NCBI RefSeq assembly: GCF_000716675.1
Contig: NZ_JNXT01000017.1
Coordinates: 62,001-126,000, forward strand
Direction of reading: 5' to 3'
DNA: 64,000 bases
From: Streptomyces alboflavus
Lineage (GTDB): Bacteria > Actinomycetota > Actinomycetes > Streptomycetales > Streptomycetaceae
Position 1 is the first letter of the stretch. Every line of letters begins with the position of its first letter. The translations under genes were made by a program, and so were the position numbers. Under the pieces are notes generated by a model. That model had not been told where the DNA came from. It saw only the letters and a list, made by a program, of their open reading frames with translations, and did no database searches. This document shows positions 1-64,000 of the stretch, piece by piece.

Positions 1-126
1 GGTCAGGCGCCTTCCGCTCGGCCCGCTCAGAGCAGGGCTCGATTTACGTCGTAACTCCCAGTTTCTCCCACCGCTATCCCGCTTCTGACCAGCTCTTCCG
101 GACCAGTCACGGACCAAAACCCCGAC

Positions 127-1515
127 TCACCCCTCAGGCGCCGCGCCCTGGCTGACGCGGTCCCACTCCTGCATGGACTGCTCAATCAGCCGGTTGGCCT
201 GCTCCCTGACGCCATCCAGGAACTTGGCGTAGTGGCGGAAGAGGACTTCGATGCTCTGGCCCGCGCGGCGAGCGCATTCGGCCGGGTCCACACCGGAGTA
301 CAACCAGAACGAGATCCCGGCGTGCCGGAGATCGTAGGGCCGCTTGGCCAGCCCGGAGGCGAGTTCCGTGCGGGTCAGCACGTACTTCCGTGCCCGCCCC
401 CACGTAATGCCATACGCAGACGCGTCCACGTAGTTGCCGGCCTCATTCCGGAACAGTCGACCGTCCGGCGCCACGCCGAACCGTTCGATGTGTGCCCGCA
501 GGATCCGCACGAACTTCGGCGGGATGGGCACAGGCCGGGTCGCGGTAGCCGCGCGGCGTTTGAGCGAGTGCACCTCGTGTACCGCGCCGTCGTCCGTCCA
601 CTCCTTGCCCGCGGTGATGACGCCGCCCGAAAGGTTGAGCATCCCCCATCCGGTCTCGGGCAGATGGCACTGTTCGAGCCGGAGGTGGATGACCTCCGCG
701 GGCCGCATGGCCGCGTAGTACATGCAGCCGAAGAACGCCTCCAGGTGAGGGCCTCGCCCGCGCAGCTGAGCAACCGCCGCGAGCAGCCGGTCGACTTGGG
801 CCGGATTGGGGACGGCAGCCGGGTCCACCTCCTCGTTGACCGCCGGAGCGTTCCACCTGAGCCCGTTTAGGGGGCTCTCCGCGAAGTAACCTTTCTCCAC
901 GGCGGTGTTGAGCACTTCGTTGAACGCAGCCCGCTTGCGCCGCGCTGTCTTAGCCGCAGCCGCTTTGCCGTCCAGCTTGCGACACAGGGCGTCCAGCGCC
1001 CGTCGCAGCACATCGGCTTCCGCGAGAGCACCGACGGGCAAGGAGTTTCGCTTCAGCCAGTCCAGGGCTTTCCGCCACTCCTCGGTCGGCTCTTGGGCCC
1101 ATGCGTTCTTGTTGAACGCCCACGAGTACAAGGCGCGCCGCAGCACCCGCGGCTCCGGATAGGTTGCGCCAGGGTGCACCAGGGCAGGCGTGATGGTGGC
1201 GAATGCGTCGGCCAGGGTACGGCGGGTGTTTCCCGGTGTACGGTCCCACCGTTGATCGATGTATTCGTGGGCAAGGTCGTACCACGTCGTCCGCTGCTTG
1301 ATGGCTCGCAGCTCGGACGCCGGCAGACCCGTGTGCTCATCGAAAGGCTCGCCCTCACGCGCCGCCGTCATCAGCTTCGCGTGCCTGCTCTCGGCGAGCC
1401 CGATAGTCATGAATGACTCTGATTTTTCACGTCCGTTGACCGTCCACCGGACCATAAACGCCTTGCGCCGGTCAGGGCGCTCGCGTATGTCCCAGAAACG
1501 GACGTTGTAACTCAT
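127..1515 (-). CDS. int: Tyrosine-type site-specific integrase
   Basis: Phage/ICE-type tyrosine recombinase that would integrate and excise a genetic element by strand exchange at att sites. The C-terminal catalytic domain shows the first catalytic Arg in AAMRPAEVIHLRLE, the box-II motif as RPYDLRHAG (Tyr where most relatives have His), AGQS in place of the usual GHS, and the nucleophile Tyr in LFRHYAKFL. The N-terminal third looks like a SAM-like arm-binding and core-binding region. I chose the ATG giving MSYNV because it forms an ATGA overlap with the excisionase stop; a TTG two codons upstream is also possible. About 462 residues, normal for actinomycete ICE integrases. The two substitutions of conserved His occur in relatives and do not by themselves imply inactivity. 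Confidence 0.93.
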   Translation of the reverse strand: MSYNVRFWDIRERPDRRKAFMVRWTVNGREKSESFMTIGLAESRHAKLMTAAREGEPFDEHTGLPASELRAIKQRTTWYDLAHEYIDQRWDRTPGNTRRTLADAFATITPALVHPGATYPEPRVLRRALYSWAFNKNAWAQEPTEEWRKALDWLKRNSLPVGALAEADVLRRALDALCRKLDGKAAAAKTARRKRAAFNEVLNTAVEKGYFAESPLNGLRWNAPAVNEEVDPAAVPNPAQVDRLLAAVAQLRGRGPHLEAFFGCMYYAAMRPAEVIHLRLEQCHLPETGWGMLNLSGGVITAGKEWTDDGAVHEVHSLKRRAATATRPVPIPPKFVRILRAHIERFGVAPDGRLFRNEAGNYVDASAYGITWGRARKYVLTRTELASGLAKRPYDLRHAGISFWLYSGVDPAECARRAGQSIEVLFRHYAKFLDGVREQANRLIEQSMQEWDRVSQGAAPEG

Positions 1516-1709
1516 CGCCAAGTGTCAAAATCTCTCTCGCAAGCGTCCCACCAGGCATCCAGATCTGTGCGACGGCACCGGAGTTCGCCATTGGGCAGCT
1601 TGATCATGCGGGGGGCTTGCCCGCGGGCGCGCATGCGGTAGAACGCCGACGGACTCATGCGGATCTCCGCAAGAACCTCGGTCAGCTTCAGCGCAGGAGG
1701 ACGAGCCAT
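1512..1709 (-). CDS. xis: AlpA/Xis-like helix-turn-helix excisionase
   Basis: A 65-residue MerR-type winged-helix protein of the AlpA/excisionase class. LTEVLAEIRMSPSAFYRMR forms the helix-turn-helix and the following RCRRTDLDAWWD segment is the typical wing and terminal helix. Such proteins bend DNA at att sites and bias the partner integrase towards excision. The gene directly precedes and overlaps the integrase by four bases (ATGA), so the two are translationally coupled. An AAGGTG ribosome site lies about seven bases before the ATG. Function is inferred from family and position. Confidence 0.85.
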   Translation of the reverse strand: MARPPALKLTEVLAEIRMSPSAFYRMRARGQAPRMIKLPNGELRCRRTDLDAWWDACERDFDTWR

Positions 1710-2141
1710 GCAATTTCACCTTCGTATTGAGAAAGGCTTCATGCCGGAAATCCAGGCGTGCATCGATACGCGGCACAGACCAGCCGCCCTACTGGGCCAT
1801 CCATTGCGGAGTGACCGATAGAACGCAGCGGGGCATCGCGAATCGACCCAGCATGGGATTTTCCTCACGGCGCACAGGCGAGTGGCCAGGGAGGAGACCT
1901 GGCGTAGCAATCAGGCAGCCAAAGCCGTGGGCATGAAGACGCGGTCATTGATAGGGCAGCAGGCGGCAGCAGCGCCCTCTACCTCCTCGCGAATGCGTGC
2001 GGCACTGCCAACTGCGTCCGCCACGACTCCACCGCCAAGCACAGCCGCGTGCGAACACCATCAATGCTCTGCACGATCCCCGGTTTCGCTAACCGGGGAT
2101 CGTCTGCTATGTATCGCGCAGCACGAAAAGGGGGTCGCCCA
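1710..2141. other. Non-coding stretch upstream of xis
   Basis: I find no convincing gene here. It should contain the promoter of the xis-int pair at its left end. The only strong structure is the hairpin listed separately near its right end. Possible reading frames on either strand have no family resemblance or ribosome site. Confidence 0.5.
2074..2102 (-). terminator. Strong hairpin, probable terminator
   Basis: A perfect 12-bp stem (CGATCCCCGGTT paired with AACCGGGGATCG) closes a 5-base TCGCT loop. It lies about 40 bases downstream of the stop of the leftward winged-helix gene and fits a terminator for it. There is no clear U-tract, as is common in high-GC actinomycetes. Confidence 0.6.
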
Positions 2142-2594
2142 TCAGCACCCCTGTCGTCTCCATGAGGACGACAGCCGGTAGGACCGGAGAGCGGGGGTCG
2201 CTCCGTCCGTGCCGAGCGTCAGAAGCCCGTCTTCGGTGAGTCGGCTGAGGCTACGGGCCACGACACACTCGGGGGCACCAACGGCGCAGGCGACTTGTCG
2301 GAGTGCGGCTCCGGGGTGCATCGCGACGTGCGCGACAACCGCTCGATCACGACGGTAGCCCCGTTGCACCAGGTCCTCCCCGAACAGCCCGGCCGCGCAG
2401 ACGCAGAGACAGAGCGCCGTGGAAAGCGCGCCATAGTCTCCCGTCTCCTGCGCGGTCCACGCGTTCAGGGCGCCGAGCGCCAAGAGGATGGGGGCAGTGA
2501 AGCGGGTGGATCGGAGAGCGGGATTCGACAGATGGGCCTCCTTGAGACGAGCCTCAGCCACGAGGCCGAGCAGGACGGGGGTACGGGCTCCCAA
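2142..2594 (-). CDS. Small protein with hydrophobic segment and winged-helix-like C-terminus
   Basis: I do not recognise the family. The N-terminal half has one or two hydrophobic stretches (APILLALGALNAW and STALCLCVCAAGLF). The C-terminal half reads like a winged helix: an AALRQVACAVGAP helix pair, the recognition-helix-like CVVARSLSRLTEDGLL, then a short wing. A membrane-tethered or MarR-like regulator is possible. The start is uncertain. The longest frame begins at a TTG without a good ribosome site, while a CTG at base 2531 lies five bases after a perfect AAGGAGG. The Tn7-like element sits about 140 bases upstream and may have separated the gene from its promoter. Confidence 0.5.
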   Translation of the reverse strand: MGARTPVLLGLVAEARLKEAHLSNPALRSTRFTAPILLALGALNAWTAQETGDYGALSTALCLCVCAAGLFGEDLVQRGYRRDRAVVAHVAMHPGAALRQVACAVGAPECVVARSLSRLTEDGLLTLGTDGATPALRSYRLSSSWRRQGC

Positions 2595-2730
2595 GGCGTC
2601 CGGCCTGCATGCCGGTCTGCCCGAAGCCCGCGTCCCTTCGCTGACCTGGTGTTTTCCGGGACGCTGTACGTTGACATGGTCTCGGAGGAGGTTCCAGTCC
2701 TTTGGGGCTCTTTCCCGTCTGCCGTGGGCG

Positions 2731-2735
2731 AATCC
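2731..2735. repeat. Left 5-bp target duplication of the Tn7-like element
   Basis: AATCC directly abuts the terminal TGT of the element. The identical AATCC follows the terminal ACA on the other side. Five-base duplications are characteristic of Tn7/Mu-like (TnsB-type) transposition. Confidence 0.93.
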
Positions 2736-2831
2736 TGTCCTTTGACAGCGAACCCAGTCGCTTTGTCATCCAATCGAGGCGTTTGACAGCGAACCCAGTC
2801 GTTTCGGCTTCTTTGACAGCGAATCTAGTCG
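2736..2831. repeat. Left transposon end with three TnsB-type binding repeats
   Basis: Three 20-bp repeats of consensus TTTGACAGCGAAYCYAGTCG start at 2741, 2782 and 2812, all in the same orientation. A degenerate fourth (CTTTGTCATCCAATCG) lies between the first two. The first is joined to the terminal TGTCC. Spaced arrays of this type are bound by TnsB at the left ends of Tn7-like elements. Confidence 0.85.
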
Positions 2832-2859
2832 TGAGGGGCGAGCGGGCTGGGGGTGTCGT

Positions 2860-3612
2860 ATGTCGGTATCGGCTGGGTCGGAAGGGGCGGCGCCGTACGT
2901 CGAGGTGTCGAGTGTGGTGGGCAAGCGTGAGCGTCGTCGGCGTCCGCTGTTGGACTGTGTGTCGGTCAGGTTCGAGGACGTTCGTCCGGTGCGGCCGTTT
3001 CGGTGGCCGCCGGGTGGGCGCTATTTCCCGGGCTGGTACTGGGCGGCGACGACTCGGCAGCATGTCGGTTTCGAGTCGTGGCTGGAGCGGGACCGTCTCG
3101 TGCTCATGGATTTCGATCCGGCTGTGGTGGGGGTCGCCTCCCAGCCGTTCTGGCTGCACTGGCACGACGGGACGCGTGAGCGTCGGCATGCCCCGGATTT
3201 CTTCGTGCGCCGCGCGGATGGCTCGGCCGTGGTTGTCGATGTCCGCGCCGACGACTGCATCGCACCGCGCGATGCGGAAGCGTTCGAGGTGACGCGCCGG
3301 GCCTGCGCCGACGCCGGGTGGGGCTTTGAGCGGGTGGGGAGGCCGGAGGCGGTGCTGCTGGCGAACGTGCGGTGGCTCTCGCGTTACCGTCACCCGCGCT
3401 GTCGACAGCATCCGGTGGCGGCCCGGCTGATGGAAGTCTTCTCGCAACCGGTGCCGCTGATGGCCGGGGCCGACAGCGCCGGCGACCGGCTCGCGACGCT
3501 GCCTGTGTTGTTCCACCTTCTGTGGCGGCAGGAGTTGTCCGCCGAGGGGATGTCGGTCGAGCTGCTGGGGCCGCGCACGGTCGTGCGCCTCGCCGGTGGG
3601 GGTGCCGGATGA
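2860..3612 (+). CDS. tnsA: TnsA-like endonuclease subunit of heteromeric transposase
   Basis: Restriction-enzyme-fold nuclease that would cut the 5' ends of the transposon so that it leaves its donor by cut-and-paste. The catalytic core is visible as FESWLERDRLVLMDFDP (acidic residue), HAPDFFVRRADGS (the PD of the PD-(D/E)XK fold) and VVVDVRADD, where Arg stands in place of the usual Lys. A winged-helix-like C-terminal domain follows, as in Tn7 TnsA. It is 250 residues long, close to family length. The stop overlaps the tnsB start (ATGA). The Arg for Lys change is the one deviation from the classical active site. Confidence 0.88.
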   Translation: MSVSAGSEGAAPYVEVSSVVGKRERRRRPLLDCVSVRFEDVRPVRPFRWPPGGRYFPGWYWAATTRQHVGFESWLERDRLVLMDFDPAVVGVASQPFWLHWHDGTRERRHAPDFFVRRADGSAVVVDVRADDCIAPRDAEAFEVTRRACADAGWGFERVGRPEAVLLANVRWLSRYRHPRCRQHPVAARLMEVFSQPVPLMAGADSAGDRLATLPVLFHLLWRQELSAEGMSVELLGPRTVVRLAGGGAG

Positions 3613-3900
3613 CGGAGCAGGGACGGCGGGTTCCACCGACAGCCCGGATCGCGGAGTACCCCAAGAACGCGGCTGACCAGGCCCGTTGGTGGGAGGGGCA
3701 CATCCTGGAGGTGTTGCACGGTTTGCCGCCGGATGCTCCCCAGGGGGCGGTGCCGCGGCCGGAGTTCGACCCCAGGCTGCACTCGCTGGCCGAACGCGAG
3801 CGGGCCAAGGCTGCCGAGCTGACGGCGGCGGGTCATCGGATGACGGCCAGTGGCGTCAAGCAGCGGCGCCAGCGTTATCGCCGCGACGGGCTGGTTGGGC
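3609..3900 (+). pseudogene. tnsB: tnsB, 5' fragment (interrupted by insertion sequence)
   Basis: First 97 codons of the transposase gene, starting at an ATG that overlaps the tnsA stop. Reading then runs into the insertion sequence and stops about 120 bases inside it. The fragment contains the N-terminal basic region (VKQRRQRYRRDG), probably part of a helix-turn-helix DNA-binding domain. The last eight bases, GGTTGGGC, are the target duplication. Confidence 0.9.
3893..3900. repeat. Left 8-bp target duplication of the IS256-family element
   Basis: GGTTGGGC precedes the GAGG terminus of the insertion sequence and recurs identically after its other end. Eight-base duplications are normal for the IS256 family. 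Confidence 0.93.
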
Positions 3901-5382
3901 GAGGATGTCAACTGGGTTGTGTGCGTTCGGTGTTGTGCTCCGTGGGTTCTGATTCCTGCCGTGGTTACTGTCTGTTGATGTTGGTCAGAGTGGGAGTCGG
4001 TCGCCGAAGCGGATCTTGAACTGGTTCATGGCGCGGTTCCAGCCGAGGGTTCCGGTGCCGCGGACGCGGCCGGCGGGGACCTTCGTTCCGTTGCCGTCGA
4101 TGTGGCGGCCTTCGATGTTGCGGATGCCGAGGTAGAGCATCTTCAGTGCGGCGTCGTCGGACGGGAAGTGCCCGGAGGTTTTGACGAGTTTGCGCAGATT
4201 GCGGTTCATCGACTCGATCGCGTTTGTTGTGTATATGACGCGGCGTATGTCCTGGTCGAAGTCGAGGAACGGGATGAACTGGGCCCAGGCGTTCTCGAAC
4301 ACGCTGATCGTGCCGGGACACTTCCGGCCCCACTCCTCCCGGACGGTCTCGAGGGCCTCCAGGGCGCCTGTCTCGTCCACGGCGGTGTAGACGGGCTTGA
4401 GTGCGGCGGCGACCTTCTTGCGGTCGGTGGAGTTCACGTATTTCAGCGCCGACCTGATCAAGTGAACGACGCAGAGCTGCGTGACGGCCGCGGGCCAGAC
4501 GGCCTCGATCGCCTCGGGCAGGCCCTTGAGGCCGTCGCAGCACACCACGAGCGCGTCCCGCACGCCTCGGTGCTTGAGCTGGGTCAGAACGTGGAGCCAG
4601 AACTTGGCGCCTTCGTTGTCCTGCAGCCAGATGCCCAGGACGTTCTTGATCCCGTCCACGTCGACGCCGATGACCAGGTGGGCGGCCTTGTTGACGACGT
4701 GCCCGTTGTCCCTGACCTTGATCCGGATCGCATCGATGTACAAGATCGGATAGCACTCGTCCAAAGGACGGTCCTGCCAGCTCTTGACCTCGTCCGCGAT
4801 CACGTCCGTGACCTTCGACACCAGCGCCGGGGACACCTCGGCACCGTAGACCTCGTACAGGTGGGCGGTGATGTCGCGGGTGGTCATGCCGCGCGCGTAC
4901 AGCGACAGGATCATCTCGTCGACCTGGCCCAGCCGGCGCGTCCCCTTGGGCACGATCTTCGGCTCGTACTCGCCCCGACGGTCCCGCGGCACGTCGATGT
5001 CGACCGGGCCGGTCGTGGTCGTCACCGTCTTCGGATACGAGCCGTTGCGGTTGTTGCCGCTGCCCCGCCCCGCCGGATCCCCGGCCTCATAGCCGAGATG
5101 ATCGCTCAGCTCGGCCTGCAGAGCCCGCTCGATGACCTGCTTCATCATCTGCTGCAACAGCCCGCCTTGGCCATCCAGGCCGATCCCGGACTCCTTCGCG
5201 TCCGCGATCAACGCGTCGATCGCCTCCGGCGACAGCACCCTCTTCACCCGCTCCACGGCCTCAGCACGGCCCTGCTCAATGTCCTGCCCAGATATCACGG
5301 TGTGTCACTTTCCGTTCAGGGCAGGAACCAGAACCAAACAGGAGCAATCATCCCCTACTCACACACTCTGGTGTACACCCTC
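3901..5382 (-). mobile_element. IS256-family insertion sequence inside tnsB
   Basis: A 1,482-bp element with imperfect terminal inverted repeats of about 25 bp. One end reads GAGGATGTCAAC and the other, inverted, GAGGGTGTACAC; both continue to a TGTGTG block. About 17 of 25 positions match. It carries one transposase gene reading leftwards, opposite to tnsB. The flanking eight-base duplications are identical, which suggests a recent insertion. Confidence 0.94.
3985..5298 (-). CDS. IS256-family (mutator-type) transposase
   Basis: A 437-residue DDE transposase that cuts and joins the ends of its insertion sequence. Recognisable family landmarks are LSDHLGYEAGDPAGRGSGNN near the N-terminus, GxYxPxIVPKGTRRL-like sequence, YIDAIRIKV with the first Asp, VVCCDGLKGLPEAI with the second Asp, CVVHLIRSALKYV, and the catalytic Glu in YTTNAIESMNRNLRK. 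Length is standard for IS256/mutase enzymes. It appears intact, with no frameshift, so the element may still be able to move. Confidence 0.95.
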   Translation of the reverse strand: MISGQDIEQGRAEAVERVKRVLSPEAIDALIADAKESGIGLDGQGGLLQQMMKQVIERALQAELSDHLGYEAGDPAGRGSGNNRNGSYPKTVTTTTGPVDIDVPRDRRGEYEPKIVPKGTRRLGQVDEMILSLYARGMTTRDITAHLYEVYGAEVSPALVSKVTDVIADEVKSWQDRPLDECYPILYIDAIRIKVRDNGHVVNKAAHLVIGVDVDGIKNVLGIWLQDNEGAKFWLHVLTQLKHRGVRDALVVCCDGLKGLPEAIEAVWPAAVTQLCVVHLIRSALKYVNSTDRKKVAAALKPVYTAVDETGALEALETVREEWGRKCPGTISVFENAWAQFIPFLDFDQDIRRVIYTTNAIESMNRNLRKLVKTSGHFPSDDAALKMLYLGIRNIEGRHIDGNGTKVPAGRVRGTGTLGWNRAMNQFKIRFGDRLPL

Positions 5383-5390
5383 GGTTGGGC
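5383..5390. repeat. Right 8-bp target duplication of the IS256-family element
   Basis: GGTTGGGC, identical to the copy at the left border. Deleting the element and one of these copies joins tnsB in frame. Confidence 0.93.
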
Positions 5391-6988
5391 TGGCCGACGG
5401 CCGGACGGCCAAGCAGCTGCCTCCCTTCGGCCAGATCGCCCCGGCGGTGGTCGACGCGATGCGGCAGGCGATCGCCGAGACGACCGATGCCTCCTCAAGG
5501 ACAGTCCGATTCACCATCTGGCGGACCAAGCAGATCCTGGCAGCCGGCGAGGATGGCGACGGCATTGAAATGCCCCACGAGCGCACGCTCTACCGGCTGT
5601 TCGACAAACTGGCCGCCGGGACGCATGCGACCGGCTCGGCAACCACGCGCCGCTCGCTGCATGCGCGTCCGGCCGGCCCGTTCGGGGAAGTCCCGGCCAT
5701 TGCACCTGGCGAGTTGATGCAGATCGACTCCAGCCCGCTGGATGTCCTGGTCAGGCTGGACGACGGCATCGCGGAGAAGGTTGAGCTGACCGCGCTGGTC
5801 GATATCGCGTCCAGGTCGATCACTGCGGCGGTGCTGCGGCCGACGACGAAGGCGGCCGATGCCTCCGCCCTGGTGGCCCGCAGCATCACGCCGGACATGA
5901 TGCGTCCGGGCTGGTCGGAGTCGCTGCGCATGTCCCGGTCGGCACTGCCGCACCGCCGGCTGCTGGAATTGGACGAGCGGCTGGAGCATGCGGCGGCGCG
6001 GCCGGTGATCGTTCCGGAGACGGTCGTCTGCGACCACGGAAAGCTGTTCATCTCGAACAACTTCCGGGCCTCTTGCCGCTTTCTGGGCATCACGCTGCAG
6101 CCGACGCACAAGGCATCGCCCTTCGAGAAGGGAGTGATCGAAAAGACCCTGGGGTCCGTGGCGACGCTGTTTGCGCAGTTCGTCGCGGGTTACACCGGCC
6201 GGTCGGTGGACCGCCGCGGCCGGCACTTGGAGGACGGACCGCTGTGGTCGCTGCCCGAGCTGCAGGAACTGCTCGACGAGTGGATCGTCGCTGTCTGGCA
6301 GAACCGGCCGCACGACTCCCTGCGTGACCCCGACGCGCCGAAGCGGGCCTTCTCGCCGAACGAGAAGTACGCGATGCTGCTGGAGTCGAGCGGCTACGTC
6401 CCGGCCGCGCTGAGCGGTGAGGACTACGTCGAGTTGCTGCCGGAACGGTGGCAGGCGATCAACGCCTACGGCATCAAGATCAACCACCGCACCTACGACA
6501 GCCCGGAGTTGAACCCGCTGCGCCGTCAGCGCTCCGGCGTCGCCGAGAAGAACGGCTTGTGGGAGATCCACCACGACCCCTACGACGTGTCCCGGATCTG
6601 GGTACGCGACCGCCGCGGCGACAGGGACCGGTGGATCACGGTGTTTTGGCGGCACCTGCACCGCGTCGGCGTCCCGTTCGGCGAAATGGCCTGGGACCAC
6701 GCCCGCCAACGGGTCCAGGGCGGCAACGAGGCACAGATCGCGGATGCGGCTGCCGCCCTGCTCCAGCGCGCCCACGATGGCCCCCAGGATGAGCAGGGCC
6801 CTGCGGCCAAACGGTCTCAGAAAGATCGCCGGATTGCCGCCCGCACCCGGGCGACCGCCCCAGGCCGGGAGATCCCCGATCCGCCGGCCGACCGCGAACC
6901 AACGGATGAGGACACCGACACCTCGCCGGCCAAGGTCATCCCGCTAGGTCTGTTCGACCCGCTCGCCAACCCCTGGAGGCGCCCGTGA
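5391..6988 (+). pseudogene. tnsB: tnsB, 3' fragment (DDE transposase catalytic and C-terminal domains)
   Basis: Continuation of the Tn7/Mu-type transposase. Joined to the 5' part it gives 629 residues, with the break at codon 98. The RNase-H-fold triad is visible in rejoined numbering: Asp about 210 in MQIDSSPLDV, Asp about 312 in VVCDHGKLFI and Glu about 348 in KGVIEKTLG, a D,D(35)E arrangement. The C-terminal half holds the beta-barrel DNA-binding region (INHRTYDSPEL) and a charged tail that in relatives contacts TnsC. In its present state the fragment has no native start; frames that read into it from the insertion sequence are artificial. The stop overlaps the tnsC start. Confidence 0.9.
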
Positions 6989-8037
6989 CTCTCTCCAAGC
7001 CGACAGCCCGGCAAGCCGTGTTGCGGGAGGCCGACGCCGAGGCCGGCCGACAGCTGAACACCCTGACTGGATGGAACAGGTTCATCGACGGGCCGCCCGC
7101 GCCCCCGGCCCTGGCCTCCCGGAGCGCTTGGCAGCAGATGCCAGTATCCGAGCGGGACCTCTACGACGAAGACCGCCTGGACCATCACGCCCGCATGCTC
7201 ACGATCGCCACCTCGTTCGTCGAGAAGACGGCGATCTGCGGACGCCGGCTGGTCCTGCTCAACCGCCACGCGATCAGCGCCCGCCGAGGGCTGATCGTTT
7301 CCGGCCCCGCGGGCACCGGAAAGACCATCGCTATCACCCAGCTGGGACGCTCCCACGAACTCCTTGACCGGGCCCGGCACCCACACGTCACCGACCGCAT
7401 CCCGGTCGTCTATGTCACCGTCCCGCCGGCCGCGACGGCCCGCATGATCGCCACCGAGTTCGCCCGCTTCCTGGGACTGCCGGTGCGGGCCCGCTCGAAC
7501 ATGACCGACATCATCGAGGCCGTGGTCGGTGTCTGCACCGACACGCGCACCGGTCTGGTGCTGGTCGACGAGCTCCACAACATCTCACTCACCAGCCGCC
7601 ACGGCGCCGAAGTCGCCGACACCCTCAAGTACTTCTCCGAGCGCCTGCCCGCCACCTTCATCTATGCCGGCATCGACATCGCCGAATCCAGCCTGCTGTC
7701 CGGGACACGCGGCGCCCAGATCGCCGGCCGCTTCACCGTGATCCCCTCCCGCCCCTTCCCCTACAACAGCGAATGGAAGGGCCTGGTCGCCACCATGGAA
7801 GACACCCTCCGGCTCCACGACCACCGCCCCGGCACGCTCACCAGCCTGGACCGCTTCCTCCACGACCACACCGGCGGCATGATCGGATCCCTCTCACACG
7901 CCATCCGCGGAGCCGCGCTCGATGCCATCCTCACAGGCACCGAGAAGATCACCAAGAAGAGTCTGCAGGCCATTCCGCTCGACCACACCGCCCGCACCAC
8001 CGCCTCGATGGCCACGAAGACCGCAGCATGCCGATGA
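6985..8037 (+). CDS. tnsC: TnsC/TniB-like AAA+ ATPase
   Basis: ATP-dependent transposition regulator that links target choice (TniQ) to the transposase. Walker A is GPAGTGKT, about one third into the protein, and Walker B with the following sensor region is GLVLVDELHNIS. The SERLPATFIYAGIDI and GRFTVIPSRPF segments match the sensor-1 and arginine-finger part of TniB/TnsC ATPases. It has 350 residues, normal for the family. The start overlaps the tnsB stop, and the end overlaps tniQ as ATGA, so the four genes form one coupled operon. Confidence 0.92.
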   Translation: MTLSKPTARQAVLREADAEAGRQLNTLTGWNRFIDGPPAPPALASRSAWQQMPVSERDLYDEDRLDHHARMLTIATSFVEKTAICGRRLVLLNRHAISARRGLIVSGPAGTGKTIAITQLGRSHELLDRARHPHVTDRIPVVYVTVPPAATARMIATEFARFLGLPVRARSNMTDIIEAVVGVCTDTRTGLVLVDELHNISLTSRHGAEVADTLKYFSERLPATFIYAGIDIAESSLLSGTRGAQIAGRFTVIPSRPFPYNSEWKGLVATMEDTLRLHDHRPGTLTSLDRFLHDHTGGMIGSLSHAIRGAALDAILTGTEKITKKSLQAIPLDHTARTTASMATKTAACR

Positions 8038-8714
8038 ACAGCGAACTGCCGCCCCGGTATGCACCCCTACCGGTCCGCCTCCGCCCCTGCCTAGGAGAAT
8101 CCTCCGACTCCTACATCCGGCGCCTGGCCCGCGCCAACCATCTCAAGCCCAGCTTCCTGCACTGCTATCTCTCCGGCCCACCGCAGTGGTTCGCCAGGCC
8201 GCTCCTCGAACACCTCGCCACGGTCGCAGGCCACTCGCCCGAGGCACTCGAGCGCGCCCTGGCTGACGCCAGCGCCCTGGGCGGCGCCAACAGGCCACGC
8301 CGCCGCCTGCCCAGGAAGAATCCCTTCGCCCGGCGCCAGGACCTGGCGCACCAAATCACCCAAGAGGCCCTGAAAGGCACACGGATCCACACGCTCGCCA
8401 AGCGCTACAACCTCCGCTGCTGGGATATCCGCTTCGCCCTGGAGATCCCACGCCTGACCACCACAGAGACGGGACAGCTGGCCGACCCCATCACCGGCGA
8501 ACTCGCCGACCTGATCGAGAACATGATCAGCAGAGGGCTGAACAAGAGGCAGATCTGGATCGAGCTCATGGACGACCACGACTACCTGGTCAAATACCAC
8601 AGCATCCGCCACTACATCGACTACACGCGATCCGGCAGACAGCGCAAGAAGCGGTCAGCCTCCCCCTTGACATCCAACCTAGTCGCCCCAGGTCAGCGCA
8701 CTGCGCCCGACTAA
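8034..8714 (+). CDS. tniQ: TniQ/TnsD-like target-selection protein (short form)
   Basis: The N-terminus has the family signature LPVRLRPCLGESSDSYIRRL with the following ARANHL. TniQ proteins bind a target site or partner and recruit TnsC there. At about 226 residues it is a short form. The C-terminal part has a probable helix-turn-helix (RIHTLAKRYNLRCWDIRFAL) and a second helical block (SRGLNKRQIWIELMD), so it could read DNA directly. I chose the ATG overlapping the tnsC stop; an ATG six bases upstream is equally in frame. Its last codons run through a TnsB-type repeat of the right transposon end. Confidence 0.85.
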   Translation: MNSELPPRYAPLPVRLRPCLGESSDSYIRRLARANHLKPSFLHCYLSGPPQWFARPLLEHLATVAGHSPEALERALADASALGGANRPRRRLPRKNPFARRQDLAHQITQEALKGTRIHTLAKRYNLRCWDIRFALEIPRLTTTETGQLADPITGELADLIENMISRGLNKRQIWIELMDDHDYLVKYHSIRHYIDYTRSGRQRKKRSASPLTSNLVAPGQRTAPD

Positions 8715-8732
8715 CTTCGATGTCAAAGGACA
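8666..8732. repeat. Right transposon end with two TnsB-type repeats
   Basis: The terminal repeat (CGACTAACTTCGATGTCAAA followed by GGACA) is inverted relative to the left end. A second repeat, CTTGACATCCAACCTAGTCG, lies 22 bases inside and points the same way as the left-end repeats. It lies within the last codons of tniQ. Spacing and orientation are therefore not the simple mirror of the left end. Confidence 0.8.
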
Positions 8733-8737
8733 AATCC
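8733..8737. repeat. Right 5-bp target duplication of the Tn7-like element
   Basis: AATCC, identical to the five bases before the left end. Confidence 0.93.
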
Positions 8738-9161
8738 GCGCCGAGCACACCGTAGGCGCGACTCTGCTGCCCTGCTCGGCCCCGCCTCTCGGCATCATGG
8801 TCGAGTCACCACCCGCACCGTGTGGATGACGGATTGCCCAGCGCTCTCCGCCAGCTACTCTGCATCGCGGCGGAGGCTTCGCTGTTGAGGCCCAACGGCG
8901 AGTGCCGGATTGATACCGGATTCGTCGCGGCAGCGTCGACAGAACAGACGGCGGGGCAGTCACCGCCGCGTCACATGCAAAGCTCGATGCGCCAGAGGTG
9001 CTCGGCAGCTTGGTCATCGACCAGTGCTGGAAGACGGCAGCGTTGGCTCGGTGTTCCTCGCATTCGCGCCCGGCACCCCGGGATGGCGGGAGGGTGTCGT
9101 CTGTCGACGGGGCAGACTGCGTCCGCGCGCCGTGCCGCGCGATCCGGTGAATCGAGGGGTA
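8738..9161. other. Gene-free stretch between transposon and MazG-like gene
   Basis: About 420 bases in which I see no supported gene. Its left edge is the continuation of the DNA into which the transposon inserted. Open frames exist on both strands but lack family resemblance and good ribosome sites; the region may be a remnant. Confidence 0.45.
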
Positions 9162-9467
9162 TCAGCCCTCGCGCACACGGACGGGCACTCCTTGTTCGTC
9201 GCGCCTGTACTCACGCCGCGCGTTCTTCTCGATCTTCTGGGCGACCTCGTGACCGAGGTCGATGTCGTTCATCTCGGCCAAGGCCGCCAAGTACAAGAAC
9301 ACGTCGGCCAGTTCCTCGCCGAAGTCCGGCAGGCGCTTGCGCCATGCTGTGAACGCCTCGCCGACTTCGGCGTTCAGAAGACCGAACTCAAGTGGCACGT
9401 CAGTGGTGTTGAACCCCTTCGCGGTCTTGTTCTCCCAGGCGAGCTTCTGGGCGGTCCGGATTTCCAA
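9162..9467 (-). CDS. MazG-like nucleotide pyrophosphohydrolase
   Basis: All-alpha NTP pyrophosphohydrolase that converts (d)NTPs, often modified ones, to monophosphates. The metal-binding acidic pattern is present: LNAEVGEAF (ExxE) and GEELADVFLYLA (ExxD), with Lys/Arg-rich helices between. I start it at a TTG preceded at short range by GGAGG, giving 101 residues, the normal size for single-domain MazG-like proteins. A longer upstream reading would add a tail without family resemblance. It is the last gene of the leftward operon, where it could clear or generate nucleotide monophosphates for the pathway. Confidence 0.8.
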   Translation of the reverse strand: MEIRTAQKLAWENKTAKGFNTTDVPLEFGLLNAEVGEAFTAWRKRLPDFGEELADVFLYLAALAEMNDIDLGHEVAQKIEKNARREYRRDEQGVPVRVREG

Positions 9468-9547
9468 GGCTCCTCCGGGGCAGTACAGCAGTTGCTGCCG
9501 CAGCCTACCGAGGGCCAAGTGGCTCCCGCTGACGGATGCGCGGGGTC

Positions 9548-10048
9548 TCACCCCGTGGAAGGAAGATCGAGTCTCGTCGTGTCGATGGTTTCCACGGGGC
9601 AATACGACGCGAGCGTCTCGAAGGTCCGCTGGTAGATCGTCACGAGGTCCGAGATCTCGTCCAGGCCGGCGGCTGCCCCGTCACGCTGCAGCAGTCGCTG
9701 CTGTATCACGACCGGAGGTGCGATCAGGTGAAGGAAGACACCGTTCCGGCTGACGACAGTCTCAGCAAGATCAATCGCCTGGGTCCAGGTGAGCCGCGAA
9801 CGCCCGCGCAACAGTGGACCGTAGACGAGTTCACTCAGGAAACACCGGTCGAGGAGCAGCCGTCCGGGTTTGTCCAGGAGCTCGCGGTACCGGCTCACCA
9901 GGTCCAGATGATCCGGGGTACGGGGCGAGTGGGTGATGGTGAAGCCGTGTTGGCAGGCCAAGCGGGTCGCGAGCGTGCTCTTGCCGACGCCGTCGCATCC
10001 CTCCAGGACCAGGGTCTCGTGTTTCACCGCCACCGTCTCGACGTTCAT
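9548..10048 (-). CDS. P-loop nucleotide kinase, thymidylate-kinase-like
   Basis: A 166-residue P-loop kinase with Walker A GCDGVGKST at about residues 17-25. LLLDRCFLSELVYGP resembles the DR(Y/F) region of dTMP kinases, and a LID-like QQRLLQRDG segment follows. It would phosphorylate a nucleoside monophosphate or a modified nucleoside. It is shorter than housekeeping Tmk (about 210) and closer to phage or cluster-associated kinases. The ATG overlaps the stop of the deoxyribosyltransferase-like gene (ATGA). The substrate cannot be read from the sequence. Confidence 0.75.
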   Translation of the reverse strand: MNVETVAVKHETLVLEGCDGVGKSTLATRLACQHGFTITHSPRTPDHLDLVSRYRELLDKPGRLLLDRCFLSELVYGPLLRGRSRLTWTQAIDLAETVVSRNGVFLHLIAPPVVIQQRLLQRDGAAAGLDEISDLVTIYQRTFETLASYCPVETIDTTRLDLPSTG

Positions 10049-10989
10049 GACCGCAGCCACTCGTCGAGCGCCGCCGGATCGGACAGGTGGGCGGAGGAGG
10101 CGTACTGGATCATCAGGTTGCGCCAGTTCGGCTCGCGGCCGTGGGCGTGGGTGAAGGTGAGGCGGGGCTGGTACGCGGCGATCCGGGTGCCACACGCCGA
10201 CGCCGCCCCGATGAGCAGGGCCGCTCCCGGCGGTGTCTCCGGACCTGACACGTCGGCGATCAGCACGTCCGCAGTCAGCGCATCGTTCAGATCCTGGTGT
10301 GCCGCCACCACAGGGTCGGGTGCCTCGAACCGGCCGGGAGCACACAGCACATAGCCCGCAGCCGAAGCCAGTGCTGTCAACACGCCTTGCCAGGCGAGAT
10401 ACGGGGACGGCTCCACGAAGGCCACCTTCCCGGCTCCGTCGCGCGGTGACGCGGTGGCCGGTCTGCGAGCGGGGAGATCGAGCAGATTCTCGACTGCCGC
10501 CTCCAGAGCCCAGTCGAGCTGGCCCTCATTACGGTCGACGAATGCCTCCAAGCGCGTCTTGGCCGCGTCCGCAGACTGCTGGTCGGCCAGCCGGGCCACC
10601 CGGACCACGCTGGTGGCAGCTGCTTGCACGATTGGATCGGGAAACTCGAGCCGGGGCCCACCCGCCGACATCGAGTAGGTCTGGAAGTCGGTCGTCACGA
10701 CGACTACGGGGACGCCAAGGGCGCAGGCGTAGCCGATCTCCATGCACACGCCGTCGTCCAGACTCGGTCCGTGCAGGATGGCGATCATGGCGGTCAACTT
10801 CCCCAGCCGTTCACGGTCCAGCTCGAACAGGCGCTGCCCTTTCACATCGGCGATCAGGTCCTCCTCGTTGGTGTCGCAGAAGGGGAGGAAGACGTTCTCT
10901 GGTCCCGTCTTTTCGGCGACCCGTTGTGCGAGTCGGGCGGCGAGGGCACGGTCATGAGCGGCGAACAGTCGGTGGGCAACGTAGTACAC
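10045..10989 (-). CDS. Two-domain nucleoside 2-deoxyribosyltransferase-like protein (possible CMP-type N-glycosidase)
   Basis: The first domain (residues 1-160) has the family active-site stretch DDGVCMEIGYACALGVP, with the catalytic Glu at residue 84. The second (about 185-314) repeats the fold, but the matching segment PGAALLIGAASACG has no Glu, so it looks catalytically dead. The superfamily includes the CMP and hydroxymethyl-CMP hydrolases of nucleoside antibiotic pathways (BlsM/MilB type), which release the free pyrimidine base. A cytidylate-hydroxymethylase-like gene lies in the same locus, which makes that role attractive here but unproven. The usual family length is about 150-170, so 314 fits a tandem duplication. 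Confidence 0.75.
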   Translation of the reverse strand: MYYVAHRLFAAHDRALAARLAQRVAEKTGPENVFLPFCDTNEEDLIADVKGQRLFELDRERLGKLTAMIAILHGPSLDDGVCMEIGYACALGVPVVVVTTDFQTYSMSAGGPRLEFPDPIVQAAATSVVRVARLADQQSADAAKTRLEAFVDRNEGQLDWALEAAVENLLDLPARRPATASPRDGAGKVAFVEPSPYLAWQGVLTALASAAGYVLCAPGRFEAPDPVVAAHQDLNDALTADVLIADVSGPETPPGAALLIGAASACGTRIAAYQPRLTFTHAHGREPNWRNLMIQYASSAHLSDPAALDEWLRS

Positions 10990-11010
10990 AGGGAGGCTCC
11001 CATCGAGGGC

Positions 11011-11829
11011 TCAAGGTCGGCGCGGAGCCGGAAGGGGTAAGGGAGGGGCTGAGATGTGAGCAGCAGCGGCGGCCGCAGCTGCTGGAAGGGCAATCTCCGG
11101 AGTGGCGCCTTGTGCGCGATAGGCGAGGTAGGTGCCGGCCAGGGTGTCGCCGGCGCCGGTCACTTCGCCGTACACCGGGTCGGGCGGGTAAACCTCCGCG
11201 GCAGGCCGTCCCCAACGGTAGACGCGCACAGGGCGCGGGCCGTCGGTGACCACTACCTCAGCCAGGTCGGCGATGGCAGCGACTTGAGCGAGCAGTCGAT
11301 GCTCAGCGGCGTTGACGAACACGGTCGTGGCCTTCGTCAGCCAGGGAGCTGCTTCACGCATCATCTGCTCCGCGCTCGTCAAGAAGAAGTCGAGACTGAA
11401 CTGGGCCGAACAGGAGTCGAGGGCGTGCAGCAGCGCGGCCACGTCGAGAGGTCGACGACAGCAGAGGTGGTAGACGTGGCCTGGGTGGTTCGCGATGCGG
11501 TCGAGTGCATGGGACGTCCCAGCGCGCGGCGCTCCATACTGCGCATCCACGGCCAGAAGTTGACCGTGAGCGTCATAGTCCAGAGTGAATGCCGTCGACG
11601 AATCCTCGCTGACGTGCAGAGCGGACCAGTCGAGACCGTCTACGATCACCGCGCCAGGCAGATCCTGCAGGTCTCGTCCAACGACTGCGACGGGCGCCGC
11701 CGCGGTTCCCGCTCGGGCTGCCGCAAGCGACACCAACAGCGCGGCTCCGCCTAGCTGTTCGCCGCCTCGGTCGTCCGGGTACCGGGTGCGGTCGCGCGAG
11801 ATGTTGCCGATGACCGACAGGCTGTTCAT
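11011..11829 (-). CDS. PfkB-family sugar/nucleoside kinase
   Basis: Ribokinase-fold kinase of 272 residues. The C-terminal PfkB signature EVTGAGDTLAGTYLAYRAQG contains the anion hole and catalytic Asp. The N-terminus (SVIGNISRDR, then GGAALLVSLAAARAG) matches the first family motif in weak form. It would phosphorylate a sugar or nucleoside hydroxyl, consistent with recycling a ribose or activating a nucleoside. Gaps of 21 bases to both neighbours place it in the leftward operon. The substrate is unknown. Confidence 0.82.
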   Translation of the reverse strand: MNSLSVIGNISRDRTRYPDDRGGEQLGGAALLVSLAAARAGTAAAPVAVVGRDLQDLPGAVIVDGLDWSALHVSEDSSTAFTLDYDAHGQLLAVDAQYGAPRAGTSHALDRIANHPGHVYHLCCRRPLDVAALLHALDSCSAQFSLDFFLTSAEQMMREAAPWLTKATTVFVNAAEHRLLAQVAAIADLAEVVVTDGPRPVRVYRWGRPAAEVYPPDPVYGEVTGAGDTLAGTYLAYRAQGATPEIALPAAAAAAAAHISAPPLPLPAPRRP

Positions 11830-11850
11830 CGCCGATTCCCCCGGACCGGT

Positions 11851-12672
11851 TCAGCAGTGGACGTGGGCACAATCGACTACCCGCGTGCAGACCGGTCGAC
11901 GGGTGCACAGGCGGGGCGAAGGGCCGTTCAGATAGAGCCGCTTGAAGTAGATCAATACGAGGTGCACCCACCAGGTCGGTTCGACGCCAGCGGGGATGGA
12001 CACCCGGTAGTCGAGAGCGTCGACCAGCCGCCGGAAATCGACGGACCGGGCTCGAACCCCTTCTTCAAGCAGACATCGGAACCGCTCGTGTGCCGCGGCG
12101 CCCGAGCCCACAGAAGCCCCCAGGGCGGGTGCCAGCTTGGTGACCATGCCAGAGTCGACCGGGATGATTCCGCAGTGATAGCCGCGGGCGTACAGCACGG
12201 CGCACTGGGCGACCTTGTACGACGCTCCTCGGACCTCGCGTGCGAAGTCGTGGATCAGCAAATCGCAGTCAGTATCCGCGGCAAGCGGGTCGACGGAAGC
12301 CTTCTCCCAGCTCTGTAGCAGCTCCGTGAGGGACCGAAGGTACGAAATGCGGGTCTGGCCGAGCCCGAGCGGCTGAACAAGCTGGGCAAGCTCAGCGTCG
12401 GTGCTGGCGGTGAGCCGGTCGAATCCGAGGGCGTCGGCGTCGACCACGACTCGCGCATAGATGTCGATCATTCGGTAGGAGACGCGGGTCGACCAGCCCG
12501 CGACCGCCATCCGCAGGCGCGGATCGGTCACTGCGGTGGGCCACCACCGGTTCTCGTCATGGTTGGCCTCGACCTCGGCCTTGACGTCCGGAAGGCTCGC
12601 CGCGCGCTCGACGAGGTGATGGATGCGGGCGATGTCGCTCCGGCTCGGTTCCGTACGGAAAGACCGTTTCAT
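11851..12672 (-). CDS. Helix-hairpin-helix glycosylase-like protein (HhH-GPD fold)
   Basis: A 273-residue protein whose central part resembles endonuclease III-type glycosylases. LVQPLGLGQTRISYLRSL matches their interdomain helices. REVRGASYKVAQCAVLYARG is hairpin-like with Lys153, and GIIPVDSGMVTKL carries Asp173 where glycosylases have the catalytic Asp. Lys and Asp are 20 apart, against 18 in endonuclease III. No Fe-S cysteine cluster is visible. Because it lies in a nucleotide-modifying operon, it may act on a nucleotide or modified base rather than in repair. HhH relatives in phage base-hypermodification pathways (alpha-glutamyl/putrescinyl-thymine pyrophosphorylases) are one precedent. 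The start forms an ATGA overlap with the gene before it. Confidence 0.55.
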   Translation of the reverse strand: MKRSFRTEPSRSDIARIHHLVERAASLPDVKAEVEANHDENRWWPTAVTDPRLRMAVAGWSTRVSYRMIDIYARVVVDADALGFDRLTASTDAELAQLVQPLGLGQTRISYLRSLTELLQSWEKASVDPLAADTDCDLLIHDFAREVRGASYKVAQCAVLYARGYHCGIIPVDSGMVTKLAPALGASVGSGAAAHERFRCLLEEGVRARSVDFRRLVDALDYRVSIPAGVEPTWWVHLVLIYFKRLYLNGPSPRLCTRRPVCTRVVDCAHVHC

Positions 12673-13379
12673 GTGCTCACTCCGGCGGAGAGTCTGGCCG
12701 CGTGCAGGGCAATGGCAAGGTTGGACGAGACCACCGGTCTGCCCAGCTCTTCTTCCAGGGCCTGGACGCAGGACAGCGTGTGCCAACCGGTGCACGAGAG
12801 CACCACCGCGTCGGCGGCACGCAACGTGTCCGGTGGCAGTCGGTACAGCAGCGTACGGACATCGGCGGGCCGGACGTCGGCGAAACCGTCATCGAGCCCG
12901 AGGCTCGTGTGCGCCCGGACAGCGACGCCCCCGGCCCGCAACGCGTCGACCTCCGAGCGAGTGACGGCATCGGGGTACGGCGTGGCGAGCACCACCCGTG
13001 TGGCGTTGAACGAAGCCAGAGCCCCGAGCAGAGCATCGAAGGCGGTGATGGTCTCCCATGGAAGCGGCGGTCCTCCGGTAAACCCTGCGGAGGTACAGGC
13101 CAACACCACGGCGTCCAGGGGCACGTGCCTCAACGAGTCCATGGCGGTGGTGGACGCCTCGCGCAGGCCGTACCAGAACGACGCATCCACTGCGGTCGTC
13201 CGAGACGCGGGGACAAGACGCGCGTAATGGAACACGGTGTGCACCAGGCCCAGACGCGGGAGTTCCTCCTCGACGGCCACGTTCGCCCACGGCAGCAACA
13301 CCCCTACGCGAACGGTCCGCTCGGCCCGCGAGTCCAATTCGGCGAGCAGGCCGAGCGTGCTCTCATGCGGCGGGGGCAA
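12669..13379 (-). CDS. Asp/Glu racemase or maleate isomerase superfamily protein
   Basis: The 236-residue two-domain fold has paired catalytic cysteines: Cys95 in VVLACTSAGF and Cys196 in VVLSCTGWHT. This is the pattern of aspartate/glutamate/hydantoin racemases and maleate cis-trans isomerases, which use two Cys to move a proton alpha to a carboxylate. The GVLLPWANVAVEEELPRL start is typical of the maleate isomerase/arylmalonate decarboxylase branch. The first 16 bases lie inside the end of the radical SAM gene, so the two are coupled. It could set stereochemistry of an amino- or hydroxy-acid building block; the substrate is unknown. Confidence 0.75.
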   Translation of the reverse strand: MPPPHESTLGLLAELDSRAERTVRVGVLLPWANVAVEEELPRLGLVHTVFHYARLVPASRTTAVDASFWYGLREASTTAMDSLRHVPLDAVVLACTSAGFTGGPPLPWETITAFDALLGALASFNATRVVLATPYPDAVTRSEVDALRAGGVAVRAHTSLGLDDGFADVRPADVRTLLYRLPPDTLRAADAVVLSCTGWHTLSCVQALEEELGRPVVSSNLAIALHAARLSAGVST

Positions 13380-14889
13380 GGCGTTCCCCGTAGATGAGGC
13401 GAGGGGCGTGGCCGGTCACTCGGAGAGCCGCATCCGTGGCCACGGGGACAGCGGCTCCCCTCTCCACTATCTGGATCGAGTAGGAGCCCAGCCGTCGGAA
13501 CCAGGTACCGCGGTCACTCACGAAGTAGGAGTGCAGTCCGGGTACCTCCAGTCCATGTGGGTAGACGCGTTCCTTCATCGGTTGATCCCAGCCGTGGTCG
13601 ATGTCCGCCTTCCACGATGCGAAGTGCTCCACCGAAGGCAGCGGTCCGGGTAGCCCTTCTTCCGCGAGGGGCGTGCCCGGGAACGCGCGAACCTGCCTGA
13701 CGTTGGTGCGATGACAGAGCAGCCCCGCCTCCAGGATGTTCGTGAGGTGCGTCAGGTTCGCGATGTGGGTCGCATGGGTCTCGCCGGGCAATCCGTAGAT
13801 CAGATTCAGTCCTGGGAGCAGCTTGGGAAGACCGCCCGGCCCGCGCTCGGCACCGGCATCGTTGATGTGCTCCACCGCGCGCCGCAGGATCTCGGGCGTG
13901 CAGGTGAGGGTGTTCCGCTCGATGACGACCTGATCGAAGCTCTCGATTCCCATCGGTGCGCAGTTGCCCTCGGTGCAGAACTCTGCCACCAGCTTGGCGA
14001 TCCGAAGGCCGACGGGTGCCGCGACAGCGAGCGGGTCGGCATTGTCGATGTGCAGCACCTCAAGATCGGGGCAGCGGTCCCGAATGCCCGCGAGGAGCGT
14101 GTGGATCGCGTCCTCGCTGCGATGTTGATAGGAGAAGAAGCACGTCTGTTGGCCCAGACGGAAGTTACGGACGCCGGCGTCGTAGAGCTGACCGGCCTCT
14201 TCGATCACGTCGCTGACATCACGGAAGACTACGAGAGGCGACTTGCTCGGCTCGCTGCAGAAGTTGCAGAACCTGCGGCGGGTGCACCCGCGATACAACT
14301 CCAGCTCGGCGATGGGCCGCCAGAGCATCTGGGCCACCAGCCCGCCGAAGTCCCTGCGTTCCTTGCGGAGCATCCCGTACGCCGCCGGCGTACGGCTTCC
14401 TCCTGCAAGCCCATCAGCGGTGAGCGTGTGCGTGTGGACCGCATCGAACAGCCCCGCGTACTCGGCGGGAGATTCCAGTGCGTATGTCGACAGAGGACCG
14501 AGCAGGATGCGCTGTCCACGCACGCAGGCCATCGCGCGAGCGATCTCCTCAAGACTGCCGTTGACCGCGTGCAGGTGGACGCTCGGAACCTTGTCGCCAG
14601 CGATGACGACAACGCGGTCCGCCCGATGGAGAAGATCGACGGCCTGCGTCCGGTTCGTCGTCGCGGAGTAGGTCAGGGGGTCGCTGAGGGGTGGGTCCAC
14701 CGCGGGCTTCCCCCCGGCGAGGCACCAGCGCACGTCGTCGATGGTCAGGTATCGCACGTCCGCCTCGGGCTGTGCCGTGGTCAGAGCAGACCAGGCAGCG
14801 CGTACGTACGTGGACAGGTAGGGAGGAACACCTAGTCCGCTCGGTTCCACGGTGAAGGCGTCCAGGATCACAACGATGGGCTTAGGCAT
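13363..14889 (-). CDS. Radical SAM enzyme with unusual CX5CX2C cluster motif
   Basis: A 508-residue protein. Residues 1-180 look like an N-terminal Rossmann/cobalamin-binding-like domain (VVILDAFTVEPSG, PPYLSTYV). A radical SAM barrel follows. The iron-sulfur cysteines are C202, C208 and C211 in YRGCTRRRFCNFC, i.e. CX5CX2C rather than CX3CX2C. LNLIYGLPGET and RAFPGTPLAEEG are typical later-barrel segments of the B12/UPF0313-like radical SAM group. It would cleave SAM to start radical chemistry on an unknown substrate. It is the first gene of the leftward operon, divergent from the Xre/TPR regulator. Confidence 0.8.
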   Translation of the reverse strand: MPKPIVVILDAFTVEPSGLGVPPYLSTYVRAAWSALTTAQPEADVRYLTIDDVRWCLAGGKPAVDPPLSDPLTYSATTNRTQAVDLLHRADRVVVIAGDKVPSVHLHAVNGSLEEIARAMACVRGQRILLGPLSTYALESPAEYAGLFDAVHTHTLTADGLAGGSRTPAAYGMLRKERRDFGGLVAQMLWRPIAELELYRGCTRRRFCNFCSEPSKSPLVVFRDVSDVIEEAGQLYDAGVRNFRLGQQTCFFSYQHRSEDAIHTLLAGIRDRCPDLEVLHIDNADPLAVAAPVGLRIAKLVAEFCTEGNCAPMGIESFDQVVIERNTLTCTPEILRRAVEHINDAGAERGPGGLPKLLPGLNLIYGLPGETHATHIANLTHLTNILEAGLLCHRTNVRQVRAFPGTPLAEEGLPGPLPSVEHFASWKADIDHGWDQPMKERVYPHGLEVPGLHSYFVSDRGTWFRRLGSYSIQIVERGAAVPVATDAALRVTGHAPRLIYGERLAPAA

Positions 14890-15104
14890 GAGTCCCCTTC
14901 TGGTCGCCGCCGAACTCTCCGGCGGCTCAGTGCGGAGATGGCAAGGGGCATGGGCTCGCCGCCTCCGGCGCGTCCCCAGTCTCGGCAGAAGAGGTCCGCG
15001 ATAGCAGGGGGCGTCGGGGTTGTCCGGTTGCACGGAGGTTGTACTCGCACGGCAGGCTGTCCGAAGGCCGGGACAGAGAGTGACCGCTTGGGCATCATCG
15101 ACGT
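14890..15104. promoter_or_regulatory. Divergent promoter region of the biosynthetic locus
   Basis: A 215-bp gap separates the starts of the leftward radical SAM operon and the rightward regulator. It must hold both promoters. I could not pick out convincing -35/-10 pairs or a clear operator. Confidence 0.45.
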
Positions 15105-16487
15105 ATGAGCGGTGAGACAGCGTCGAGCGAGCCCAACAAGACCCTCTTCGTCGTGCTGAAGGAAGCGGGTTGTTCGCACGCCGCGCTGGCTCGGCGAGTC
15201 GTCGAACTGGGCCGTCGCCAAGGTGTGGTGATGCGCTACGACAAAGCGTCGGTCACCCGATGGCTCCAGGGAATGCAACCCAGGGGACGAGCAACGGAGT
15301 TCATCGCTGCCGCACTCTCCGAAATGCTCAATCGACCAGTGGCACCAGCGGACTTAGGCTTCTCAGCTGCCCCTCTGAAGCCGGTGATTACGCGAGCCCT
15401 GTCTTACTCTGAAGACGTGGGTGAAACGCTGCACACGCTCGCCGAACTCGGTTCTACCGCCATCTCCCGACGCAGCCTGCTCGGCACCGTGCCCTTTGTG
15501 GCATCTGCGTTGCTGGAGCCACAGAGGCAGTGGCTGCTCTGGCTCCTGGAAGAGGAACAGCAGCCGACCCTGGCTGTCGTCGAGGGTGGCGGTCAGGTCG
15601 AGCAAGTCCAAGCCATGATCAAGATGTTCGACCAGATGGACAACACCTACGGTGGCGGCGGAGTCCACTCCAGCATCGTGAACTACCTGACCGTCGAAGT
15701 CGTGCCGATGCTCCAGCAGCGCGGCATCCCTCATCACCAGCGGAAGCAGCTCTTCACCGCCGGCGCGAAGCTGGCTGCAATGGCGGGTTGGTGTTCATAC
15801 GACTCGGCGGAGTACGGCCTGGCCCTGTGCAACATGAACATGGCCCTTAGTCTGTGCAAAGAAGGCGGTGACCGGGTGCTCGGCGGGCAGATCCTCGCGG
15901 GCCTGTCGCACCTCTTCACCAACCTCGGTTATCCGCGCGACGGTGTCGCACTCGCCCGAATCGGCATTGCCACCGCCAAGTCGGCCGGCAGCCCGATGGG
16001 GCTGATGCGCCTCCATGCCATGGCCGCACGCGGGCACGCGGCCCTCGGCGACGGGCGAGCCGCGACGGCTTCGCTGCACGCAGCGGCCCAGTCTCTGGAC
16101 TCTAGTCGGGGCGCCTTGCAGGAGTCGGAGTGGGTTCGGTACCTGGACCCTCACTATCTAGAGGCCGAAGCGGCCCTGTGCCACAGGGACTTGGGCGAGT
16201 CAACGAAAGCAGAACGACTGGCTGAAGCGTCTGTCACTGCGAACGCCGAACGTCGCCGTCGGCAGGCAATCAGCCGGTCGGTGCTGGCCACCGCTCATCT
16301 GCAGCAGGGCCGCCTCGACCAGGCCATCAGCACGGCCACCCACGCCTTGAACGGATTGAGTGGCGTCCACTCCGAGCGCTCCGTCCAGGCCCTGCGGGAA
16401 TTCAGATCGAGGCTCGAGCCACGGCGAAATGAGCCGATGGTCCGCGAATTCGAGCGGAAGGCGAAACCCATCCTCGGCGCTGCCTGA
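15105..16487 (+). CDS. Xre-like helix-turn-helix regulator with TPR-like domain
   Basis: A 460-residue Streptomyces-type regulator. The N-terminal DNA-binding part (about 12-85) reads FVVLKEAGCSHAALARRVVE followed by KASVTRWLQGMQP, a helix-turn-helix. The long alpha-helical remainder (about 180-450) has tetratricopeptide-like alternation (ALCNMNMALSLCKEGGD, AERLAEASVTANAERRR, AISTATHALNGL). Such proteins often sit in natural-product clusters and respond to a small molecule or peptide. It reads away from the leftward operon across a shared promoter region and converges on the SDR gene with only five bases between stops. It is a good candidate for cluster control. Confidence 0.85.
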   Translation: MSGETASSEPNKTLFVVLKEAGCSHAALARRVVELGRRQGVVMRYDKASVTRWLQGMQPRGRATEFIAAALSEMLNRPVAPADLGFSAAPLKPVITRALSYSEDVGETLHTLAELGSTAISRRSLLGTVPFVASALLEPQRQWLLWLLEEEQQPTLAVVEGGGQVEQVQAMIKMFDQMDNTYGGGGVHSSIVNYLTVEVVPMLQQRGIPHHQRKQLFTAGAKLAAMAGWCSYDSAEYGLALCNMNMALSLCKEGGDRVLGGQILAGLSHLFTNLGYPRDGVALARIGIATAKSAGSPMGLMRLHAMAARGHAALGDGRAATASLHAAAQSLDSSRGALQESEWVRYLDPHYLEAEAALCHRDLGESTKAERLAEASVTANAERRRRQAISRSVLATAHLQQGRLDQAISTATHALNGLSGVHSERSVQALREFRSRLEPRRNEPMVREFERKAKPILGAA

Positions 16488-16492
16488 CGGGC

Positions 16493-17308
16493 TCAGTATC
16501 CGCCTGGGGTCGGTGCGTTCTGCGCCCGGTCGACAGGGACGTTGGCTCCTGAAATGCCCCGCGCCCGGTCCGACAACAGGAACGTCACAACCTCTGCGAC
16601 CTCGACTGGGGACACCAGCGAGCGAGCTGGGAACTCGTCGAGGAATCGCTCATACGCCGCCGGATCCTCCGTACGCATGCGATCCCATCTCTTCCCCGGA
16701 ATGAGCATCGAGCCAGGCGAGACAGCGTTCACCCGGATGTTGTCCGGGCCCAGCTCACGGGCCAGGGACGAGACAAGGTGGATCTGAGCCGCCTTTGCCG
16801 CTCCGTACTGTGCCTGGGGCCCTGGCTTCCATCCGGAGATCGACGCAATCACGACGACAGCACCGCCGCCTGCGGCCCGAAGGTGAGGAAGGGCCGCCGC
16901 AGTGAGACGTGCGGAGTGCCCGGCGTTCAGTTCCCAGGTGGTCGTCCAGTCCTGCGCAGTCGACTCCCCGAGGGAACGACCAGCCGCTCCCCCGGCGCAC
17001 GCCACCACGCCGTGCAAGCCCCCGCGCTCGGCCGCGGCGGCGTCGACGAAGCCCTCCAGGGCCTCCGAGTCCGTGACATCCAAGGAGCGGGTGAACAAGG
17101 CTGGCAGGCCGTCCTGCTGCACCGAGGCATTGAGGGCATCGAGCCGGTCCGCATTCCGTCCGCACGTGGAAACGATCGCGCCCTGGGCCAAGAGCAGGCG
17201 CACGACCTGTTCCCCCAACCCGCGAGAGCCGCCCGTCACCACCACATGCCGCCCCTCAAGGGGGCCTGGCACGGCTCGATTCCCTACAACCACATCTGCA
17301 TCCAGCAT
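16493..17308 (-). CDS. Short-chain dehydrogenase/reductase
   Basis: Classical SDR of about 271 residues. The cofactor loop is VVVTGGSRGLGEQ, the acidic/NNAG-like region is VVACAGGAAG, the catalytic Ser is in VIASISGWKPG, Tyr and Lys are in QYGAAKAA, and the C-terminal INVNAVSPGSMLIPG-like region is present. NADP is suggested by STCGRNADR. I start at the ATG after GGAGGG, giving MLDADVV; upstream in-frame ATGs would add a 23-residue tail. It oxidises or reduces an alcohol/ketone, possibly of the cluster product. It is transcribed alone, opposite to both flanking genes. Confidence 0.88.
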   Translation of the reverse strand: MLDADVVVGNRAVPGPLEGRHVVVTGGSRGLGEQVVRLLLAQGAIVSTCGRNADRLDALNASVQQDGLPALFTRSLDVTDSEALEGFVDAAAAERGGLHGVVACAGGAAGRSLGESTAQDWTTTWELNAGHSARLTAAALPHLRAAGGGAVVVIASISGWKPGPQAQYGAAKAAQIHLVSSLARELGPDNIRVNAVSPGSMLIPGKRWDRMRTEDPAAYERFLDEFPARSLVSPVEVAEVVTFLLSDRARGISGANVPVDRAQNAPTPGGY

Positions 17309-17565
17309 TACGCCCTCCATCCCCGTACAACCTATGCGCACGAGCGTGGCGGAATGCATCCCCAATGCCGACTTCATGGTTCCTAGAGTGCGCGGTTCGC
17401 TTTACCCCGTACCTCATGCGTGACATGGCGGGAGCCGCTCAGGCCGTCGCGATCAGCGCCAGCAGCCGTACCGGACGCCCACTCGGCTTCATACGGCGAC
17501 GAGGTGCCCCAGGCGAGGGTGAACCTCACTTGCCGTTGGCCCCCTCCACGAAAGGACCACGCGCC

Positions 17566-17658
17566 ATGGCCAGCTCCACAGCACCCGCACCGCCGGCCTC
17601 CACCGCTTCGGCCGCCGTTGTCCGCCGAGTCCTTAACGGACTCTGGCGGACGCTATGA
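17566..17658 (+). CDS. Possible 30-residue small protein or leader
   Basis: A short frame begins at an ATG with an AAAGGA site 11 bases upstream. It encodes an Ala/Thr/Ser-rich N-terminus and the tail VVRRVLNGLWRTL, and its stop lies ten bases before the GTG of the ATPase-fold gene. It could be a translational leader or a real micro-protein. I know no family for it, and chance is not excluded. Confidence 0.3.
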   Translation: MASSTAPAPPASTASAAVVRRVLNGLWRTL

Positions 17659-17668
17659 GGAGCCGCCC

Positions 17669-18157
17669 GTGGTCACCATCCAGGCCCTGGACACCATCAA
17701 CGAGGCAGCCGAGCGCCGGAAGATTCTGACGATGGTCGCGAACGACCGGGCACCGCGGGAGGCGCGCGCCTTCGCCCGCGAGGCGCTCACGGCCTGGGGT
17801 CTGGAAGACCTCCTGGACCGAACCGTGTTGATCGTCAGCGAACTCACCACCAACGCGCAGCGACATGGCCGCGCTCCCCAAGTGCCGGGCGAGTCCGAGA
17901 ACGAAGCTGTCGGCCGCCCCGACGAGCACATCACGCTGACCCTTACCGCTCTGGTCGATGTGGTGGGGATCGAGGTGGAGGACAACTCCCCACGGTCGCC
18001 CAAGCCGCGGGTCGCCCCGGTCGACTCGAGCGATGGACGCGGGTTACAGATCGTGACAGCCGAGGCCGACGCATGGAGGGCCTGCCTCAAGGCGGACGGC
18101 AGCGGGAAGCGGGTGGTGGCACTCGTACGGCGCCCCGCCGCAGACCCCACGTCGTAG
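17669..18157 (+). CDS. Bergerat-fold (HATPase_c_2) anti-sigma/regulatory ATPase
   Basis: A 162-residue histidine-kinase-like ATPase domain protein. The N-box is VSELTTNAQRHG, the weakened G1 box is VEDNSPRSPKPR, and the G2 region is DGRGLQIV. There is no phospho-acceptor domain. Streptomyces genomes carry many such stand-alone proteins, often beside Xre regulators, acting as anti-sigma or switch proteins. The GTG start lies seven bases after GAGGAG. It opens the long rightward operon and probably regulates it. Confidence 0.85.
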   Translation: MVTIQALDTINEAAERRKILTMVANDRAPREARAFAREALTAWGLEDLLDRTVLIVSELTTNAQRHGRAPQVPGESENEAVGRPDEHITLTLTALVDVVGIEVEDNSPRSPKPRVAPVDSSDGRGLQIVTAEADAWRACLKADGSGKRVVALVRRPAADPTS

Positions 18158-18205
18158 CGCTTGCTCGTCCCTTGCTCCGATCCGCCCGACCTGGAGGTGT
18201 TCGCC

Positions 18206-18925
18206 ATGCCCGTCCGGCACTCGCCCACCGCTTCGTTTGAAGCCCCGAGGGAGAAGATGGAAGCCGACGTCGACCCGCGCCATGTGTTGCTCCTCGACCT
18301 GGACGGCGTGCTCGTAGACACGCGGCCGGTCATGGAATCGGCGTGGAAGGCGGTGCAAGAGTCCCACGGCATCGACGTGCCGTTCGAGGAGTACGAAAGG
18401 CATCTGGGCCGACCTTTCAACGACATCATGGAACGGCTCGAACTCACCGACGTCGGCGGGATTCACGCGATCTACTCGCGGGCGTCGATGGCTGCCGCTC
18501 ACCTGGCAAGGCAGTTCGACGGCATCGCCGAGGTCCTCCACGCCTTCGTGGCCGCCGACTGGCGCCTCGGAATCGTGACGTCGAAGCCGCTGGACCGCGC
18601 GACGCCACTCCTTGCCCAGCTCGGGTGCCCGTTTGCCACGGTCCGCGTCCCCGGCGGACAAGGCCGGGGGAAGCCCGCGCCGGACCCGCTCCTACTCGCG
18701 CTTGTCGATCTCGGTGCCGACCCGGCCCACGGTACGTACGTGGGCGATATGGCGGTGGACCAGGAGGCCGCGCGCCGCGCCGGCGTCTCCTACATCCATG
18801 CAGGCTGGGGGTACGGATGCCCCGGCACGCCCACGCCCGAGATCGCGCAGTCCCCGAAGGATCTCCTCCGGCTCCTCGACGCGCGTCATCGCGACACCGC
18901 GTTCGTCGAGGGGAGCCTGCCGTGA
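18206..18925 (+). CDS. HAD-superfamily phosphatase (phosphoglycolate-phosphatase-like)
   Basis: All four HAD motifs are present: LLLDLDGVLVDT with the nucleophile Asp, LGIVTSKPL, the Lys of GRGKPAPDPLL, and TYVGDMAVDQEAA with the acidic Mg ligands. An alpha-helical cap lies between motifs I and II. About 239 residues from an ATG seven bases after GGAGGT. It would dephosphorylate a sugar phosphate or nucleotide intermediate. It overlaps the following gene by four bases (GTGA), so it belongs to the operon. Confidence 0.9.
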   Translation: MPVRHSPTASFEAPREKMEADVDPRHVLLLDLDGVLVDTRPVMESAWKAVQESHGIDVPFEEYERHLGRPFNDIMERLELTDVGGIHAIYSRASMAAAHLARQFDGIAEVLHAFVAADWRLGIVTSKPLDRATPLLAQLGCPFATVRVPGGQGRGKPAPDPLLLALVDLGADPAHGTYVGDMAVDQEAARRAGVSYIHAGWGYGCPGTPTPEIAQSPKDLLRLLDARHRDTAFVEGSLP

Positions 18926-20784
18926 CGGCCCAGCGGCGCAGCGCCCTTGGCATAGCCCGCACTGAGTCGGGTGGCGAGCCGTTATGGGCGCTGGTCGGCG
19001 AGGGCGCCCTCGCCCGACTGCATTCGGACAAGGTCACCACGGCCGAACTCGAGGCGCTGCCGCTCGACCAGCGCGAGGTGGACCGGCGCGTCGAACACCT
19101 GATGGCGAAGCTCGAAGCCTATTGCTCCCACAGCGTGACGACTCCGGAGGGCGCGGAATGGCTGTACGTCCAGCACGTTCCTGTCCGACGTCTGGTGACC
19201 CAGCTGGTGCGCAAGCTGCTGGCGTTGCACACATGGACGCCCTTCGCGCGATCGCCCGGTCCGCTGTCCCTCGCCCCGTACGAAGGGCTGATCGGGATCC
19301 GTGACAGCAGCTCGCGCGAGTACAGGGCGTACACCGTCACATGGTCCGGCGTCGCCTATGTGCTGGGTGCCCCAGCGCCGTACAACCCCACGCGATCAGC
19401 GCTGCTGCGGAAACACCTGGCTCGTACGCAAGCACCTGAGCCGGCGCTCGGCCCTTCTCCCTCGACGTTGCCCCGAGCCGATGTGGTGGGCCTTTCCTGG
19501 TCGTCGCGCCACGCGGGCACGCTGCTCCCGGTGTTGGAGAAACTGGCGCAGGACGGGCGGCGGAGCGTGCTGGTCGATCTCGCGACCGATCCGGCCGAGC
19601 GGTGCCCGGCCCCGGTGTCAAAGTCCGTCGTCGTTCATCCCGCGTCGCCTCGGCTCTTCGACCTCGACGGCGCATTCGACCAGCTGCCGCTCCAGAACAG
19701 TGCTTACGACGGCAGTCGTACGGTAGACGTGCACGATCATGCTGTTCGACTGGACCGGTTGGCCCACCTTGCCGCCGGCCTTGTGCAGGTCGGTGGGGGG
19801 TGTACTCAGCCGTCCTGGCGCTCCGTGGTGCGAGTGGAGACGTGGCTGAAGGACGTGCTCACGGCAGCCCGTCCGCACACGGTGGTGGTCAGCAACGACA
19901 CCAGCCCGCTCGGCGCGCTCGCCGTTCACATGTCCGAGCGCCACGGGATCAACACGGTGCACCTGCAACACGGTGCGTGGGCCGAGGACACGGTGGCGTG
20001 GCCCGCCCTGCACAGCCGCCACATCGTGGTCATGGGTGAGCGTGATGTCGCGATGGCGAAAGCCTGGGTGCGACACCCCGAGGCCGAGATCCATGTGCTG
20101 GGCCAGCCTCGCTTCGACGCCCTGACCAGCCTGGGCCGTGAGGCCCAACGACGCTACATGCGGAAGCTGCTGAGCACAGGCAAAGGTCGTAGACCTGACC
20201 GCATCGCGGTTTGGGCATGCCAGCCCTTCGGACCTGAACGGCTCCGCGCCCACGCCGACCTCATTCTGGACGGGCTGTGGCGAGCCGACGGGAGTTGGGG
20301 GCTGATCGTCGCTCCGCATCCGGCACAGAGCATGGATACCTTCGACCGCCTGCTTGAGCGAGACGGCGAACCGCTGGCCGCCGTGGCTGACCCCCGAGTG
20401 GGAGCACGCGGCTGTCTCGCCGGCGCCGACGTCGTCGCGAGCGCCTACTCCACGTGCGGCATCGAAGCCGCGCTCTTGAACATTCCCGTTCTCGAAGTGG
20501 GCCGTCCCGGCGAGCGCACGCTGGGGCTCGCCGACCACGGACTCGCTCGCCGGTGCACCAGCGCCGACGAAGTCGCCGATGCACTGGCTGCGTTACGCGG
20601 CCCGCGCCCGCGAACTGTGCACGCGGCAGCAGATGCCGTGTGCCGCTGGCGTGGAGACAGTACAGCCGAGATCGCGCGCCTGATCCTCGACCGTGCCGAC
20701 GCTGCGCGTCCCACCCCCGACCACCACGATGCCCCCGGCGCCGAATCCGGGCTGCCGCAGGGCGAGGGAGCCTCTGCCCAATGA
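18922..20784 (+). CDS. Putative GT-B-fold glycosyl/glycerophosphotransferase
   Basis: A 620-residue protein starting at a GTG that overlaps the HAD stop. The C-terminal half resembles GT-B enzymes of the CDP-glycerol transferase or UDP-GlcNAc-epimerase type. It has VHLQHGAWAED, VLGQPRFDAL, LIVAPHPAQSMDTF, and the donor-site stretch CLAGADVVASAYSTCGIEAALL followed by NIPVLEVGRPG. The N-terminal 300 residues are not recognisable. It would transfer a sugar or phospho-alcohol to the pathway intermediate, or act as a hydrolysing epimerase. No membrane segments are seen. Confidence 0.6.
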   Translation: MTAQRRSALGIARTESGGEPLWALVGEGALARLHSDKVTTAELEALPLDQREVDRRVEHLMAKLEAYCSHSVTTPEGAEWLYVQHVPVRRLVTQLVRKLLALHTWTPFARSPGPLSLAPYEGLIGIRDSSSREYRAYTVTWSGVAYVLGAPAPYNPTRSALLRKHLARTQAPEPALGPSPSTLPRADVVGLSWSSRHAGTLLPVLEKLAQDGRRSVLVDLATDPAERCPAPVSKSVVVHPASPRLFDLDGAFDQLPLQNSAYDGSRTVDVHDHAVRLDRLAHLAAGLVQVGGGCTQPSWRSVVRVETWLKDVLTAARPHTVVVSNDTSPLGALAVHMSERHGINTVHLQHGAWAEDTVAWPALHSRHIVVMGERDVAMAKAWVRHPEAEIHVLGQPRFDALTSLGREAQRRYMRKLLSTGKGRRPDRIAVWACQPFGPERLRAHADLILDGLWRADGSWGLIVAPHPAQSMDTFDRLLERDGEPLAAVADPRVGARGCLAGADVVASAYSTCGIEAALLNIPVLEVGRPGERTLGLADHGLARRCTSADEVADALAALRGPRPRTVHAAADAVCRWRGDSTAEIARLILDRADAARPTPDHHDAPGAESGLPQGEGASAQ

Positions 20785-21737
20785 CGAATCTGACTGCCGA
20801 CAGCGTCGCCGAACTCTTCGTCGGCGCCGTGTCCCTGGCCAAGAACGGGGAGAAAGTGAGCCCCCGCGGCATGGAGACCCGGGAGGTGCTCGATGTCCAT
20901 ATGCGGCTCACTCAACCGCGGGCTCGACTGCTGTACGCACCGCCCTCGCGAGTGATCAATCCCGCGTTCGCGGTAGCTGAGACTGTCTGGCACCTCTCGG
21001 GCTCCGACGCTCCGTGGATCTTCGACTACAACGCACAGCTGCGGAAATTCGCCGATGACGGAGTCCTGCGCGGCGCGTACGGACCGCGGATGCGGAACTG
21101 GGCGGGGAAGGTGGACCAGCTGCACCGCGTCGTCGAGATCCTCAAGGAGGACCCCGACTCGCGCAGGGCACTGATCCAGCTCTACGACCCTGCCCAGGAC
21201 GCCGCCGGCCACAAGGACGTGCCGTGCACGCTCGGTTTCCGCTTCCACCTGCGCGGTGGTCGCCTGCACATGTCGACCACCATGCGTGGCCAGGACGTGT
21301 GGATCGGGATGCCGTACGACCTGTTCTTCTACACGACCCTGCACGAGCTGGTCGCCGGTTGGCTCGACGCGGAAGTTGGTGAGTACCACCACCACGTCGG
21401 CTCTCTCCACATCTACGACCGCCACCTCGACGACGCCGACGGACTCCTCGAAGTCACCGCCAGCGCCGTGATGCCCGAACTCACCACGAAGTGGGAGGGC
21501 TTCGGCGACCTTCTCGACCAGGTAGAGGCCCGCGATGTGACCGGCCACCCGGGTTGGGACGCCATGGCCGCGACGATGCGCAGCTACCGGCTGTGGAAGG
21601 ACGGACTGCACGAGCAGGCGTGGCGGGTGGCGGACACGATCAACGGACCGCTCGGCCAGGCCCTGGTCGGCTGGTACGGCGAACTGGACCGTCGCGCGAA
21701 GGCGTCGGCACGCCGCGTCGAGGCGGCAGCGAGGTGA
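20781..21737 (+). CDS. Thymidylate-synthase-fold (d)CMP 5-hydroxymethylase-like enzyme
   Basis: A 318-residue member of the thymidylate synthase family. The catalytic Cys149 is in DVPCTLGFRF, the phosphate-binding Arg region in TMRGQDVWIG, and GMPYDLFFYTTLHEL aligns with the PFNI segment of thymidylate synthase. Asp180 replaces the Asn that recognises uracil. The same Asn-to-Asp change marks dCMP hydroxymethylase and the CMP hydroxymethylase of mildiomycin synthesis, so a cytosine nucleotide substrate is likely. The reaction would use methylene-tetrahydrofolate to install 5-CH2OH. It is coupled to both neighbours by ATGA/GTGA overlaps. Confidence 0.85.
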   Translation: MTNLTADSVAELFVGAVSLAKNGEKVSPRGMETREVLDVHMRLTQPRARLLYAPPSRVINPAFAVAETVWHLSGSDAPWIFDYNAQLRKFADDGVLRGAYGPRMRNWAGKVDQLHRVVEILKEDPDSRRALIQLYDPAQDAAGHKDVPCTLGFRFHLRGGRLHMSTTMRGQDVWIGMPYDLFFYTTLHELVAGWLDAEVGEYHHHVGSLHIYDRHLDDADGLLEVTASAVMPELTTKWEGFGDLLDQVEARDVTGHPGWDAMAATMRSYRLWKDGLHEQAWRVADTINGPLGQALVGWYGELDRRAKASARRVEAAAR

Positions 21738-23464
21738 CCGCCGCCGTGGACCACGTGCCGTCCGTCATCCTCGGGCTTTGCTCCTTCACGCATGACTCGG
21801 CAGCTGCGCTCTTGGTCGACGGGGAGCTGATCGGCTTTGTCGAAGAGGAGCGTCTCTCCCAGGAGAAGCACACGCGACAGTACCCGCGCCGGGCAGTCGA
21901 GTGGCTGCTGGGCGAGGCCGGACTCGTGCCCGACGACGTGGACGCCGTCGCATACAACTTCCAACCTGCCCGCTACCTCGTCGAGTCCCCCGCCTCCCTG
22001 CGCCTGGCGTTCTCAGCAGCGACCCGCAGCCGGGCTGTGCCAAGGGCCGTGGGCTTCGCGAAGGTTGCCCTGCGAACCCAACGACGGCTCCAGTCCCTCA
22101 AACGGCGCTTTCCCGGCGCCCGTATCTCTCCCGTCCTTCATCACCGATCGCACCAACTCGCGGCCTTCGCGGCCTCTGGCTGGGACGACGCCGCGGTGCT
22201 GATCGTCGACAGTCTGGGCGAGCGACAGACCACGACCATCGCCGACGGCCGCTGTGCGAGCCGTCCGGCCGTCCGGACCGTGGAGGCGATCCACGACCCG
22301 GCCTCGTTGGGTTACGTGTACGGAGCGATCACCGAGCACCTGGGCTGGGGCCGCGGCGACGAAGAGGGCACCGTGATGGCCCTCGCCGCGCTCGGTGACC
22401 CGGCCCGCTTCCGCCACTTGTTCGCCCGAGCCGTTCGGACCACCGCCACCGGCTTCGTTCTGGACCCGGGCTACTTCCTGCCGCGCGTTCTTTCCTCGGG
22501 ATATCCACGGACCTCGCGGCGCTTCATTGAAGAGACCTGCGGCGAGCGCCATCCGAGCGAGTCCCTCCAGGACGTCCACCGTGACCTGGCGGCGGCCCTG
22601 CAGGAGCGCACTGAGCAGGTGATGCTGCACCTGGCACGGCGGGCCCGGTTGGTTACCGGCTCACGGCGCCTATGTCTCGGCGGTGGTGTGGCGACGAACT
22701 GCGTGAGCGTCGGCAGGATCATCGAGGCCGGCATCTTCGACGACGTCTTCGTACCGCCCGCGCCGGGCGACGCCGGAACCGCCATCGGGGCCGCCGTCGC
22801 TCTGCACACCGACAGCGGCAGCAGGCGACCGGTGTCCGGTGTGGCCCGCGCCTGCTACCTCGGCCCGTCCTACCCGGAGCCGACCCTCGATCTCACGCCA
22901 TGGCCGGGCCTCCAACAGAAGGTCCTGGGGATCGAGGTCGCGGAGTTTCTCGCCGACCAGCTGGCCCACGGAATGATCGTCGGCCTGTTCCAGGGCCGCG
23001 TGGAAACCGGCCCTCGTGCGCTGGGCAACCGCTCGATCCTGGCGTCTCCTCTAGAGGCCGGAGTCGTCGAGAGGCTCAACGCCACCGTGAAGTTCCGTGA
23101 GCCCTTCCGGCCCTTCGCCCCCATGGTCCTCGCGGACCAGGCGAAGGAGTTCTTCACCCTCGGCCAGGAGGCGCCGTACATGTCCATGGCCTCGGGGGTG
23201 ACAGACAAGGCACGCCAGCACATCCCCTCCATCGTCCACGCCAACGGCACCTCACGCCTGCAGACCGTCACCGCGCACCAGAACCCCTTCATGCACGAGG
23301 TCCTGCGGGCGTTCGCACGCCGGACCGGAGTCCCCGTCCTGATCAACACCTCGCTCAACATCAAGGGCAAGCCCATCTGCGGGACCCCGGAGATGGCCCT
23401 GAACTGCCTCGCCGGCTCGGGACTCGACGCCCTTCTACTGGAAGGCCGGTGGATCACCAAATGA
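21734..23464 (+). CDS. TobZ/NodU-type O-carbamoyltransferase
   Basis: A 576-residue carbamoyltransferase. The N-terminal Kae1-like domain shows HDSAAALLVDGELIGFVEEE, the histidine-rich HHRSHQLAAFAASG metal region and LCLGGGVATNC. The C-terminal domain has VGLFQGRVETGPRALGNRS, FRPFAPMVL and PVLINTSLNIKGKP. The family makes carbamoyl-adenylate from carbamoyl phosphate and transfers the carbamoyl group to a hydroxyl. The freshly made 5-hydroxymethyl group or a sugar hydroxyl are the obvious acceptors here. The GTG start overlaps the hydroxymethylase stop. Confidence 0.93.
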   Translation: MTAAVDHVPSVILGLCSFTHDSAAALLVDGELIGFVEEERLSQEKHTRQYPRRAVEWLLGEAGLVPDDVDAVAYNFQPARYLVESPASLRLAFSAATRSRAVPRAVGFAKVALRTQRRLQSLKRRFPGARISPVLHHRSHQLAAFAASGWDDAAVLIVDSLGERQTTTIADGRCASRPAVRTVEAIHDPASLGYVYGAITEHLGWGRGDEEGTVMALAALGDPARFRHLFARAVRTTATGFVLDPGYFLPRVLSSGYPRTSRRFIEETCGERHPSESLQDVHRDLAAALQERTEQVMLHLARRARLVTGSRRLCLGGGVATNCVSVGRIIEAGIFDDVFVPPAPGDAGTAIGAAVALHTDSGSRRPVSGVARACYLGPSYPEPTLDLTPWPGLQQKVLGIEVAEFLADQLAHGMIVGLFQGRVETGPRALGNRSILASPLEAGVVERLNATVKFREPFRPFAPMVLADQAKEFFTLGQEAPYMSMASGVTDKARQHIPSIVHANGTSRLQTVTAHQNPFMHEVLRAFARRTGVPVLINTSLNIKGKPICGTPEMALNCLAGSGLDALLLEGRWITK

Positions 23465-24528
23465 AGATCGGTTACAGCTTCTGGGGCTTCCTCGGCAACG
23501 GCATCACAGATACCCCAGACGGAGGCCGCAGCCACCGGCGTCCGTTGATTGACGCTCTCCACGACCGAGGCCACGAGATCGTCTTCCTGCAGGCAAACCG
23601 CGACCTGCTCGAAGCGGGCGACAACCTCGGCGGTGCCTACACCTTCGACAGCGGCATACCGGACATCGACGTCCTGTTCCTCGAATGGCGCTGGCCGATC
23701 GACGGTCGCAACACCACTCAATGCGGCACCCCGGGCCACACGTGCGACCTTCATCGACAGGCCGAACTCATCAAGCGATACTCCGTTGCGTGCGGCACGC
23801 CCATGGTGATCTGGGACAAAGACCGGCAGCTGCGGCCGGACAGTCCCTGGCGTCGCGCTCCGCGGGTGGCCATCTGCGAGGCTGCCCTCGAACCCACCCC
23901 CGGCGCGTACCCGTTGCTCTTCCCGGTCGCGGACCGACTGCTGGCCCAGGCGGATCCGAGCGTGCTCGCCCAGCAGCCGCGCGAGATCACGCTCGGCTAC
24001 GTCGGGAACCAGTACGTCGGTAATCGGCAGGACCGTGACGAGCACTTCGACCGCTACTTCTCACCGGCCGCCTCCTGCTTCGATCACCAAGTTGGCGGCA
24101 AGTGGACTGACACCAGCCGTTGGCCCCACGTCTCCTTCCTCGGCCGGATCCCCTTCGAGGAGGCACACCGGCTCTACAGCGGAGCAATAGCTACGGTCCT
24201 TCTCCTGCCGAAGCGATACGCCGAGGTCGGCCAGATGACCCAGAGGATCTTCGAGGCCGTGCTCGCCGGGTGCCTGCCGCTGGCCCCCGCCGACATCCGC
24301 CAGGTCGAACGGTTCGTGCCCGAAGCCCTGGTGGTGAGGTCCGGCAGCCATGTGATCCACCAGCTCAACCGACTTCGTGCCATCGCAGGCACTCGGCAGC
24401 ATGTGGACCTGATCGCAGATTGCCTTGATCGTCTGAGCTTGTTCCGTCTCAGTCGGCAGGTCGACGCCCTGGAGGCCGTCCTCGACACCATCACGGGGGC
24501 AACCTCGCGTCAGCAAGGAGCGGCCTGA
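23461..24528 (+). CDS. Glycosyltransferase-like protein
   Basis: A 355-residue protein, probably of GT-B type. SFWGFLGNGITDTPDGG and RPLIDALHDRGHEIVFLQ resemble the N-terminal acceptor half. ITLGYVGNQYVGN, VSFLGRIPFEEAHRLYSGA and QRIFEAVLAGCLPLAP resemble the C-terminal donor half of family-1/4 enzymes. The sugar donor cannot be told. The start ATG overlaps the carbamoyltransferase stop, so carbamoylation and glycosylation are co-expressed. A 96-base gap follows before the next gene. Confidence 0.65.
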   Translation: MKIGYSFWGFLGNGITDTPDGGRSHRRPLIDALHDRGHEIVFLQANRDLLEAGDNLGGAYTFDSGIPDIDVLFLEWRWPIDGRNTTQCGTPGHTCDLHRQAELIKRYSVACGTPMVIWDKDRQLRPDSPWRRAPRVAICEAALEPTPGAYPLLFPVADRLLAQADPSVLAQQPREITLGYVGNQYVGNRQDRDEHFDRYFSPAASCFDHQVGGKWTDTSRWPHVSFLGRIPFEEAHRLYSGAIATVLLLPKRYAEVGQMTQRIFEAVLAGCLPLAPADIRQVERFVPEALVVRSGSHVIHQLNRLRAIAGTRQHVDLIADCLDRLSLFRLSRQVDALEAVLDTITGATSRQQGAA

Positions 24529-24624
24529 TGCAGCTGGTCCTCCGGGGCTCCACGCCTGGATCATCCGTACGTGTTCTGTCGGCCGTGCCGTCCGGACACC
24601 CGAGCACCCCTAGGGTGGAGCACC

Positions 24625-25137
24625 ATGAAGAAGGTCGCCATCGTCGGCTGCGGAGGCAGCGGCAAGTCGTACCTGGCCCGCGAGCTGGGAAAGGTGCTGG
24701 ACGCCCCGGTCACGCATCTGGACGCCGCGTTCTACGACGACGAGTGGAACGAGCTGCCGATGGACAAGTTCGCCGAGGTACAGCGCGAGCTGGTCGCGCA
24801 GCCGAAGTGGGTGATCGACGGCAACTACAACTCAACGCTGCAGATTCGGCTCGAAGCCTGCGACACCATCGTCCTCATGGACGTCTCGACGCCAGCCGCT
24901 CTGTACGGGATCTTCTCCCGCCAGATCCGCCACGGAGCCGGGCACAAGGGCAACGGCGTGCACAACCGCATCCACTGGGGCGTGATCAAGTACGTCGCGA
25001 CGTACCGCCGCAAGATGCGCCCCCGCGTCATGGCCAAGATCGAGCAGTTCGCCGCGGGGCACGCCGATGTGGTGTTGCTGACCGGGCGACGTCAGACCCG
25101 GCGCTGGTTGCAGCGGGTGGCCACCGAGCAGCGCTGA
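24625..25137 (+). CDS. Small P-loop kinase (adenylate-kinase/topology-modulation-like)
   Basis: A 170-residue P-loop protein. Walker A is GCGGSGKSYLAREL, THLDAAFYDDEWNELP is the substrate region, WVIDGNYNSTL a Walker-B-like core segment, and RHGAGHKGNGVHNRI a basic LID-like stretch. It belongs to the group annotated as adenylate-kinase-like or DNA topology modulation proteins, many of which phosphorylate small molecules. A GGAG ribosome site precedes the ATG. It probably phosphorylates a pathway intermediate. Confidence 0.78.
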   Translation: MKKVAIVGCGGSGKSYLARELGKVLDAPVTHLDAAFYDDEWNELPMDKFAEVQRELVAQPKWVIDGNYNSTLQIRLEACDTIVLMDVSTPAALYGIFSRQIRHGAGHKGNGVHNRIHWGVIKYVATYRRKMRPRVMAKIEQFAAGHADVVLLTGRRQTRRWLQRVATEQR

Positions 25138-25168
25138 CGAGCCGGCGCGCCCGAGAAGGGTGCGCGGC

Positions 25169-26014
25169 ATGAGCGTCAATCCCTTCCTCGACCCGGCGCG
25201 CCGGGAGGAGCTGTACGGGCACGCGTCTCGGCTGGTCGGCCGATCCAGCGCGTTGATGCGCGCGAAGGTCGCCGGGGATCCGGTACCGGACACGGTTGTC
25301 CGGTTGGTCCGGGCCCACCACGGGGAGCGGGCGGGGCGCCTCGGCCTCGTGGTCGACATCGGCTGTGGGCGGGGGACGAGCAGCCGAGTTCTCGCCGAGC
25401 AGCTCTGCCCTTCCCGGCTCGTCGGCCTTGATGCCGCACCTGCCCTGATCACGGAAGCCCGGAAACGTGTTGGTCGAATCCGCGGCGTGCAGATGTGCTT
25501 CCTGCAGGGCGACTTCCACCGGATGCCGATACCGGACTCGTCCTGCGGCCTGGCCGTGGCGGCCTTCTGTCTCTACCACTCGCCTCGGCCAGCGGACGCC
25601 ATCGCGGAGATCGCCCGTGTCCTTCGCCCCGACGGCTTGGCCGTTCTGGTCACCAAGGCGCTGGACAGCTACCGCGAGATGGACGCCCTTGCGGCAGCCG
25701 CCGGACTCGACCCGCGGGCGGAACGTCACGAAAGCCTGTACGTCGCCGCGCACAGCGGCAATCTCGTTGACCTGGCGAAGCCGAACCTCGACGTACTCGC
25801 GGCCGAGCACGAGGAGCACCGCTTCACCTTCGACGGGCACGATCACGCGGCCGAGTACCTCGCCACCAATCCGAAATACGACCTCGCCCCCGGCCTGTAC
25901 GGCAACCCGGGTGCGCTGGCGGCCTCGCTCCATGAGTTCGTCCCGGACCGCCCGATCACCACCGGTTCCGTCATCACGTACGTGGTGGCTCGGCCGCGAG
26001 GAGCCCGGTCGTGA
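25169..26014 (+). CDS. Class I SAM-dependent methyltransferase
   Basis: About 281 residues with the SAM-binding motif VVDIGCGRGTSS, the acidic ribose contact LVGLDAAP, motif II/III in GDFHRMPIPDSSCGLAVA, and VLRPDGLAVLV. It resembles the UbiE/Methyltransf_11 group, so transfer to O, N or C is possible. I use the ATG preceded by AAGGG; a GTG nine bases upstream is in frame. Its stop overlaps the next GTG. Confidence 0.88.
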   Translation: MSVNPFLDPARREELYGHASRLVGRSSALMRAKVAGDPVPDTVVRLVRAHHGERAGRLGLVVDIGCGRGTSSRVLAEQLCPSRLVGLDAAPALITEARKRVGRIRGVQMCFLQGDFHRMPIPDSSCGLAVAAFCLYHSPRPADAIAEIARVLRPDGLAVLVTKALDSYREMDALAAAAGLDPRAERHESLYVAAHSGNLVDLAKPNLDVLAAEHEEHRFTFDGHDHAAEYLATNPKYDLAPGLYGNPGALAASLHEFVPDRPITTGSVITYVVARPRGARS

Positions 26015-26775
26015 CCGTCACCCATTTCACGAAGCACTACAACGACCCTGGTCAGGTCGCCGCAGCGGCCCGGAACTACGCCTGGATCGCTACCCACGCC
26101 CAACCACTGCGGCAGCCGGCACTGACGGTGGTGGGTCCGACGAGCCTGACCTTCGAGCGAATCCAGGGGCGCCCCGCTCAGCAGGGTGACCTGTCACGAC
26201 TGGCTCGGTTGCTGGGCGACGCTCACGGCGTCGCGTGGGCGAGTGACCTGCGACCTGCTGCCCTGAACATGCCGCACACCTTTCGGGACGGGACGATCTT
26301 CGGCGACTACGTCGGCACGCGCGAGGTGGCCCTGCACAAGAGGCTGGAGCAGGGCTACTTGCCGGACAAGATCGCCCTCCACGCGATGCTGGCCCTCCTG
26401 GAGAAGACAGCGGAGGGACCCACCGCCTTCTACAAGGACAGCAATCCCCGGAACTACGTGATCACCGAGGACGGCACCGTCTTCGTCGTCGACACCGACG
26501 ACCTCACGCTCGCCCCGTTCGCGTACGACCTAGCCAAGCTGATCGCGACACTGATCATGACGTACGGCCCGCTCCCCGCAGGCGCCGCCGACGAGGCCCT
26601 AGCCGCCTACAACGAGGCTGCCTCACGCCACGATGCCCGGCTCGGCACCACTGACCGCGAGCGCCTCAATGACTTCCTCGCCCTGCACTCCGTCCTCACT
26701 GCCCCGTACGCCGGGCGCAACGGCTACCGCTATGGCTGGCCGTTTCAGCGCCCCCGACTCCAAGGTCCGGCATGA
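26011..26775 (+). CDS. APH-fold small-molecule kinase (first of two)
   Basis: A 254-residue aminoglycoside-phosphotransferase-fold protein. The catalytic loop is FYKDSNPRNYVI: the Asp and the Asn five residues later are kept, while the usual His-Gly before the Asp is replaced. VFVVDTDDLTLAPFAYDLAKL supplies the DFG-like Asp. Such kinases phosphorylate hydroxyls of antibiotics or sugars, so it may be biosynthetic or self-protective. It overlaps both neighbours by four bases. Confidence 0.75.
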   Translation: MTVTHFTKHYNDPGQVAAAARNYAWIATHAQPLRQPALTVVGPTSLTFERIQGRPAQQGDLSRLARLLGDAHGVAWASDLRPAALNMPHTFRDGTIFGDYVGTREVALHKRLEQGYLPDKIALHAMLALLEKTAEGPTAFYKDSNPRNYVITEDGTVFVVDTDDLTLAPFAYDLAKLIATLIMTYGPLPAGAADEALAAYNEAASRHDARLGTTDRERLNDFLALHSVLTAPYAGRNGYRYGWPFQRPRLQGPA

Positions 26776-27428
26776 TCACCACCGAACTCGTCTTCCTCCG
26801 CCACGGCGAGGCCCAGTGCAACGTCGCCGGCGTGGTCGGCGGCCCGCGTACCTGCACCGGGCTCACGAACCTCGGATACGACCAGGTCGAACGGGCTGCG
26901 ACACGGCTGGCTGCCGAGCATCAAGAGTTCCCGTTCACCGCGCTCTACGCCGGCCCTCGGATTCGGTTACGACAGACCGCAGAGATCCTCAGCCAGACGC
27001 TGAAGATTCCGCTGCGCACCGAGGCCGGGCTCGACGGCCCAGTGCACGGCGCGGCAGACGGCAAGCCCTGGACCGAGATCAAGGACCTGGCCAATGGCGG
27101 GCCACATGCCCATCCCGACACACCCTGGGCGGAGGGGTCAGACACCTGGAACGGCTACCTGCAGCGCGCGGGCGACCTCCTCCGAGCTCTCATCGCACGC
27201 CATGAGGGGGATCGCGTGCTCTTCGCCGCACACGGCGAGACCGTGATCGTCGCGCACACCCTGCTTCTCCAGATCCCACTGGGCTCGCCGGCGGGCTTCA
27301 CCATTTCCCACGGGTCGATCACGCGCTGGCAGCACCACTTCAACCGGCTCGGCCAGAGGCGCTGGATGCTCGACCGCCACAACGACACCGAACACTTGGC
27401 GGCCTTAACAACAGAGGCCGCATCATGA
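26772..27428 (+). CDS. Histidine-phosphatase (phosphoglycerate-mutase-like) superfamily protein
   Basis: A 218-residue branch-1 histidine phosphatase. The phospho-accepting His is in VFLRHGEAQCN, the second catalytic His in LFAAHGETVIV, and YAGPRIRLRQTAEIL carries the conserved Arg. It probably removes phosphate from a small molecule. It sits between two APH-fold kinases in a run of ATGA overlaps, suggesting that phosphate is added and removed during assembly or export. Confidence 0.88.
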   Translation: MITTELVFLRHGEAQCNVAGVVGGPRTCTGLTNLGYDQVERAATRLAAEHQEFPFTALYAGPRIRLRQTAEILSQTLKIPLRTEAGLDGPVHGAADGKPWTEIKDLANGGPHAHPDTPWAEGSDTWNGYLQRAGDLLRALIARHEGDRVLFAAHGETVIVAHTLLLQIPLGSPAGFTISHGSITRWQHHFNRLGQRRWMLDRHNDTEHLAALTTEAAS

Positions 27429-28261
27429 TCACGGACCTCTCAGACCCGCGCGTGGAACTTGCCCGGCAGACAGTCGGAGCGGTGAGCATCGTGGCCGAAC
27501 CCACACTCCCGCCCCGCCTGCTGTGTCTCGCCGACGCCCACGGACGCAAGTACTTCGCCAAGCAACACGAGAACCGCGAGAGGTATGTCCGGGAAACCAT
27601 CGCCTATCTGACGTGGGGGCGACACCTCGAAGGGCACGCTCCGGAACTGATCGGCCGACAGGACTCCACACGCACCCTGCTGGTCACCGCCATGAGCGGA
27701 TCGAGCGTCGAGACCTTCGCGCCCGGGTCGCCCGAGGAGGAGCAAGCACACCACGACGCCGGCGTCGTACTGGGCAGACTTCACCGTGCCACGACCGTCG
27801 CCCACACCGGGGCCATCGGAGCCGACCTCGCGCAGCGCCTCCTCGGCTGGATCGACCGAGCCGACAGGGTCGAACTTCTCTCGGCGACGGAACGCGGCAG
27901 CCTGCGGGAAGCCGCAGACGCCCTAGCCGGCACCCTCATGGACAGCGCGATCTGCCACCTCGACTACCAACCCAGAAACTGGATCCTCGGAGAGCGCTTC
28001 GGTATCTACGACTTCGAGCACATGCGTCGAGATGCCCGCATACGCGACTTCGCCCGCCTCGAGTTTCGCCGCTGGCAAGCAGCGCCCCACCTGCGCGACG
28101 CCTTCCTCTCCGGATACGGCTCTCCTCTGACCGGCACCGACCAACGGCTGCTGGAGAGGTTCGGCGCCATCGAAGCAGTCACCGCGCTCGTCCGCGGTCA
28201 CGAACAAGACAACCCCGCCCTCAGCGCCCACGGCCGCACCGTCCTCGCCCGCCTGAGCTGA
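27425..28261 (+). CDS. APH-fold small-molecule kinase (second)
   Basis: A 278-residue kinase with CHLDYQPRNWIL as the catalytic loop (Asp, with Asn five residues on) and GIYDFEHMRRD as the DFG-equivalent. An N-lobe Lys lies in KYFAKQHENRERYVRETIAY. It differs clearly from the other APH-fold protein two genes upstream, so it is not a recent duplicate. Likely substrates are the nucleoside, sugar or finished product. Confidence 0.82.
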   Translation: MITDLSDPRVELARQTVGAVSIVAEPTLPPRLLCLADAHGRKYFAKQHENRERYVRETIAYLTWGRHLEGHAPELIGRQDSTRTLLVTAMSGSSVETFAPGSPEEEQAHHDAGVVLGRLHRATTVAHTGAIGADLAQRLLGWIDRADRVELLSATERGSLREAADALAGTLMDSAICHLDYQPRNWILGERFGIYDFEHMRRDARIRDFARLEFRRWQAAPHLRDAFLSGYGSPLTGTDQRLLERFGAIEAVTALVRGHEQDNPALSAHGRTVLARLS

Positions 28262-28287
28262 CCAACCACGCCCCTGGAGACAGCCCC

Positions 28288-29286
28288 GTGTCAGAACACA
28301 CCCCCGCTCCGCACCCCCCGGTTCTCCGCCGCGCGGTGGTCACCGGGGCCGCCGGATTCATCGGCTCCCATCTCGCCCACGCTCTGCTTGGGTCCGGCAC
28401 CATCGTCATCGGTGTCGACCGCCGGGACCCCGCCACTGACCAGGTCGCTGCGGCCAACCTCGCTGCTCTGCAAGGCGTTCCGGGATACATGCACATCACC
28501 GCGGACCTGCTCAACTGCTCGGTCGACCCGCTGCTGTTCGAAGCGGACGTCATCTTCCATCTGGCCGCCGTGCCTGGAGTTCGCCCCTCCTGGGGCCCCC
28601 GGTTCAATGAGTACGTCGCCTCGAACATCCTCGCCGCGCAGCGTGTGATGGAAGCCGCCCATCGCATGCGCGTCCCTCGACTGGTGGTCGCCTCCTCCTC
28701 CAGCGTCTACGGCCCGACCAGCGGTGGCGCCAGCGTTGAGGCCGATCACCTGCGCCCCGCATCGCCCTACGCCGTCACCAAGCTCGCCGAGGAACAGCTG
28801 TGCCTCGCGCACGCCGCCCGCGCCAACTGCCCGACAGAGGTGGTCGCCCTGCGGTACTTCACGGTTTACGGCCCCCGACAGCGCGCCGACATGTTCATCC
28901 ATCGTGCCCTCCACGCGGCCCTCACCGGGCAACCGCTCTCCTTGTACGGCGACGGCCACCAGCGCCGGGATTTCACCTACATCGACGACGCCGTCACCGC
29001 CACCATCGCCGCAGCCACCGTCCCCAACGCCACGGGCGCCTTCAACGTCGGCGGTGGCTCCAGCGCCTCCTTGCTCGAAGTCATCAACATCGCCAAGAGC
29101 CTTGTCGGCCGCGACATCCAGATTCACCTGGAGCCCGCGCGCGGCGGAGACGTCCTGACGACCCTAGCCAACCCCGCTCGCGCCCACGAAGTTCTCGGCT
29201 GGCAGCCCCAGGTTGACCTGCACAACGGGCTGCGCGCTCATATGCAGGCCCTGGCCCAAGCCGCTGGGTACGGCGCCGCAGCCTGA
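28288..29286 (+). CDS. NAD-dependent nucleotide-sugar epimerase/dehydratase
   Basis: Extended SDR of 332 residues. The cofactor loop is VVTGAAGFIGSH, the catalytic Ser is in VASSSSVYGP, Tyr and Lys are in SPYAVTKLAEEQ, and substrate-side segments include LRYFTVYGPRQRADM and RRDFTYIDDAV. It belongs with UDP-glucose 4-epimerase and UDP-glucuronate 4-epimerase-like proteins. It would supply an NDP-sugar for the glycosyltransferases of the operon. The GTG start follows a GGAGA site after a 26-base gap. Confidence 0.9.
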   Translation: MSEHTPAPHPPVLRRAVVTGAAGFIGSHLAHALLGSGTIVIGVDRRDPATDQVAAANLAALQGVPGYMHITADLLNCSVDPLLFEADVIFHLAAVPGVRPSWGPRFNEYVASNILAAQRVMEAAHRMRVPRLVVASSSSVYGPTSGGASVEADHLRPASPYAVTKLAEEQLCLAHAARANCPTEVVALRYFTVYGPRQRADMFIHRALHAALTGQPLSLYGDGHQRRDFTYIDDAVTATIAAATVPNATGAFNVGGGSSASLLEVINIAKSLVGRDIQIHLEPARGGDVLTTLANPARAHEVLGWQPQVDLHNGLRAHMQALAQAAGYGAAA

Positions 29287-29312
29287 TCACCCCGCGACCA
29301 GCAGGAGTTGCA

Positions 29313-30434
29313 GTGGAGAGCCCCGAGAAAGTACGGCTGGATGCGTTCTTCCGCCGGATCACCGCGCAGTTCCCTGCCGACGGCCAGGTCACAGCCCTGA
29401 TCATCACGCACCTACTCCAAGAGCGCCCGGCGTTCCTCCAGGCCATGTCCCGGACTGTCGCGATCGGAGCCGTCCTCCCCAAGCCCCGCTCCATCGACCA
29501 GCCGACGCTCGATGAAGTCCAGCACAGCTATGCCGTCCACGGCCTCAGCCGAGAGCTGTTCGCTGACGAGACCCGGGCTCTGGAGTTCCTGGAGGACACC
29601 GCTGCGGGAACGGACGTGGTCCTTCTCGACATCGGCGGCTACTTCGCGCCGAGCCTCCGCACGCTGGTCGACAAGTTCTCGGGCCGAGTCCTGGGAGTCG
29701 TCGAGGACACCGAGAACGGCCACCAGCGATACGCCGCACTCGGTGACCTGCCTTGCCCCGTGATCTCCGTGGCACGCTCGCCGCTGAAGGACTGCGAGGA
29801 CCACCTCGTCGGTCGATCCATCGTCTTCTCCACTGACGCCCTGGTGCGCACCCGCGGCGACATCCTCACCAGTCGCGCTGCCTGCGTCATCGGATTCGGC
29901 AAGGTCGGCCGCGCCATCGCCCAGACCCTCCGCGCCCACGACCTGCGCGTCACGGTGTACGACAGCGATCCGATCAAGCGCGTACAGGCCCGCGCCCAAG
30001 GATTCTCAACAGCGGGCTCCTGCACGGAAGCACTTCGCGGCGCCGACCTGGTCCTGTGCGCCACCGGCAACCTGGCACTGCGCCAACACCACTTCTCCGC
30101 GCTTCGCAACGGCGCCTACGTGGCATCCGTGACCTCGTCGGAGGACGAACTCGAGCTGAGCTACCTGGATGACCTCTACCAACGTACGAAGGTCGCCGAG
30201 CAGCTGACCCGATACGAAGTCACCGGCCACTACTTCTACGTGCTCGCCGACGGCGGCGCGGTCAACTTCGTCCACGGCGCGGCCGTCGGCTCGTATATCC
30301 ACCTCGTCCAGGCCGAAATACTCGCTGCCACCGCCGCGCTGAGCCGGAGCGGCCCTGTCCCCGGGCTCCAAGAAATGTCCCCGATCCACCGCCAGACCAT
30401 CGCCGAGATCTGGCTCGACCACTTCGACAGGTGA
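29313..30434 (+). CDS. Adenosylhomocysteinase-like NAD-dependent enzyme
   Basis: A 373-residue protein sharing the S-adenosylhomocysteine hydrolase core. The NAD loop is CVIGFGKVGRAIAQ (194-200 region), LGVVEDTENG holds the conserved Glu at about 131, and SPLKDCEDH holds the catalytic Lys159 and Asp163, with His where the hydrolase has Asn. The N-terminal adenosine-binding segment (HMTxQT, STQD) is not recognisable, and the protein is shorter than the usual 430-490. It may use the same 3'-oxidation and elimination chemistry on another nucleoside. The GTG start follows AGGAG. It is not expected to be the cell's housekeeping hydrolase. Confidence 0.8.
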   Translation: MESPEKVRLDAFFRRITAQFPADGQVTALIITHLLQERPAFLQAMSRTVAIGAVLPKPRSIDQPTLDEVQHSYAVHGLSRELFADETRALEFLEDTAAGTDVVLLDIGGYFAPSLRTLVDKFSGRVLGVVEDTENGHQRYAALGDLPCPVISVARSPLKDCEDHLVGRSIVFSTDALVRTRGDILTSRAACVIGFGKVGRAIAQTLRAHDLRVTVYDSDPIKRVQARAQGFSTAGSCTEALRGADLVLCATGNLALRQHHFSALRNGAYVASVTSSEDELELSYLDDLYQRTKVAEQLTRYEVTGHYFYVLADGGAVNFVHGAAVGSYIHLVQAEILAATAALSRSGPVPGLQEMSPIHRQTIAEIWLDHFDR

Positions 30435-30536
30435 GGGCGGAAATTCGAGGCGGTCGCCCCCACCAACCGTCCGGGCCGAACTGGCTCTCCTCCCGCGCAC
30501 CACACGCCCCTGACCGCCCCTCGACGGGAGAATTCC

Positions 30537-31325
30537 GTGGCCGCCACCACGATCATTCCGCGCTCAACACCACGTCGTCACATAGCAGTTATCCCCTGCC
30601 GCTGGGGAGCATCACGATTCCCCGGCAAGCCACTCGCCGTCTTGGGCGACAAGCCTCTGATGTGGCACGTCTATCAACGCTGTACACAAGCGAAGCGCCT
30701 CGATGAGGCTCTGGTCGCCACGGACGACGAGCGCATCGAGGCCGCCTGTCGCGAACTCGGCATTCCCTGTCTGATGACCGCCGAACACCCCACGGGAACC
30801 GACCGGGTCGCAGAGTGCGCGCAGCGGATCAAGGCCGACGCGTACATCAACGTCCAGGGCGACGAACCGTTCATCAGCGCAGCCGCGATCGACGCCGTGT
30901 CCGAGGCGTTGCTGCGCCTGGAGCCCGAGATGGTGGCCGTCAATGCATATGCAGAGCTGGACGAAGTCGGGTCCGTGCTCGACCACAACGTCGTCAAGGT
31001 CGTCGTAGGCAGCAGCAGGGAGGCGCTGATGTTCTCCCGGCAGCCAATTCCGTATCCGAAAGGCTGTCGGCCAACCTACCTGCGCCAGCTGGGCCTTTAC
31101 GGCTTCACGGGCGATGGGCTCCGTTTGTTCCGGCGCCTCCCTCAAGGTCCTCTGGAACAGGCCGAGGGCATCGAGATGCTTCGGCTCATCGAGCACGGAT
31201 ACGGCGTGCGGATGCTCCGCGTGAGCGACACGGAGTGCGCGGTGGACACGCCAGAGGATCTTGAAAGAGCTCGCGCGAGACTGCGGGAGGTTTCCGGAGG
31301 TCCTGGCAGCGCCGCGTCGTACTGA
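30537..31325 (+). CDS. KdsB-like CMP-sugar-acid cytidylyltransferase
   Basis: A 262-residue homologue of 3-deoxy-manno-octulosonate cytidylyltransferase. VIPCRWGASRFPGKPLA carries the CTP-binding Arg and Lys. ALVATDDERI, INVQGDEPFI (Mg-binding Asp), ALMFSRQPIPYPKG and LGLYGFTGDGLRLF are all family landmarks. The enzyme couples CMP to the anomeric hydroxyl of a keto-sugar acid. KDO itself is a Gram-negative envelope sugar, so here it more likely makes or uses another CMP-linked acid, or joins a cytidylate to a pathway intermediate. It is the last gene of the rightward operon. Confidence 0.88.
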   Translation: MAATTIIPRSTPRRHIAVIPCRWGASRFPGKPLAVLGDKPLMWHVYQRCTQAKRLDEALVATDDERIEAACRELGIPCLMTAEHPTGTDRVAECAQRIKADAYINVQGDEPFISAAAIDAVSEALLRLEPEMVAVNAYAELDEVGSVLDHNVVKVVVGSSREALMFSRQPIPYPKGCRPTYLRQLGLYGFTGDGLRLFRRLPQGPLEQAEGIEMLRLIEHGYGVRMLRVSDTECAVDTPEDLERARARLREVSGGPGSAASY

Positions 31326-31426
31326 TCAGCCACAGCCTGACGGTGCGACGAGTGCTTGCCCCGATGGGTGGTTGCGGTTCACCCTGGGCCACAAGGCACC
31401 TCGACATCACCGGACGGGGGCGCGCC

Positions 31427-31891
31427 ATGGTCGTCAAGCGAAGGCGTCGCATCGGCAGGTACAACCGCGCCTGCTCCTCCCGATCGCGAGGAGCGTGCGC
31501 TGCGTGCACACCATGTGGGCGCAGACCCTGCTCCGCCTGGCAAGGGCCGGTCAGCATCGCGAAGTTGGGCCGCACAGTGGCGACGTATCGCGGCTGTCTC
31601 CGCCGGTCGCTGTCCGTGTCCGCGGCGATGGCCGGGCTGCTGCTCGGGGGCGCGTTGGCCGGTGTGCTGCTGCCCACAGGGGCGGCTGCCGCGGTTCTCG
31701 CACTTCTGTGGGTGGTCACGACGGTGCGCGTGGTCCGGCTCGTCCCCTCCTGTGGTTCGCTGGACGGCGGCCCGGGGCCGGGCGGCGCGGGTGTACGCGA
31801 ACCACGTCGGCCCAAGCCCTGTCCGCCCAGCGGGGCGGTCTCCCTGCCTATGCCGAAGGACCCGCCGGACGGTGCCGCGGCCCTCGCCTGA
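31427..31891 (+). CDS. Uncertain Cys-rich membrane protein
   Basis: A 154-residue frame with a basic, cysteine-rich N-terminus (CSSRSRGACAACTPCGRRPC). A two-helix hydrophobic hairpin follows (SAAMAGLLLGGALAGVLL and AAAAVLALLWVVTTVRVV), then a Pro/Gly-rich tail. I recognise no family. The hydrophobic hairpin favours a real protein over a chance frame, and a similar small two-helix protein lies beside the sigma-factor locus downstream. Start and reality are uncertain. Confidence 0.4.
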   Translation: MVVKRRRRIGRYNRACSSRSRGACAACTPCGRRPCSAWQGPVSIAKLGRTVATYRGCLRRSLSVSAAMAGLLLGGALAGVLLPTGAAAAVLALLWVVTTVRVVRLVPSCGSLDGGPGPGGAGVREPRRPKPCPPSGAVSLPMPKDPPDGAAALA

Positions 31892-32164
31892 TCGCTCACC
31901 GTTCCTGTCCACGTGAGCCCACCCGGCACACGCAGCCTGTACGAGGCGTTCGGGCACGCAAGTCGCCCGCTTTCCCCGCACCGCCACGCGCCGTTGGTGG
32001 GCCGTGAGCTTCGGAACGACGGTGAGGAGCGGCGTCACGGACGCTCCAGTACCGGCCCTCCGTGACGCCGACTGTCGAAGACGGCAGGCAACCGGCCGGA
32101 CAACCCGTGACCGTCGGCCCGACCGACCCGCCAGGGGTGCGGATCGGCCGGACCGTCGCCGGGG

Positions 32165-32620
32165 TCAGCCGGCCTTGAGGGCGTACTGAGCGGTGTGGGT
32201 GGTGTACGGGGTGGCCTGTTCGGTGGCTTCGATGGTGTAGGTGCCGGCAAGGCACCCCTTGGCTTCGCCGGCGAAGTGGAAGCGGCCAGCCAGGTCGCTG
32301 GTGATGGTCTTGCCGTTGAGGGTGTCCTTGTCGCAGGCGTGCTTGAGGCCGGTGCTGTTGAGCGTGAACTTCTGCTTGGGCGGAAGGTTCTGGCCGCTGA
32401 GGACGAAGGCGGTGTCGCCGTTGCTGGTGGCCGTGGAGGAGGCCGGGTGGACAGTCAGCTTGCCCGACTCAGCCTCCGGCTCGGGGGCGCGAACCTGCTG
32501 AGCGGCGGTCTGCTGCGGCTGGTCCAACAGCGGCAGGTCGTCCGCGGAGGCGGGGGTGGCGGTGGACAGGGCGGCCGAGGCCACCAGGATCGCGGCGGCC
32601 ATAAGGCGCTTGCGGTTCAT
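32165..32620 (-). CDS. Secreted protein of unknown function
   Basis: A 151-residue protein with a clear Sec signal peptide (MNRKRLMAAAILVASAALS, cleavage probably after TPASA). The mature part is a single soluble domain of beta-rich appearance (LTVHPASSTATSNGDTAFVL, GRFHFAGEAKGCLAGTYTIE) with two cysteines that could pair. It resembles small Streptomyces exported proteins with an Ig-like fold, but I assign no function. Confidence 0.75.
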   Translation of the reverse strand: MNRKRLMAAAILVASAALSTATPASADDLPLLDQPQQTAAQQVRAPEPEAESGKLTVHPASSTATSNGDTAFVLSGQNLPPKQKFTLNSTGLKHACDKDTLNGKTITSDLAGRFHFAGEAKGCLAGTYTIEATEQATPYTTHTAQYALKAG

Positions 32621-32898
32621 TCGGGGTTCTCCATGTGTCGTGTGGCGGGGGCACGTCGTTGAGCACTGCGGCCTCCGCTGTGGGTTGGGCTGTCGTCGCC
32701 ACGGTGGGTCTGGGCAGCTCGTGTGCGGGCAGTGACTGTGCCCGCACGCGAGCCCCGAAGCCCGTCGTGAACGGTGGCGACGATGTGGGAACCCGCGTGT
32801 GGCCTCGGCATTTCCAGTGAGTTGAGGAGCTGTCAGGCAGCGGACGCAGCTGGCTTGCTGAGCCGATCGTCACACCGGTCCGCGGCTCGTCTGGCGGG
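32621..32898. other. Gap between secreted-protein gene and Crp-like gene
   Basis: About 280 bases upstream of the secreted-protein gene. It should contain that gene's promoter and the end of the Crp-like transcript. I see no gene and no strong hairpin. Confidence 0.4.
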
Positions 32899-33633
32899 CT
32901 ACCTGGCCAGTCGGATCAGCCTGGCCGGATCCGTGATGTGGATGGCCCGGTAGGCCAGTTGGATCGCGTCGTGCTGCTCGAACTCTCTGAGGATCTTGTT
33001 CAGGGAGGGGCGGCGTACGCCGAGCATGGCCGCGAGCGTGCGCTGGGGCAGGGGCACTGTGCCGTCCTCGGCCTCCGCGAGCAGGAGGCGAGCGGTCTGC
33101 TGCGGCAGAGAGGCACCGAGCTGGGCGACGAGACGGGCCTGGCTGTGGGCGAGGCGGGCGGCGATGGAGGCGAGCCAGCGACGGGCGATGGCCGGGTGGC
33201 GGTCCAGGACTCGGGGGAAGTCGGCGGCGGGCAGGTGCAGGAACGTGCAGCTGTCCAGGGTGCGAGTGGTGTAGGGCAGGGGCATGCCGAGAAGGAGCTG
33301 GACATCACCGTCGACGTCCCCGGCGCGCAGGACGTGCACCACGGCCTGGCGAGGCCCGGTGCCGACGGTCAGTTCGGCGTGCCCCTCCCGCAGGATCCAC
33401 ACCCCATTCGAGGTGGCGCCCGCGGTGGTGACGGCGGAGCCGGGCCGGGCCTCGACGGGGTGCAGGACACCCGCGAGGGCGGTCAGGTCGGTGTGGTTCA
33501 GCGGTGCGTGGCGGCCACGCCCGACGCAGCGGGCGACCCAGGCTGCCTGCTTGAGGTGCTGTGCGTGTGGGCCTGTGAGTGCGGTGAGCCGAGACATGGT
33601 TGATGGGGTCGCAAAGTGGGCGGATGGTGTCAT
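32899..33633 (-). CDS. Crp/Fnr-family transcriptional regulator
   Basis: A 244-residue cyclic-nucleotide-binding-fold regulator. The sensory beta-roll covers about 45-150 (GVWILREGHAELTVG, VLRAGDVDGDVQLLLGMPL) and a winged helix-turn-helix covers about 175-235 (QRTLAAMLGVRRPSLNKILREF). The residues that hold cAMP in true Crp are not kept, and no Fnr cysteine cluster is seen, so the signal is unknown. It lies beside thiol-redox genes (ccdA, thioredoxin-like) that it may control. Confidence 0.85.
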   Translation of the reverse strand: MTPSAHFATPSTMSRLTALTGPHAQHLKQAAWVARCVGRGRHAPLNHTDLTALAGVLHPVEARPGSAVTTAGATSNGVWILREGHAELTVGTGPRQAVVHVLRAGDVDGDVQLLLGMPLPYTTRTLDSCTFLHLPAADFPRVLDRHPAIARRWLASIAARLAHSQARLVAQLGASLPQQTARLLLAEAEDGTVPLPQRTLAAMLGVRRPSLNKILREFEQHDAIQLAYRAIHITDPARLIRLAR

Positions 33634-33752
33634 CGTGCCGACACTTCCTTCGGTTCAGCGGATGTGAGCGGGTTTCCTCGATGCCTCCTCGGTGTCGGAT
33701 CGGGAGGGTGGCTGGCAGGCAGAGCACGAGGGTTGCCCGCACCGAAGTGCCG

Positions 33753-34691
33753 TCACTTCGCTGGGTGGTACGTCTCGTCCGGTCCGTCGGACCATTCTTC
33801 TTCGTCCGGTGAGCAGGACTCCTGCTTCCGGGTAGCGGCACGGCGGCGGTGCAGGGCCCGTGCCGCCCACCCCATCGTGAGCAGGACGAGCACGGCGGCC
33901 ACGAGGGGCCAGGGGCCCAGGTCATTCAGCCACTGAGTCACGGCACCCTGCCAGCGGGTGGCGGTGCTCACCACAGGGTCGTGGTCCGCATCGCCGCGCA
34001 GCAGGCGGATCTCGTACCAGCCGTAGTAGGCAACATAAGCGCCGGCGAGGAGTATCAGTGCCCCGGAAGCGCGGCTGACATAGGGCAGAACGGCACGGAT
34101 GCGGGCCAGGGCAGCCTGTCGGGACAGCGCCACGGCCAGCGTCAACGCCTCAACAATCAGGCCCATGCCTGCGGCGTACGCGAGGAACACACCTACCACC
34201 GCGGGCACGCTGCCGACGCGGAAGGCCGTGGTGGTGAGCGCGAGGAAGGGGCCGATGGTGCACGACAAAGACGCGATGGCGTACGAGATGCCGTACAGGG
34301 TCATGGAACGGGCCGAGTCGGCCGGGTTGCCGGTGGCCTGCAACTTCGGTAGGCGGACGCGCAGTTCGCGCCCGGCCAGGAGCCAGACGCCGAGGGCGAT
34401 CAGGAGCAGGCCGATGGCGACGGTGGCCCAGGGCAGCCAGCGCTCCACCGACAGGGCGAGCGGCGAGACCAGCAGCGCGAAGGTGCCGAAGACCAGGACG
34501 AAGCCGCCGGTCAGCGCTGCGGTGGCTACCAGAGCCCGGACAAGGGAGCCGCGTCGGCCACCGTCTCGTGGCTGCTCGCCGCTGCCGGAGATGAACAGCG
34601 TCAAATACGCGGGCAGGAGAACGAAGCCGCAGGGGTTGACCGCGGCGAGCATCCCTGCGGTGAGTGCCAACGCATAAGGCACTCCGGTCAC
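33753..34691 (-). CDS. CcdA/DsbD-like thiol-disulfide membrane transporter
   Basis: A 312-residue polytopic membrane protein of the cytochrome c biogenesis/DsbD family that carries reducing equivalents across the membrane. The two conserved Cys are in AAVNPCGFVLLPAYL and ASLSCTIGPFLAL, each with the adjacent Pro/Gly features of the family. Six core helices are followed by one more hydrophobic segment and a basic tail. The GTG start overlaps the stop of the thioredoxin-like gene, its expected redox partner. Confidence 0.9.
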   Translation of the reverse strand: MTGVPYALALTAGMLAAVNPCGFVLLPAYLTLFISGSGEQPRDGGRRGSLVRALVATAALTGGFVLVFGTFALLVSPLALSVERWLPWATVAIGLLLIALGVWLLAGRELRVRLPKLQATGNPADSARSMTLYGISYAIASLSCTIGPFLALTTTAFRVGSVPAVVGVFLAYAAGMGLIVEALTLAVALSRQAALARIRAVLPYVSRASGALILLAGAYVAYYGWYEIRLLRGDADHDPVVSTATRWQGAVTQWLNDLGPWPLVAAVLVLLTMGWAARALHRRRAATRKQESCSPDEEEWSDGPDETYHPAK

Positions 34692-35278
34692 TTGAGAGTC
34701 AGCCGTTCGATCTCGTCCCCGAACTGCGTGGCGCCGACCGGGCCGAGGCCCACCTTGACGGTGCCGTCGTCGTTGACGAGGGCGACGGCGGGCTGGGCGG
34801 GCACGCCGAAGCGGGACCACAGGGACCCGTCGGTGTCGACGGCGTGCTGGATGCCGTCGAGGCCGGTGTCGGCGACGAACTGCTTCATGTCGGCGGTGCG
34901 GCTCTTGCCGGGAATGCCGACGAACGTGACCTTGCCCTTCCACTTGTCGGCGGCCTTGGCGATGGTCGGGGCCTCGGAGCGGCACACGTGACACCAGGGC
35001 GCCCAGAACCACAGCACGGCGTCCTTCCCAGCGAGCGAGGAGCCCTGGAACTTCTTGCCGTCGAGGGTCGTGGTGGTGAACTTCAGCTCGTCGGGTACGG
35101 GGGCAGAGGCTGCCTTGGTGGCGCCACTGCCCTGGCTGGGCGAGGCGGTCCGGCCCGGTTCGCCCGTCGCCGATTCGGCTGCGGTGGTCTTCTGCTCCGT
35201 GCTGCCGCAGCCCGCCGCCAGCAGCGCGAACGCGGCGGTGATGACCGCGGTGGTGGTACCGAAACGCCTGATGCGCAT
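34688..35278 (-). CDS. TlpA/ResA-like thioredoxin lipoprotein
   Basis: A 196-residue exported protein. The N-terminus ends in the lipobox AALLAAGCGS, so it should be membrane-anchored outside. After a Ser/Thr/Ala-rich linker comes a thioredoxin fold with active site WFWAPWCHVCRSE (WCxxC) and the cis-Pro region GVPAQPAVALV. It would reduce disulfides outside the membrane using electrons from the coupled CcdA-like protein. Confidence 0.92.
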   Translation of the reverse strand: MRIRRFGTTTAVITAAFALLAAGCGSTEQKTTAAESATGEPGRTASPSQGSGATKAASAPVPDELKFTTTTLDGKKFQGSSLAGKDAVLWFWAPWCHVCRSEAPTIAKAADKWKGKVTFVGIPGKSRTADMKQFVADTGLDGIQHAVDTDGSLWSRFGVPAQPAVALVNDDGTVKVGLGPVGATQFGDEIERLTLK

Positions 35279-35580
35279 CGCAAGTCCCTTCCCAATGGGG
35301 CCGTCAGGGCCGACCGAGGGGCGGCCGGTCCTGACGGGAACCCGGTACGGGGCATAAGCGCTTCCCTCCTTGACCCGGATGAGGGATACCGGGCGGGAAA
35401 CCGTCCGTGCGCTGGACTGTGCCGACCGTCGAGAGCTGGCGGCACGCCCCGGGATGGGTCCTGGAGTGGGAGCGGGGCCGGTCGTCCGGTCCGGGGGAAC
35501 CTGTGACGACGCCGGTCCGGCTTCCGCCCCCGCTCCCGTGCCGTGGTGCGGGCTGGGCGCTACCGCCCGCACCACGACGT

Positions 35581-36369
35581 TCAGTCGCCCGCTCTACCTG
35601 CCGGGCGCCTGGGTAGAAGGGCGCAGGCAACCGTCCACACCGGAGCGATCCGGTGACCGTAGCGGTGCACCAGGAAGCCGAGCAGCGCGCCGAATCCAGC
35701 GTGTGCGAGGCCGACGGTGAGCTGGAACTTGGGCCACATGTCGGCGCCGAACTCGCCCGCACCAACCGCGTTGGGTACCGGGCTGAGCAGGAATCCGAGG
35801 GCGAGCGTGAGCCCGTACCCGGTGCCAAGGAGCGTGCCCGTGAGTCCGGCGCCCCAGCGGCGGAAGGGGAATCCGCCGATGAGCACGGCGTAGCTGATGC
35901 CGAACATCGCGCCGTTCCAGACGTGGTACATCCACCCGGCGATGTTCGATGCCGTGTCCGGGCCCCTCATGATCTGGTCGCGCAGCAGCACCCCCATGAG
36001 CATGGGGATGTCTCCGGGCATCGAGTCGAAGACGCGGAAGCCCACTTCCCGTACGAGTTCGAGCACGGCAGTGCCCGCGATGCCGCCAAGCGCGCCGAGC
36101 AGCACCGCCCGGCCCAGCCGGGGCCCCGCCACCCGCAAAGCGATCAGCGGGGCGATGACGACCGCGAGCGCGCCCGGGACGCCGACCTCGCGCACCAGAT
36201 CCGGCAGCGTGCCGTAACCGCCCTGGGCGAGAGCGAACAGCAGCGCGCCCGCAGCCGTGGCCCCGGCCAGGACCACACCTGTCAGCGCCAGGTCGGCAAG
36301 GGCCCGAACGGGAGACGAGGCGACGTCCGGGGCACGGCTGCGGACCGGAGCACTACTTGACGGCACCAT
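35581..36369 (-). CDS. Polytopic membrane protein of unknown function
   Basis: A 262-residue protein with about six or seven hydrophobic helices, for example DLALTGVVLAGATAAGALLF, GALAVVIAPLIALRVAG and GAGLTGTLLGTGYGLTLALG. A conserved-looking loop reads MYHVWNGAMFGISYAVLIGG. I cannot name the family. It has a GGAGA site inside the end of the DUF302 gene and overlaps that gene by 17 bases, so both are co-translated. Confidence 0.75.
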   Translation of the reverse strand: MVPSSSAPVRSRAPDVASSPVRALADLALTGVVLAGATAAGALLFALAQGGYGTLPDLVREVGVPGALAVVIAPLIALRVAGPRLGRAVLLGALGGIAGTAVLELVREVGFRVFDSMPGDIPMLMGVLLRDQIMRGPDTASNIAGWMYHVWNGAMFGISYAVLIGGFPFRRWGAGLTGTLLGTGYGLTLALGFLLSPVPNAVGAGEFGADMWPKFQLTVGLAHAGFGALLGFLVHRYGHRIAPVWTVACALLPRRPAGRAGD

Positions 36370-37342
36370 GGGAGATCTTCTCCGCGGCCATCTTCATCTG
36401 CTTGCCGCCGTCGGCGAGCTTCGGGTCGATGGCCGTGAACAGCGGGGCCGGGTCGTAGTAGCCGATGTGGGCCTTGCCGTCGTCGTCCGCCCAGACGTAC
36501 ATGCGCAGCGGGATGACCGTACCGATAGCCGGGTTCTGCTGGAAGAACATCTTGCCCTTGGCCGGGTTCCCGACGAAGTAGGCGTGCGCGCCCTTGAGGT
36601 TGAGGCCCGTGGACTTCAGCGCGCCGGCCTGGTTCAGATCGCCTAGCACCATCATCCCGCTGTCCGCCACGGACTTCTTCAGCGCGCTCTCGGTATCCGC
36701 GAACGACTTGGCGGAATCGACGGACACGAAGGAGGCCGCGACCTTCGTACCGGCCTCGGCGGAGCCGCCCGTCGCCCCTTGGGCGATCTTGTCGGCGGCC
36801 ATGGCCATCTGCTTGCCGCCGTCGGCGAGTTGCTCGTCGACGGCGGTGAACATCGCGGCCGGGTCGAAGTAGCCGACGTGGCCCTTGCCGTCCTCGTCCG
36901 CCCAGACGAACATCCGGATCGGGATCTCGGTGCCGATGGCCGGGTTCTGCTGGAAGAACATCTTGCCCTTGGCCGGATTGCCGACGAAGAACGAGTGCGC
37001 CCCCTTGAGGTTGAGGCCCGTCGACTTCAACGCGCCCGCCTGGTTCAGATCGCCGAGCACCATCATCCCGCTGTCCGCCACGGACTTCTTCAGCGCGCTA
37101 ACGGTGTCGTCGAACGACTTCGACGAGGCGTACGAGGTGAATGCCGTCTGCACCGCGGCGGAATCCGCTGCGGAGGACTCCTCGGAGGAGGCCGGCGGGG
37201 CGGGCGTCTTGTCGGCGTCGGCCGTGTCGGATGAGTCACTGGAGCCGCACGCCGTGGCGGTCAGAGCCACGGTGAGAGCCCCGACGGCCAGGCCCGTGTA
37301 ACGGGCACGGCGGGAACGCAGTGGGCGTCGGATGAGCTTCAT
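36353..37342 (-). CDS. Lipoprotein with two tandem DUF302 domains
   Basis: A 329-residue exported lipoprotein (lipobox ALTATACGSS). Two copies of a DUF302 domain are separated by a 137-residue period. Each contains KKSVADSGMMVLGDLNQAG, KGKMFFQQNPAIGT, an IPxRMxVWADxDGK segment and ADGGKQM. DUF302 domains are thought to bind small ligands or metals; the role here is unknown. The two copies are also nearly identical at DNA level, pointing to a recent internal duplication. Confidence 0.88.
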   Translation of the reverse strand: MKLIRRPLRSRRARYTGLAVGALTVALTATACGSSDSSDTADADKTPAPPASSEESSAADSAAVQTAFTSYASSKSFDDTVSALKKSVADSGMMVLGDLNQAGALKSTGLNLKGAHSFFVGNPAKGKMFFQQNPAIGTEIPIRMFVWADEDGKGHVGYFDPAAMFTAVDEQLADGGKQMAMAADKIAQGATGGSAEAGTKVAASFVSVDSAKSFADTESALKKSVADSGMMVLGDLNQAGALKSTGLNLKGAHAYFVGNPAKGKMFFQQNPAIGTVIPLRMYVWADDDGKAHIGYYDPAPLFTAIDPKLADGGKQMKMAAEKISHGAVK

Positions 37343-37628
37343 AGGTCAGGTCCCCTGAGTTTGTCGAGTCGCTGTCGCGGGCCGCGCGGGCCCGGGGAGG
37401 GCAGGTCTCGTGCCGCGCCCTGCCCTCCCAGCGGGCGCGGCGAGGAGGGAACCCTCTAGGCGGCGCTTTTCGTGCACGACTGTCAGCTCGCTGACAGACT
37501 TCGGCGTTTGCGCCACCGCGGCACTCGGTCGGAGGAATTTCCCTGGGCTCTGGAAAGCAGATCGATCTCGTGGGGTTACCCCTCCCGTCATATCGAGAAG
37601 GCCGATGAGGCGGGATGGAGCGGACCCG

Positions 37629-39401
37629 ATGGGCCACCGCAGGAGTGTGACCAGGCGCAAGCTGCTGAAATCCCTGAGCGGAGCCGGCACAGGGGCGGCG
37701 CTCCTTGGCGCGGGCGGCTGGGCGGCGCACGCCGAGCTCACGGATCCCGGTGTCGCCCCCACCGAGGAGGGGGCTCCTTTGAGGGACCTGCCGGAGGTCC
37801 GCAGCCGCGGTGGACTTCTCGAGTACGAGTTGACGGTGGCCGCAGCCCGCCCGGTGGTGGGCGGGAGGCGGCTGCACCTGGACACCTACAACGGGCAGCT
37901 GCCGGGCCCGCTCCTACGCATCCGCCCCGGGGACCAGATGCGGATCCTGCTGAAGAACCGGATGCTGCCCACTGGCGTTCCGCTCAACGCGCTGCCGCCG
38001 ATCTGCGCGGACAAGGCCCAGGCGCACCGGCCGCCGCACGATCATGGCCTGGTCGACGGGCTCCTGCAGTGCGTGCCCGAGGCCGTTCACGGCCTGACGT
38101 CGGGCCACACGATTCTGCAGCAGGCGATCACCACCAACCTGCACACCCATGGCCTGCAGGTTTCGCCGGAGGGCAGCGCGGACAACGTCTTCGTCCGCGT
38201 GGGCCTGCTCGGCCACCGTCAGTACGCGTACGCGATTCCGTCCGATCACCCGGCGGGACTGCATTGGTACCACCCGCATCTACACGGCTCCACCACCCAC
38301 CAGGCGTGGTCGGGCCTGGCCGGGCCCATCGTCGTCGAGGGCGACATCGACGCCGTACCCGCGATCACCGAAATGCGCGAGCGGACCATCGTCATCAACG
38401 CCCTGCGCATCGACGCCAACGGGGAGAACCCAACCGCGCTAGTTCTGCCCACCGGTGGCGACGAGCCCTTCACCACCGTCCCGGCCGTGCCCTCGACGAT
38501 GCTCTTCCCCCTCAACGGGCAGCTACGTCCGGTCATCTCACTCCGCCCCGGCGAGACGCAGCGCTGGCGGGTCCTGAACGCCGCCCCGCACCGCTCGATC
38601 TGGCTGCACATCGAACAGCACGCCCTGCACCAGATCGGGCAGGACGGCATCCCCTTCGCGCGAACCAAACCGGTCCGCTCGATCATGCTGTCGTCCGCCA
38701 ACCGCGCCGAGTTCATCGTGCGCGGTGGCGAACCGGGCACGTACCGCATCTACGCCCGCGGCTACGACCAGGGCCACCCCGGCGGCGTGCGCCCCGACAT
38801 CGAACTCGCCACCCTGCACGTCACCGGCACCCCCACAACAGGCCGCATCCCCAACCAGCTGGTGGAACCACCCCGCATCCCGAAGCTGCCCGTCGCCAGG
38901 CGCCGCACCATCACCTTCTCCGGGGACATCTCCGGCAAGTACGGGGCCGGGGTTCGGTTCCTCATCGACGACCGCCTGTTCGACCCCGACCGGATCGACC
39001 AGGAAGTGGAAGCCGGAACGGTGGAGGAGTGGCGGGTCGTCAACGAGGACGTCTTCCAGCACCCGCTGCACATCCACGTCAACCCGTTCCAGGTCGTCGA
39101 CGTCAAGGGCATCCCGCGCGGAGACACCTCCTGGCAGACCGACCCGGACATCTGGTGGGACACATTCCGGGCGCCGCCCAAGGGCGAGTTCACGCTGCGG
39201 ACGTACTTCCGCCCGGACACGCCCGGCAAGACGGTCTTCCACTGCCACATCCTGCCGCACGAGGACAACGGCATGATGGGCAACCTCCTCATCAACCCTC
39301 CTGGCACGCCTGGCCGCCCCTCCCACACCGGACCCGACGCCGGCGACGGCAGCGAGACCGTGCCGCCCGTCCACCCACGCGACGCCGGAGGCCGCCGATG
39401 A
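37629..39401 (+). CDS. Tat-exported multicopper oxidase
   Basis: A 590-residue oxidase of the CueO/bilirubin-oxidase type. A twin-arginine signal (TRRKLLKSLSG) leads three cupredoxin domains. The four copper-ligand boxes are present: TNLHTHGLQ, HWYHPHLHGST, HPLHIHVNPFQ, and FHCHILPHEDNGMM (HCHxxxHxxxxM). It would couple oxidation of a metal or phenolic substrate to reduction of oxygen outside the cell. I use the ATG after GGATGGAG; an ATG 24 bases upstream is possible. It overlaps the following secreted-protein gene. Confidence 0.94.
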   Translation: MGHRRSVTRRKLLKSLSGAGTGAALLGAGGWAAHAELTDPGVAPTEEGAPLRDLPEVRSRGGLLEYELTVAAARPVVGGRRLHLDTYNGQLPGPLLRIRPGDQMRILLKNRMLPTGVPLNALPPICADKAQAHRPPHDHGLVDGLLQCVPEAVHGLTSGHTILQQAITTNLHTHGLQVSPEGSADNVFVRVGLLGHRQYAYAIPSDHPAGLHWYHPHLHGSTTHQAWSGLAGPIVVEGDIDAVPAITEMRERTIVINALRIDANGENPTALVLPTGGDEPFTTVPAVPSTMLFPLNGQLRPVISLRPGETQRWRVLNAAPHRSIWLHIEQHALHQIGQDGIPFARTKPVRSIMLSSANRAEFIVRGGEPGTYRIYARGYDQGHPGGVRPDIELATLHVTGTPTTGRIPNQLVEPPRIPKLPVARRRTITFSGDISGKYGAGVRFLIDDRLFDPDRIDQEVEAGTVEEWRVVNEDVFQHPLHIHVNPFQVVDVKGIPRGDTSWQTDPDIWWDTFRAPPKGEFTLRTYFRPDTPGKTVFHCHILPHEDNGMMGNLLINPPGTPGRPSHTGPDAGDGSETVPPVHPRDAGGRR

Positions 39402-39988
39402 ACGCCCGCGCCCCCGTCCTCGCTGCCGTCCTCTTGGCGGCCGCGCTCGCCGCCCCCGCCGCCGGGGCCGAGCCTCCCGTCTCCCCCGGCTCCCGGTATG
39501 CGCCCGTCCCACCACCGGCGGCCGATGTGCCCGACGACACCGGCACCCGCGACCATCCCTACCTCTTCACCCAACAGCACCGCGACAACCTCTGGTGGTG
39601 GAACGGCACTTGGCTCCCCCAGACCGTGCCGAACGGCGCCCACGTGCAGATCCAACTGCCGGGCGGCCCATCCCGATGGAAGCCGTACACCGGGCCCGGC
39701 TGCCGCACCGAAGGCACCGTCCCCGGACTGCTGTCCCTGCTCCCCGCCCGCTCCACCTACCTCGGCCAGAGCCCCACCCTGCCCAACGACGACCGCATCG
39801 ACGGATACACCAACCTGCAGCGCTTCGACTACACCGTGAGCGGCCTGGGCATCGCCCGTATCTGCCTGCGCCCCGACCCTAGGCCCGCCCACCCCGAGGA
39901 CATCGGTCTGCCGGACAGTGCCGCCGACCCCTATGTCCTCAGCCTGCTGGTCGGCATCCCGCAACTGTCCCTGTCCTCGCCGCTGTGA
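39398..39988 (+). CDS. Secreted protein coupled to multicopper oxidase
   Basis: A 196-residue protein with a Sec signal (VLAAVLLAAALAAPAAGA) and no further membrane helix. The mature part is Pro/Trp-rich (RDNLWWWNGTWLPQTVPNG, GPGCRTEGTVPGLL) with two cysteines. I know no family. The ATGA overlap with the oxidase suggests a shared extracytoplasmic role, perhaps as a partner or copper-handling accessory. Confidence 0.72.
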   Translation: MNARAPVLAAVLLAAALAAPAAGAEPPVSPGSRYAPVPPPAADVPDDTGTRDHPYLFTQQHRDNLWWWNGTWLPQTVPNGAHVQIQLPGGPSRWKPYTGPGCRTEGTVPGLLSLLPARSTYLGQSPTLPNDDRIDGYTNLQRFDYTVSGLGIARICLRPDPRPAHPEDIGLPDSAADPYVLSLLVGIPQLSLSSPL

Positions 39989-40065
39989 ACCGGCGTCCCC
40001 CCGACTGCCGAGGGGACGAATCCCGAGGGTGCCGGGCCGAGCCGGCACTGAGCTAGACATGACTC

Positions 40066-40632
40066 ATGCGTCCTGAACCCGGGCAGGTCCTGCACTTCTC
40101 CGAGGACCCGACGATCACCCGCTTCGTCCCCCACGTCGCCGCCACCGCGCAACAAGCCGACGCCTACGTCTGGGCCGTCGACGCCAACCGCGCGCCGGAC
40201 TACTGGTTCCCGCGTGACTGCCCCCGCGCCCTGGCATGGACGCTCCCGACGACGTCCACCATCGACCGGGAGCGGATCCTGGGGCCGGGCGGCGCGAGCC
40301 GCGTCCATGCGATCGAATACGACTGGGTCGACAGGCTCCTCAGCAGCCGCCTGTTCGCCTACCGGCTGCCCGCCGCCCCGTTCCGGCCCTTCGGCGAGCC
40401 CGAACCCCACGCCATGGTCGCCACCGAATCCGTCGTCCCCCTGGGCCCGCCCGAACCCGTCGGCAACCTCCTGCACCTGCACCGCGACGCCGGCATCCAA
40501 CTCCGTGTCCTGGACAACCTCTGGGGCTTCTGGGACGCGGTCACCGCGAGCACCCTCGGCTGGAGTGGCATCCGCCTGCGAAACGCGCGCCCGCGTCCGG
40601 TCGCCAAAGCCGCCCGCATACCGCCGCCCTGA
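40066..40632 (+). CDS. DUF6886-like cytoplasmic protein
   Basis: A 188-residue soluble protein. LHFSEDPTITRFVPHVAAT, VWAVDANRAPDYWFPRDCPR and RLFAYRLPAAPFRPF look like the small family I recall as DUF6886. It has no signal peptide or membrane helix. Function unknown. Confidence 0.7.
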   Translation: MRPEPGQVLHFSEDPTITRFVPHVAATAQQADAYVWAVDANRAPDYWFPRDCPRALAWTLPTTSTIDRERILGPGGASRVHAIEYDWVDRLLSSRLFAYRLPAAPFRPFGEPEPHAMVATESVVPLGPPEPVGNLLHLHRDAGIQLRVLDNLWGFWDAVTASTLGWSGIRLRNARPRPVAKAARIPPP

Positions 40633-40728
40633 CCCCCTGCCGGCGTTCCGCAGAGGTGTCAACCCCCGCTCCGGAATACCCCGAACCCCCTGTCGGGTTC
40701 CCCTCCCCCGACACCGAGGAGGCGCTAC

Positions 40729-41064
40729 GTGCCCCACACCGACCACCCCTCCCACGTCAAGATCCAGGTCTACTGGCGGCCCGGCTGCCCCTTCTGCACG
40801 CGACTGCGCCGGGGCCTGCGCCGCACCGGCCTGCAGTACGAGGCAATCGACATCTGGCAGGACGCGACCGCCGCTGCCTACGTCCGCTCCGTCAACCGCG
40901 GCGACGAGACCGTGCCGACGGTCGCGGTGGCCGGGCACGCGCTGACCAACCCCAGCGTCCGCCAAGTCCTCGACCTCGTACGCCACCATGCCCCGCAGCT
41001 GTTGCCCGCCCCGGATGCCCAGCCCGCTCGGCGGCGCCTGTGGCCCTGGCGGCGGACCGCATAG
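40729..41064 (+). CDS. Mycoredoxin/glutaredoxin-like protein
   Basis: A 111-residue thioredoxin-fold protein with active site YWRPGCPFCTRLRRGL (CPFC) near residue 18, and the TVPTV-type cis-Pro segment (DETVPTVAVAG). In actinomycetes, glutaredoxin-like mycoredoxins use mycothiol to reduce mixed disulfides. A basic C-terminal tail (RRRLWPWRRTA) extends the core. The GTG start lies after a strong GAGGAGG. It fits the thiol-redox theme of the region. Confidence 0.9.
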   Translation: MPHTDHPSHVKIQVYWRPGCPFCTRLRRGLRRTGLQYEAIDIWQDATAAAYVRSVNRGDETVPTVAVAGHALTNPSVRQVLDLVRHHAPQLLPAPDAQPARRRLWPWRRTA

Positions 41065-41092
41065 CCCCACACGCCCCAAGCCAGGAGTTCTC

Positions 41093-41809
41093 ATGTCCGA
41101 TCCCGAGCGCCGCTACAACGACCTGCGGGCTCTGTTCATCAACGCGACCCTCAAGCCGTCCCCCGAGCAGAGCCACACCCAGGGCCTCATCGACATCAGC
41201 CGCAAGATCATGGAGACGCAGGGGGTGCGGGTGGACGAGATCCGCGCCGTCGACCACGACCTCGCCCCCGGGGTCTACCCGGACATGACCGAGCACGGGG
41301 CCGCGAGCGACGAGTGGCCGGTGCTGTACTCGCGCGTCATGGACGCCGACATCCTCGTCCTCGCCGGGCCGATCTGGCTCGGCGACAACAGCTCGGTCAT
41401 GAAGCAGGTCATCGAACGGCTCTACGCCTGCTCCGGCATCCTCAACGACCAAGGGCAGTACGCCTATTACGGCCGCGTCGGCGGCTGTCTGTTCACCGGC
41501 AACGAGGACGGCGCCAAGCACTGCGCCATGAACGTCCTGTACTCGCTACAACACCTCGGGTACGCCATCCCGCCGCAGGCCGACGCCGCCTGGGTCGGCG
41601 AGGCCGGACCCGGCCCCTCCTACCTCGACCCGGGCTCGGGCGGCCCGGAGAACGACTTCACCAACCGCAACACCACCTTCATGACCTGGAACCTCCTCCA
41701 CCTGGCCCGCATGCTCAAGGACACGGGCGGATTCCCCGCGCACGGCAATCAGCGTTCTCAGTGGGACGCGGGCTGCCGCTTCGACTTCCCCAATCCCGAG
41801 TACCGATGA
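41093..41809 (+). CDS. Flavodoxin-like NADPH-dependent FMN reductase
   Basis: A 238-residue flavodoxin-fold protein. ALFINATLKPSPEQSHTQGL is the phosphate-binding loop region, and ADILVLAGPIWLGDNSSVMKQ is the second FMN contact, followed by GRVGGCLFTGNEDGAKHC. It would reduce quinones, metals or another acceptor with NAD(P)H. GGAG precedes the ATG. Its last 52 bases overlap, tail to tail, the oppositely transcribed membrane-protein gene. Confidence 0.88.
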   Translation: MSDPERRYNDLRALFINATLKPSPEQSHTQGLIDISRKIMETQGVRVDEIRAVDHDLAPGVYPDMTEHGAASDEWPVLYSRVMDADILVLAGPIWLGDNSSVMKQVIERLYACSGILNDQGQYAYYGRVGGCLFTGNEDGAKHCAMNVLYSLQHLGYAIPPQADAAWVGEAGPGPSYLDPGSGGPENDFTNRNTTFMTWNLLHLARMLKDTGGFPAHGNQRSQWDAGCRFDFPNPEYR

Positions 41810-42417
41810 CCGGCGATCGCCGAAGCGGTGAGCAACAGCAGGCTGAGCGGATAGAACACCGGGCGCAGCGGGACTGCGTACGGCAAGACGGCGGCGGCTG
41901 TGCCGGTGCCCAGGGCCAGTAGGAAGGCGGGTACACAACACGCGAAGCCGAGCAGGAGCGCGGGCAGTACACCCAGCAGCCGGGCCAGTCCGCGCGAGCG
42001 CGGGGCGCGGCAGCCCGCTTCGTCCCGCGCCACCAGCGCAAGTGCGGCATTGGCCCCGGCGAGGGCCGCCACGACGGCGCCAAGAAGCACGTTGACGGGG
42101 CTGAGGAAGAACGCGACATACGGGGTGCGCAGGGCCAGGACCGGCTCGTACAAGTAGGGCGCGCGGGCGTGGAACAGGCGGTCCGAGGCCGCCTGCGCGA
42201 AGGGCATGCCAGCCCAGCGGCCGGACGGCGAGAAGGCCAGATCGCCGATCGCCGTGAGATGCACCGCCAGCAGGACGGCCGCCACGATCATCGCCGCCCG
42301 CCGCCGACGCCGTACCGACAGGGCGCTGCGCAGCCGGGAGGGGGTGGCCGCCACGGCGTGGAACCCCGCGTCCCACGCGTCCCCGACCCTGGACAGGGCG
42401 GCCACCACCCGGCTCAC
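41758..42417 (-). CDS. Membrane protein coupled to DUF3179 gene
   Basis: About 219 residues with four hydrophobic segments (AAMIVAAVLLAVHLTAIG, PYVAFFLSPVNVLLGAVVAAL, GVLPALLLGFACCVPAFLLAL, PLSLLLLTASAIAG). I start it at the GTG that overlaps the DUF3179 stop; an upstream ATG lies inside that gene. The CC pair in the third helix could matter for redox or metal handling. No family recognised. Confidence 0.68.
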   Translation of the reverse strand: MSRVVAALSRVGDAWDAGFHAVAATPSRLRSALSVRRRRRAAMIVAAVLLAVHLTAIGDLAFSPSGRWAGMPFAQAASDRLFHARAPYLYEPVLALRTPYVAFFLSPVNVLLGAVVAALAGANAALALVARDEAGCRAPRSRGLARLLGVLPALLLGFACCVPAFLLALGTGTAAAVLPYAVPLRPVFYPLSLLLLTASAIAGHRYSGLGKSKRQPASH

Positions 42418-43472
42418 GGCAGGACCTTGGTGTTTGGGTGGAAGGCGAACCATGCGAACCACATCGCATCGAATGCGTCCACATCATCCCCCGCCTCGGT
42501 CACCAAGCGGGCCGTGCCGAGCGCATGGTCCCAGCGCACCCGCACCATCTGCCCGCCGAGTTCGGTTCGCACTGATCCCTCGCGCTTGATCCGCTCCTTG
42601 CCGATCGCCAGGTGATGCTGGGCGCGCCGGAGGCCCAGAACCACGTCCTTGTCGGCGAAGCGCCGGTCCTCATCCCGTTCAAGGACAGGGAAGATAGGGC
42701 CGCCGCCCGCGTAGTAGCCGCGGTTGTGCGGATAGGAGCCATAGGGGTCGCTGCCGTAGTCCCGCAGATGCCCAGTGTCCGTCGACAGCACTCGTGTCGA
42801 CGGGTGCGCGGTGCGCCACGCCTTCCACGTGGCCCAGTGAAGGGGTGTGGTGACAAGCCGCTGTCCCTTACGCGGCCCGGCGATGGCAGTGCCGGTCAGC
42901 TGTGGCCAGGTCGAACCGGTCTGCCGGTCGTACATCAGCAGGTTGGAGTTGACCAAGTTTCCGGTGGTGCCGAAGGTCAGCGCGGCATGGTCCGGCGGGC
43001 CGGTGAAGGCAATGGCGGTGCCGGTCAGGGGACAGTAGGTAAGGGTGAGCGGGGTGCCGTCGTCCGCTGTGTCGTTGACGATCTCGTGCCAGACGAGCAC
43101 CAACTGCGGGTATGCGCGCGGCCGTTCGCCGCCTGCCGCCTCCAGGCCGAAGACAGGCTGGTCGTCGGAGAGGAATGCGGCGGACTCGGCCGCAACGAAG
43201 CGGGGCCTGTCGACGGCAGGGATGCCGTCCTTGCCTGGGCCACCGGAGACGACGCTCGCGGCCAGTCGTTCCAGTGGGTCTGCTCCGCCCCCGGCATCCG
43301 GCGCCCCGGCCGGGGTCGAGCCACCGCCCGAGTCCTTCGCCAGCTCACGCACACCCAGGACGCCGCCGGCCGCGAGTGCGGCCAAGCCGCCGATCACCCC
43401 CACACCCTTCAACGCCTGCCGCCTGCTCGGCGGCACGGTCCGCCTGGCCGGTATGCCCGGCTGCTCGTCCAT
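42414..43472 (-). CDS. DUF3179 domain protein, exported
   Basis: A 352-residue protein with an N-terminal signal or anchor (RRQALKGVGVIGGLAALAAG, Tat-like RRQ) followed by the DUF3179 domain. Typical segments are DQPVFGLEAAGGERPRAYP, LTLTYCPLTGTAIAF, GTTGNLVNSNLLMYDRQTGS and TWPQLTGTAIAGP. The conserved Cys lies in TYCPLTG. Function of the family is unknown. It overlaps the downstream membrane-protein gene by GTGA. Confidence 0.88.
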   Translation of the reverse strand: MDEQPGIPARRTVPPSRRQALKGVGVIGGLAALAAGGVLGVRELAKDSGGGSTPAGAPDAGGGADPLERLAASVVSGGPGKDGIPAVDRPRFVAAESAAFLSDDQPVFGLEAAGGERPRAYPQLVLVWHEIVNDTADDGTPLTLTYCPLTGTAIAFTGPPDHAALTFGTTGNLVNSNLLMYDRQTGSTWPQLTGTAIAGPRKGQRLVTTPLHWATWKAWRTAHPSTRVLSTDTGHLRDYGSDPYGSYPHNRGYYAGGGPIFPVLERDEDRRFADKDVVLGLRRAQHHLAIGKERIKREGSVRTELGGQMVRVRWDHALGTARLVTEAGDDVDAFDAMWFAWFAFHPNTKVLP

Positions 43473-43550
43473 GGCGCACCATCCCGGATCCGGTGAGGAG
43501 CCAATGACACACCGGAAACCCGGAAGACGACTTGGTCCCTTCCCTCGTTT

Positions 43551-44222
43551 TCAAGACCCTTTCGCGGACGGCGCCCGGCCCTCGCCAGCATGACGCGCGG
43601 GCCCAGCCGACTGACTCCGACCATCGTGCGAAGGGGCGGGCAGCAGCAGGGTGCCCGCCGCCGTGAGGGCCAGGGAGCCGCCAACGGCGAGCAACGCCAA
43701 TTGATAGCTGCCACTGGCATCTCTCAGATACCCGGTGATGTAAGGGCCCGCGAAGCTGGCCAGACTGGCCGTCGCGTTCACCCCGGCTACCGCCAGCGCG
43801 GCACGCGGTCCCGCAAGGTGTGCGGTGCACTGACTCCAGAACGCCGGCACGGCCGCGAAGATCCCCCCGAGCGCCACGCTCACCCACATCAACAGCAGCG
43901 TCCGCGAGTCCGTCACCTGAGCGGCGCAGACGGCTGCGACCGAGGCGGCCAGGGCGGGCCCCGCGATGTGCGCGGGGCGGGCACCCACCCGGTCACAGCG
44001 CAGACTCCAGACGAGTATCGCCACGCCCGCCACGGTGTACGGGCACGCGGCGACCGCGCTCGCGGCCAGGGCTCCACCGCCCCACGCCAAGGGAGCGACG
44101 ACGATCTGCGGCAGGAAGAACTGCAGGGCGTACAGGGCGAAGTACAGCCCCGCGTACACCGCGGCGAACATGATGGCCACGCGCCGTCCGCCGTCGCGCG
44201 AGTGCGCCGACGGAGCCATCAC
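43551..44222 (-). pseudogene. C-terminal half of an MFS transporter (truncated)
   Basis: The 223 residues match only the second six-helix half of anion:cation-symporter-type MFS proteins. The stretch starts at the helix-7 equivalent (FAAVYAGLYFALYALQFFLP), passes the signature ALGGIFAAVPAFWSQ and ends after helix 12 (LALTAAGTLLLP). The N-terminal half is absent, and the gene before it is an anti-sigma factor ending only 12 bases away. It is therefore a truncated remnant or an unusual half-size protein. The frame itself is open and codon use is normal. Confidence 0.72.
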
Positions 44223-44234
44223 CCGCGCGCTCCG

Positions 44235-44489
44235 TCAAGCGCCGTCGGCCTCTTCGTCCGGGGGCGGCTCCTCAAGCAGCGCGGCGCCGAAGTCACGCAA
44301 GCGATGCAAGGTCAGTTCATCGGGCTGCTGCCGGCGGGCAAGGGCGTTCTTGATCTCCTCGTAGAGGGTGGCCTCCAGGCCGCAACGACGACAGTCCTCC
44401 AGATGGGCGGCCACCCGGCGGGCGGTGACCTCGTCGGTCTCGCCGTCCAGGTAGGACTGCAGAACGCGGGCCACCTGCAGGCAGTTCAT
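44235..44489 (-). CDS. Zinc-finger anti-sigma factor
   Basis: An 84-residue zf-HC2 protein. The zinc motif is spread over NCLQVARVLQSYLDGE and RRVAAHLEDCRRCGLEATLY (HxxxCxxC). Such proteins bind and inhibit a cognate ECF sigma factor, often releasing it on thiol oxidation. It follows the sigma gene by 41 bases in the same direction, the normal order for such a pair. Confidence 0.88.
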   Translation of the reverse strand: MNCLQVARVLQSYLDGETDEVTARRVAAHLEDCRRCGLEATLYEEIKNALARRQQPDELTLHRLRDFGAALLEEPPPDEEADGA

Positions 44490-44530
44490 GTTCCGCTCCG
44501 AGCGGGGACGGCGGCTCCAGGGTGCTCTGC

Positions 44531-45100
44531 TCACATCAGACCTCGCTTCGGTGCCAGTCCGGCCGCGGTCAGCCGAGCCCTTATGCGTTTGCGCGCCCGG
44601 TGCAGACGGCTCATCACGGTTCCTTCCGGTACGTCGAGGATCCGGGCGGCCTCGGCGTAGGTCAGGCCGTCGATGTCGACGAGCTGCACCACGGTTCGGT
44701 GCTTGACGGGCAGTGCCGACAGCGCCTCGTCGACCACCGAGTCGAACGCTTCCCCGACCACGACTTCTTCCGCGGAGCCCTGAGTGCCGGTGGTACTGAG
44801 CCGGTCCAGGTCCGCGTCCGGGTCGTCGAGGAGGTGTGGTCTGCGGCGGCGGTGCCGATTCATCTCGGCCCGGCGCATGATGGTCAGCAGCCAAGCCCGC
44901 GGATGTTCGCCGTCGAACCGGTCGATGGCCCGGTAGGCGCGCAGCAGTGTGTCCTGCACCAGGTCCTCCGCGTCGGCGGGCTGCGCGGTCAGCGTCATCG
45001 CGACGCGCAGCAGCACCTCGACCTCGGGCAGCACGTAGGCGGCGAACGCTTTGCCCCGCGGGTCCGCTGGATCCGGCGGACCGGTGATTTGGTCTTCCAC
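44531..45100 (-). CDS. ECF-type RNA polymerase sigma factor
   Basis: A 189-residue group-4 sigma factor. Region 2 is VLLRVAMTLTAQPADAEDLV, continuing into QDTLLRAYRAIDRFDGEHPR and WLLTIMRRAEMNRHRRRR. Region 4 is ALPVKHRTVVQLVDIDGLTY and AEAARILDVPEGTVMSRLHRAR. It should direct polymerase to a small stress regulon that probably includes its own operon (anti-sigma, MFS half, DUF3179, membrane protein). Confidence 0.93.
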   Translation of the reverse strand: MEDQITGPPDPADPRGKAFAAYVLPEVEVLLRVAMTLTAQPADAEDLVQDTLLRAYRAIDRFDGEHPRAWLLTIMRRAEMNRHRRRRPHLLDDPDADLDRLSTTGTQGSAEEVVVGEAFDSVVDEALSALPVKHRTVVQLVDIDGLTYAEAARILDVPEGTVMSRLHRARKRIRARLTAAGLAPKRGLM

Positions 45101-45129
45101 ACCTCAGAAACCCGGCGATCGGCCCGGCG

Positions 45130-45143
45130 CATTCCATGGAATG
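45130..45143. promoter_or_regulatory. Perfect palindrome in the sigma/anti-sigma-like divergent promoter
   Basis: CATTCCATGGAATG is a perfect 14-bp palindrome lying about 30 bases from each of the two divergent starts (sigma factor left, zinc-finger protein right). It may be an operator. The partner protein is unknown. Confidence 0.4.
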
Positions 45144-45172
45144 GCGCACACCGCGGCGCGGGTTCCCGGTGC

Positions 45173-45529
45173 ATGAAGAAGCTGCGCTTTCCGGGGCCCC
45201 GGCAGCTGTGGGCCGACTGCTGTGAGCGAGTACGGCACCTGCGACTGCGCGGTTCCCTGGAGGCGTACGCGGACGGAGAGCTGACCGGCGCCCGCCGAGC
45301 CCAGCTGGCCGCGCATGTCGCCCGCTGTTGGGTGTGCAGCGGATCTCTTCAAACGCTGCGCCTGGTCAAGGCATCGCTGCGGACCAGCCCACGACGACAC
45401 CCGCAGTCACTGGGTGCGGTCCGCATACTCCGGTACGCCGAGCAGATGGCCGCCGTCCACCACCCCCAGGGAGCACATCGGACCGGGCGACGCCCACGGA
45501 GGAGGCGCAGTGATGAAGCCACGTCGTGA
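45173..45529 (+). CDS. Second zf-HC2-type putative anti-sigma protein
   Basis: A 118-residue protein with an anti-sigma-like core. LRLRGSLEAYADGELTGARR and LAAHVARCWVCSGSLQTL contain the HxxxCxxC zinc pattern. A basic tail follows. It diverges from the sigma gene and could be a second regulator of it, or of another sigma factor. It overlaps the next gene by 17 bases. Confidence 0.75.
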   Translation: MKKLRFPGPRQLWADCCERVRHLRLRGSLEAYADGELTGARRAQLAAHVARCWVCSGSLQTLRLVKASLRTSPRRHPQSLGAVRILRYAEQMAAVHHPQGAHRTGRRPRRRRSDEATS

Positions 45530-45839
45530 GCCCACCCGCGGCACCGGTCATCCGAACACAGGCCGTCTCGCCACGGTGGCGATCATGTCGCTGCTGGTGG
45601 GGCGCTGTGCAGGCCCGCTCCTTGTGTCCGCCGTCGGCGTCGGCATCACTGGCAGGCTGCTCGGAAACTGGTGGCTCGTCACGGTGGCCGCCGTGGTCGC
45701 ACTGGCGGCCGTCGGCCATGTATTGCTCTGCCGGACGCGCAGGTTGCGCGGCACAGCAAGCCCCGATGACTGCTGCCCGACTCTCTCGTTGCACGGTGAG
45801 GCGGACCGAACCAGTCCCACGAGCACGAGGAGTGGGTGA
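45513..45839 (+). CDS. Small two-helix membrane protein
   Basis: A 108-residue protein preceded by GGAGGAG, with two hydrophobic helices (MSLLVGRCAGPLLVSAVGVG and LVTVAAVVALAAVGHVLL), a Cys in the first helix and a CC pair in the tail (SPDDCCPTLSL). The layout recalls small mercury-transport-type membrane proteins, but I see no clear family match. It is translated together with the zinc-finger protein. Confidence 0.6.
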   Translation: MKPRREPTRGTGHPNTGRLATVAIMSLLVGRCAGPLLVSAVGVGITGRLLGNWWLVTVAAVVALAAVGHVLLCRTRRLRGTASPDDCCPTLSLHGEADRTSPTSTRSG

Positions 45840-46069
45840 CGGGCCGCATTGACATCGCGCGGAGAGGCCCGGGGCTGCAGCTCATCGGCCGTCGCGGGTC
45901 ATCGCCGAGCACCGGCGCCTCAACACCCGTGCGTTGCGGGACTTCGCGCTCGCGTGAACAGTGACGCCATTGGTCGCAGGTCGTGGCGGCGGGGGTGTTC
46001 CTCCTGACCCGATGACCGGACGCACGGGGTCCGGGCGATCGGCGGCGCCCGGACCCCGGTGCGTGCTGG

Positions 46070-47149
46070 TCAGCAGCAGGCGGACCCGCTGTCCCCCGCC
46101 ACCATGCTCTCAGCGGGCGCGCACGGGAACAGGCCGAAGTGCGTGGACTTGTCACCGGTGACGGTGAAGTGGGGCGCGTAGCGGGTGGTGGAGAGCATGT
46201 CGGCGGTATTGCCGCACACCAGCATCGGCTTGCCCGTGTGGAAGCGATGATGGTCGTCCAGGTCGAAGGCGTGCGGGTGCTCGGCGAGCGTGCCGCGGTA
46301 GACGGCGACTTCCCCGAAGTCCTCGCAGCGGTCCTCCAGGGCGAGCTTGAAGGCCCGGATGGTGCGGGAGGCAAACCGCGCGAAGCCGATCTTGCGCTCG
46401 ACGTCCGGGCTGCTCAGCGTGATGGGCGCGCTCGCCACTGTGCGGGCGTCGGCGCAGCCGGAGTCGGCGATGATGCGGCGGAAGTCCTCGGTGTAGAGGG
46501 CGCCGGCCAGGCACTCACCGACCAACATCGGGTCTTCCAGGAGCGCGGCGGGCAGGCGACGGTCGGCGAAGACGTCGGAGAAGTACAGCTCGCCGCCGGG
46601 TTTGAGGACCCGGAAGATCTCGGCGAAGACGCGTGGCTTGTCGGGCGACAGGTTCATTACACAGTTGGAGACCACCAGGTCCACGGACGCGTCCGGGATG
46701 CCGGCGGCTGCCAGGTCTTCGATGTAGCCGTGGCGGAAGTCGGTGTTGGCGTACCCGAAGCGCTCGGCGTGCCAGTCCTGGTGGCGGCGGGCCACCGCCA
46801 GCTGTTCATCGGTCATGTCGACGCCGATGACCCTTCCGGTGGGACCGACGAGCTGGGAGAGCACGTACGCATCGCGGCCGGTGCCGCAGCCCAGGTCCAG
46901 AACGGTGGCGCCCTCCAGTGCAGACGGGATGGGCGAACCACAGCCGTAGAAGCGGTCCTTGACCTCGTCGTGGACCTTCGAGAGCGCCGCGGCGATGTGC
47001 GCGGGCGGCGCCTCGGCGGTACAACAGGCCGAAGTCTTGAGGTCCTTGGAGGAGGACAGCACCTTGCCGTAGTAGTCCTTGACCGCGTCTTCCAACGACA
47101 CCCCGGGCTTCGTAGGTGCGTGGCTGAGCTGGGATACGTCGACCGTCAT
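46070..47149 (-). CDS. arsM: Arsenite S-adenosylmethionine methyltransferase
   Basis: A 359-residue ArsM. The SAM site is ATVLDLGCGTGRDAYVL. The As(III)-binding cysteines are all present: a Cys pair in KTSACCTAEAP (42-43), Cys70 in FYGCGSPIP, Cys163 in VVSNCVMNLSP and Cys213 in VGECLAGALY. The C-terminal domain (FGEVAVYRGTLAEHPHAFDL, FHTGKPMLVCGNTADML) and the terminal CC are typical. It methylates arsenite to mono-, di- and trimethyl arsenicals. It follows another methyltransferase gene and diverges from the putative organoarsenical operon, for which it would provide dimethylarsenite. Confidence 0.95.
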   Translation of the reverse strand: MTVDVSQLSHAPTKPGVSLEDAVKDYYGKVLSSSKDLKTSACCTAEAPPAHIAAALSKVHDEVKDRFYGCGSPIPSALEGATVLDLGCGTGRDAYVLSQLVGPTGRVIGVDMTDEQLAVARRHQDWHAERFGYANTDFRHGYIEDLAAAGIPDASVDLVVSNCVMNLSPDKPRVFAEIFRVLKPGGELYFSDVFADRRLPAALLEDPMLVGECLAGALYTEDFRRIIADSGCADARTVASAPITLSSPDVERKIGFARFASRTIRAFKLALEDRCEDFGEVAVYRGTLAEHPHAFDLDDHHRFHTGKPMLVCGNTADMLSTTRYAPHFTVTGDKSTHFGLFPCAPAESMVAGDSGSACC

Positions 47150-47268
47150 CTCTCTCCCCTGGGATGTGGCTCTCCCGCACCGGCGTCGGACCAGCGCCGT
47201 GCATCGGTGCGTGTGCGAGACGGGAACCCGCCCCGCCAAGGACAGCATTCCCTCGGGCCGTGTCAGGG

Positions 47269-48039
47269 TCACCCGGAAGCACTGGCGATCGGGCGTTCGG
47301 CGATGACGCGGCGCAGCGGCAGTTCGATGCGGCGGCCCGGTCGTGCCCAGGCGGCCAGCGCGCGCTTGGCCGCCTGGGCACGGTGCGGGGTGAGACGTGG
47401 CAGGTACAGGCCGTCGACCAGCAAGGCGGTGGCCTCGGGAGTGTCGAGGCGCAGCGTGAAGACCCGGTGCTCGTCAGCACGCACGGCAAAGCCTAATTCC
47501 CCCAGCAGGGCGGCCAGTTGGTCGCGGGCCTGCGGATTGGGCCAGGGCTGGTGGACGGCCCGTAGGGCCGTCATGACCCTGATCCAGGCCAGCGCCCCGG
47601 ACGGGGTGAGTCCGCTCTGGGAGGGGACCAGGACGGCAAGCGTGCCCCCGGGCCGGAGGACGCGCCGGATCTCGTCGAGTACGCGCGGCAGCGGGGTGAG
47701 GACGGGCAGGCACATCGACGCGCAGACCGCGCCCACGGTGCCGGAACGCAGGGGCAGTGCGTCGGCGGACGCCCGGATCAGTGGCAGTCGGCCACGGCGG
47801 GCGGCCTCGGCCAGTTCACCCGCCGAGGAGTCGACACCGACCCATGGGGTGTCCGGGAGCAGCGCCCGAGTGGGCGCGGAGCCGCAGGCCAGGTCCACCA
47901 CGATGCCGTCCGTGGTATGCAGGGGCTCGGCCAGCCACGCGTACGGAAGGGGTTCGGCCAGCGTCAGGAGTTGCTCGGTGATGCCCGCGTGAGTGTCGTG
48001 GTAGTGCCCCAGGAAGCGGCGCCACTGCTGTTCGTCCAC
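47269..48039 (-). CDS. Class I SAM-dependent methyltransferase in the arsenic locus
   Basis: About 256 residues from a GTG start with AAGGA seven bases upstream. The SAM motif is IVVDLACGSAPTRALLPD, with an acidic ribose contact in WVGVDSSAGEL, and RVLRPGGTLAVLVPSQ follows. It lacks the ArsM cysteines, so its acceptor differs. It precedes arsM by 119 bases in the same direction and shares a divergent promoter with the rightward operon. It might methylate a sugar, arsenical or aglycone. Confidence 0.82.
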   Translation of the reverse strand: MDEQQWRRFLGHYHDTHAGITEQLLTLAEPLPYAWLAEPLHTTDGIVVDLACGSAPTRALLPDTPWVGVDSSAGELAEAARRGRLPLIRASADALPLRSGTVGAVCASMCLPVLTPLPRVLDEIRRVLRPGGTLAVLVPSQSGLTPSGALAWIRVMTALRAVHQPWPNPQARDQLAALLGELGFAVRADEHRVFTLRLDTPEATALLVDGLYLPRLTPHRAQAAKRALAAWARPGRRIELPLRRVIAERPIASASG

Positions 48040-48313
48040 TCCTGCATCCTTCCGCGTCCCGTCTCGCGAGTCCCGGTTCCAGGCTTCCGACCCGGGCTGG
48101 ACTCCGCCGACACGGGGAACCCGGGCGGCCTTTAGTTCCCTTCCATCTGGGGACACACCGGGCACGCGGCATGGCCTCGCGGGCCGCCGAGCCGAAACTC
48201 TCTACGGGAGAGGGAAGGTTTGGCGGTACTCGCCGGGTTCCCTGTCCGCCGAACCCGCGCCGGGGCCCCGCCCGCCGGCGCATCGATGTCGAGCACGGGA
48301 ATGAGACCGCACG

Positions 48314-49768
48314 ATGAGCAAGGGGCATCCCCGACACGCCGAGGCCCATTTTGACCTGGTGGTGATCGGCGGGGGCAGCGCCGGGCTGACCGCGGCCCGC
48401 ACAGCGGGGCGGCTTGGCGCCCGGACCTTGCTGGTCGAGCGGGAGCGCCTGGGCGGTGACTGCCTGTGGACCGGGTGCGTGCCCAGCAAGGCGTTGCTGC
48501 ACGTGGCAGCCGAGGTACAGGCGGCGCGCAACGCCGCCCGCTACGGGCTGATCGCTCCGAGCGGTCCGGCTGACCTGGCTGCCGCCATGACGCACGTGAA
48601 GCGGGCGATCGGGGCGATCGAACCGCACGACTCCGCCGATTCCCTGCACTCCTTGGGCATCGAAGTAGCCTATGGAGGCGCCGAGTTCACCTCGCCGCGC
48701 ACGCTGCGGGTCAGGAATGGGGTCTCCCCTGCTCGAGCTGGTTCGAGAGCTTGGGGAAGCGAGGTCGCCTTCCGGTTCGCGCTGATCGCCACCGGTTCGG
48801 CGCCCGTCCTCGTGCCCGTACCGGGGCTCGCCGAGGCCCGGCCGCTCACCAGTGACACCGTCTGGGATCTGGACGCCCTCCCGGACCGGCTCGTCGTGTT
48901 GGGCGGCGGCCCGATCGGTTGCGAGCTGGGGCAGGCGTTCGCCCGGCTCGGCTCCACCGTGACGGTGGTCGAGGCGATGGAACGGTTGCTGCCCCACGAG
49001 GAGCCCCGCGCCTCACAGATCGTCCGCGAGAGGCTCGAGGCGGAGGGCGTCACCGTCCTGACCGGCCACCGTGCCGAGAAGGTTGCCGACGGCGCGCTGC
49101 ACGGCCCGACCGGTGCCGTGGCGTTCGACGCACTCCTTGCTGTCACCGGGCGCCGTGCCAACACCGCGGGGCTCGGCCTTGAGGTGGCCGGTGTGGAGGT
49201 GGCCGAGCACGGCGAGGTCCGGGTGGACGATCGGCTGCGCACCTCCAACCCCCGGATCTACGCCGCCGGGGATGTAACCGGGAAATCCGCCTTCACGCAC
49301 CTGGGCGGAGTGCAGGGCGGCGCGGCGGCCGTGGACGCACTGCTCGGGGTACGCCGCCGCATCGACTACGGCGCGGCGCCTTGGGTGACGTACACCGATC
49401 CCGAAGTCGCCCGGGTCGGCGCGGTGTCCGCGGACGGGGCACGCACTCTCACTTTGGCGCACGACCGGGTGGACCGCGCCGTGGCAGACGGCCGCACAGA
49501 CGGCTTCACTTCGCTGGTCCTTGACCGGCGTGGGCGGATCGTCGGGGCGACGGTGGTGGCGCCGCGGGCCGGGGAGACGATCGCCCATCTGGCTGCCGCG
49601 GTCCGCTTGGGCTGGACGCCGTCGCAGTACGCCAAGACCGTGCATCCGTACCCCAGTTACACCGATGGTCCCTGGCACGCGGCGCTCACCGGCGTCTACG
49701 CCCGACTCGCCGAGACCCGCAAGGTCACCGGCGCGCTGATGGGGCTGCGGCGGAGGGGGCGGTCGTGA
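48314..49768 (+). CDS. Pyridine nucleotide-disulfide oxidoreductase (mercuric-reductase-like)
   Basis: A 484-residue flavoprotein. The FAD loop is LVVIGGGSAGLTAA, the redox disulfide GGDCLWTGCVPSKALL, the NAD loop VVLGGGPIGCELGQAF, and the second FAD segment RIYAAGDVTG. The C-terminal active-site His is in HPYPSYTDG, which departs from the HPTxSE of lipoamide dehydrogenases. It lacks the terminal Cys pair of true MerA. Residues 135-149 are encoded by a palindromic repeat that adds an insert to the protein. It may reduce a thiol, metal or arsenical. It starts the rightward operon and overlaps the next gene (GTGA). Confidence 0.88.
   Translation: MSKGHPRHAEAHFDLVVIGGGSAGLTAARTAGRLGARTLLVERERLGGDCLWTGCVPSKALLHVAAEVQAARNAARYGLIAPSGPADLAAAMTHVKRAIGAIEPHDSADSLHSLGIEVAYGGAEFTSPRTLRVRNGVSPARAGSRAWGSEVAFRFALIATGSAPVLVPVPGLAEARPLTSDTVWDLDALPDRLVVLGGGPIGCELGQAFARLGSTVTVVEAMERLLPHEEPRASQIVRERLEAEGVTVLTGHRAEKVADGALHGPTGAVAFDALLAVTGRRANTAGLGLEVAGVEVAEHGEVRVDDRLRTSNPRIYAAGDVTGKSAFTHLGGVQGGAAAVDALLGVRRRIDYGAAPWVTYTDPEVARVGAVSADGARTLTLAHDRVDRAVADGRTDGFTSLVLDRRGRIVGATVVAPRAGETIAHLAAAVRLGWTPSQYAKTVHPYPSYTDGPWHAALTGVYARLAETRKVTGALMGLRRRGRS
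48717..48760. repeat. Palindromic interspersed repeat inserted in frame in the reductase gene
   Basis: A hairpin-forming stretch with arms TCCCCTGCTCGAG and CGAGAGCTTGGGGA. It resembles a short palindromic repeat I recall as frequent between genes of Streptomyces genomes. Here it lies inside a coding frame without breaking it. Confidence 0.65.
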
Positions 49769-50214
49769 TCCTGCGGCTGATCCTCGGAGCGCTGCTGGTG
49801 GCGATGGCGCTCGGCCAGCTCGTCTCGTTCGGCTCGATGACCGCGATCCTCGACGCGTACGGAGTCACCAGCGGCACGGCCTCCACGGCATTGGCGGTGG
49901 TGCTGATCGCGGGTGAGCTGGTGGCCGGGCTGTGGCTGCTGGTCCTGCCGGGCTCGAAAGCGCTCGCCCCGGCGTGGGTCTATCTCGGTGTGGCGGCGCT
50001 GTGGGCGCTGCTTGCCGGTCAGGCGTACGCGCGTGGGCTCACGGTCGACAACTGCGGCTGTTTCGGTACGTACCTCGCGCAGCCGCTGCGTTGGTTCGTC
50101 CTGGTCGAGGACGCGCTGATGCTGCTGTACGGGTGGCTGCTGCTGCGTGCTTCACGCAGGCCGAAGCGGAAGCCACCCCCTCGCCTCCGGGCACCGGAAG
50201 GTGTGCACGAGTGA
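49765..50214 (+). CDS. MauE/DoxX-like four-helix membrane protein
   Basis: A 149-residue protein with four hydrophobic helices (LRLILGALLVAMALGQLVSF, LAVVLIAGELVAGLWLLVL, AWVYLGVAALWALLAGQAYA, LVEDALMLLYGWLLL). The cysteine motif DNCGCFGTYL between helices 3 and 4 is characteristic of MauE-like redox membrane proteins. It probably passes electrons or handles disulfides with the coupled reductase. Confidence 0.85.
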   Translation: MILRLILGALLVAMALGQLVSFGSMTAILDAYGVTSGTASTALAVVLIAGELVAGLWLLVLPGSKALAPAWVYLGVAALWALLAGQAYARGLTVDNCGCFGTYLAQPLRWFVLVEDALMLLYGWLLLRASRRPKRKPPPRLRAPEGVHE

Positions 50215-50251
50215 CCGTGGCCGAGCATCGCACGAGGGACGGAGAGAGCTG

Positions 50252-51664
50252 ATGGGGTTGCCGGCGTGGCTGCGGGCCGTGGAGCGGGCGACGCGGCCGT
50301 ACGATCCGGAGTTTGTCGCCGCGATGGAACGGCGGTGGGCCGAGTTGCCCGAGGTCGCCCGGACGCCAGGACAGATCATCGGGCGGCATGGCGTGGGCTG
50401 CGAGGGCACCCATGGTGTCTTCCCCAAGTGCAATCTGAAGTGCACGCCCTGCTACCACTCGCGCGACGCCAACCAGGTCCGGGTCGACGGCCCGCACACG
50501 CGCGAGCAAGTCGCCGCGCAGATGGGCCTGTTGCGCGAACTGCGCGGTCCACGGGCCCATACGCAGCTGATCGGCGGCGAGGTGAGCCTGCTGCCGCCCG
50601 ATGACCACGCCGCGACCCTCGCGATCATGCGGGAGCAGGGGCGGGAGCCGATGAGCTTCACGCACGGCGACTTCGACTACGACTATCTGCGGCGCCTCGC
50701 GCTCGGCCCTGACGGTCGGCGGCGGTTTGCCCGGCTGTCGTTCGCCGCGCACTTCGACAAGTTCATGTACGGCAGGCGCGGCATCGAACGGCCCTCCAGC
50801 GAGCGGGCGTTGAACCCGTACCGGGCCCGGTTCGCCGCGATGTTCGCAAGGCTGCGGCGCGAGCTGGGCGTCCGGTCCTTCCTTGCCCACAACATGACGG
50901 TCACGCCCGGCAATCTGGATGAGGTCGCCGCTGTCATCCGCGACTGCCATGCCATGGGGTACGGCATGTTCTCCTTCCAGCCCGCCGCCTTCCTCGGCGA
51001 CGAGCGGCGCTGGAAGGAGCACTACCGCGAGGCGAGTCCGGACGCGGTGTGGCAGCAGATCGAGCGCGGCGCGGGCAGTCGGCTCGATTACGACGTGTTC
51101 CACAACGGTGACGTGCGCTGCAACCGCACCGCCTACGGCTTCTACGTGGGCAGCCACTGGTTCCCCTTCCTCGACGGCTCCGACCCACGCGACCTTGCCG
51201 TGCGCGATGCGTTTTTCCGCTATCTAGGCAAGGTGAGTTTCACGGGTACCCCGCCCGCGCTGCTCGTGGCGAAGCTGCTGCGGATCGTGGCCCGGCACCC
51301 CACGACGGTGGCCTTCGCGGGGTCGTGGCTGGCCCGCACAGTGCGCCGGGTCGGCCTTGGCCGTCTCCTGCGCCACCGCTTCCGGGTACGGCCGGTCACC
51401 TTCGTGATGCATCTGTTCATGGACGCCGAACAGGTCACCCCTGCCTGGGAGTTGACACAGCGCGGCGAGACCAGCGACGACCCGAAGGTACGCGAGACCC
51501 AGGAACGCCTCGCGGCCTGCCAATACTCCATGGCCCACCCGGAGGACGGCACCCTGGTCCCGGCCTGCGTCCAGCACGCGGTGCTCGACCCGGCCGAAAA
51601 CGCGGCGCTGCGCAAGCTGCTGCCCATCGTCGAAGTCCGCACCACCAGCGCACGGAATTCATGA
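50252..51664 (+). CDS. Radical SAM protein of the organoarsenical operon
   Basis: A 470-residue radical SAM enzyme. The cluster cysteines are in FPKCNLKCTPCYHSRDA (CX3CX2C) at about residues 59-66. LIGGEVSLLPPDDH follows as the SAM-amino contact, with VTPGNLDEV further on. The C-terminal part has extra cysteines (ACQYSMAHPEDGTLVPAC) that could bind a second cluster or metal. It does not look like the ArsS family by motif, yet it is placed to do the same job, attaching a 5'-deoxyadenosyl group to dimethylarsenite. GGAG precedes the ATG. Confidence 0.8.
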   Translation: MGLPAWLRAVERATRPYDPEFVAAMERRWAELPEVARTPGQIIGRHGVGCEGTHGVFPKCNLKCTPCYHSRDANQVRVDGPHTREQVAAQMGLLRELRGPRAHTQLIGGEVSLLPPDDHAATLAIMREQGREPMSFTHGDFDYDYLRRLALGPDGRRRFARLSFAAHFDKFMYGRRGIERPSSERALNPYRARFAAMFARLRRELGVRSFLAHNMTVTPGNLDEVAAVIRDCHAMGYGMFSFQPAAFLGDERRWKEHYREASPDAVWQQIERGAGSRLDYDVFHNGDVRCNRTAYGFYVGSHWFPFLDGSDPRDLAVRDAFFRYLGKVSFTGTPPALLVAKLLRIVARHPTTVAFAGSWLARTVRRVGLGRLLRHRFRVRPVTFVMHLFMDAEQVTPAWELTQRGETSDDPKVRETQERLAACQYSMAHPEDGTLVPACVQHAVLDPAENAALRKLLPIVEVRTTSARNS

Positions 51665-51708
51665 ACGCTCAGGAGCCGGAACACCACGGCCGCAGGGGAG
51701 GAACAGGG

Positions 51709-52497
51709 ATGCGCATCGGCGTCATCACAGGATCAGGCAGCTATGACTGGCCGCACCTGGAGGACGGGCCCCGGCGGACCGTGACCACAGAGCACGGCGC
51801 CGTGACCGTCGCCGAGGGGCGGGTGAAGGGCGTGGAGATCGTGCAGCTGTCCCGGCACGGGGAAGGCCATCTGCGGCTCTCACACCAGGTCGACCACAAG
51901 GCCAACCTCGCCGCGCTGCGGGCGCTGAACGTGGACGCCGTCATCGCGCTCACCGTGTGCGGAGCCGTCGACCGGGCGGCCGCCCCTGGCTCGCTCGTCG
52001 TCTTCGATGACCTGTACTTCCCGTCCAACCGGCTGCCCGACGGCTCCCCTTGCACGTGGTATGACACCCCGGGTGCCGTCGGCCGCGGTCACTGGATCTT
52101 CGACCGGCCGTTCTGCGAACCGCTGCGCCGTGCTCTGATCACTGCCGCGCAGGACAGCGGCGTGCCCGTGGTGGAGAGCGGTGTGTACGGGCATGTGGAC
52201 GGGCCGCGCTTCAACAGCCGGACCGAGATCGCCGCACTCGCCGCGGCCGGGGTCACTGCGGTCAGCCAGACAGCGGGCCCCGAGGTCGTGCTGGCCGGTG
52301 AGGCCGAACTGCCGCTGGCCCTGGTCGGATTCATCACCGACTACGCCAACGGGATCGCGCCGGAGCCCGAACCGGTCGAGGCTCTCCTGGAGCGGATGGC
52401 CGCGAGCAAGCGCATCTTCGCGGACCTGGTGGCAGGAGTGGTGCCTGCCCTCGGTGCGCTGCCTCCGACCGGCCTCGTCCACCGGTTCGGCGCATGA
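51709..52497 (+). CDS. 5'-methylthioadenosine-phosphorylase-like enzyme
   Basis: A 262-residue purine nucleoside phosphorylase family member. Landmarks are RIGVITGSGSYDWP, QLSRHGEGHLRLSHQVDHKANL, VIALTVCGAVDRAAAPGSLV, YGHVDGPRFNSRTEIAAL and the family switch region VSQTAGPEVVLAGEAELP. It normally splits methylthioadenosine with phosphate. In this operon it could split a 5'-deoxy-5'-arsino-adenosine to adenine and an arseno-ribose 1-phosphate. I use the ATG eight bases after GGAGG; an ATG 48 bases upstream overlaps the radical SAM stop and is also possible. Confidence 0.88.
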   Translation: MRIGVITGSGSYDWPHLEDGPRRTVTTEHGAVTVAEGRVKGVEIVQLSRHGEGHLRLSHQVDHKANLAALRALNVDAVIALTVCGAVDRAAAPGSLVVFDDLYFPSNRLPDGSPCTWYDTPGAVGRGHWIFDRPFCEPLRRALITAAQDSGVPVVESGVYGHVDGPRFNSRTEIAALAAAGVTAVSQTAGPEVVLAGEAELPLALVGFITDYANGIAPEPEPVEALLERMAASKRIFADLVAGVVPALGALPPTGLVHRFGA

Positions 52498-53165
52498 GGT
52501 CGGCGAGCACCGCGGCCGTGCTGGTGATGGCCAAGGCCCCGCGGCCGGGCACGGTCAAGACCCGCCTGCACCCCCTGCTCGGCCCGCAGCGGTGCGCCGT
52601 CCTGCAGGCCGCCCTGATCCGCCACACCGTCGAGACGACCACGGCGGCCGGCCTGCACACCTACCTCGCCTACGCCGCTGACGACACCCCGGCCGCGTAC
52701 GACTTGTGTCCTGCCCCGCCCGCCGGGGTGCGGGTTCTCCGCCAGCGCGGCACGGATCTCGGGCAGCGGATGACGGCGGCGGTCGCGGACGTCTTCACCG
52801 ACGGCGCGGGACCGCTCGTGGTGATCGGCACTGACGCGCCGACCCTGACCGGTGACGACCTGTACGCCGCCTTCGAGGCACTCACCGGCGCCGACGTCGT
52901 ACTCGGCCCTGCGCTCGACGGCGGCTACTACCTCGTCGGCATGCACCAGCCACGCCCCGTGCTTTTTGGGATCGACCCGGCCCTGTGGAGCACGGACAAG
53001 GTCCTGGCCGCCACGCTGGCCCAGGCCCGCAGCGTCAGGCTGCACCCCAGCCTGCTCGCGCCGCTGCGGGACCTGGACACCCCTGATGACGCGAGGGCGC
53101 TGCGCGCCGATCCGCTCCTGCCGGCCCGTATCGCGTCCCTGCTCGGCCCGTTGGAGACGGCATGA
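52494..53165 (+). CDS. TIGR04282-type glycosyltransferase (arsenosugar-associated)
   Basis: A 223-residue GT-A-like nucleotidyl/glycosyltransferase. VLVMAKAPRPGTVKTRLHP is the diagnostic start, RQRGTDLGQRMTAAV and VVIGTDAPTLTGDDL supply the nucleotide and metal contacts, and VVLGPALDGGYYLVGM closes the site. Members of this family are named for their co-occurrence with arsenosugar radical SAM genes. ATGA overlaps join it to both neighbours. Confidence 0.9.
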   Translation: MRSASTAAVLVMAKAPRPGTVKTRLHPLLGPQRCAVLQAALIRHTVETTTAAGLHTYLAYAADDTPAAYDLCPAPPAGVRVLRQRGTDLGQRMTAAVADVFTDGAGPLVVIGTDAPTLTGDDLYAAFEALTGADVVLGPALDGGYYLVGMHQPRPVLFGIDPALWSTDKVLAATLAQARSVRLHPSLLAPLRDLDTPDDARALRADPLLPARIASLLGPLETA

Positions 53166-53884
53166 AGGTGTCGATCGTCGTTCCCGTCCTCAACGAGGAA
53201 GCCACCGTACAGACGGCGCTGGCCCGGCTGTGCCGCGACTTCCCCGACTGCGAACTCGTCGTCGTGGACGGCGGCTCCACCGACGCCACCGTCGAACTCG
53301 CCACCCCGCACGCGAAAGTGGTGCACAGCCCGCGCGGCCGGGCGGTGCAGATGAACACCGGGGCCGCGCACTGCACGGGCGAAGTGCTGTGGTTCATCCA
53401 CGCCGACACCCACGTCGCCCCGGACGCCCTCGCTCAGATCCGCGCTGCCCTCGCCGACCCCAAGGTGGTCGGCGGCGGCCTGACGCTGCGCTTCGACCGG
53501 TGCGGCGCGGGCCTGAACTATCTCGCGTACACGTCCAACGCCCGCGCCCGCCGCCTCCACCACATCTTCGGCGACCAAGCCATGTTCATCCGCCGCGACG
53601 TCTTCGACGCCCTCGGCGGCTTCCCCGACCTGGCCATCATGGAGGACCTGGAGATGTCCCGGCGGCTGCACCGCCGCGGCCGCCTGACCGTCCTGCCCGC
53701 CGCCTCCACCGCCTCCGCACGCCGCCTGGTCGCTCACGGCGTATGGCGAATGATCGTCTTCATGCAGTACCTGAAGCTGCTGTACTTCGCGGGCGTCGAC
53801 CCCGAAACCATCCGCCGCCGCTATGCCGCGGGCCCCCGCCTGCCCCGGATCAGACACAGCCGGCCCACACCGGGCCGCCCCTGA
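53162..53884 (+). CDS. TIGR04283-type family-2 glycosyltransferase (arsenosugar-associated)
   Basis: A 240-residue GT-A enzyme. VSIVVPVLNEEATVQTALAR opens the fold, ELVVVDGGSTDATVELA gives the nucleotide site, GRAVQMNTGAAHCTGEVLWF leads to the DxD-like IHADTHVAPDAL, and GDQAMFIRRDVFDALGGFPD follows. This is the family usually found paired with TIGR04282. The two probably act in succession on the arseno-ribose unit. Confidence 0.9.
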   Translation: MKVSIVVPVLNEEATVQTALARLCRDFPDCELVVVDGGSTDATVELATPHAKVVHSPRGRAVQMNTGAAHCTGEVLWFIHADTHVAPDALAQIRAALADPKVVGGGLTLRFDRCGAGLNYLAYTSNARARRLHHIFGDQAMFIRRDVFDALGGFPDLAIMEDLEMSRRLHRRGRLTVLPAASTASARRLVAHGVWRMIVFMQYLKLLYFAGVDPETIRRRYAAGPRLPRIRHSRPTPGRP

Positions 53885-53927
53885 ACACCCCCTCCCCCAC
53901 CCGGACTCACGAAAGACACCTCTGACC

Positions 53928-55604
53928 ATGCGGATCGCAGTGTGCGGCGGCCCCTACGGCAACCCCTACGCTCTTGAGTCGTCTATCGCCGACGCCCGTG
54001 CCCGCGGTGCCGAGCGGATGTTCTGCCTCGGTGACCTCGGTGGCTTCGGCGCCGAAGTGGACGCCCTGTGGCCCCTGTTGACCGACAACGACATCGAGTG
54101 CGTCGCCGGAAACTACGACGTCGCCATCGCCCGCGGTGACACCGACTGCGGCTGCGGCTACCGCGACGCGAAGGACAACGAGTACGCCCAGCTCATCTAC
54201 GACCACACCCTCGCCACAACCAGCCGCGCCTTCGCGTCCTGGATGGGCCGGCTGCCCACCGAGCGCCGCGAGACGATCTCCGGCCGGGACGTACACATGG
54301 TGCACGGCTCCACCCTCGCCCTGAACGACTTCTGGTGGGAGTCCCTGCCCGACGACCAGCACCGGGCTCGCGTGGCTGCCTCCGGGGCGGACGTCGTCCT
54401 GTGCACCCATAGCGGCCTGCCCTGGCAGCGTCGCATCGACGACACCCTCGTCGTCAACGTCGGCGTACTCGGCAAACCCGCCAACGACGGGACACGGGAG
54501 GTCTGGTACGCGCTCCTCGACCTCGACGCCGGACAGGCCACGGCCGAGCTGATCCCGCTCGCGTATGACTGGCAGGCCCAGGCCGCCTCCATGCGTGCGG
54601 CCCGCCTGCCCGGGGTCTTCGTGGAGACGATCGAGACCGGTTGGTGGACGACCTGTCTGGAGATTCTGCCACCGCGTGAACGCTCCCGGGGCCGCTTCCA
54701 CCTCTATCGCTCCACCCACCCCACCGCCTTCCGACCGGCCGACGACGGCTGGGGCGAGGCGAGCGGCCACGCGCTGGAGGGGGACCGGCCGGTGGTGCCG
54801 CTGTTCGGCAGCCCGTACTTCCCTTCCCGGCTGTGGCTGTACACCAATTTCCACTGCAACCTGGCCTGCGACTACTGCGCCGTCGCCTCCTCCCCCAAGG
54901 CAACACCGCGCACCCTGCCCGCCGACACATTCCGTGCCCTCGTCGACGAGGCTGCCGCAAGCGGCTTCACGGAGCTGTACGTCACCGGCGGCGAGCCGTT
55001 CCTCCACCCCGAGATCGTCGCCCTACTCGACCACGCCTCCGCCCAGCTGCCCACCGTCGTCCTGACCAACGCGATGCTGCTGCGCGGCCGTCGCGCGCAC
55101 GGGCTCGCCGCCCTCGCCGACCGCAAGCTCACCGTCCAGACCTCGCTGGACGGCGCCACACCCCACGCCCACGATCTGCACCGCGGCGCCGGGTCCTGGC
55201 AGCGCACGCTCGACGGCATCGGCCACCTCATCGAGATGGGCCTGCCGCCCCGCGTCGCCCTGACCGAAACCCCGGACAACACCACCGAGATCTCCGCCAC
55301 CGCCGCGCTCCTGGGCCAACTCGGCCTCCCGGAGGACCATTTCGCCGTACGTCCGCTGCTACGCCGCGGCTTCTCCGATACCGGCGTCGAGATCGGCGAG
55401 AACACCTCCATCCCCGAACTCACTGTCAGCGCCGACGGCCTCCACTGGCACCCCGCCGGGGCCGACCGCACCACCAGCCCGGACCTGCACCTCGCTCCTG
55501 CTGGAACACCATTGGAGCGGGGCCAGCAGTTGGTGACCGAGCGCTTCTTCACCGCCCGGCTCACTGACGGGAGCCTGCCCCGCCCCGTCCACTGCGCCAT
55601 CTGA
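53928..55604 (+). CDS. Metallophosphoesterase-radical SAM fusion protein
   Basis: A 558-residue two-enzyme fusion. Residues 1-230 are a calcineurin-like phosphoesterase: CLGDLGGFGAEV (GDxxG), VAGNYDVAIARG (GNxD), VHMVHGSTLALND and LCTHSGLPWQR metal ligands. Residues about 300-558 are a radical SAM barrel: NFHCNLACDYCAVASSP (CX3CX2C), YVTGGEPFLHPEI (GGEP) and LTVQTSLDGATPHAHD. It could remove a phosphate (such as a sugar 1-phosphate) and carry out a radical step on the same intermediate. I do not know this fusion as a described enzyme. Confidence 0.85.
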   Translation: MRIAVCGGPYGNPYALESSIADARARGAERMFCLGDLGGFGAEVDALWPLLTDNDIECVAGNYDVAIARGDTDCGCGYRDAKDNEYAQLIYDHTLATTSRAFASWMGRLPTERRETISGRDVHMVHGSTLALNDFWWESLPDDQHRARVAASGADVVLCTHSGLPWQRRIDDTLVVNVGVLGKPANDGTREVWYALLDLDAGQATAELIPLAYDWQAQAASMRAARLPGVFVETIETGWWTTCLEILPPRERSRGRFHLYRSTHPTAFRPADDGWGEASGHALEGDRPVVPLFGSPYFPSRLWLYTNFHCNLACDYCAVASSPKATPRTLPADTFRALVDEAAASGFTELYVTGGEPFLHPEIVALLDHASAQLPTVVLTNAMLLRGRRAHGLAALADRKLTVQTSLDGATPHAHDLHRGAGSWQRTLDGIGHLIEMGLPPRVALTETPDNTTEISATAALLGQLGLPEDHFAVRPLLRRGFSDTGVEIGENTSIPELTVSADGLHWHPAGADRTTSPDLHLAPAGTPLERGQQLVTERFFTARLTDGSLPRPVHCAI

Positions 55605-55637
55605 ACCGCCCGCGCCGCAGCACAGGGAGGAACCCCA

Positions 55638-56804
55638 ATGCCCCGCACCCCGCATGTCGCGATCCTCGGTGCCGGCCCCGTCGGCCTGGACGCCGCACTC
55701 GCCTGCGTCGACGCCGGATGGCCCTTCACCGTCTACGAGGCCGGACAGACGGCCGGAAGCCATGTGCAAGCCTGGGGCCACGTACGGCTGTTCACTCCAT
55801 GGGATCTCAACCTCTCCCAACGGATGCGGGCGCACCTGGGCGAGATTCCCCAGGACGGCAGTTGCCCCACCGGCCACGAACTGGTGAGCCGGCTCCTGCA
55901 CCCGCTGGCCCAGCTCCCCGCGGTGGCAAACCGTTTCCGTCACGGCACCCGCGTCACCGCCATCGCCCGCGCCGGCCTCCTCAAACACGAACAGATCGGC
56001 ACCGAAGCCCGCGCCGCCGCCCCCTTCACCCTGCTCCTCGACACCCCTGACGGCGAGGACACCGCGGAGGCGACCCTCGTCCTGGACTGCACCGGCACCT
56101 ACTCCCACCCCAACACCCTCGGCGACGGCGGCATCCCCTCCCCTGGCGAGCGCACCCTCGGCCACCGCATCACCCGAACCCTCCCCGCCACCGACGACCC
56201 CGGCCGCTGGGCGGGCACCGTCCTGCTCGTCGGCGCCGGCAAGTCCGCCCAGACCGCGGCCCGCGACCTGGGCGCGCTTCCCGACACCCGGCTCGAATGG
56301 GTAGTACGCAACCCGGCCCCCGACTGGGGCGCCATCGAGAACGACACACTCCCCGGCCGCCAGGAACTCGTCGACTCCTCCAAGGAGTTGACCGACGGAG
56401 CCAACCCCCGCGTCACCGTCCACACCGGTGCCCGCGTCCAGGCCCTGCACACCGACGGCGATCACATCCGGGCTCGCCTCACCACCTCCGGCGACCCGCG
56501 CGACGTCCTGGTCGACCACGTCGTCTCGCTCACCGGTTACACCGGCGACCCGGCCCTCTACCGCCAGCTCCAGGTCCACGAGTGCTACGCCACCGGCGCC
56601 CCCATGAACCTCTCCGCCGCCCTGCTCGCCGCCTCCGGAGCAGGCGCCGACTGCCTTACCCAGCCCGCTCCCGGCATCGCGCAACTCCGCACCCCCGAAT
56701 CCGACTTCTACATCCTGGGCGCCAAGTCCTACGGCCGCCTCAACACCTTCCTCCTCCGCACCGGCTACGAACAGGTTGACGCGGTCATCAGCGCCTACAC
56801 CTGA
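55638..56804 (+). CDS. FAD/NAD(P)-dependent monooxygenase-like flavoprotein
   Basis: A 388-residue protein with two Rossmann loops, VAILGAGPVGLDAALA and TVLLVGAGKSAQTAARDL, and the GxWxxxRLFTP-like HVRLFTPWDLNLS segment seen in flavin monooxygenase-like proteins. LVLDCTGTYSHPN and VVSLTGYTGDPAL fit the ATG-type FAD motifs. It may oxidise arsenic or carbon in the final product. It is the last gene of the operon. Confidence 0.82.
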   Translation: MPRTPHVAILGAGPVGLDAALACVDAGWPFTVYEAGQTAGSHVQAWGHVRLFTPWDLNLSQRMRAHLGEIPQDGSCPTGHELVSRLLHPLAQLPAVANRFRHGTRVTAIARAGLLKHEQIGTEARAAAPFTLLLDTPDGEDTAEATLVLDCTGTYSHPNTLGDGGIPSPGERTLGHRITRTLPATDDPGRWAGTVLLVGAGKSAQTAARDLGALPDTRLEWVVRNPAPDWGAIENDTLPGRQELVDSSKELTDGANPRVTVHTGARVQALHTDGDHIRARLTTSGDPRDVLVDHVVSLTGYTGDPALYRQLQVHECYATGAPMNLSAALLAASGAGADCLTQPAPGIAQLRTPESDFYILGAKSYGRLNTFLLRTGYEQVDAVISAYT

Positions 56805-56830
56805 TACTCACTCCCCGTTCGACCGCGAGG

Positions 56831-57415
56831 TCAGCTGCCTCGCTCACGCGCCAGGGCCGCGAGCGCCTGGTCCAGCAGGCAGCTCACGATCTCCTTGCGG
56901 CGCCATGACAGGGTGTCGACGACGAGCTCGGGCGGCACCAGCCGTCGGAATACCGTCTCGTGCCTCGGCCGCCAGGGATCGAGGGTGACCCGCGCCCACC
57001 AGCGCGTCTGGTAGTGACTGGTTGGACCTGCTGGCGCCTGGGGGTCCCAGACATGCTGGCAGGCCAGGTAGCCGTACTCCGTCACCCGGGCGCATGCCTC
57101 CTCGGCGACTTCACGGACCAGGGCCTCGACGGGGCGTTCTCCCGATTCGATCTGGCCGCCGGGGAGATTCCAGAAGCCGTCATCGGTGGCCACGAGGACT
57201 ACAAGTCCCGTGGCCGTGAAGCACAATCCGTACGCCTGGCTGACGAGCCCCTCGGGCGGATACCAGCCCGGCGCCATCAGCGTGAACGTGGCGGGGCGGT
57301 CGACGTCGTCAACAGGCTGCGGCGAGACACGGGAGTCGACGGGTCCACCCGAATCAGCACGGCGAACGTGGCCGCGCCCGCCATCCCCGCCGTTCGCATC
57401 GTCGATCTCAGCCAT
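56831..57415 (-). CDS. NUDIX hydrolase
   Basis: A 194-residue protein. The Nudix box is GGQIESGERPVEALVREVAE followed by E, preceded by GFWNLPGG. About 45 residues of low-complexity, Gly/Asp-rich sequence precede the domain. It hydrolyses a nucleoside diphosphate linked to another moiety; the substrate is unknown. It converges on the flavoprotein gene and may be a sanitising or unrelated function. Confidence 0.9.
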   Translation of the reverse strand: MAEIDDANGGDGGRGHVRRADSGGPVDSRVSPQPVDDVDRPATFTLMAPGWYPPEGLVSQAYGLCFTATGLVVLVATDDGFWNLPGGQIESGERPVEALVREVAEEACARVTEYGYLACQHVWDPQAPAGPTSHYQTRWWARVTLDPWRPRHETVFRRLVPPELVVDTLSWRRKEIVSCLLDQALAALARERGS

Positions 57416-57544
57416 GCCGCTGTCCCTTCGCTCACCTCATAGCCCGCGTCAGGCGGCAAAGTGCTGCCGTCTTACCCGCTGGTACGTATCTGCGCTCACA
57501 TACGTGTACCGCGCACGGCTCCTAGCGTGATCGGCGTCAGCATC

Positions 57545-57568
57545 ATTCGTGCATTCGTGCATTCGTGC
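57545..57568. repeat. Three tandem ATTCGTGC repeats upstream of a Crp operon
   Basis: Three exact 8-bp copies end 16 bases before the ATG of the membrane-protein gene. They could be an operator or a slippage-prone spacer between promoter and start. Confidence 0.55.
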
Positions 57569-57584
57569 AGAAGGGCGCACTGCC

Positions 57585-58061
57585 ATGACCACCGCACACG
57601 CTTCCCCACAGCATCGCGCCGCCACGGCGATTCCGGCCCATGCCATGTTCGGCGCGGCCGGTGGCATCGTCGGCGGCGTCGCCTTCGGCATCATGATGCA
57701 GGTCTGGGACATGATGCCCATGATCGCGATGCTGGTGGACTCCACCTCCACCGCAGTCGCCTGGGTCGTCCACCTGGCGATCTCCGCGTTCGTCGGCATC
57801 ACCTTCGCCCTGCTGGCCGGCCACCGGGCCGCGAAGATGATGCCAGCAGCCGCCTTGGGCCTCGCCTACGGCGCCATCTGGTGGGTGCTCGGCGCTCTGT
57901 GGCTGATGCCCGCCAAGCTCTCCATGCCGGTCTTCGAAGTCAACGAGATGGCGTGGAAGTCCTTCGCCGGACACCTTGTCTACGGCCTGCTCCTGGGCCT
58001 GGCGTACTCCTGCATCCACCAGGTCATGCACCGCGACGGCACCCGCTCCGCCTCGTCATGA
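57585..58061 (+). CDS. Polytopic membrane protein cotranslated with a Crp-type regulator
   Basis: About 158 residues with four hydrophobic helices (MFGAAGGIVGGVAFGIMM, AVAWVVHLAISAFVGITFAL, PAAALGLAYGAIWWVLGAL, FAGHLVYGLLLGLAYSCI). Met-rich loops (QVWDMMPMIAML, MPAKLSMPVFEVNEM) could contact a soft metal. No family recognised. The stop overlaps the Crp-like start. An in-frame GTG 36 bases upstream lies within the tandem repeat. Confidence 0.72.
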   Translation: MTTAHASPQHRAATAIPAHAMFGAAGGIVGGVAFGIMMQVWDMMPMIAMLVDSTSTAVAWVVHLAISAFVGITFALLAGHRAAKMMPAAALGLAYGAIWWVLGALWLMPAKLSMPVFEVNEMAWKSFAGHLVYGLLLGLAYSCIHQVMHRDGTRSASS

Positions 58062-58975
58062 CCACCGCCGACCGGCCGTCCCCACTCCCCCCGGGGATGG
58101 CCGACCCCACTGGAGTGACCGAGGATGTCGCGACGTCAGATGACATCCCCGGTGGCGGGCCCATCCCCTACTGTCTGGTCAACGGCGTCGGCGCGCTCGC
58201 CGAACCCCCTTGGGGTGCCGGGCCGCCGCCCTGGGCGCCGGGACGACGCGAGGAGAGGGCCCGCATGGCCGAGCACGTGGGAGAGGCCGATACAACCTGG
58301 TGCCTGGCCGAGGTCGACATCTTCTGCGACCTGAGCGAGGCAGAGATGGCCGCCATCGCGGACGCGGCTCCGATGAAGAGCTACCGGGCGGGCGAGATGC
58401 TGTACGTGCCGTCCCAGCCGTGCGAGGTGCTGTTCATCCTCAAACGCGGTCGCGTCCGCGTCTTCCGGGTCTCCGCCGACGGCCGCGCCCTAACCACCGC
58501 GATCATCGCTCCGGGCACCATCTTCGGTGAGATGGTGCTGCTCGGGCAGCGGATGTACGGCAACTACGCGGAGGCCCTCGACGACGTGACCGTGTGTGTG
58601 ATGAGCCGCGACGAAGTTGACCGGCTCCTGCTCACCGACCCGCGCATCGCGGTGAGGATCACCGCGATCCTCGGCCGCCGTCTCGCCGACCTTGAACAGC
58701 GCCTGTCCGACAGCGTGTTCAAGTCCGCCGCACAGCGGGTCGCCACCACTCTGATCACCCTGACGCCTTCAGAGGCCCCGCCGCGCGCCCTGCGCCCGAT
58801 GAGCGGGCACCCACAGATCTCCCTCACCCACGAGCAGCTGGCCACCCTCGCGGGGACCTCGCGCGAGACAGCCACCAAAGCGCTGCGCGACTTCGCCGAC
58901 CGTGGCCTGCTGCGGCTCGGACGCGGCAAGGTCACCGTCCTCGAGCGGGACCGCCTGCGCGACGAGGCCGGTTGA
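58058..58975 (+). CDS. Crp/Fnr-family regulator, possibly with extended N-terminus
   Basis: A 305-residue reading from the overlapping ATG. The beta-roll covers about 85-200 (MLYVPSQPCEVLFILKRGRV, IIAPGTIFGEMVLLGQRMYG) and the winged helix covers about 250-300 (SLTHEQLATLAGTSRETATK, ALRDFADRGLL). The first 70 residues are Pro/Gly-rich; an internal ATG after GGAG would give a normal 236-residue Crp protein. Residues for cAMP are not obviously kept. It is probably a metal/redox-region regulator. Confidence 0.85.
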   Translation: MTTADRPSPLPPGMADPTGVTEDVATSDDIPGGGPIPYCLVNGVGALAEPPWGAGPPPWAPGRREERARMAEHVGEADTTWCLAEVDIFCDLSEAEMAAIADAAPMKSYRAGEMLYVPSQPCEVLFILKRGRVRVFRVSADGRALTTAIIAPGTIFGEMVLLGQRMYGNYAEALDDVTVCVMSRDEVDRLLLTDPRIAVRITAILGRRLADLEQRLSDSVFKSAAQRVATTLITLTPSEAPPRALRPMSGHPQISLTHEQLATLAGTSRETATKALRDFADRGLLRLGRGKVTVLERDRLRDEAG

Positions 58976-59032
58976 CGGTGCTCACCAGGAGCGGCGTCTG
59001 CCGGCTGGCGCACAGATCCGTCCATAGGCCGG

Positions 59033-59443
59033 TCAGGATTCGATGAGCCCGCACACCGCTGCGGGGTGATCGGCGGCATCCGCCGTGCTGGTGGCCTGCA
59101 ACTCGTCGCGCAAGGCGAGGAGTTGTCCGACTATGGCGTCGATCTCCTCGATCCGCTCCGTCAGTAGCTGCCGCACCAGGTCGCACGGCTGGCGCTCACT
59201 CTCCTGTCGGGCTCGCAGGATGCGGGTGATGACGTCAAGGCCGAGGCCGAGGGCCCGCGCCCGTCGGATGAACACGGCGGTCCCCACCGTGTCGGGAGCA
59301 AAGAGTTGATAGCCCGAGTGGGTGTGCCCGGCCACGGCCAGCAGCCCTCTACCCGTCCACACCCGCAGTGCCTTGCGGGTGACCCCCGCCGCCGTGGCGA
59401 CCTGGCCGATGGTCATCAGCTCCGTCCGGCTGACCGTTGCCAC
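59033..59443 (-). CDS. MerR-family regulator divergent from metallothionein
   Basis: A 136-residue MerR protein. The winged helix is TIGQVATAAGVTRKALRVWT and wing AGHTHSGYQLFAP; the coiled-coil helix runs to the C-terminus. Only two Cys are present after the DNA-binding domain (RQPCDLV and AAVCGL), so two-Cys or His/Cys metal sensing is possible. It reads away from the metallothionein gene, and a MerR-type dyad lies between them. Confidence 0.88.
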   Translation of the reverse strand: MATVSRTELMTIGQVATAAGVTRKALRVWTGRGLLAVAGHTHSGYQLFAPDTVGTAVFIRRARALGLGLDVITRILRARQESERQPCDLVRQLLTERIEEIDAIVGQLLALRDELQATSTADAADHPAAVCGLIES

Positions 59444-59471
59444 CGCTTCTCACCTCCTCGCGTGTCCAGTG

Positions 59472-59503
59472 TTGACCATGCCCCTGGGGCACGGTTCCAC
59501 CCT
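59472..59503 (+). promoter_or_regulatory. MerR-type operator/promoter of the metallothionein gene
   Basis: TTGACC (-35-like) overlaps the dyad CCATGCCCCTGGGGCACGG, symmetrical at all but one pair. A weak -10 follows in TTCCACCCT. A dyad placed inside a long spacer is the hallmark of MerR-activated promoters. Confidence 0.75.
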
Positions 59504-59575
59504 GGAAACCACCGGAACAACCCGGAAGATTCCACCCAATACGTCCTCGGGACGTGGAAAGAGGAGGCGGTCATC

Positions 59576-59725
59576 ATGCCGATGAAGGAAGGCGAGGTCT
59601 ACACCTGCCCCTGCGACGCATGCGACTGCACGATCAAGGTCTTGGTGTCGGCCCCGGCAACCTGCTCCGGAACGGCCCCGACCTGCTGTTGCGGCAAGGT
59701 GATGGTCAAGAAGGCGGAGGGCTGA
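59576..59725 (+). CDS. Small cysteine-rich metallothionein-like protein
   Basis: A 49-residue protein with eight Cys in three clusters: YTCPCDACDC, ATCSG and PTCCCGKV. Lys-rich ends and a lack of aromatic core fit a bacterial metallothionein that sequesters Cu, Zn, Cd or Hg. A GGAGG site lies nine bases before the ATG. It sits directly under the MerR-type operator. Confidence 0.85.
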   Translation: MPMKEGEVYTCPCDACDCTIKVLVSAPATCSGTAPTCCCGKVMVKKAEG

Positions 59726-59822
59726 GCCTGCCGTTGTGAGGAGCGCCAGTAAACCGACCGGACGCGCCAAGGCTGGCCCCGGGCGAGTGCCTGGCGCTCC
59801 GACGCTCCGGCTTCGGGTGCGT

Positions 59823-60461
59823 TCAGCAATCGGTGCGGGCACTGTCAGCGAGAATCCGCTCGACGATGGGGCGTGCGACGTCGAAGGCTTCGGCGACGGG
59901 CAGGACCTCGGCGTCCGGGTGCTCGGCGAGCCAGTTCTTGGCAGCGTCGGCGCTGGTGAAGAAGTGGACCTGGTTGCAGAAGGAGGCGCGGACCGAGGTC
60001 GGCGCGTCGGGGGTGACGAGCGAGACGACGGCGGTGGCGGGTTCCACGTCGGTCGGCCCGTCGGGGGTCGCGGTGAGACGGACCGGCTCTCCTGTGGCGC
60101 GGCACGGCGAGGTGACGCGGGCGGGGTGACCGAGGACCGCGGGGAAGGCCAGGGTGTCCAGGGCACACCAGGTGTAGAAGGTGTGGCCGCGCGTCTCGTA
60201 GCGGTGCGGGGTGGGGTTGAAGGTGAGGCCGTAGCCGATGATCCGGCCCTGAGCGTCGTACTCCGTGTCGGGCATGGCGGCCAGCGCGGCGCGGATCTCT
60301 TCGGCGGGGCGGCCGGTCTGGGTGGCGAGTTGCTCGACGGTGACCGGCTCGCCGGAGGACAGCAGCGTCTGGAGTGGGCGGACCAACCACATCCGCAGGC
60401 CGGGGGCGTTACTCAGCGCTTCGGTGAAGCGGGTGGCGAACTTCTGGGTGTCGGTGTCCAT
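59823..60461 (-). CDS. merB: Organomercurial lyase
   Basis: A 212-residue alkylmercury lyase. The catalytic residues of MerB are present with an offset of three from the classical numbering: Cys99 and Asp102 in YTWCALDTLAF, Cys120 in TSPCRATG, and Cys162 in RASFCNQVHFFTS. The N-terminal helical domain (LLSSGEPVTVEQLATQTGRP) is typical. It breaks C-Hg bonds and hands Hg(II) to MerA. GGAAGG precedes the ATG. It is the last gene of the merA-regulator-merB operon. Confidence 0.95.
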   Translation of the reverse strand: MDTDTQKFATRFTEALSNAPGLRMWLVRPLQTLLSSGEPVTVEQLATQTGRPAEEIRAALAAMPDTEYDAQGRIIGYGLTFNPTPHRYETRGHTFYTWCALDTLAFPAVLGHPARVTSPCRATGEPVRLTATPDGPTDVEPATAVVSLVTPDAPTSVRASFCNQVHFFTSADAAKNWLAEHPDAEVLPVAEAFDVARPIVERILADSARTDC

Positions 60462-60535
60462 GGCGGTTCCTTCCCTTCCCTGTGTGTGGATGGGTTCGAT
60501 GCCGCCGACCGTAAGGTCTGCCCCCGGGGTGAGAG

Positions 60536-60985
60536 TCAACACCGCTGGCCGCATCCGCGTGGGTCACCTGCCCAGCGCAGGTCGCCCTCGGCCAAGTCGG
60601 CACGGTGCTCGTTCTCGAACTCCTCGATTCGCTCCAGGATCTGCTGCTGAGCGGCGATGCGCTGCCGCAGCCGCTCGCGGGAACGGTGCAGTAGCTCCGC
60701 CAGGCGCATGCCGGCCGGCTGCCCGTTGTCGCCGTCCGCCCAGGCGGCGGTCAGTTCGCGGATCTCGGCCACGGTCAAGCCGAGCCCGCGCAGTTCGCCG
60801 ATGAAGCGTACGCACCACAGGGCGTCGGTGGCGTACAGCCGGTAGTTCGCGGCGCTGCGGCCGAGGGTGTAGATCAGTCCGAGGTCGGTGTACGCGCGCA
60901 GGGCCTTGACCGGAACGCCGGTGCGGCGGGACAGCTCCCCGATGGTCATGGCGTGCCGACGCCGCGCGGGCCCGCTGGACTCCAT
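60536..60985 (-). CDS. MerR-family regulator within the mer operon
   Basis: A 149-residue MerR protein. The DNA-binding domain is MTIGELSRRTGVPVKALRAY, with wing GRSAANYRLYAT, and a long coiled coil follows (RSRERLRQRIAAQQQILERI). A terminal Cys pair (DPRGCGQRC) plus a Cys in ALWCVRF could bind Hg or another soft metal. Translation may begin at the second ATG (MTIGEL). It lies between merA and merB, an unusual placement for the main repressor/activator. Confidence 0.88.
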   Translation of the reverse strand: MESSGPARRRHAMTIGELSRRTGVPVKALRAYTDLGLIYTLGRSAANYRLYATDALWCVRFIGELRGLGLTVAEIRELTAAWADGDNGQPAGMRLAELLHRSRERLRQRIAAQQQILERIEEFENEHRADLAEGDLRWAGDPRGCGQRC

Positions 60986-61012
60986 GAGTGCCTCCCTTCC
61001 GCCGTCGACTGC

Positions 61013-62452
61013 TCAGCCGGCGCAGCAGGAGAGCCTGGCGATGTCGCTGGTGAAGGTCTGGGCGGCGAGTTTGAGAGCTTCGGCCATGGTCAGGTACGGG
61101 GTCCAGGTGTGGGCGAGCTGGTCGACGGTCATCCCCCCGCTGATCGCGTAGGTGACGGCAGTGATGATCTCCCCGGCGCCGTCGGCGATCACATGGACGC
61201 CGAGCACACGCCCGGTGTCGGCGTCGGTGACGAGCTTGACCAGACCGCGGGTGTCACGGTTGGCCAGCGCACGCGGCACATACTCGAGCTGCAGGGTGCG
61301 GCAGTCGCATCGGATCCCGGCGTCGGCCGCCTCGGCGTCGGTCATGCCGACGGCGGCGATGGCCGGGCTGGTGAAGGTGACCCGGGGCAGCGCGGCGTAG
61401 TCCAGAGTGCGCTCCGTGCCCGCGAGGGCGTTGTCGGCAGCCAAGGTGCCCTGGGCAGCGGCGACGTACACGAACTGCGGGCCTCCGGCGACATCGCCCG
61501 CGGCCCAGATCCGCTCGTTGCCGGTGCGCAGGTTGCCGTCGACGAGAACCTCGCCGCGCGTCCCGGTCTTGACCCCCACCATGTCGAGGTTCATTCCCGC
61601 GGTGACCGGGCGGCGGCCGGTGGCGATCAGCAGCTGCTCGGCCCGCAGCTCGATCTTCTCGTCACCGCGGTCAGCGGTGAGGGTGTAGCCGTGCGCGTCA
61701 CGCCGGACGGCGGCGAGGGCCGTGCCGGTGTGTACGGCGATGCCCTCGCCGGTGAACACCTCCTCGATCACCTGTGAGACTTCCGGCTCCTCGAACGGGG
61801 CCAGCTGGTCCAGCGCCTCGACGACGGTGACGCGGCTGCCGAGGCGGGCGAACAGCTGGGCCTGCTCCAGGCCGACCGCGTTCCCACCCACCACGACCAT
61901 CGACTCCGGCAGCGCGTCGAGCTCCATAGCGGTCGTCGACGTCAGGTACCCCGCCTCCTCCAGGCCGTCGACGGGCGGGGCCCACGGAGTCGACCCAGTC
62001 GCGATCAGGTAGTGGGCGGCCTCGATGCGGCGGGAGCCACCGTCGTTCAGCTCGATGTCAAGGACCGGGGTCTCGACGGTTCCGGCGAAGGTGGCCGTGC
62101 CGCGCACGATGTCCCAGCCGTAGTCGTCCGCGAGGCTGGTGTACTTCTCCGCGCGCAGCCGCTCGACCAGGGCATCCTTGCCGCCGATCAGCCCTGCGAA
62201 GTCGACCGGGATCTCGGCCTGGGCCAGGCCGGGGAAGCGGCCTGCAACGGCAGCGCCGTGGCGGGCTTTGGCGGCGGCGAGCAGGGCCTTGGATGGCACG
62301 CAGCCGACGTTGACGCAGGTGCCGCCGATCGTTCCGCGCTCGATCACCACCACTCGCCTGCCCATGTTCCGGGCGGCGATGGCCGCGGCGAACGCCGCAG
62401 AGCCGGAGCCAATGATGGCCAGATCCAAGCCAAAGCGATCTGTCGTAGTCAC
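61013..62452 (-). CDS. merA: Mercuric reductase
   Basis: A 479-residue MerA that reduces Hg(II) to Hg(0) with NADPH. The FAD loop is LAIIGSGSAAFAAAIAARN, the redox-active pair GGTCVNVGCVPSKALL, the NADPH loop VVVGGNAVGLEQAQLFARLG, and the C-terminal Hg-binding pair SCCAG. It lacks the N-terminal HMA domain found in many MerA, as is usual for Streptomyces. The GTG start lies seven bases after GGAGG. It diverges from the ArsR-type repressor across two palindromic operators. Confidence 0.97.
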   Translation of the reverse strand: MTTTDRFGLDLAIIGSGSAAFAAAIAARNMGRRVVVIERGTIGGTCVNVGCVPSKALLAAAKARHGAAVAGRFPGLAQAEIPVDFAGLIGGKDALVERLRAEKYTSLADDYGWDIVRGTATFAGTVETPVLDIELNDGGSRRIEAAHYLIATGSTPWAPPVDGLEEAGYLTSTTAMELDALPESMVVVGGNAVGLEQAQLFARLGSRVTVVEALDQLAPFEEPEVSQVIEEVFTGEGIAVHTGTALAAVRRDAHGYTLTADRGDEKIELRAEQLLIATGRRPVTAGMNLDMVGVKTGTRGEVLVDGNLRTGNERIWAAGDVAGGPQFVYVAAAQGTLAADNALAGTERTLDYAALPRVTFTSPAIAAVGMTDAEAADAGIRCDCRTLQLEYVPRALANRDTRGLVKLVTDADTGRVLGVHVIADGAGEIITAVTYAISGGMTVDQLAHTWTPYLTMAEALKLAAQTFTSDIARLSCCAG

Positions 62453-62505
62453 GATGACACCTCCACACCGGTAGCCCCGGAAGCCCAGGCCCCCCGACTC
62501 TGGAT

Positions 62506-62525
62506 CTATTTGCCTTGCCGAATAG
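62506..62525. promoter_or_regulatory. ArsR-type palindromic operator 1
   Basis: CTATTTG-N6-CGAATAG, one mismatch from perfect symmetry, in the merA/arsR-type divergent promoter. The second site lies 35 bp away centre to centre. Confidence 0.7.
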
Positions 62526-62539
62526 CTCGATGCCGCCAT

Positions 62540-62561
62540 ACTATTCGGGTAGGCGAATAGT
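62540..62561. promoter_or_regulatory. ArsR-type palindromic operator 2
   Basis: ACTATTCG-N6-CGAATAGT, a perfect palindrome just upstream of the ArsR-type gene. It has the AT-rich 12-2-12-like layout bound by SmtB/ArsR/CmtR dimers. Confidence 0.78.
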
Positions 62562-62583
62562 TCAAGTGGTGGAGGTCGGACCT

Positions 62584-62967
62584 ATGCCCCAGCGCCGCGC
62601 GGCGGACGCGCAAGCCATCACGGTGGACACCTGCTCGCACACGGACACGGTCGCCACGTTCTTCCGTGCGCTGTCCGACCCCACGCGGCTGCGGCTCCTG
62701 GAATTCATCCTCGGCGGCGAGCGCACCGCTGCCGAGTGCGTCGCTCACGTCGGGATCTCCCAACCGCGGGTCTCCGTACACCTGTCCTGCCTGGCCGACT
62801 GCGGCTATGTCACCGCTCGCCGCGACGGCCGCAGACTCCGCTACACCGTCGGCGACCCGCGCGTCGCCGACCTGGTCGTACTCGCCCGCGCCTTGGCCGC
62901 GGACAACGCCATCGCACTGAACTGCTGCCCCCGCATCGACCGACCTCGCCCCGAACCAGGTGAGTGA
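62584..62967 (+). CDS. ArsR/CmtR-type metal-responsive repressor
   Basis: A 127-residue ArsR-family winged helix. SDPTRLRLLEFILGGERTAA and VGISQPRVSVHLSCLADCGY cover the DNA-binding core. The CxxxC in HLSCLADCG within the recognition helix region, with Cys in the C-terminus (LNCCPRID), follows the CmtR metal-site layout that senses Cd/Pb or, in Streptomyces mer loci, Hg. It probably represses both itself and divergent merA through the two palindromes. Confidence 0.9.
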   Translation: MPQRRAADAQAITVDTCSHTDTVATFFRALSDPTRLRLLEFILGGERTAAECVAHVGISQPRVSVHLSCLADCGYVTARRDGRRLRYTVGDPRVADLVVLARALAADNAIALNCCPRIDRPRPEPGE

Positions 62968-63269
62968 CGATGCCTACACCCAGGAGACCGTCCCACGGGA
63001 GCGGAACCGCGGCCGCCGTCGGGGCCGCGTTGGTGATGGTCGTCTGCTGCGTCGGACCCGCCCTATTGGCCGGCGGCGCGCTCGGCGCCCTCGGCGGAGT
63101 GCTGCGCAGCCCGTGGCTGATCGCGGTGGGCACCCTTGTGGTGGCCACCGCGATCATCCTGGTCGTGCGCCGCGGCCGCGCCGACCGCGCACACTGCTGT
63201 AGGCCGCCGCTCAACCCTCCAGGCCAGGAGCAGCAGGCAGATCCAGATCCGTCCGGGCGTAGTGATTGA
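62964..63269 (+). CDS. MerT-like small mercury-transport membrane protein
   Basis: A 101-residue protein with two hydrophobic helices. The first carries a vicinal Cys pair (ALVMVVCCVGPALLAGG) and a second pair lies in the tail (RAHCCRPP), the expected Hg(II) relay of Mer transport proteins. The GTG start overlaps the repressor stop; an ATG two codons on is also possible. The C-terminal end overlaps the convergent AhpD-like gene by 59 bases. Confidence 0.78.
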   Translation: MTMPTPRRPSHGSGTAAAVGAALVMVVCCVGPALLAGGALGALGGVLRSPWLIAVGTLVVATAIILVVRRGRADRAHCCRPPLNPPGQEQQADPDPSGRSD

Positions 63270-63759
63270 AGTAGTTCGTGAACAGGTTCACCGCGACATG
63301 CGCGAACGCCTCGGTCAGCTCAGTGTCCGACCACCCCTCATGCAACGCCCGCCGCCACGTCGCATCGTCCACCTCGCCGACCTCGGCGGCGATCTGCCGT
63401 ACGACCGAAACAAGCGCCGCCAGCTTCGCGTCGAAGTCAACCTCGCCCCGGCGGATCGCGACCGTCTGCTCCTGGCTCAGGCCGGCCGCCTTCGCCGACA
63501 GGGTGTGTGCGGACTGGCAGTACGCGCAGTGGTCGATCGCCCCCACCGCCAGGGCAATTGCCTCCCTCGTACGGGCGTCGAAGGTGCCGTACTCGGCAAT
63601 CGCACCGCTCATCCCCGCATAGGCAGCCAGCACCACTGGCGAATGGCCCATCTCCGCATGGATGTTGAGCAGCTTCCCGAACCGCTTCTCCAGCTGCCGC
63701 AGCGTCTCGCGGCTCGCCTCCGGAGCACTTCCGACCGTGTGGACCGGGATCCTGGACAT
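63211..63759 (-). CDS. AhpD/carboxymuconolactone-decarboxylase-like peroxidase protein
   Basis: A 182-residue CMD-fold protein. The redox CxxC is in DHCAYCQSAHTLSAKAAG, with the upstream Glu in EAIALAVGAI, as in AhpD-like alkylhydroperoxidases. GGGAGA precedes the ATG. It probably handles peroxide or thiol stress and may belong to the metal-stress response. Confidence 0.9.
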   Translation of the reverse strand: MSRIPVHTVGSAPEASRETLRQLEKRFGKLLNIHAEMGHSPVVLAAYAGMSGAIAEYGTFDARTREAIALAVGAIDHCAYCQSAHTLSAKAAGLSQEQTVAIRRGEVDFDAKLAALVSVVRQIAAEVGEVDDATWRRALHEGWSDTELTEAFAHVAVNLFTNYFNHYARTDLDLPAAPGLEG

Positions 63760-63917
63760 CGCTGTCTCCCCTTCGTCAGACGAGCGCCCCGCTTGGGGCA
63801 TGGAAGGGGAACCCGGCACTACCCCGGTCTCCTTCCGCTCCGCCGGCCCCGGATGGAAGCCCCGCGCCTGCCCACCGGGTTCCTCTGTCACAAGCGTCGA
63901 GAGAAGGTGAGCCGGTC

Positions 63918-64000
63918 ATGATGCGCGCGATCTGGAACGGAACGGTCATTGCGGAGACCCCTCGAACCAAGCGGGTGGAGGGCAACCACTACTTTCCGCC
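63918..64000 (+). CDS. DUF427 domain protein (start only, cut by window end)
   Basis: The first 27 residues begin MMRAIWNGTVIAE and continue to VEGNHYFPP, the recognisable N-terminus of DUF427 proteins. The gene runs off the end of the window. The function of the family is unknown. Confidence 0.85.
   Translation, partial: MMRAIWNGTVIAETPRTKRVEGNHYFP

Follow-up and report, generated by a model that had tools for sequence, protein, structure and literature searches.

The stretch from 9162 to 31325 of the window (the whole 64,000-nucleotide stretch of Streptomyces alboflavus DNA that was analysed) is made up of two conserved, mostly separate Streptomyces gene sets that are adjacent by happenstance. 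The left module (9162-17377) and the right module (17420-31325) lie side by side, and with a little better than even confidence we read them as independent modules abutting at ~17.4 kb, the right one a cryptic nucleoside biosynthetic operon and the left one a separate nucleotide-modification operon, with the products proposed below. The gene families, their conserved order, the mostly separate occurrence of the modules and the active-site residues are established. The correct splitting of the locus decides which genes belong in joint expression.

HMM scans gave identities to 23 genes, in agreement with an earlier note on this DNA that had counted more than twenty genes with repeated four-base overlaps. 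ATGA, GTGA or CTGA overlaps occur at 7/13 junctions of the right module and at 2/6 of the left, and additional gene overlaps span 16 and 17 bases. The starts of the HhH (12672), TS (20781), Carb (21734) and dNMP kinase (10048) genes were corrected. The ORF at 24528-25172 was rejected as a gene since it lies in the wrong frame, and the true gene is the P-loop kinase at 24625-25137. The left module comprises the following genes, the first seven forming an operon:

9162-9467, minus strand: MazG-like pyrophosphohydrolase (PF03819 1.8e-4, 22.2 bits against a cut-off of 22; phrog_3301 3.5e-14 on a longer ORF)
9548-10048, minus strand: dNMP/thymidylate-kinase-like P-loop protein (phrog_761 3.1e-17 on a longer ORF)
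10045-10989, minus strand: nucleoside 2-deoxyribosyltransferase-like protein, NDT (PF05014 6.3e-19; 7m5h 1.3e-7)
11011-11829, minus strand: PfkB-family kinase (PF00294 2.1e-16)
11851-12672, minus strand: HhH-GPD-fold N-glycosylase-like protein
12669-13379, minus strand: AMDase / Asp-Glu racemase-fold protein (PF17645 4.4e-14)
13363-14889, minus strand: radical SAM enzyme with a CX5CX2C cluster motif (Pfam PF04055 4.8e-8)
15105-16487, plus strand: NsdA-family TPR regulator, divergent from the radical SAM gene (NF053720 8.6e-109)
16493-17377, minus strand: short-chain dehydrogenase, SDR (PF13561 2.8e-43)

The right module comprises:

17420-18157, plus strand: HATPase, RsbW/RsbA-like, optional, start perhaps 17669 or 17732 (PF13581 1.5e-6; 16/34 loci, window included)
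18161-18925, plus strand: HAD phosphatase (PF13419 1.5e-23; 34/34 loci)
18922-20784, plus strand: GT-B-fold protein, glycosyltransferase or 2-epimerase
20781-21737, plus strand: CMP/dCMP 5-hydroxymethylase-like protein of the thymidylate synthase family, TS (best PDB match MilA, 2.3e-37)
21734-23464, plus strand: O-carbamoyltransferase, Carb (PF16861 1.8e-62, PF02543 6.5e-42, GdmN 1.4e-84, all on a longer ORF)
23449-24528, plus strand: glycosyltransferase (PF13524 5.7e-7)
24625-25137, plus strand: P-loop kinase (GCGGSGKS motif; weak AAA_18 match; 79-91% identical in 30/33 loci)
25160-26014, plus strand: SAM methyltransferase (PF08241 2.9e-20)
26011-26775, plus strand: APH-fold kinase 1 (PF01636 6.3e-8)
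26772-27428, plus strand: histidine phosphatase (PF00300 9.8e-26)
27425-28261, plus strand: APH-fold kinase 2 (PF01636 2.1e-13)
28258-29286, plus strand: NAD-dependent sugar epimerase/dehydratase, CTG start, 28291 possible (PF01370 3e-51)
29313-30434, plus strand: adenosylhomocysteinase-like NAD enzyme (PF00670 1.5e-18; PDB 6gbn 1.2e-21; 25/34 loci)
30537-31325, plus strand: KdsB-like CMP-sugar-acid cytidylyltransferase (NF009905 257.5 bits against a cut-off of 255; KdsB structure 1gq9 9.9e-52)

The earlier note had described two coupled operons, and their distribution speaks against this. First, 0/33 right-module loci hold even one of the seven left genes within the fetched flanks. Second, a strong match to the left radical SAM enzyme occurs in 1/32 genomes bearing the right module, like its background of 3/101 genomes (own genome included); weak matches (E 3e-4 to 9e-4, ~60 residues) were dropped before counting, seven from the 101-genome set and three from the right-bearing genomes. 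Third, the kinase marker of the right module is found in 0/4 genomes selected by left genes alone (G019, G083, G214, G137). Co-occurrence elsewhere, which had been set beforehand as the test of the coupling, is therefore absent from 31/32 right-bearing and 4/4 left-selected genomes, but two strains apparently carry both modules on one contig. The HhH and Carb matches of Streptomyces sp. NPDC059037 share a longest-contig value of 41768, and the HhH, Carb and radical SAM matches of Sphaerisporangium sp. B11E5 share a value of 128275. Since these strains came from 120 listed of 485, 559 and 7330 matches, more such strains are possible. A single compound locus, in which both operons would act on the same nucleoside, the left for base release and self-protection and the right for decoration, draws on these two strains, one of another genus, on S. 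zagrosensis (G112), where both modules are present on different contigs, on the adjoining position in the window and on chemistry that is all nucleotide-related; against the counts above, we consider it unlikely. What stands of the proposed grouping is that the hydroxymethylase, TobZ/GdmN-type carbamoyltransferase, GT-like and KdsB-type genes form one conserved operon, the right module, but not their joining to the radical SAM/racemase/HhH/PfkB/NDT operon.

The regulator between the operons is a TPR regulator of the NsdA family. It neighbours the left module at 69-71% identity in G019, G112 and G214 (3/7 left loci), as does the SDR at 66-68% in the same three, whereas NsdA-like matches in right loci reach 26-30% identity only (18/33) and the single SDR match there 29%. 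Since both genes travel with the left module in these loci, they are not a shared centre.

Around full-length matches, 7/7 of the actinobacterial loci retrieved show the seven left genes in the same order, one of these loci in another family, so that the operon is found whole in two families. Cys202, Cys208 and Cys211 of the radical SAM enzyme are invariant across 120 aligned proteins, one of them from the window itself. The NDT-like protein had been taken for a BlsM/MilB-like glycosidase within the same pathway as the hydroxymethylase; its gene sits in the left module, and its 11 solved-structure matches comprise ten named 2'-deoxyribosyltransferases and one nameless entry, MilB being absent from those listed. 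The HhH protein has an HhH-GPD fold, and its catalytic-type motifs carry a Lys and an Asp, which we take to be catalytic. The 4Fe-4S motif of Endonuclease III is C-X6-C-X2-C-X5-C. The HhH protein shares the fold and the Lys/Asp pair with Endonuclease III and MagIII, but the EndoIII-type motif was not found in it and its C-terminal motif is C-X5-C-X5-C-X-H; it also differs from these enzymes and from DUF2419 in being encoded in a metabolic operon, which places a DNA-glycosylase fold inside nucleotide metabolism. DUF2419 (QNG1) has the HhH-GPD fold in common with it, and mononucleotide binding is possible for this fold, judging from the title of 7ulc. An assignment as a clear aGPT-pyrophosphorylase was rejected, the matches being weak only (clade 1, E 0.47; 5-hmdU DNA kinase, E 0.56), though the protein may yet be one.

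The left module is patchy (2/61, 3/147 and 1/296 genomes, own genome included) and is found on plasmids as well as on chromosome-sized contigs. Plasmid matches H6 and H7 are radical SAM fragments (18% and 10% covered) and H3 is near-identical to H2; the neighbourhoods of H3, H6 and H7 were left out. Patchiness and plasmid carriage, together with the joint presence of nucleotide kinase, MazG and glycosylase folds, would suit an anti-phage or plasmid-borne system producing a toxic deoxynucleotide, with MazG and HhH for self-protection. We regard this as improbable: patchiness would be expected of a biosynthetic operon as well, and a PADLOC scan of 10/23 proteins (the left seven, TS, Carb and the P-loop kinase) gave for the left seven short P-loop matches only, in the dNMP kinase (best 1.1e-7). 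The same scan gave two weak AbiEi matches for Carb. A scan of viral_contigs found no close viral relative of HhH. HhH and radical SAM relatives are named in several more actinobacterial genera among the matches listed, and a haloarchaeal radical SAM relative (30%) stands without other left genes by annotation.

In 33/33 related loci, whichever right-module genes are present lie in the same order and on the same strand. TS is present in 34/34 loci and Carb in 33/34, window included, counting matches of at least 40% identity, partial ones included; the count for the NUDIX gene found in right loci of other genomes includes the source locus L019. Carb directly follows TS in 32/33 loci and in the window, where they overlap by 4 bases. 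The TS protein is nearest to MilA among PDB structures, the next kind reaching 1e-21. According to the excerpt of PMC5175136, Asp186 of MilA is the cytosine determinant and Ala176 the ribose determinant. The TS Asn177/MilA Asp186 position is Asp in 34/34 orthologs; the residues conserved in 34/34 are Asp180, Gly170, Cys149, Thr150, Glu67, His210 and Tyr212. Based on these residues, a cytosine-nucleotide hydroxymethylase is predicted and supported. The positions of MilA Lys133 and Ala176 are Arg and Gly in 34/34; Gly at this Ser167 position points to ribonucleotides, with room for the ribose, while the Arg occurs as in dCMP/dUMP enzymes, so the substrate may also be dCMP. Mildiomycin and bacimethrin biosynthesis (MilA, MilB, BcmA) shares the TS-family enzyme with the cytosine-specifying Asp but differs at these two positions, and an NDT/MilB-type hmCMP N-glycosidase was not found among the right-module proteins scanned. 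To our knowledge, the mildiomycin and bacimethrin clusters lack carbamoyltransferase, KdsB and AHCY-like genes. Elsewhere, PMC5003785 assigns PolB to the ThyX family, and 5-hydroxymethylcytidine comes up in PMC4139839 solely within a reference.

The nucleotide-kinase-like gene and the GT-B proteins of the right module presumably resemble the T4 set. The gene pair has a viral precedent: as given in the excerpt of PMC8670742, a MetaGPA phage TS adjoins an O-carbamoyltransferase, the two make 5-carbamoyloxymethylcytosine, 5hmCTP was also assayed, and Asp stands at TS position 177 in most TS of modified contigs. The pair here differs from the phage pair of this excerpt in lying in a bacterial operon of ~14 metabolic genes, in the Gly at the ribose-sensing position, and in a Carb that, among solved structures, comes nearest to GdmN and the novobiocin enzyme and may therefore act on a sugar. 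The phage relatives of Carb are distant (141 records, 30 listed at 25.6-32.7% identity), as are those of TS (2938 records, best identity among the matches listed 38.4%), and no close viral relative of Carb was found in viral_contigs, a scan that reaches close relatives only. The gene pairing, the T4-like set and the distant phage relatives speak for a right module that modifies nucleic acid, forming 5hmC in DNA or RNA and then carbamoylating or glycosylating it as in T-even/MetaGPA phages. The Gly at the Ser167 position, the negative result for close viral relatives of Carb and a set of HAD, histidine phosphatase, NUDIX, methyltransferase, KdsB and AHCY-like genes that fits small-molecule chemistry make this, in our judgement, quite unlikely.

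Another reading is that the right module builds a surface glycan from a CMP-activated sugar acid (Kdo/Kdn-like), with the cytosine enzymes serving the donor. In its favour are the KdsB-like enzyme, the epimerase and a below-cut-off match of the GT-B protein to the surface-polysaccharide profile TIGR04396. We do not take the GT-B protein for a Kdo transferase, since 2-epimerases are its best fold matches (model residues 1-180 barely covered). A KdsA/NeuB-type synthase was not found among the cluster proteins scanned, TS and Carb are near-universal in the loci, and a reduced variant in G014 (Epi2-TS-Carb-GT-kinase-APH1-epimerase) does without KdsB; we therefore give the glycan little credence. 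The AHCY-like protein (373 aa) shares the NAD domain with adenosylhomocysteinase, with a conserved RSPLKxCEDH aligned to the AHCY Lys/Asp region, whose residue roles we assume to correspond, but it stays far under the equivalog cut-offs (92 bits against 497.6 for TIGR00936).

From these families we infer all reactions, their order and both products. The right module would make a nucleoside or nucleotide in which 5-hydroxymethylcytidine is both carbamoylated and glycosylated. The TS-family enzyme would place a hydroxymethyl on C5 of CMP (dCMP being less likely), and Carb would probably cap its hydroxyl like the phage enzyme, or carbamoylate a sugar. The epimerase may supply an NDP-sugar whose sugar the two GT-like proteins would attach, while phosphates would be added and removed by the three kinases (P-loop and APH) and the two phosphatases (HAD and histidine). 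Because a divergent relative lacks them, the methyltransferase, AdoHcyase-like, NUDIX (other genomes) and KdsB-like (CMP-linked keto-sugar acid) enzymes would serve later or optional steps. If this reading is true, 5hmC-carbamoylation chemistry known from phages is placed in bacterial small-molecule biosynthesis. The seven-gene left operon would make or remodel a modified nucleotide, the radical SAM and AMDase-fold enzymes acting on the base or a precursor, NDT and PfkB exchanging base and sugar and phosphorylating, the dNMP kinase and MazG setting the phosphate level and HhH cleaving an N-glycosidic bond. A bolder version, which we think has only a slim chance, has left radical SAM chemistry yield an unnatural (deoxy)nucleotide as weapon or DNA mark, HhH and MazG protecting the owner, and the right module the first free 5-carbamoyloxymethylcytidine natural product. 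The earlier note knew no pathway for the gene set, and the literature searched bears it out: neither a described pathway nor a description of either module was among the matches listed, a known cluster under other words being possible.

No downstream gene family was common to the 16 genomes examined (4 ABC and 4 MFS by eye, unclustered ORFs not annotated), which is odd for an exported antibiotic. Plasmid KdsB matches were rejected as further right operons, L052 holding KdsB and three weak matches and L053 a different neighbourhood by annotation. Beside the kinase marker, the right operon occurs in 5/76 Streptomyces genomes from the genus, one being the reduced variant. The kinase matches of G010, G066 and G054 were not counted as right clusters: G010 has a kinase and a HATPase match only, within the 20 kb seen, G066 the kinase only, within 1.5 kb on each side, and G054 has a kinase match at 49% alongside partial GT and MT matches at 41-43%.

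The gene calls in the window, which comes from a 9.7 Mb assembly, were settled using codon-position GC, HMM scans and homologs. The following features are considered here:

Window 3985-8714: a set of transposon genes (Mu-transposase-C / TniB / TniQ-like) next to the left module, its start overlapped by a Mutator-family transposase ORF.
Window 9162-17377: the left module, with genes for radical SAM, AMDase-fold, HhH, PfkB kinase, NDT-like, dNMP-kinase-like and MazG-like proteins (the left seven), an NsdA-family regulator and an SDR.
Window 17420-31325: the right module, with genes for HATPase, HAD phosphatase, GT-B, CMP/dCMP 5-hydroxymethylase-like thymidylate synthase-family (TS), O-carbamoyltransferase, GT, P-loop kinase, methyltransferase, APH1, HisP phosphatase, APH2, epimerase, AHCY-like and KdsB-like proteins.

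In this transposon set, the match to TniQ was below the cut-off. The G+C content was 66.8% (1-9161), 66.3% (9162-17377), 67.9% (17420-31325) and 70.2% (32000-64000), so that the regional values of 66.3-67.9% up to 31325 indicate a lower G+C in the left half of the window. Separately, a single ORF at 53823-55604 matches both metallophosphatase and radical SAM domains.

All the actinobacterial loci retrieved from around a full-length match, seven in number (L038, L039, L058, L060, L061, L064 and L065; L037 is the same plasmid place as L061 and was counted once), have the left seven genes in identical order. Since the SDR and the NsdA regulator (69-71% identical) adjoin them in three of these loci, the module boundary was set at 9162-17377. 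On the haloarchaeal Natronorubrum bangense plasmid, a radical SAM relative with 30% identity adjoins a TRAM-domain gene, and the other six genes are absent by annotation. In overlapping genome samples that include the source genome, the radical SAM protein matched strongly in 3 of 101 genomes, and the HhH protein was found in 2/61, 3/147 and, at E up to 1e-40, 1/296.

The right module was examined by scanning genome contigs with the TS gene, which gave 33 loci in 32 genomes, titled Streptomyces (32) and Actinacidiphila (1). Order and strand of the genes found were kept in all 33. Counting the window as a 34th locus, HAD, GT-B and TS were present in 34, the carbamoyltransferase and GT in 33, the kinase, methyltransferase, APH1, HisP and APH2 in 31, the epimerase in 30, KdsB in 28, AHCY-like in 25 and HATPase in 16. 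A NUDIX gene, absent from the window, lies between AHCY-like and KdsB in 22 of the 33 other loci; L025 and L030 are without it, and L008, L027, L029 and L031 keep KdsB without either AHCY-like or NUDIX. The operon stops early in L003, L005, L024, L028 and L032, although the retrieved DNA runs on for another 3 to 10 kb, and L014 is without KdsB with 888 bases remaining.

The earlier note regarded both groups as one locus of two coupled operons, and a check of co-occurrence spoke against it. None of the left seven genes was found in the 33 right loci at E up to 1e-5; an NsdA-like match (26-30% identity) occurred in 18 and an SDR match (29%) in one. A strong match to the left radical SAM gene was present in only one of the 32 right-bearing genomes, that of S. 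zagrosensis, where it lay on a different contig from the right operon (C31 versus C36), and the right kinase was absent at E up to 1e-30 from four carriers chosen by left genes alone. Against separate modules, equal lengths of the longest contig suggest that at least two strains, Streptomyces sp. NPDC059037 and Sphaerisporangium sp. B11E5, carry both on one contig among the 120 matches listed per query, and further such strains may exist. We call them separate modules that are occasionally linked.

Among solved structures, the TS protein is nearest to the CMP hydroxymethylase MilA. All 34 orthologs have the cytosine-selecting Asp, Gly at the TS Ser / MilA Ala position and Arg at the MilA Lys position; roles of such specificity residues, including selection of cytosine by Asp, are described in PMC5175136. 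Based on this pattern and the closeness to MilA, we predict 5-hydroxymethylation of CMP, possibly also of dCMP. The carbamoyltransferase gene directly follows, its nearest solved structures being GdmN and the novobiocin enzyme, and the 5-hydroxymethyl group may be its acceptor. Phages hold distant relatives of both proteins, and a search for a close viral relative of the carbamoyltransferase found none. The GT-B protein is similar both to UDP-GlcNAc 2-epimerases and to glycosyltransferases.

In the left module, the CX5CX2C motif of the radical SAM protein is invariant in an alignment of 120 proteins. The fold of the HhH protein is like those of MagIII and endonuclease III, but its C-terminal Cys/His motif differs; the likeness to DUF2419/QNG1 is weaker, and Foldseek alone gave no match at E up to 0.001. 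The catalytic-type Lys is present in 31 of 32 proteins and the catalytic-type Asp in all 32. We suggest that the module makes or remodels a modified nucleotide, with the HhH enzyme cutting its glycosidic bond; it may instead be a DNA repair, antibiotic or defence system. Among the papers listed by literature searches, no description of either operon came up. We rate the right operon as a new variant among nucleoside clusters; the left, judged from sequence, could be something more unusual.

The right kinase was present in 8 of 76 sampled Streptomyces genomes. Right genes adjoin it in five; in two (G010 and G066) a kinase of 81-85% identity has no right neighbours in the DNA seen, save a 42% HATPase match in G010, and in one the neighbours are partial, distant GT and methyltransferase matches only. 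Among the five, G014 has a divergent operon retaining only GT-B, TS, carbamoyltransferase, GT, kinase, APH1 and epimerase, which may be the core, the remaining genes being decoration. Beside this operon (L092) lie Cas proteins of a CRISPR type I-E-like kind, resembling Cas1, Cas5 and Cas7 by eye.

Upstream of the right operon, XRE/TPR-type regulators of several families, named by eye, recur and differ by locus. Downstream of KdsB, no gene family was common to all (16 genomes fetched, 18 searched); ABC and MFS transporters, also named by eye, each occur in 4 of the 16. Loci L075, L080 and L081 have a common downstream block whose proteins include, judged by eye, relaxase-like and replication-like ones; this suggests an integrative element, and L082 has the relaxase-like protein of this block.
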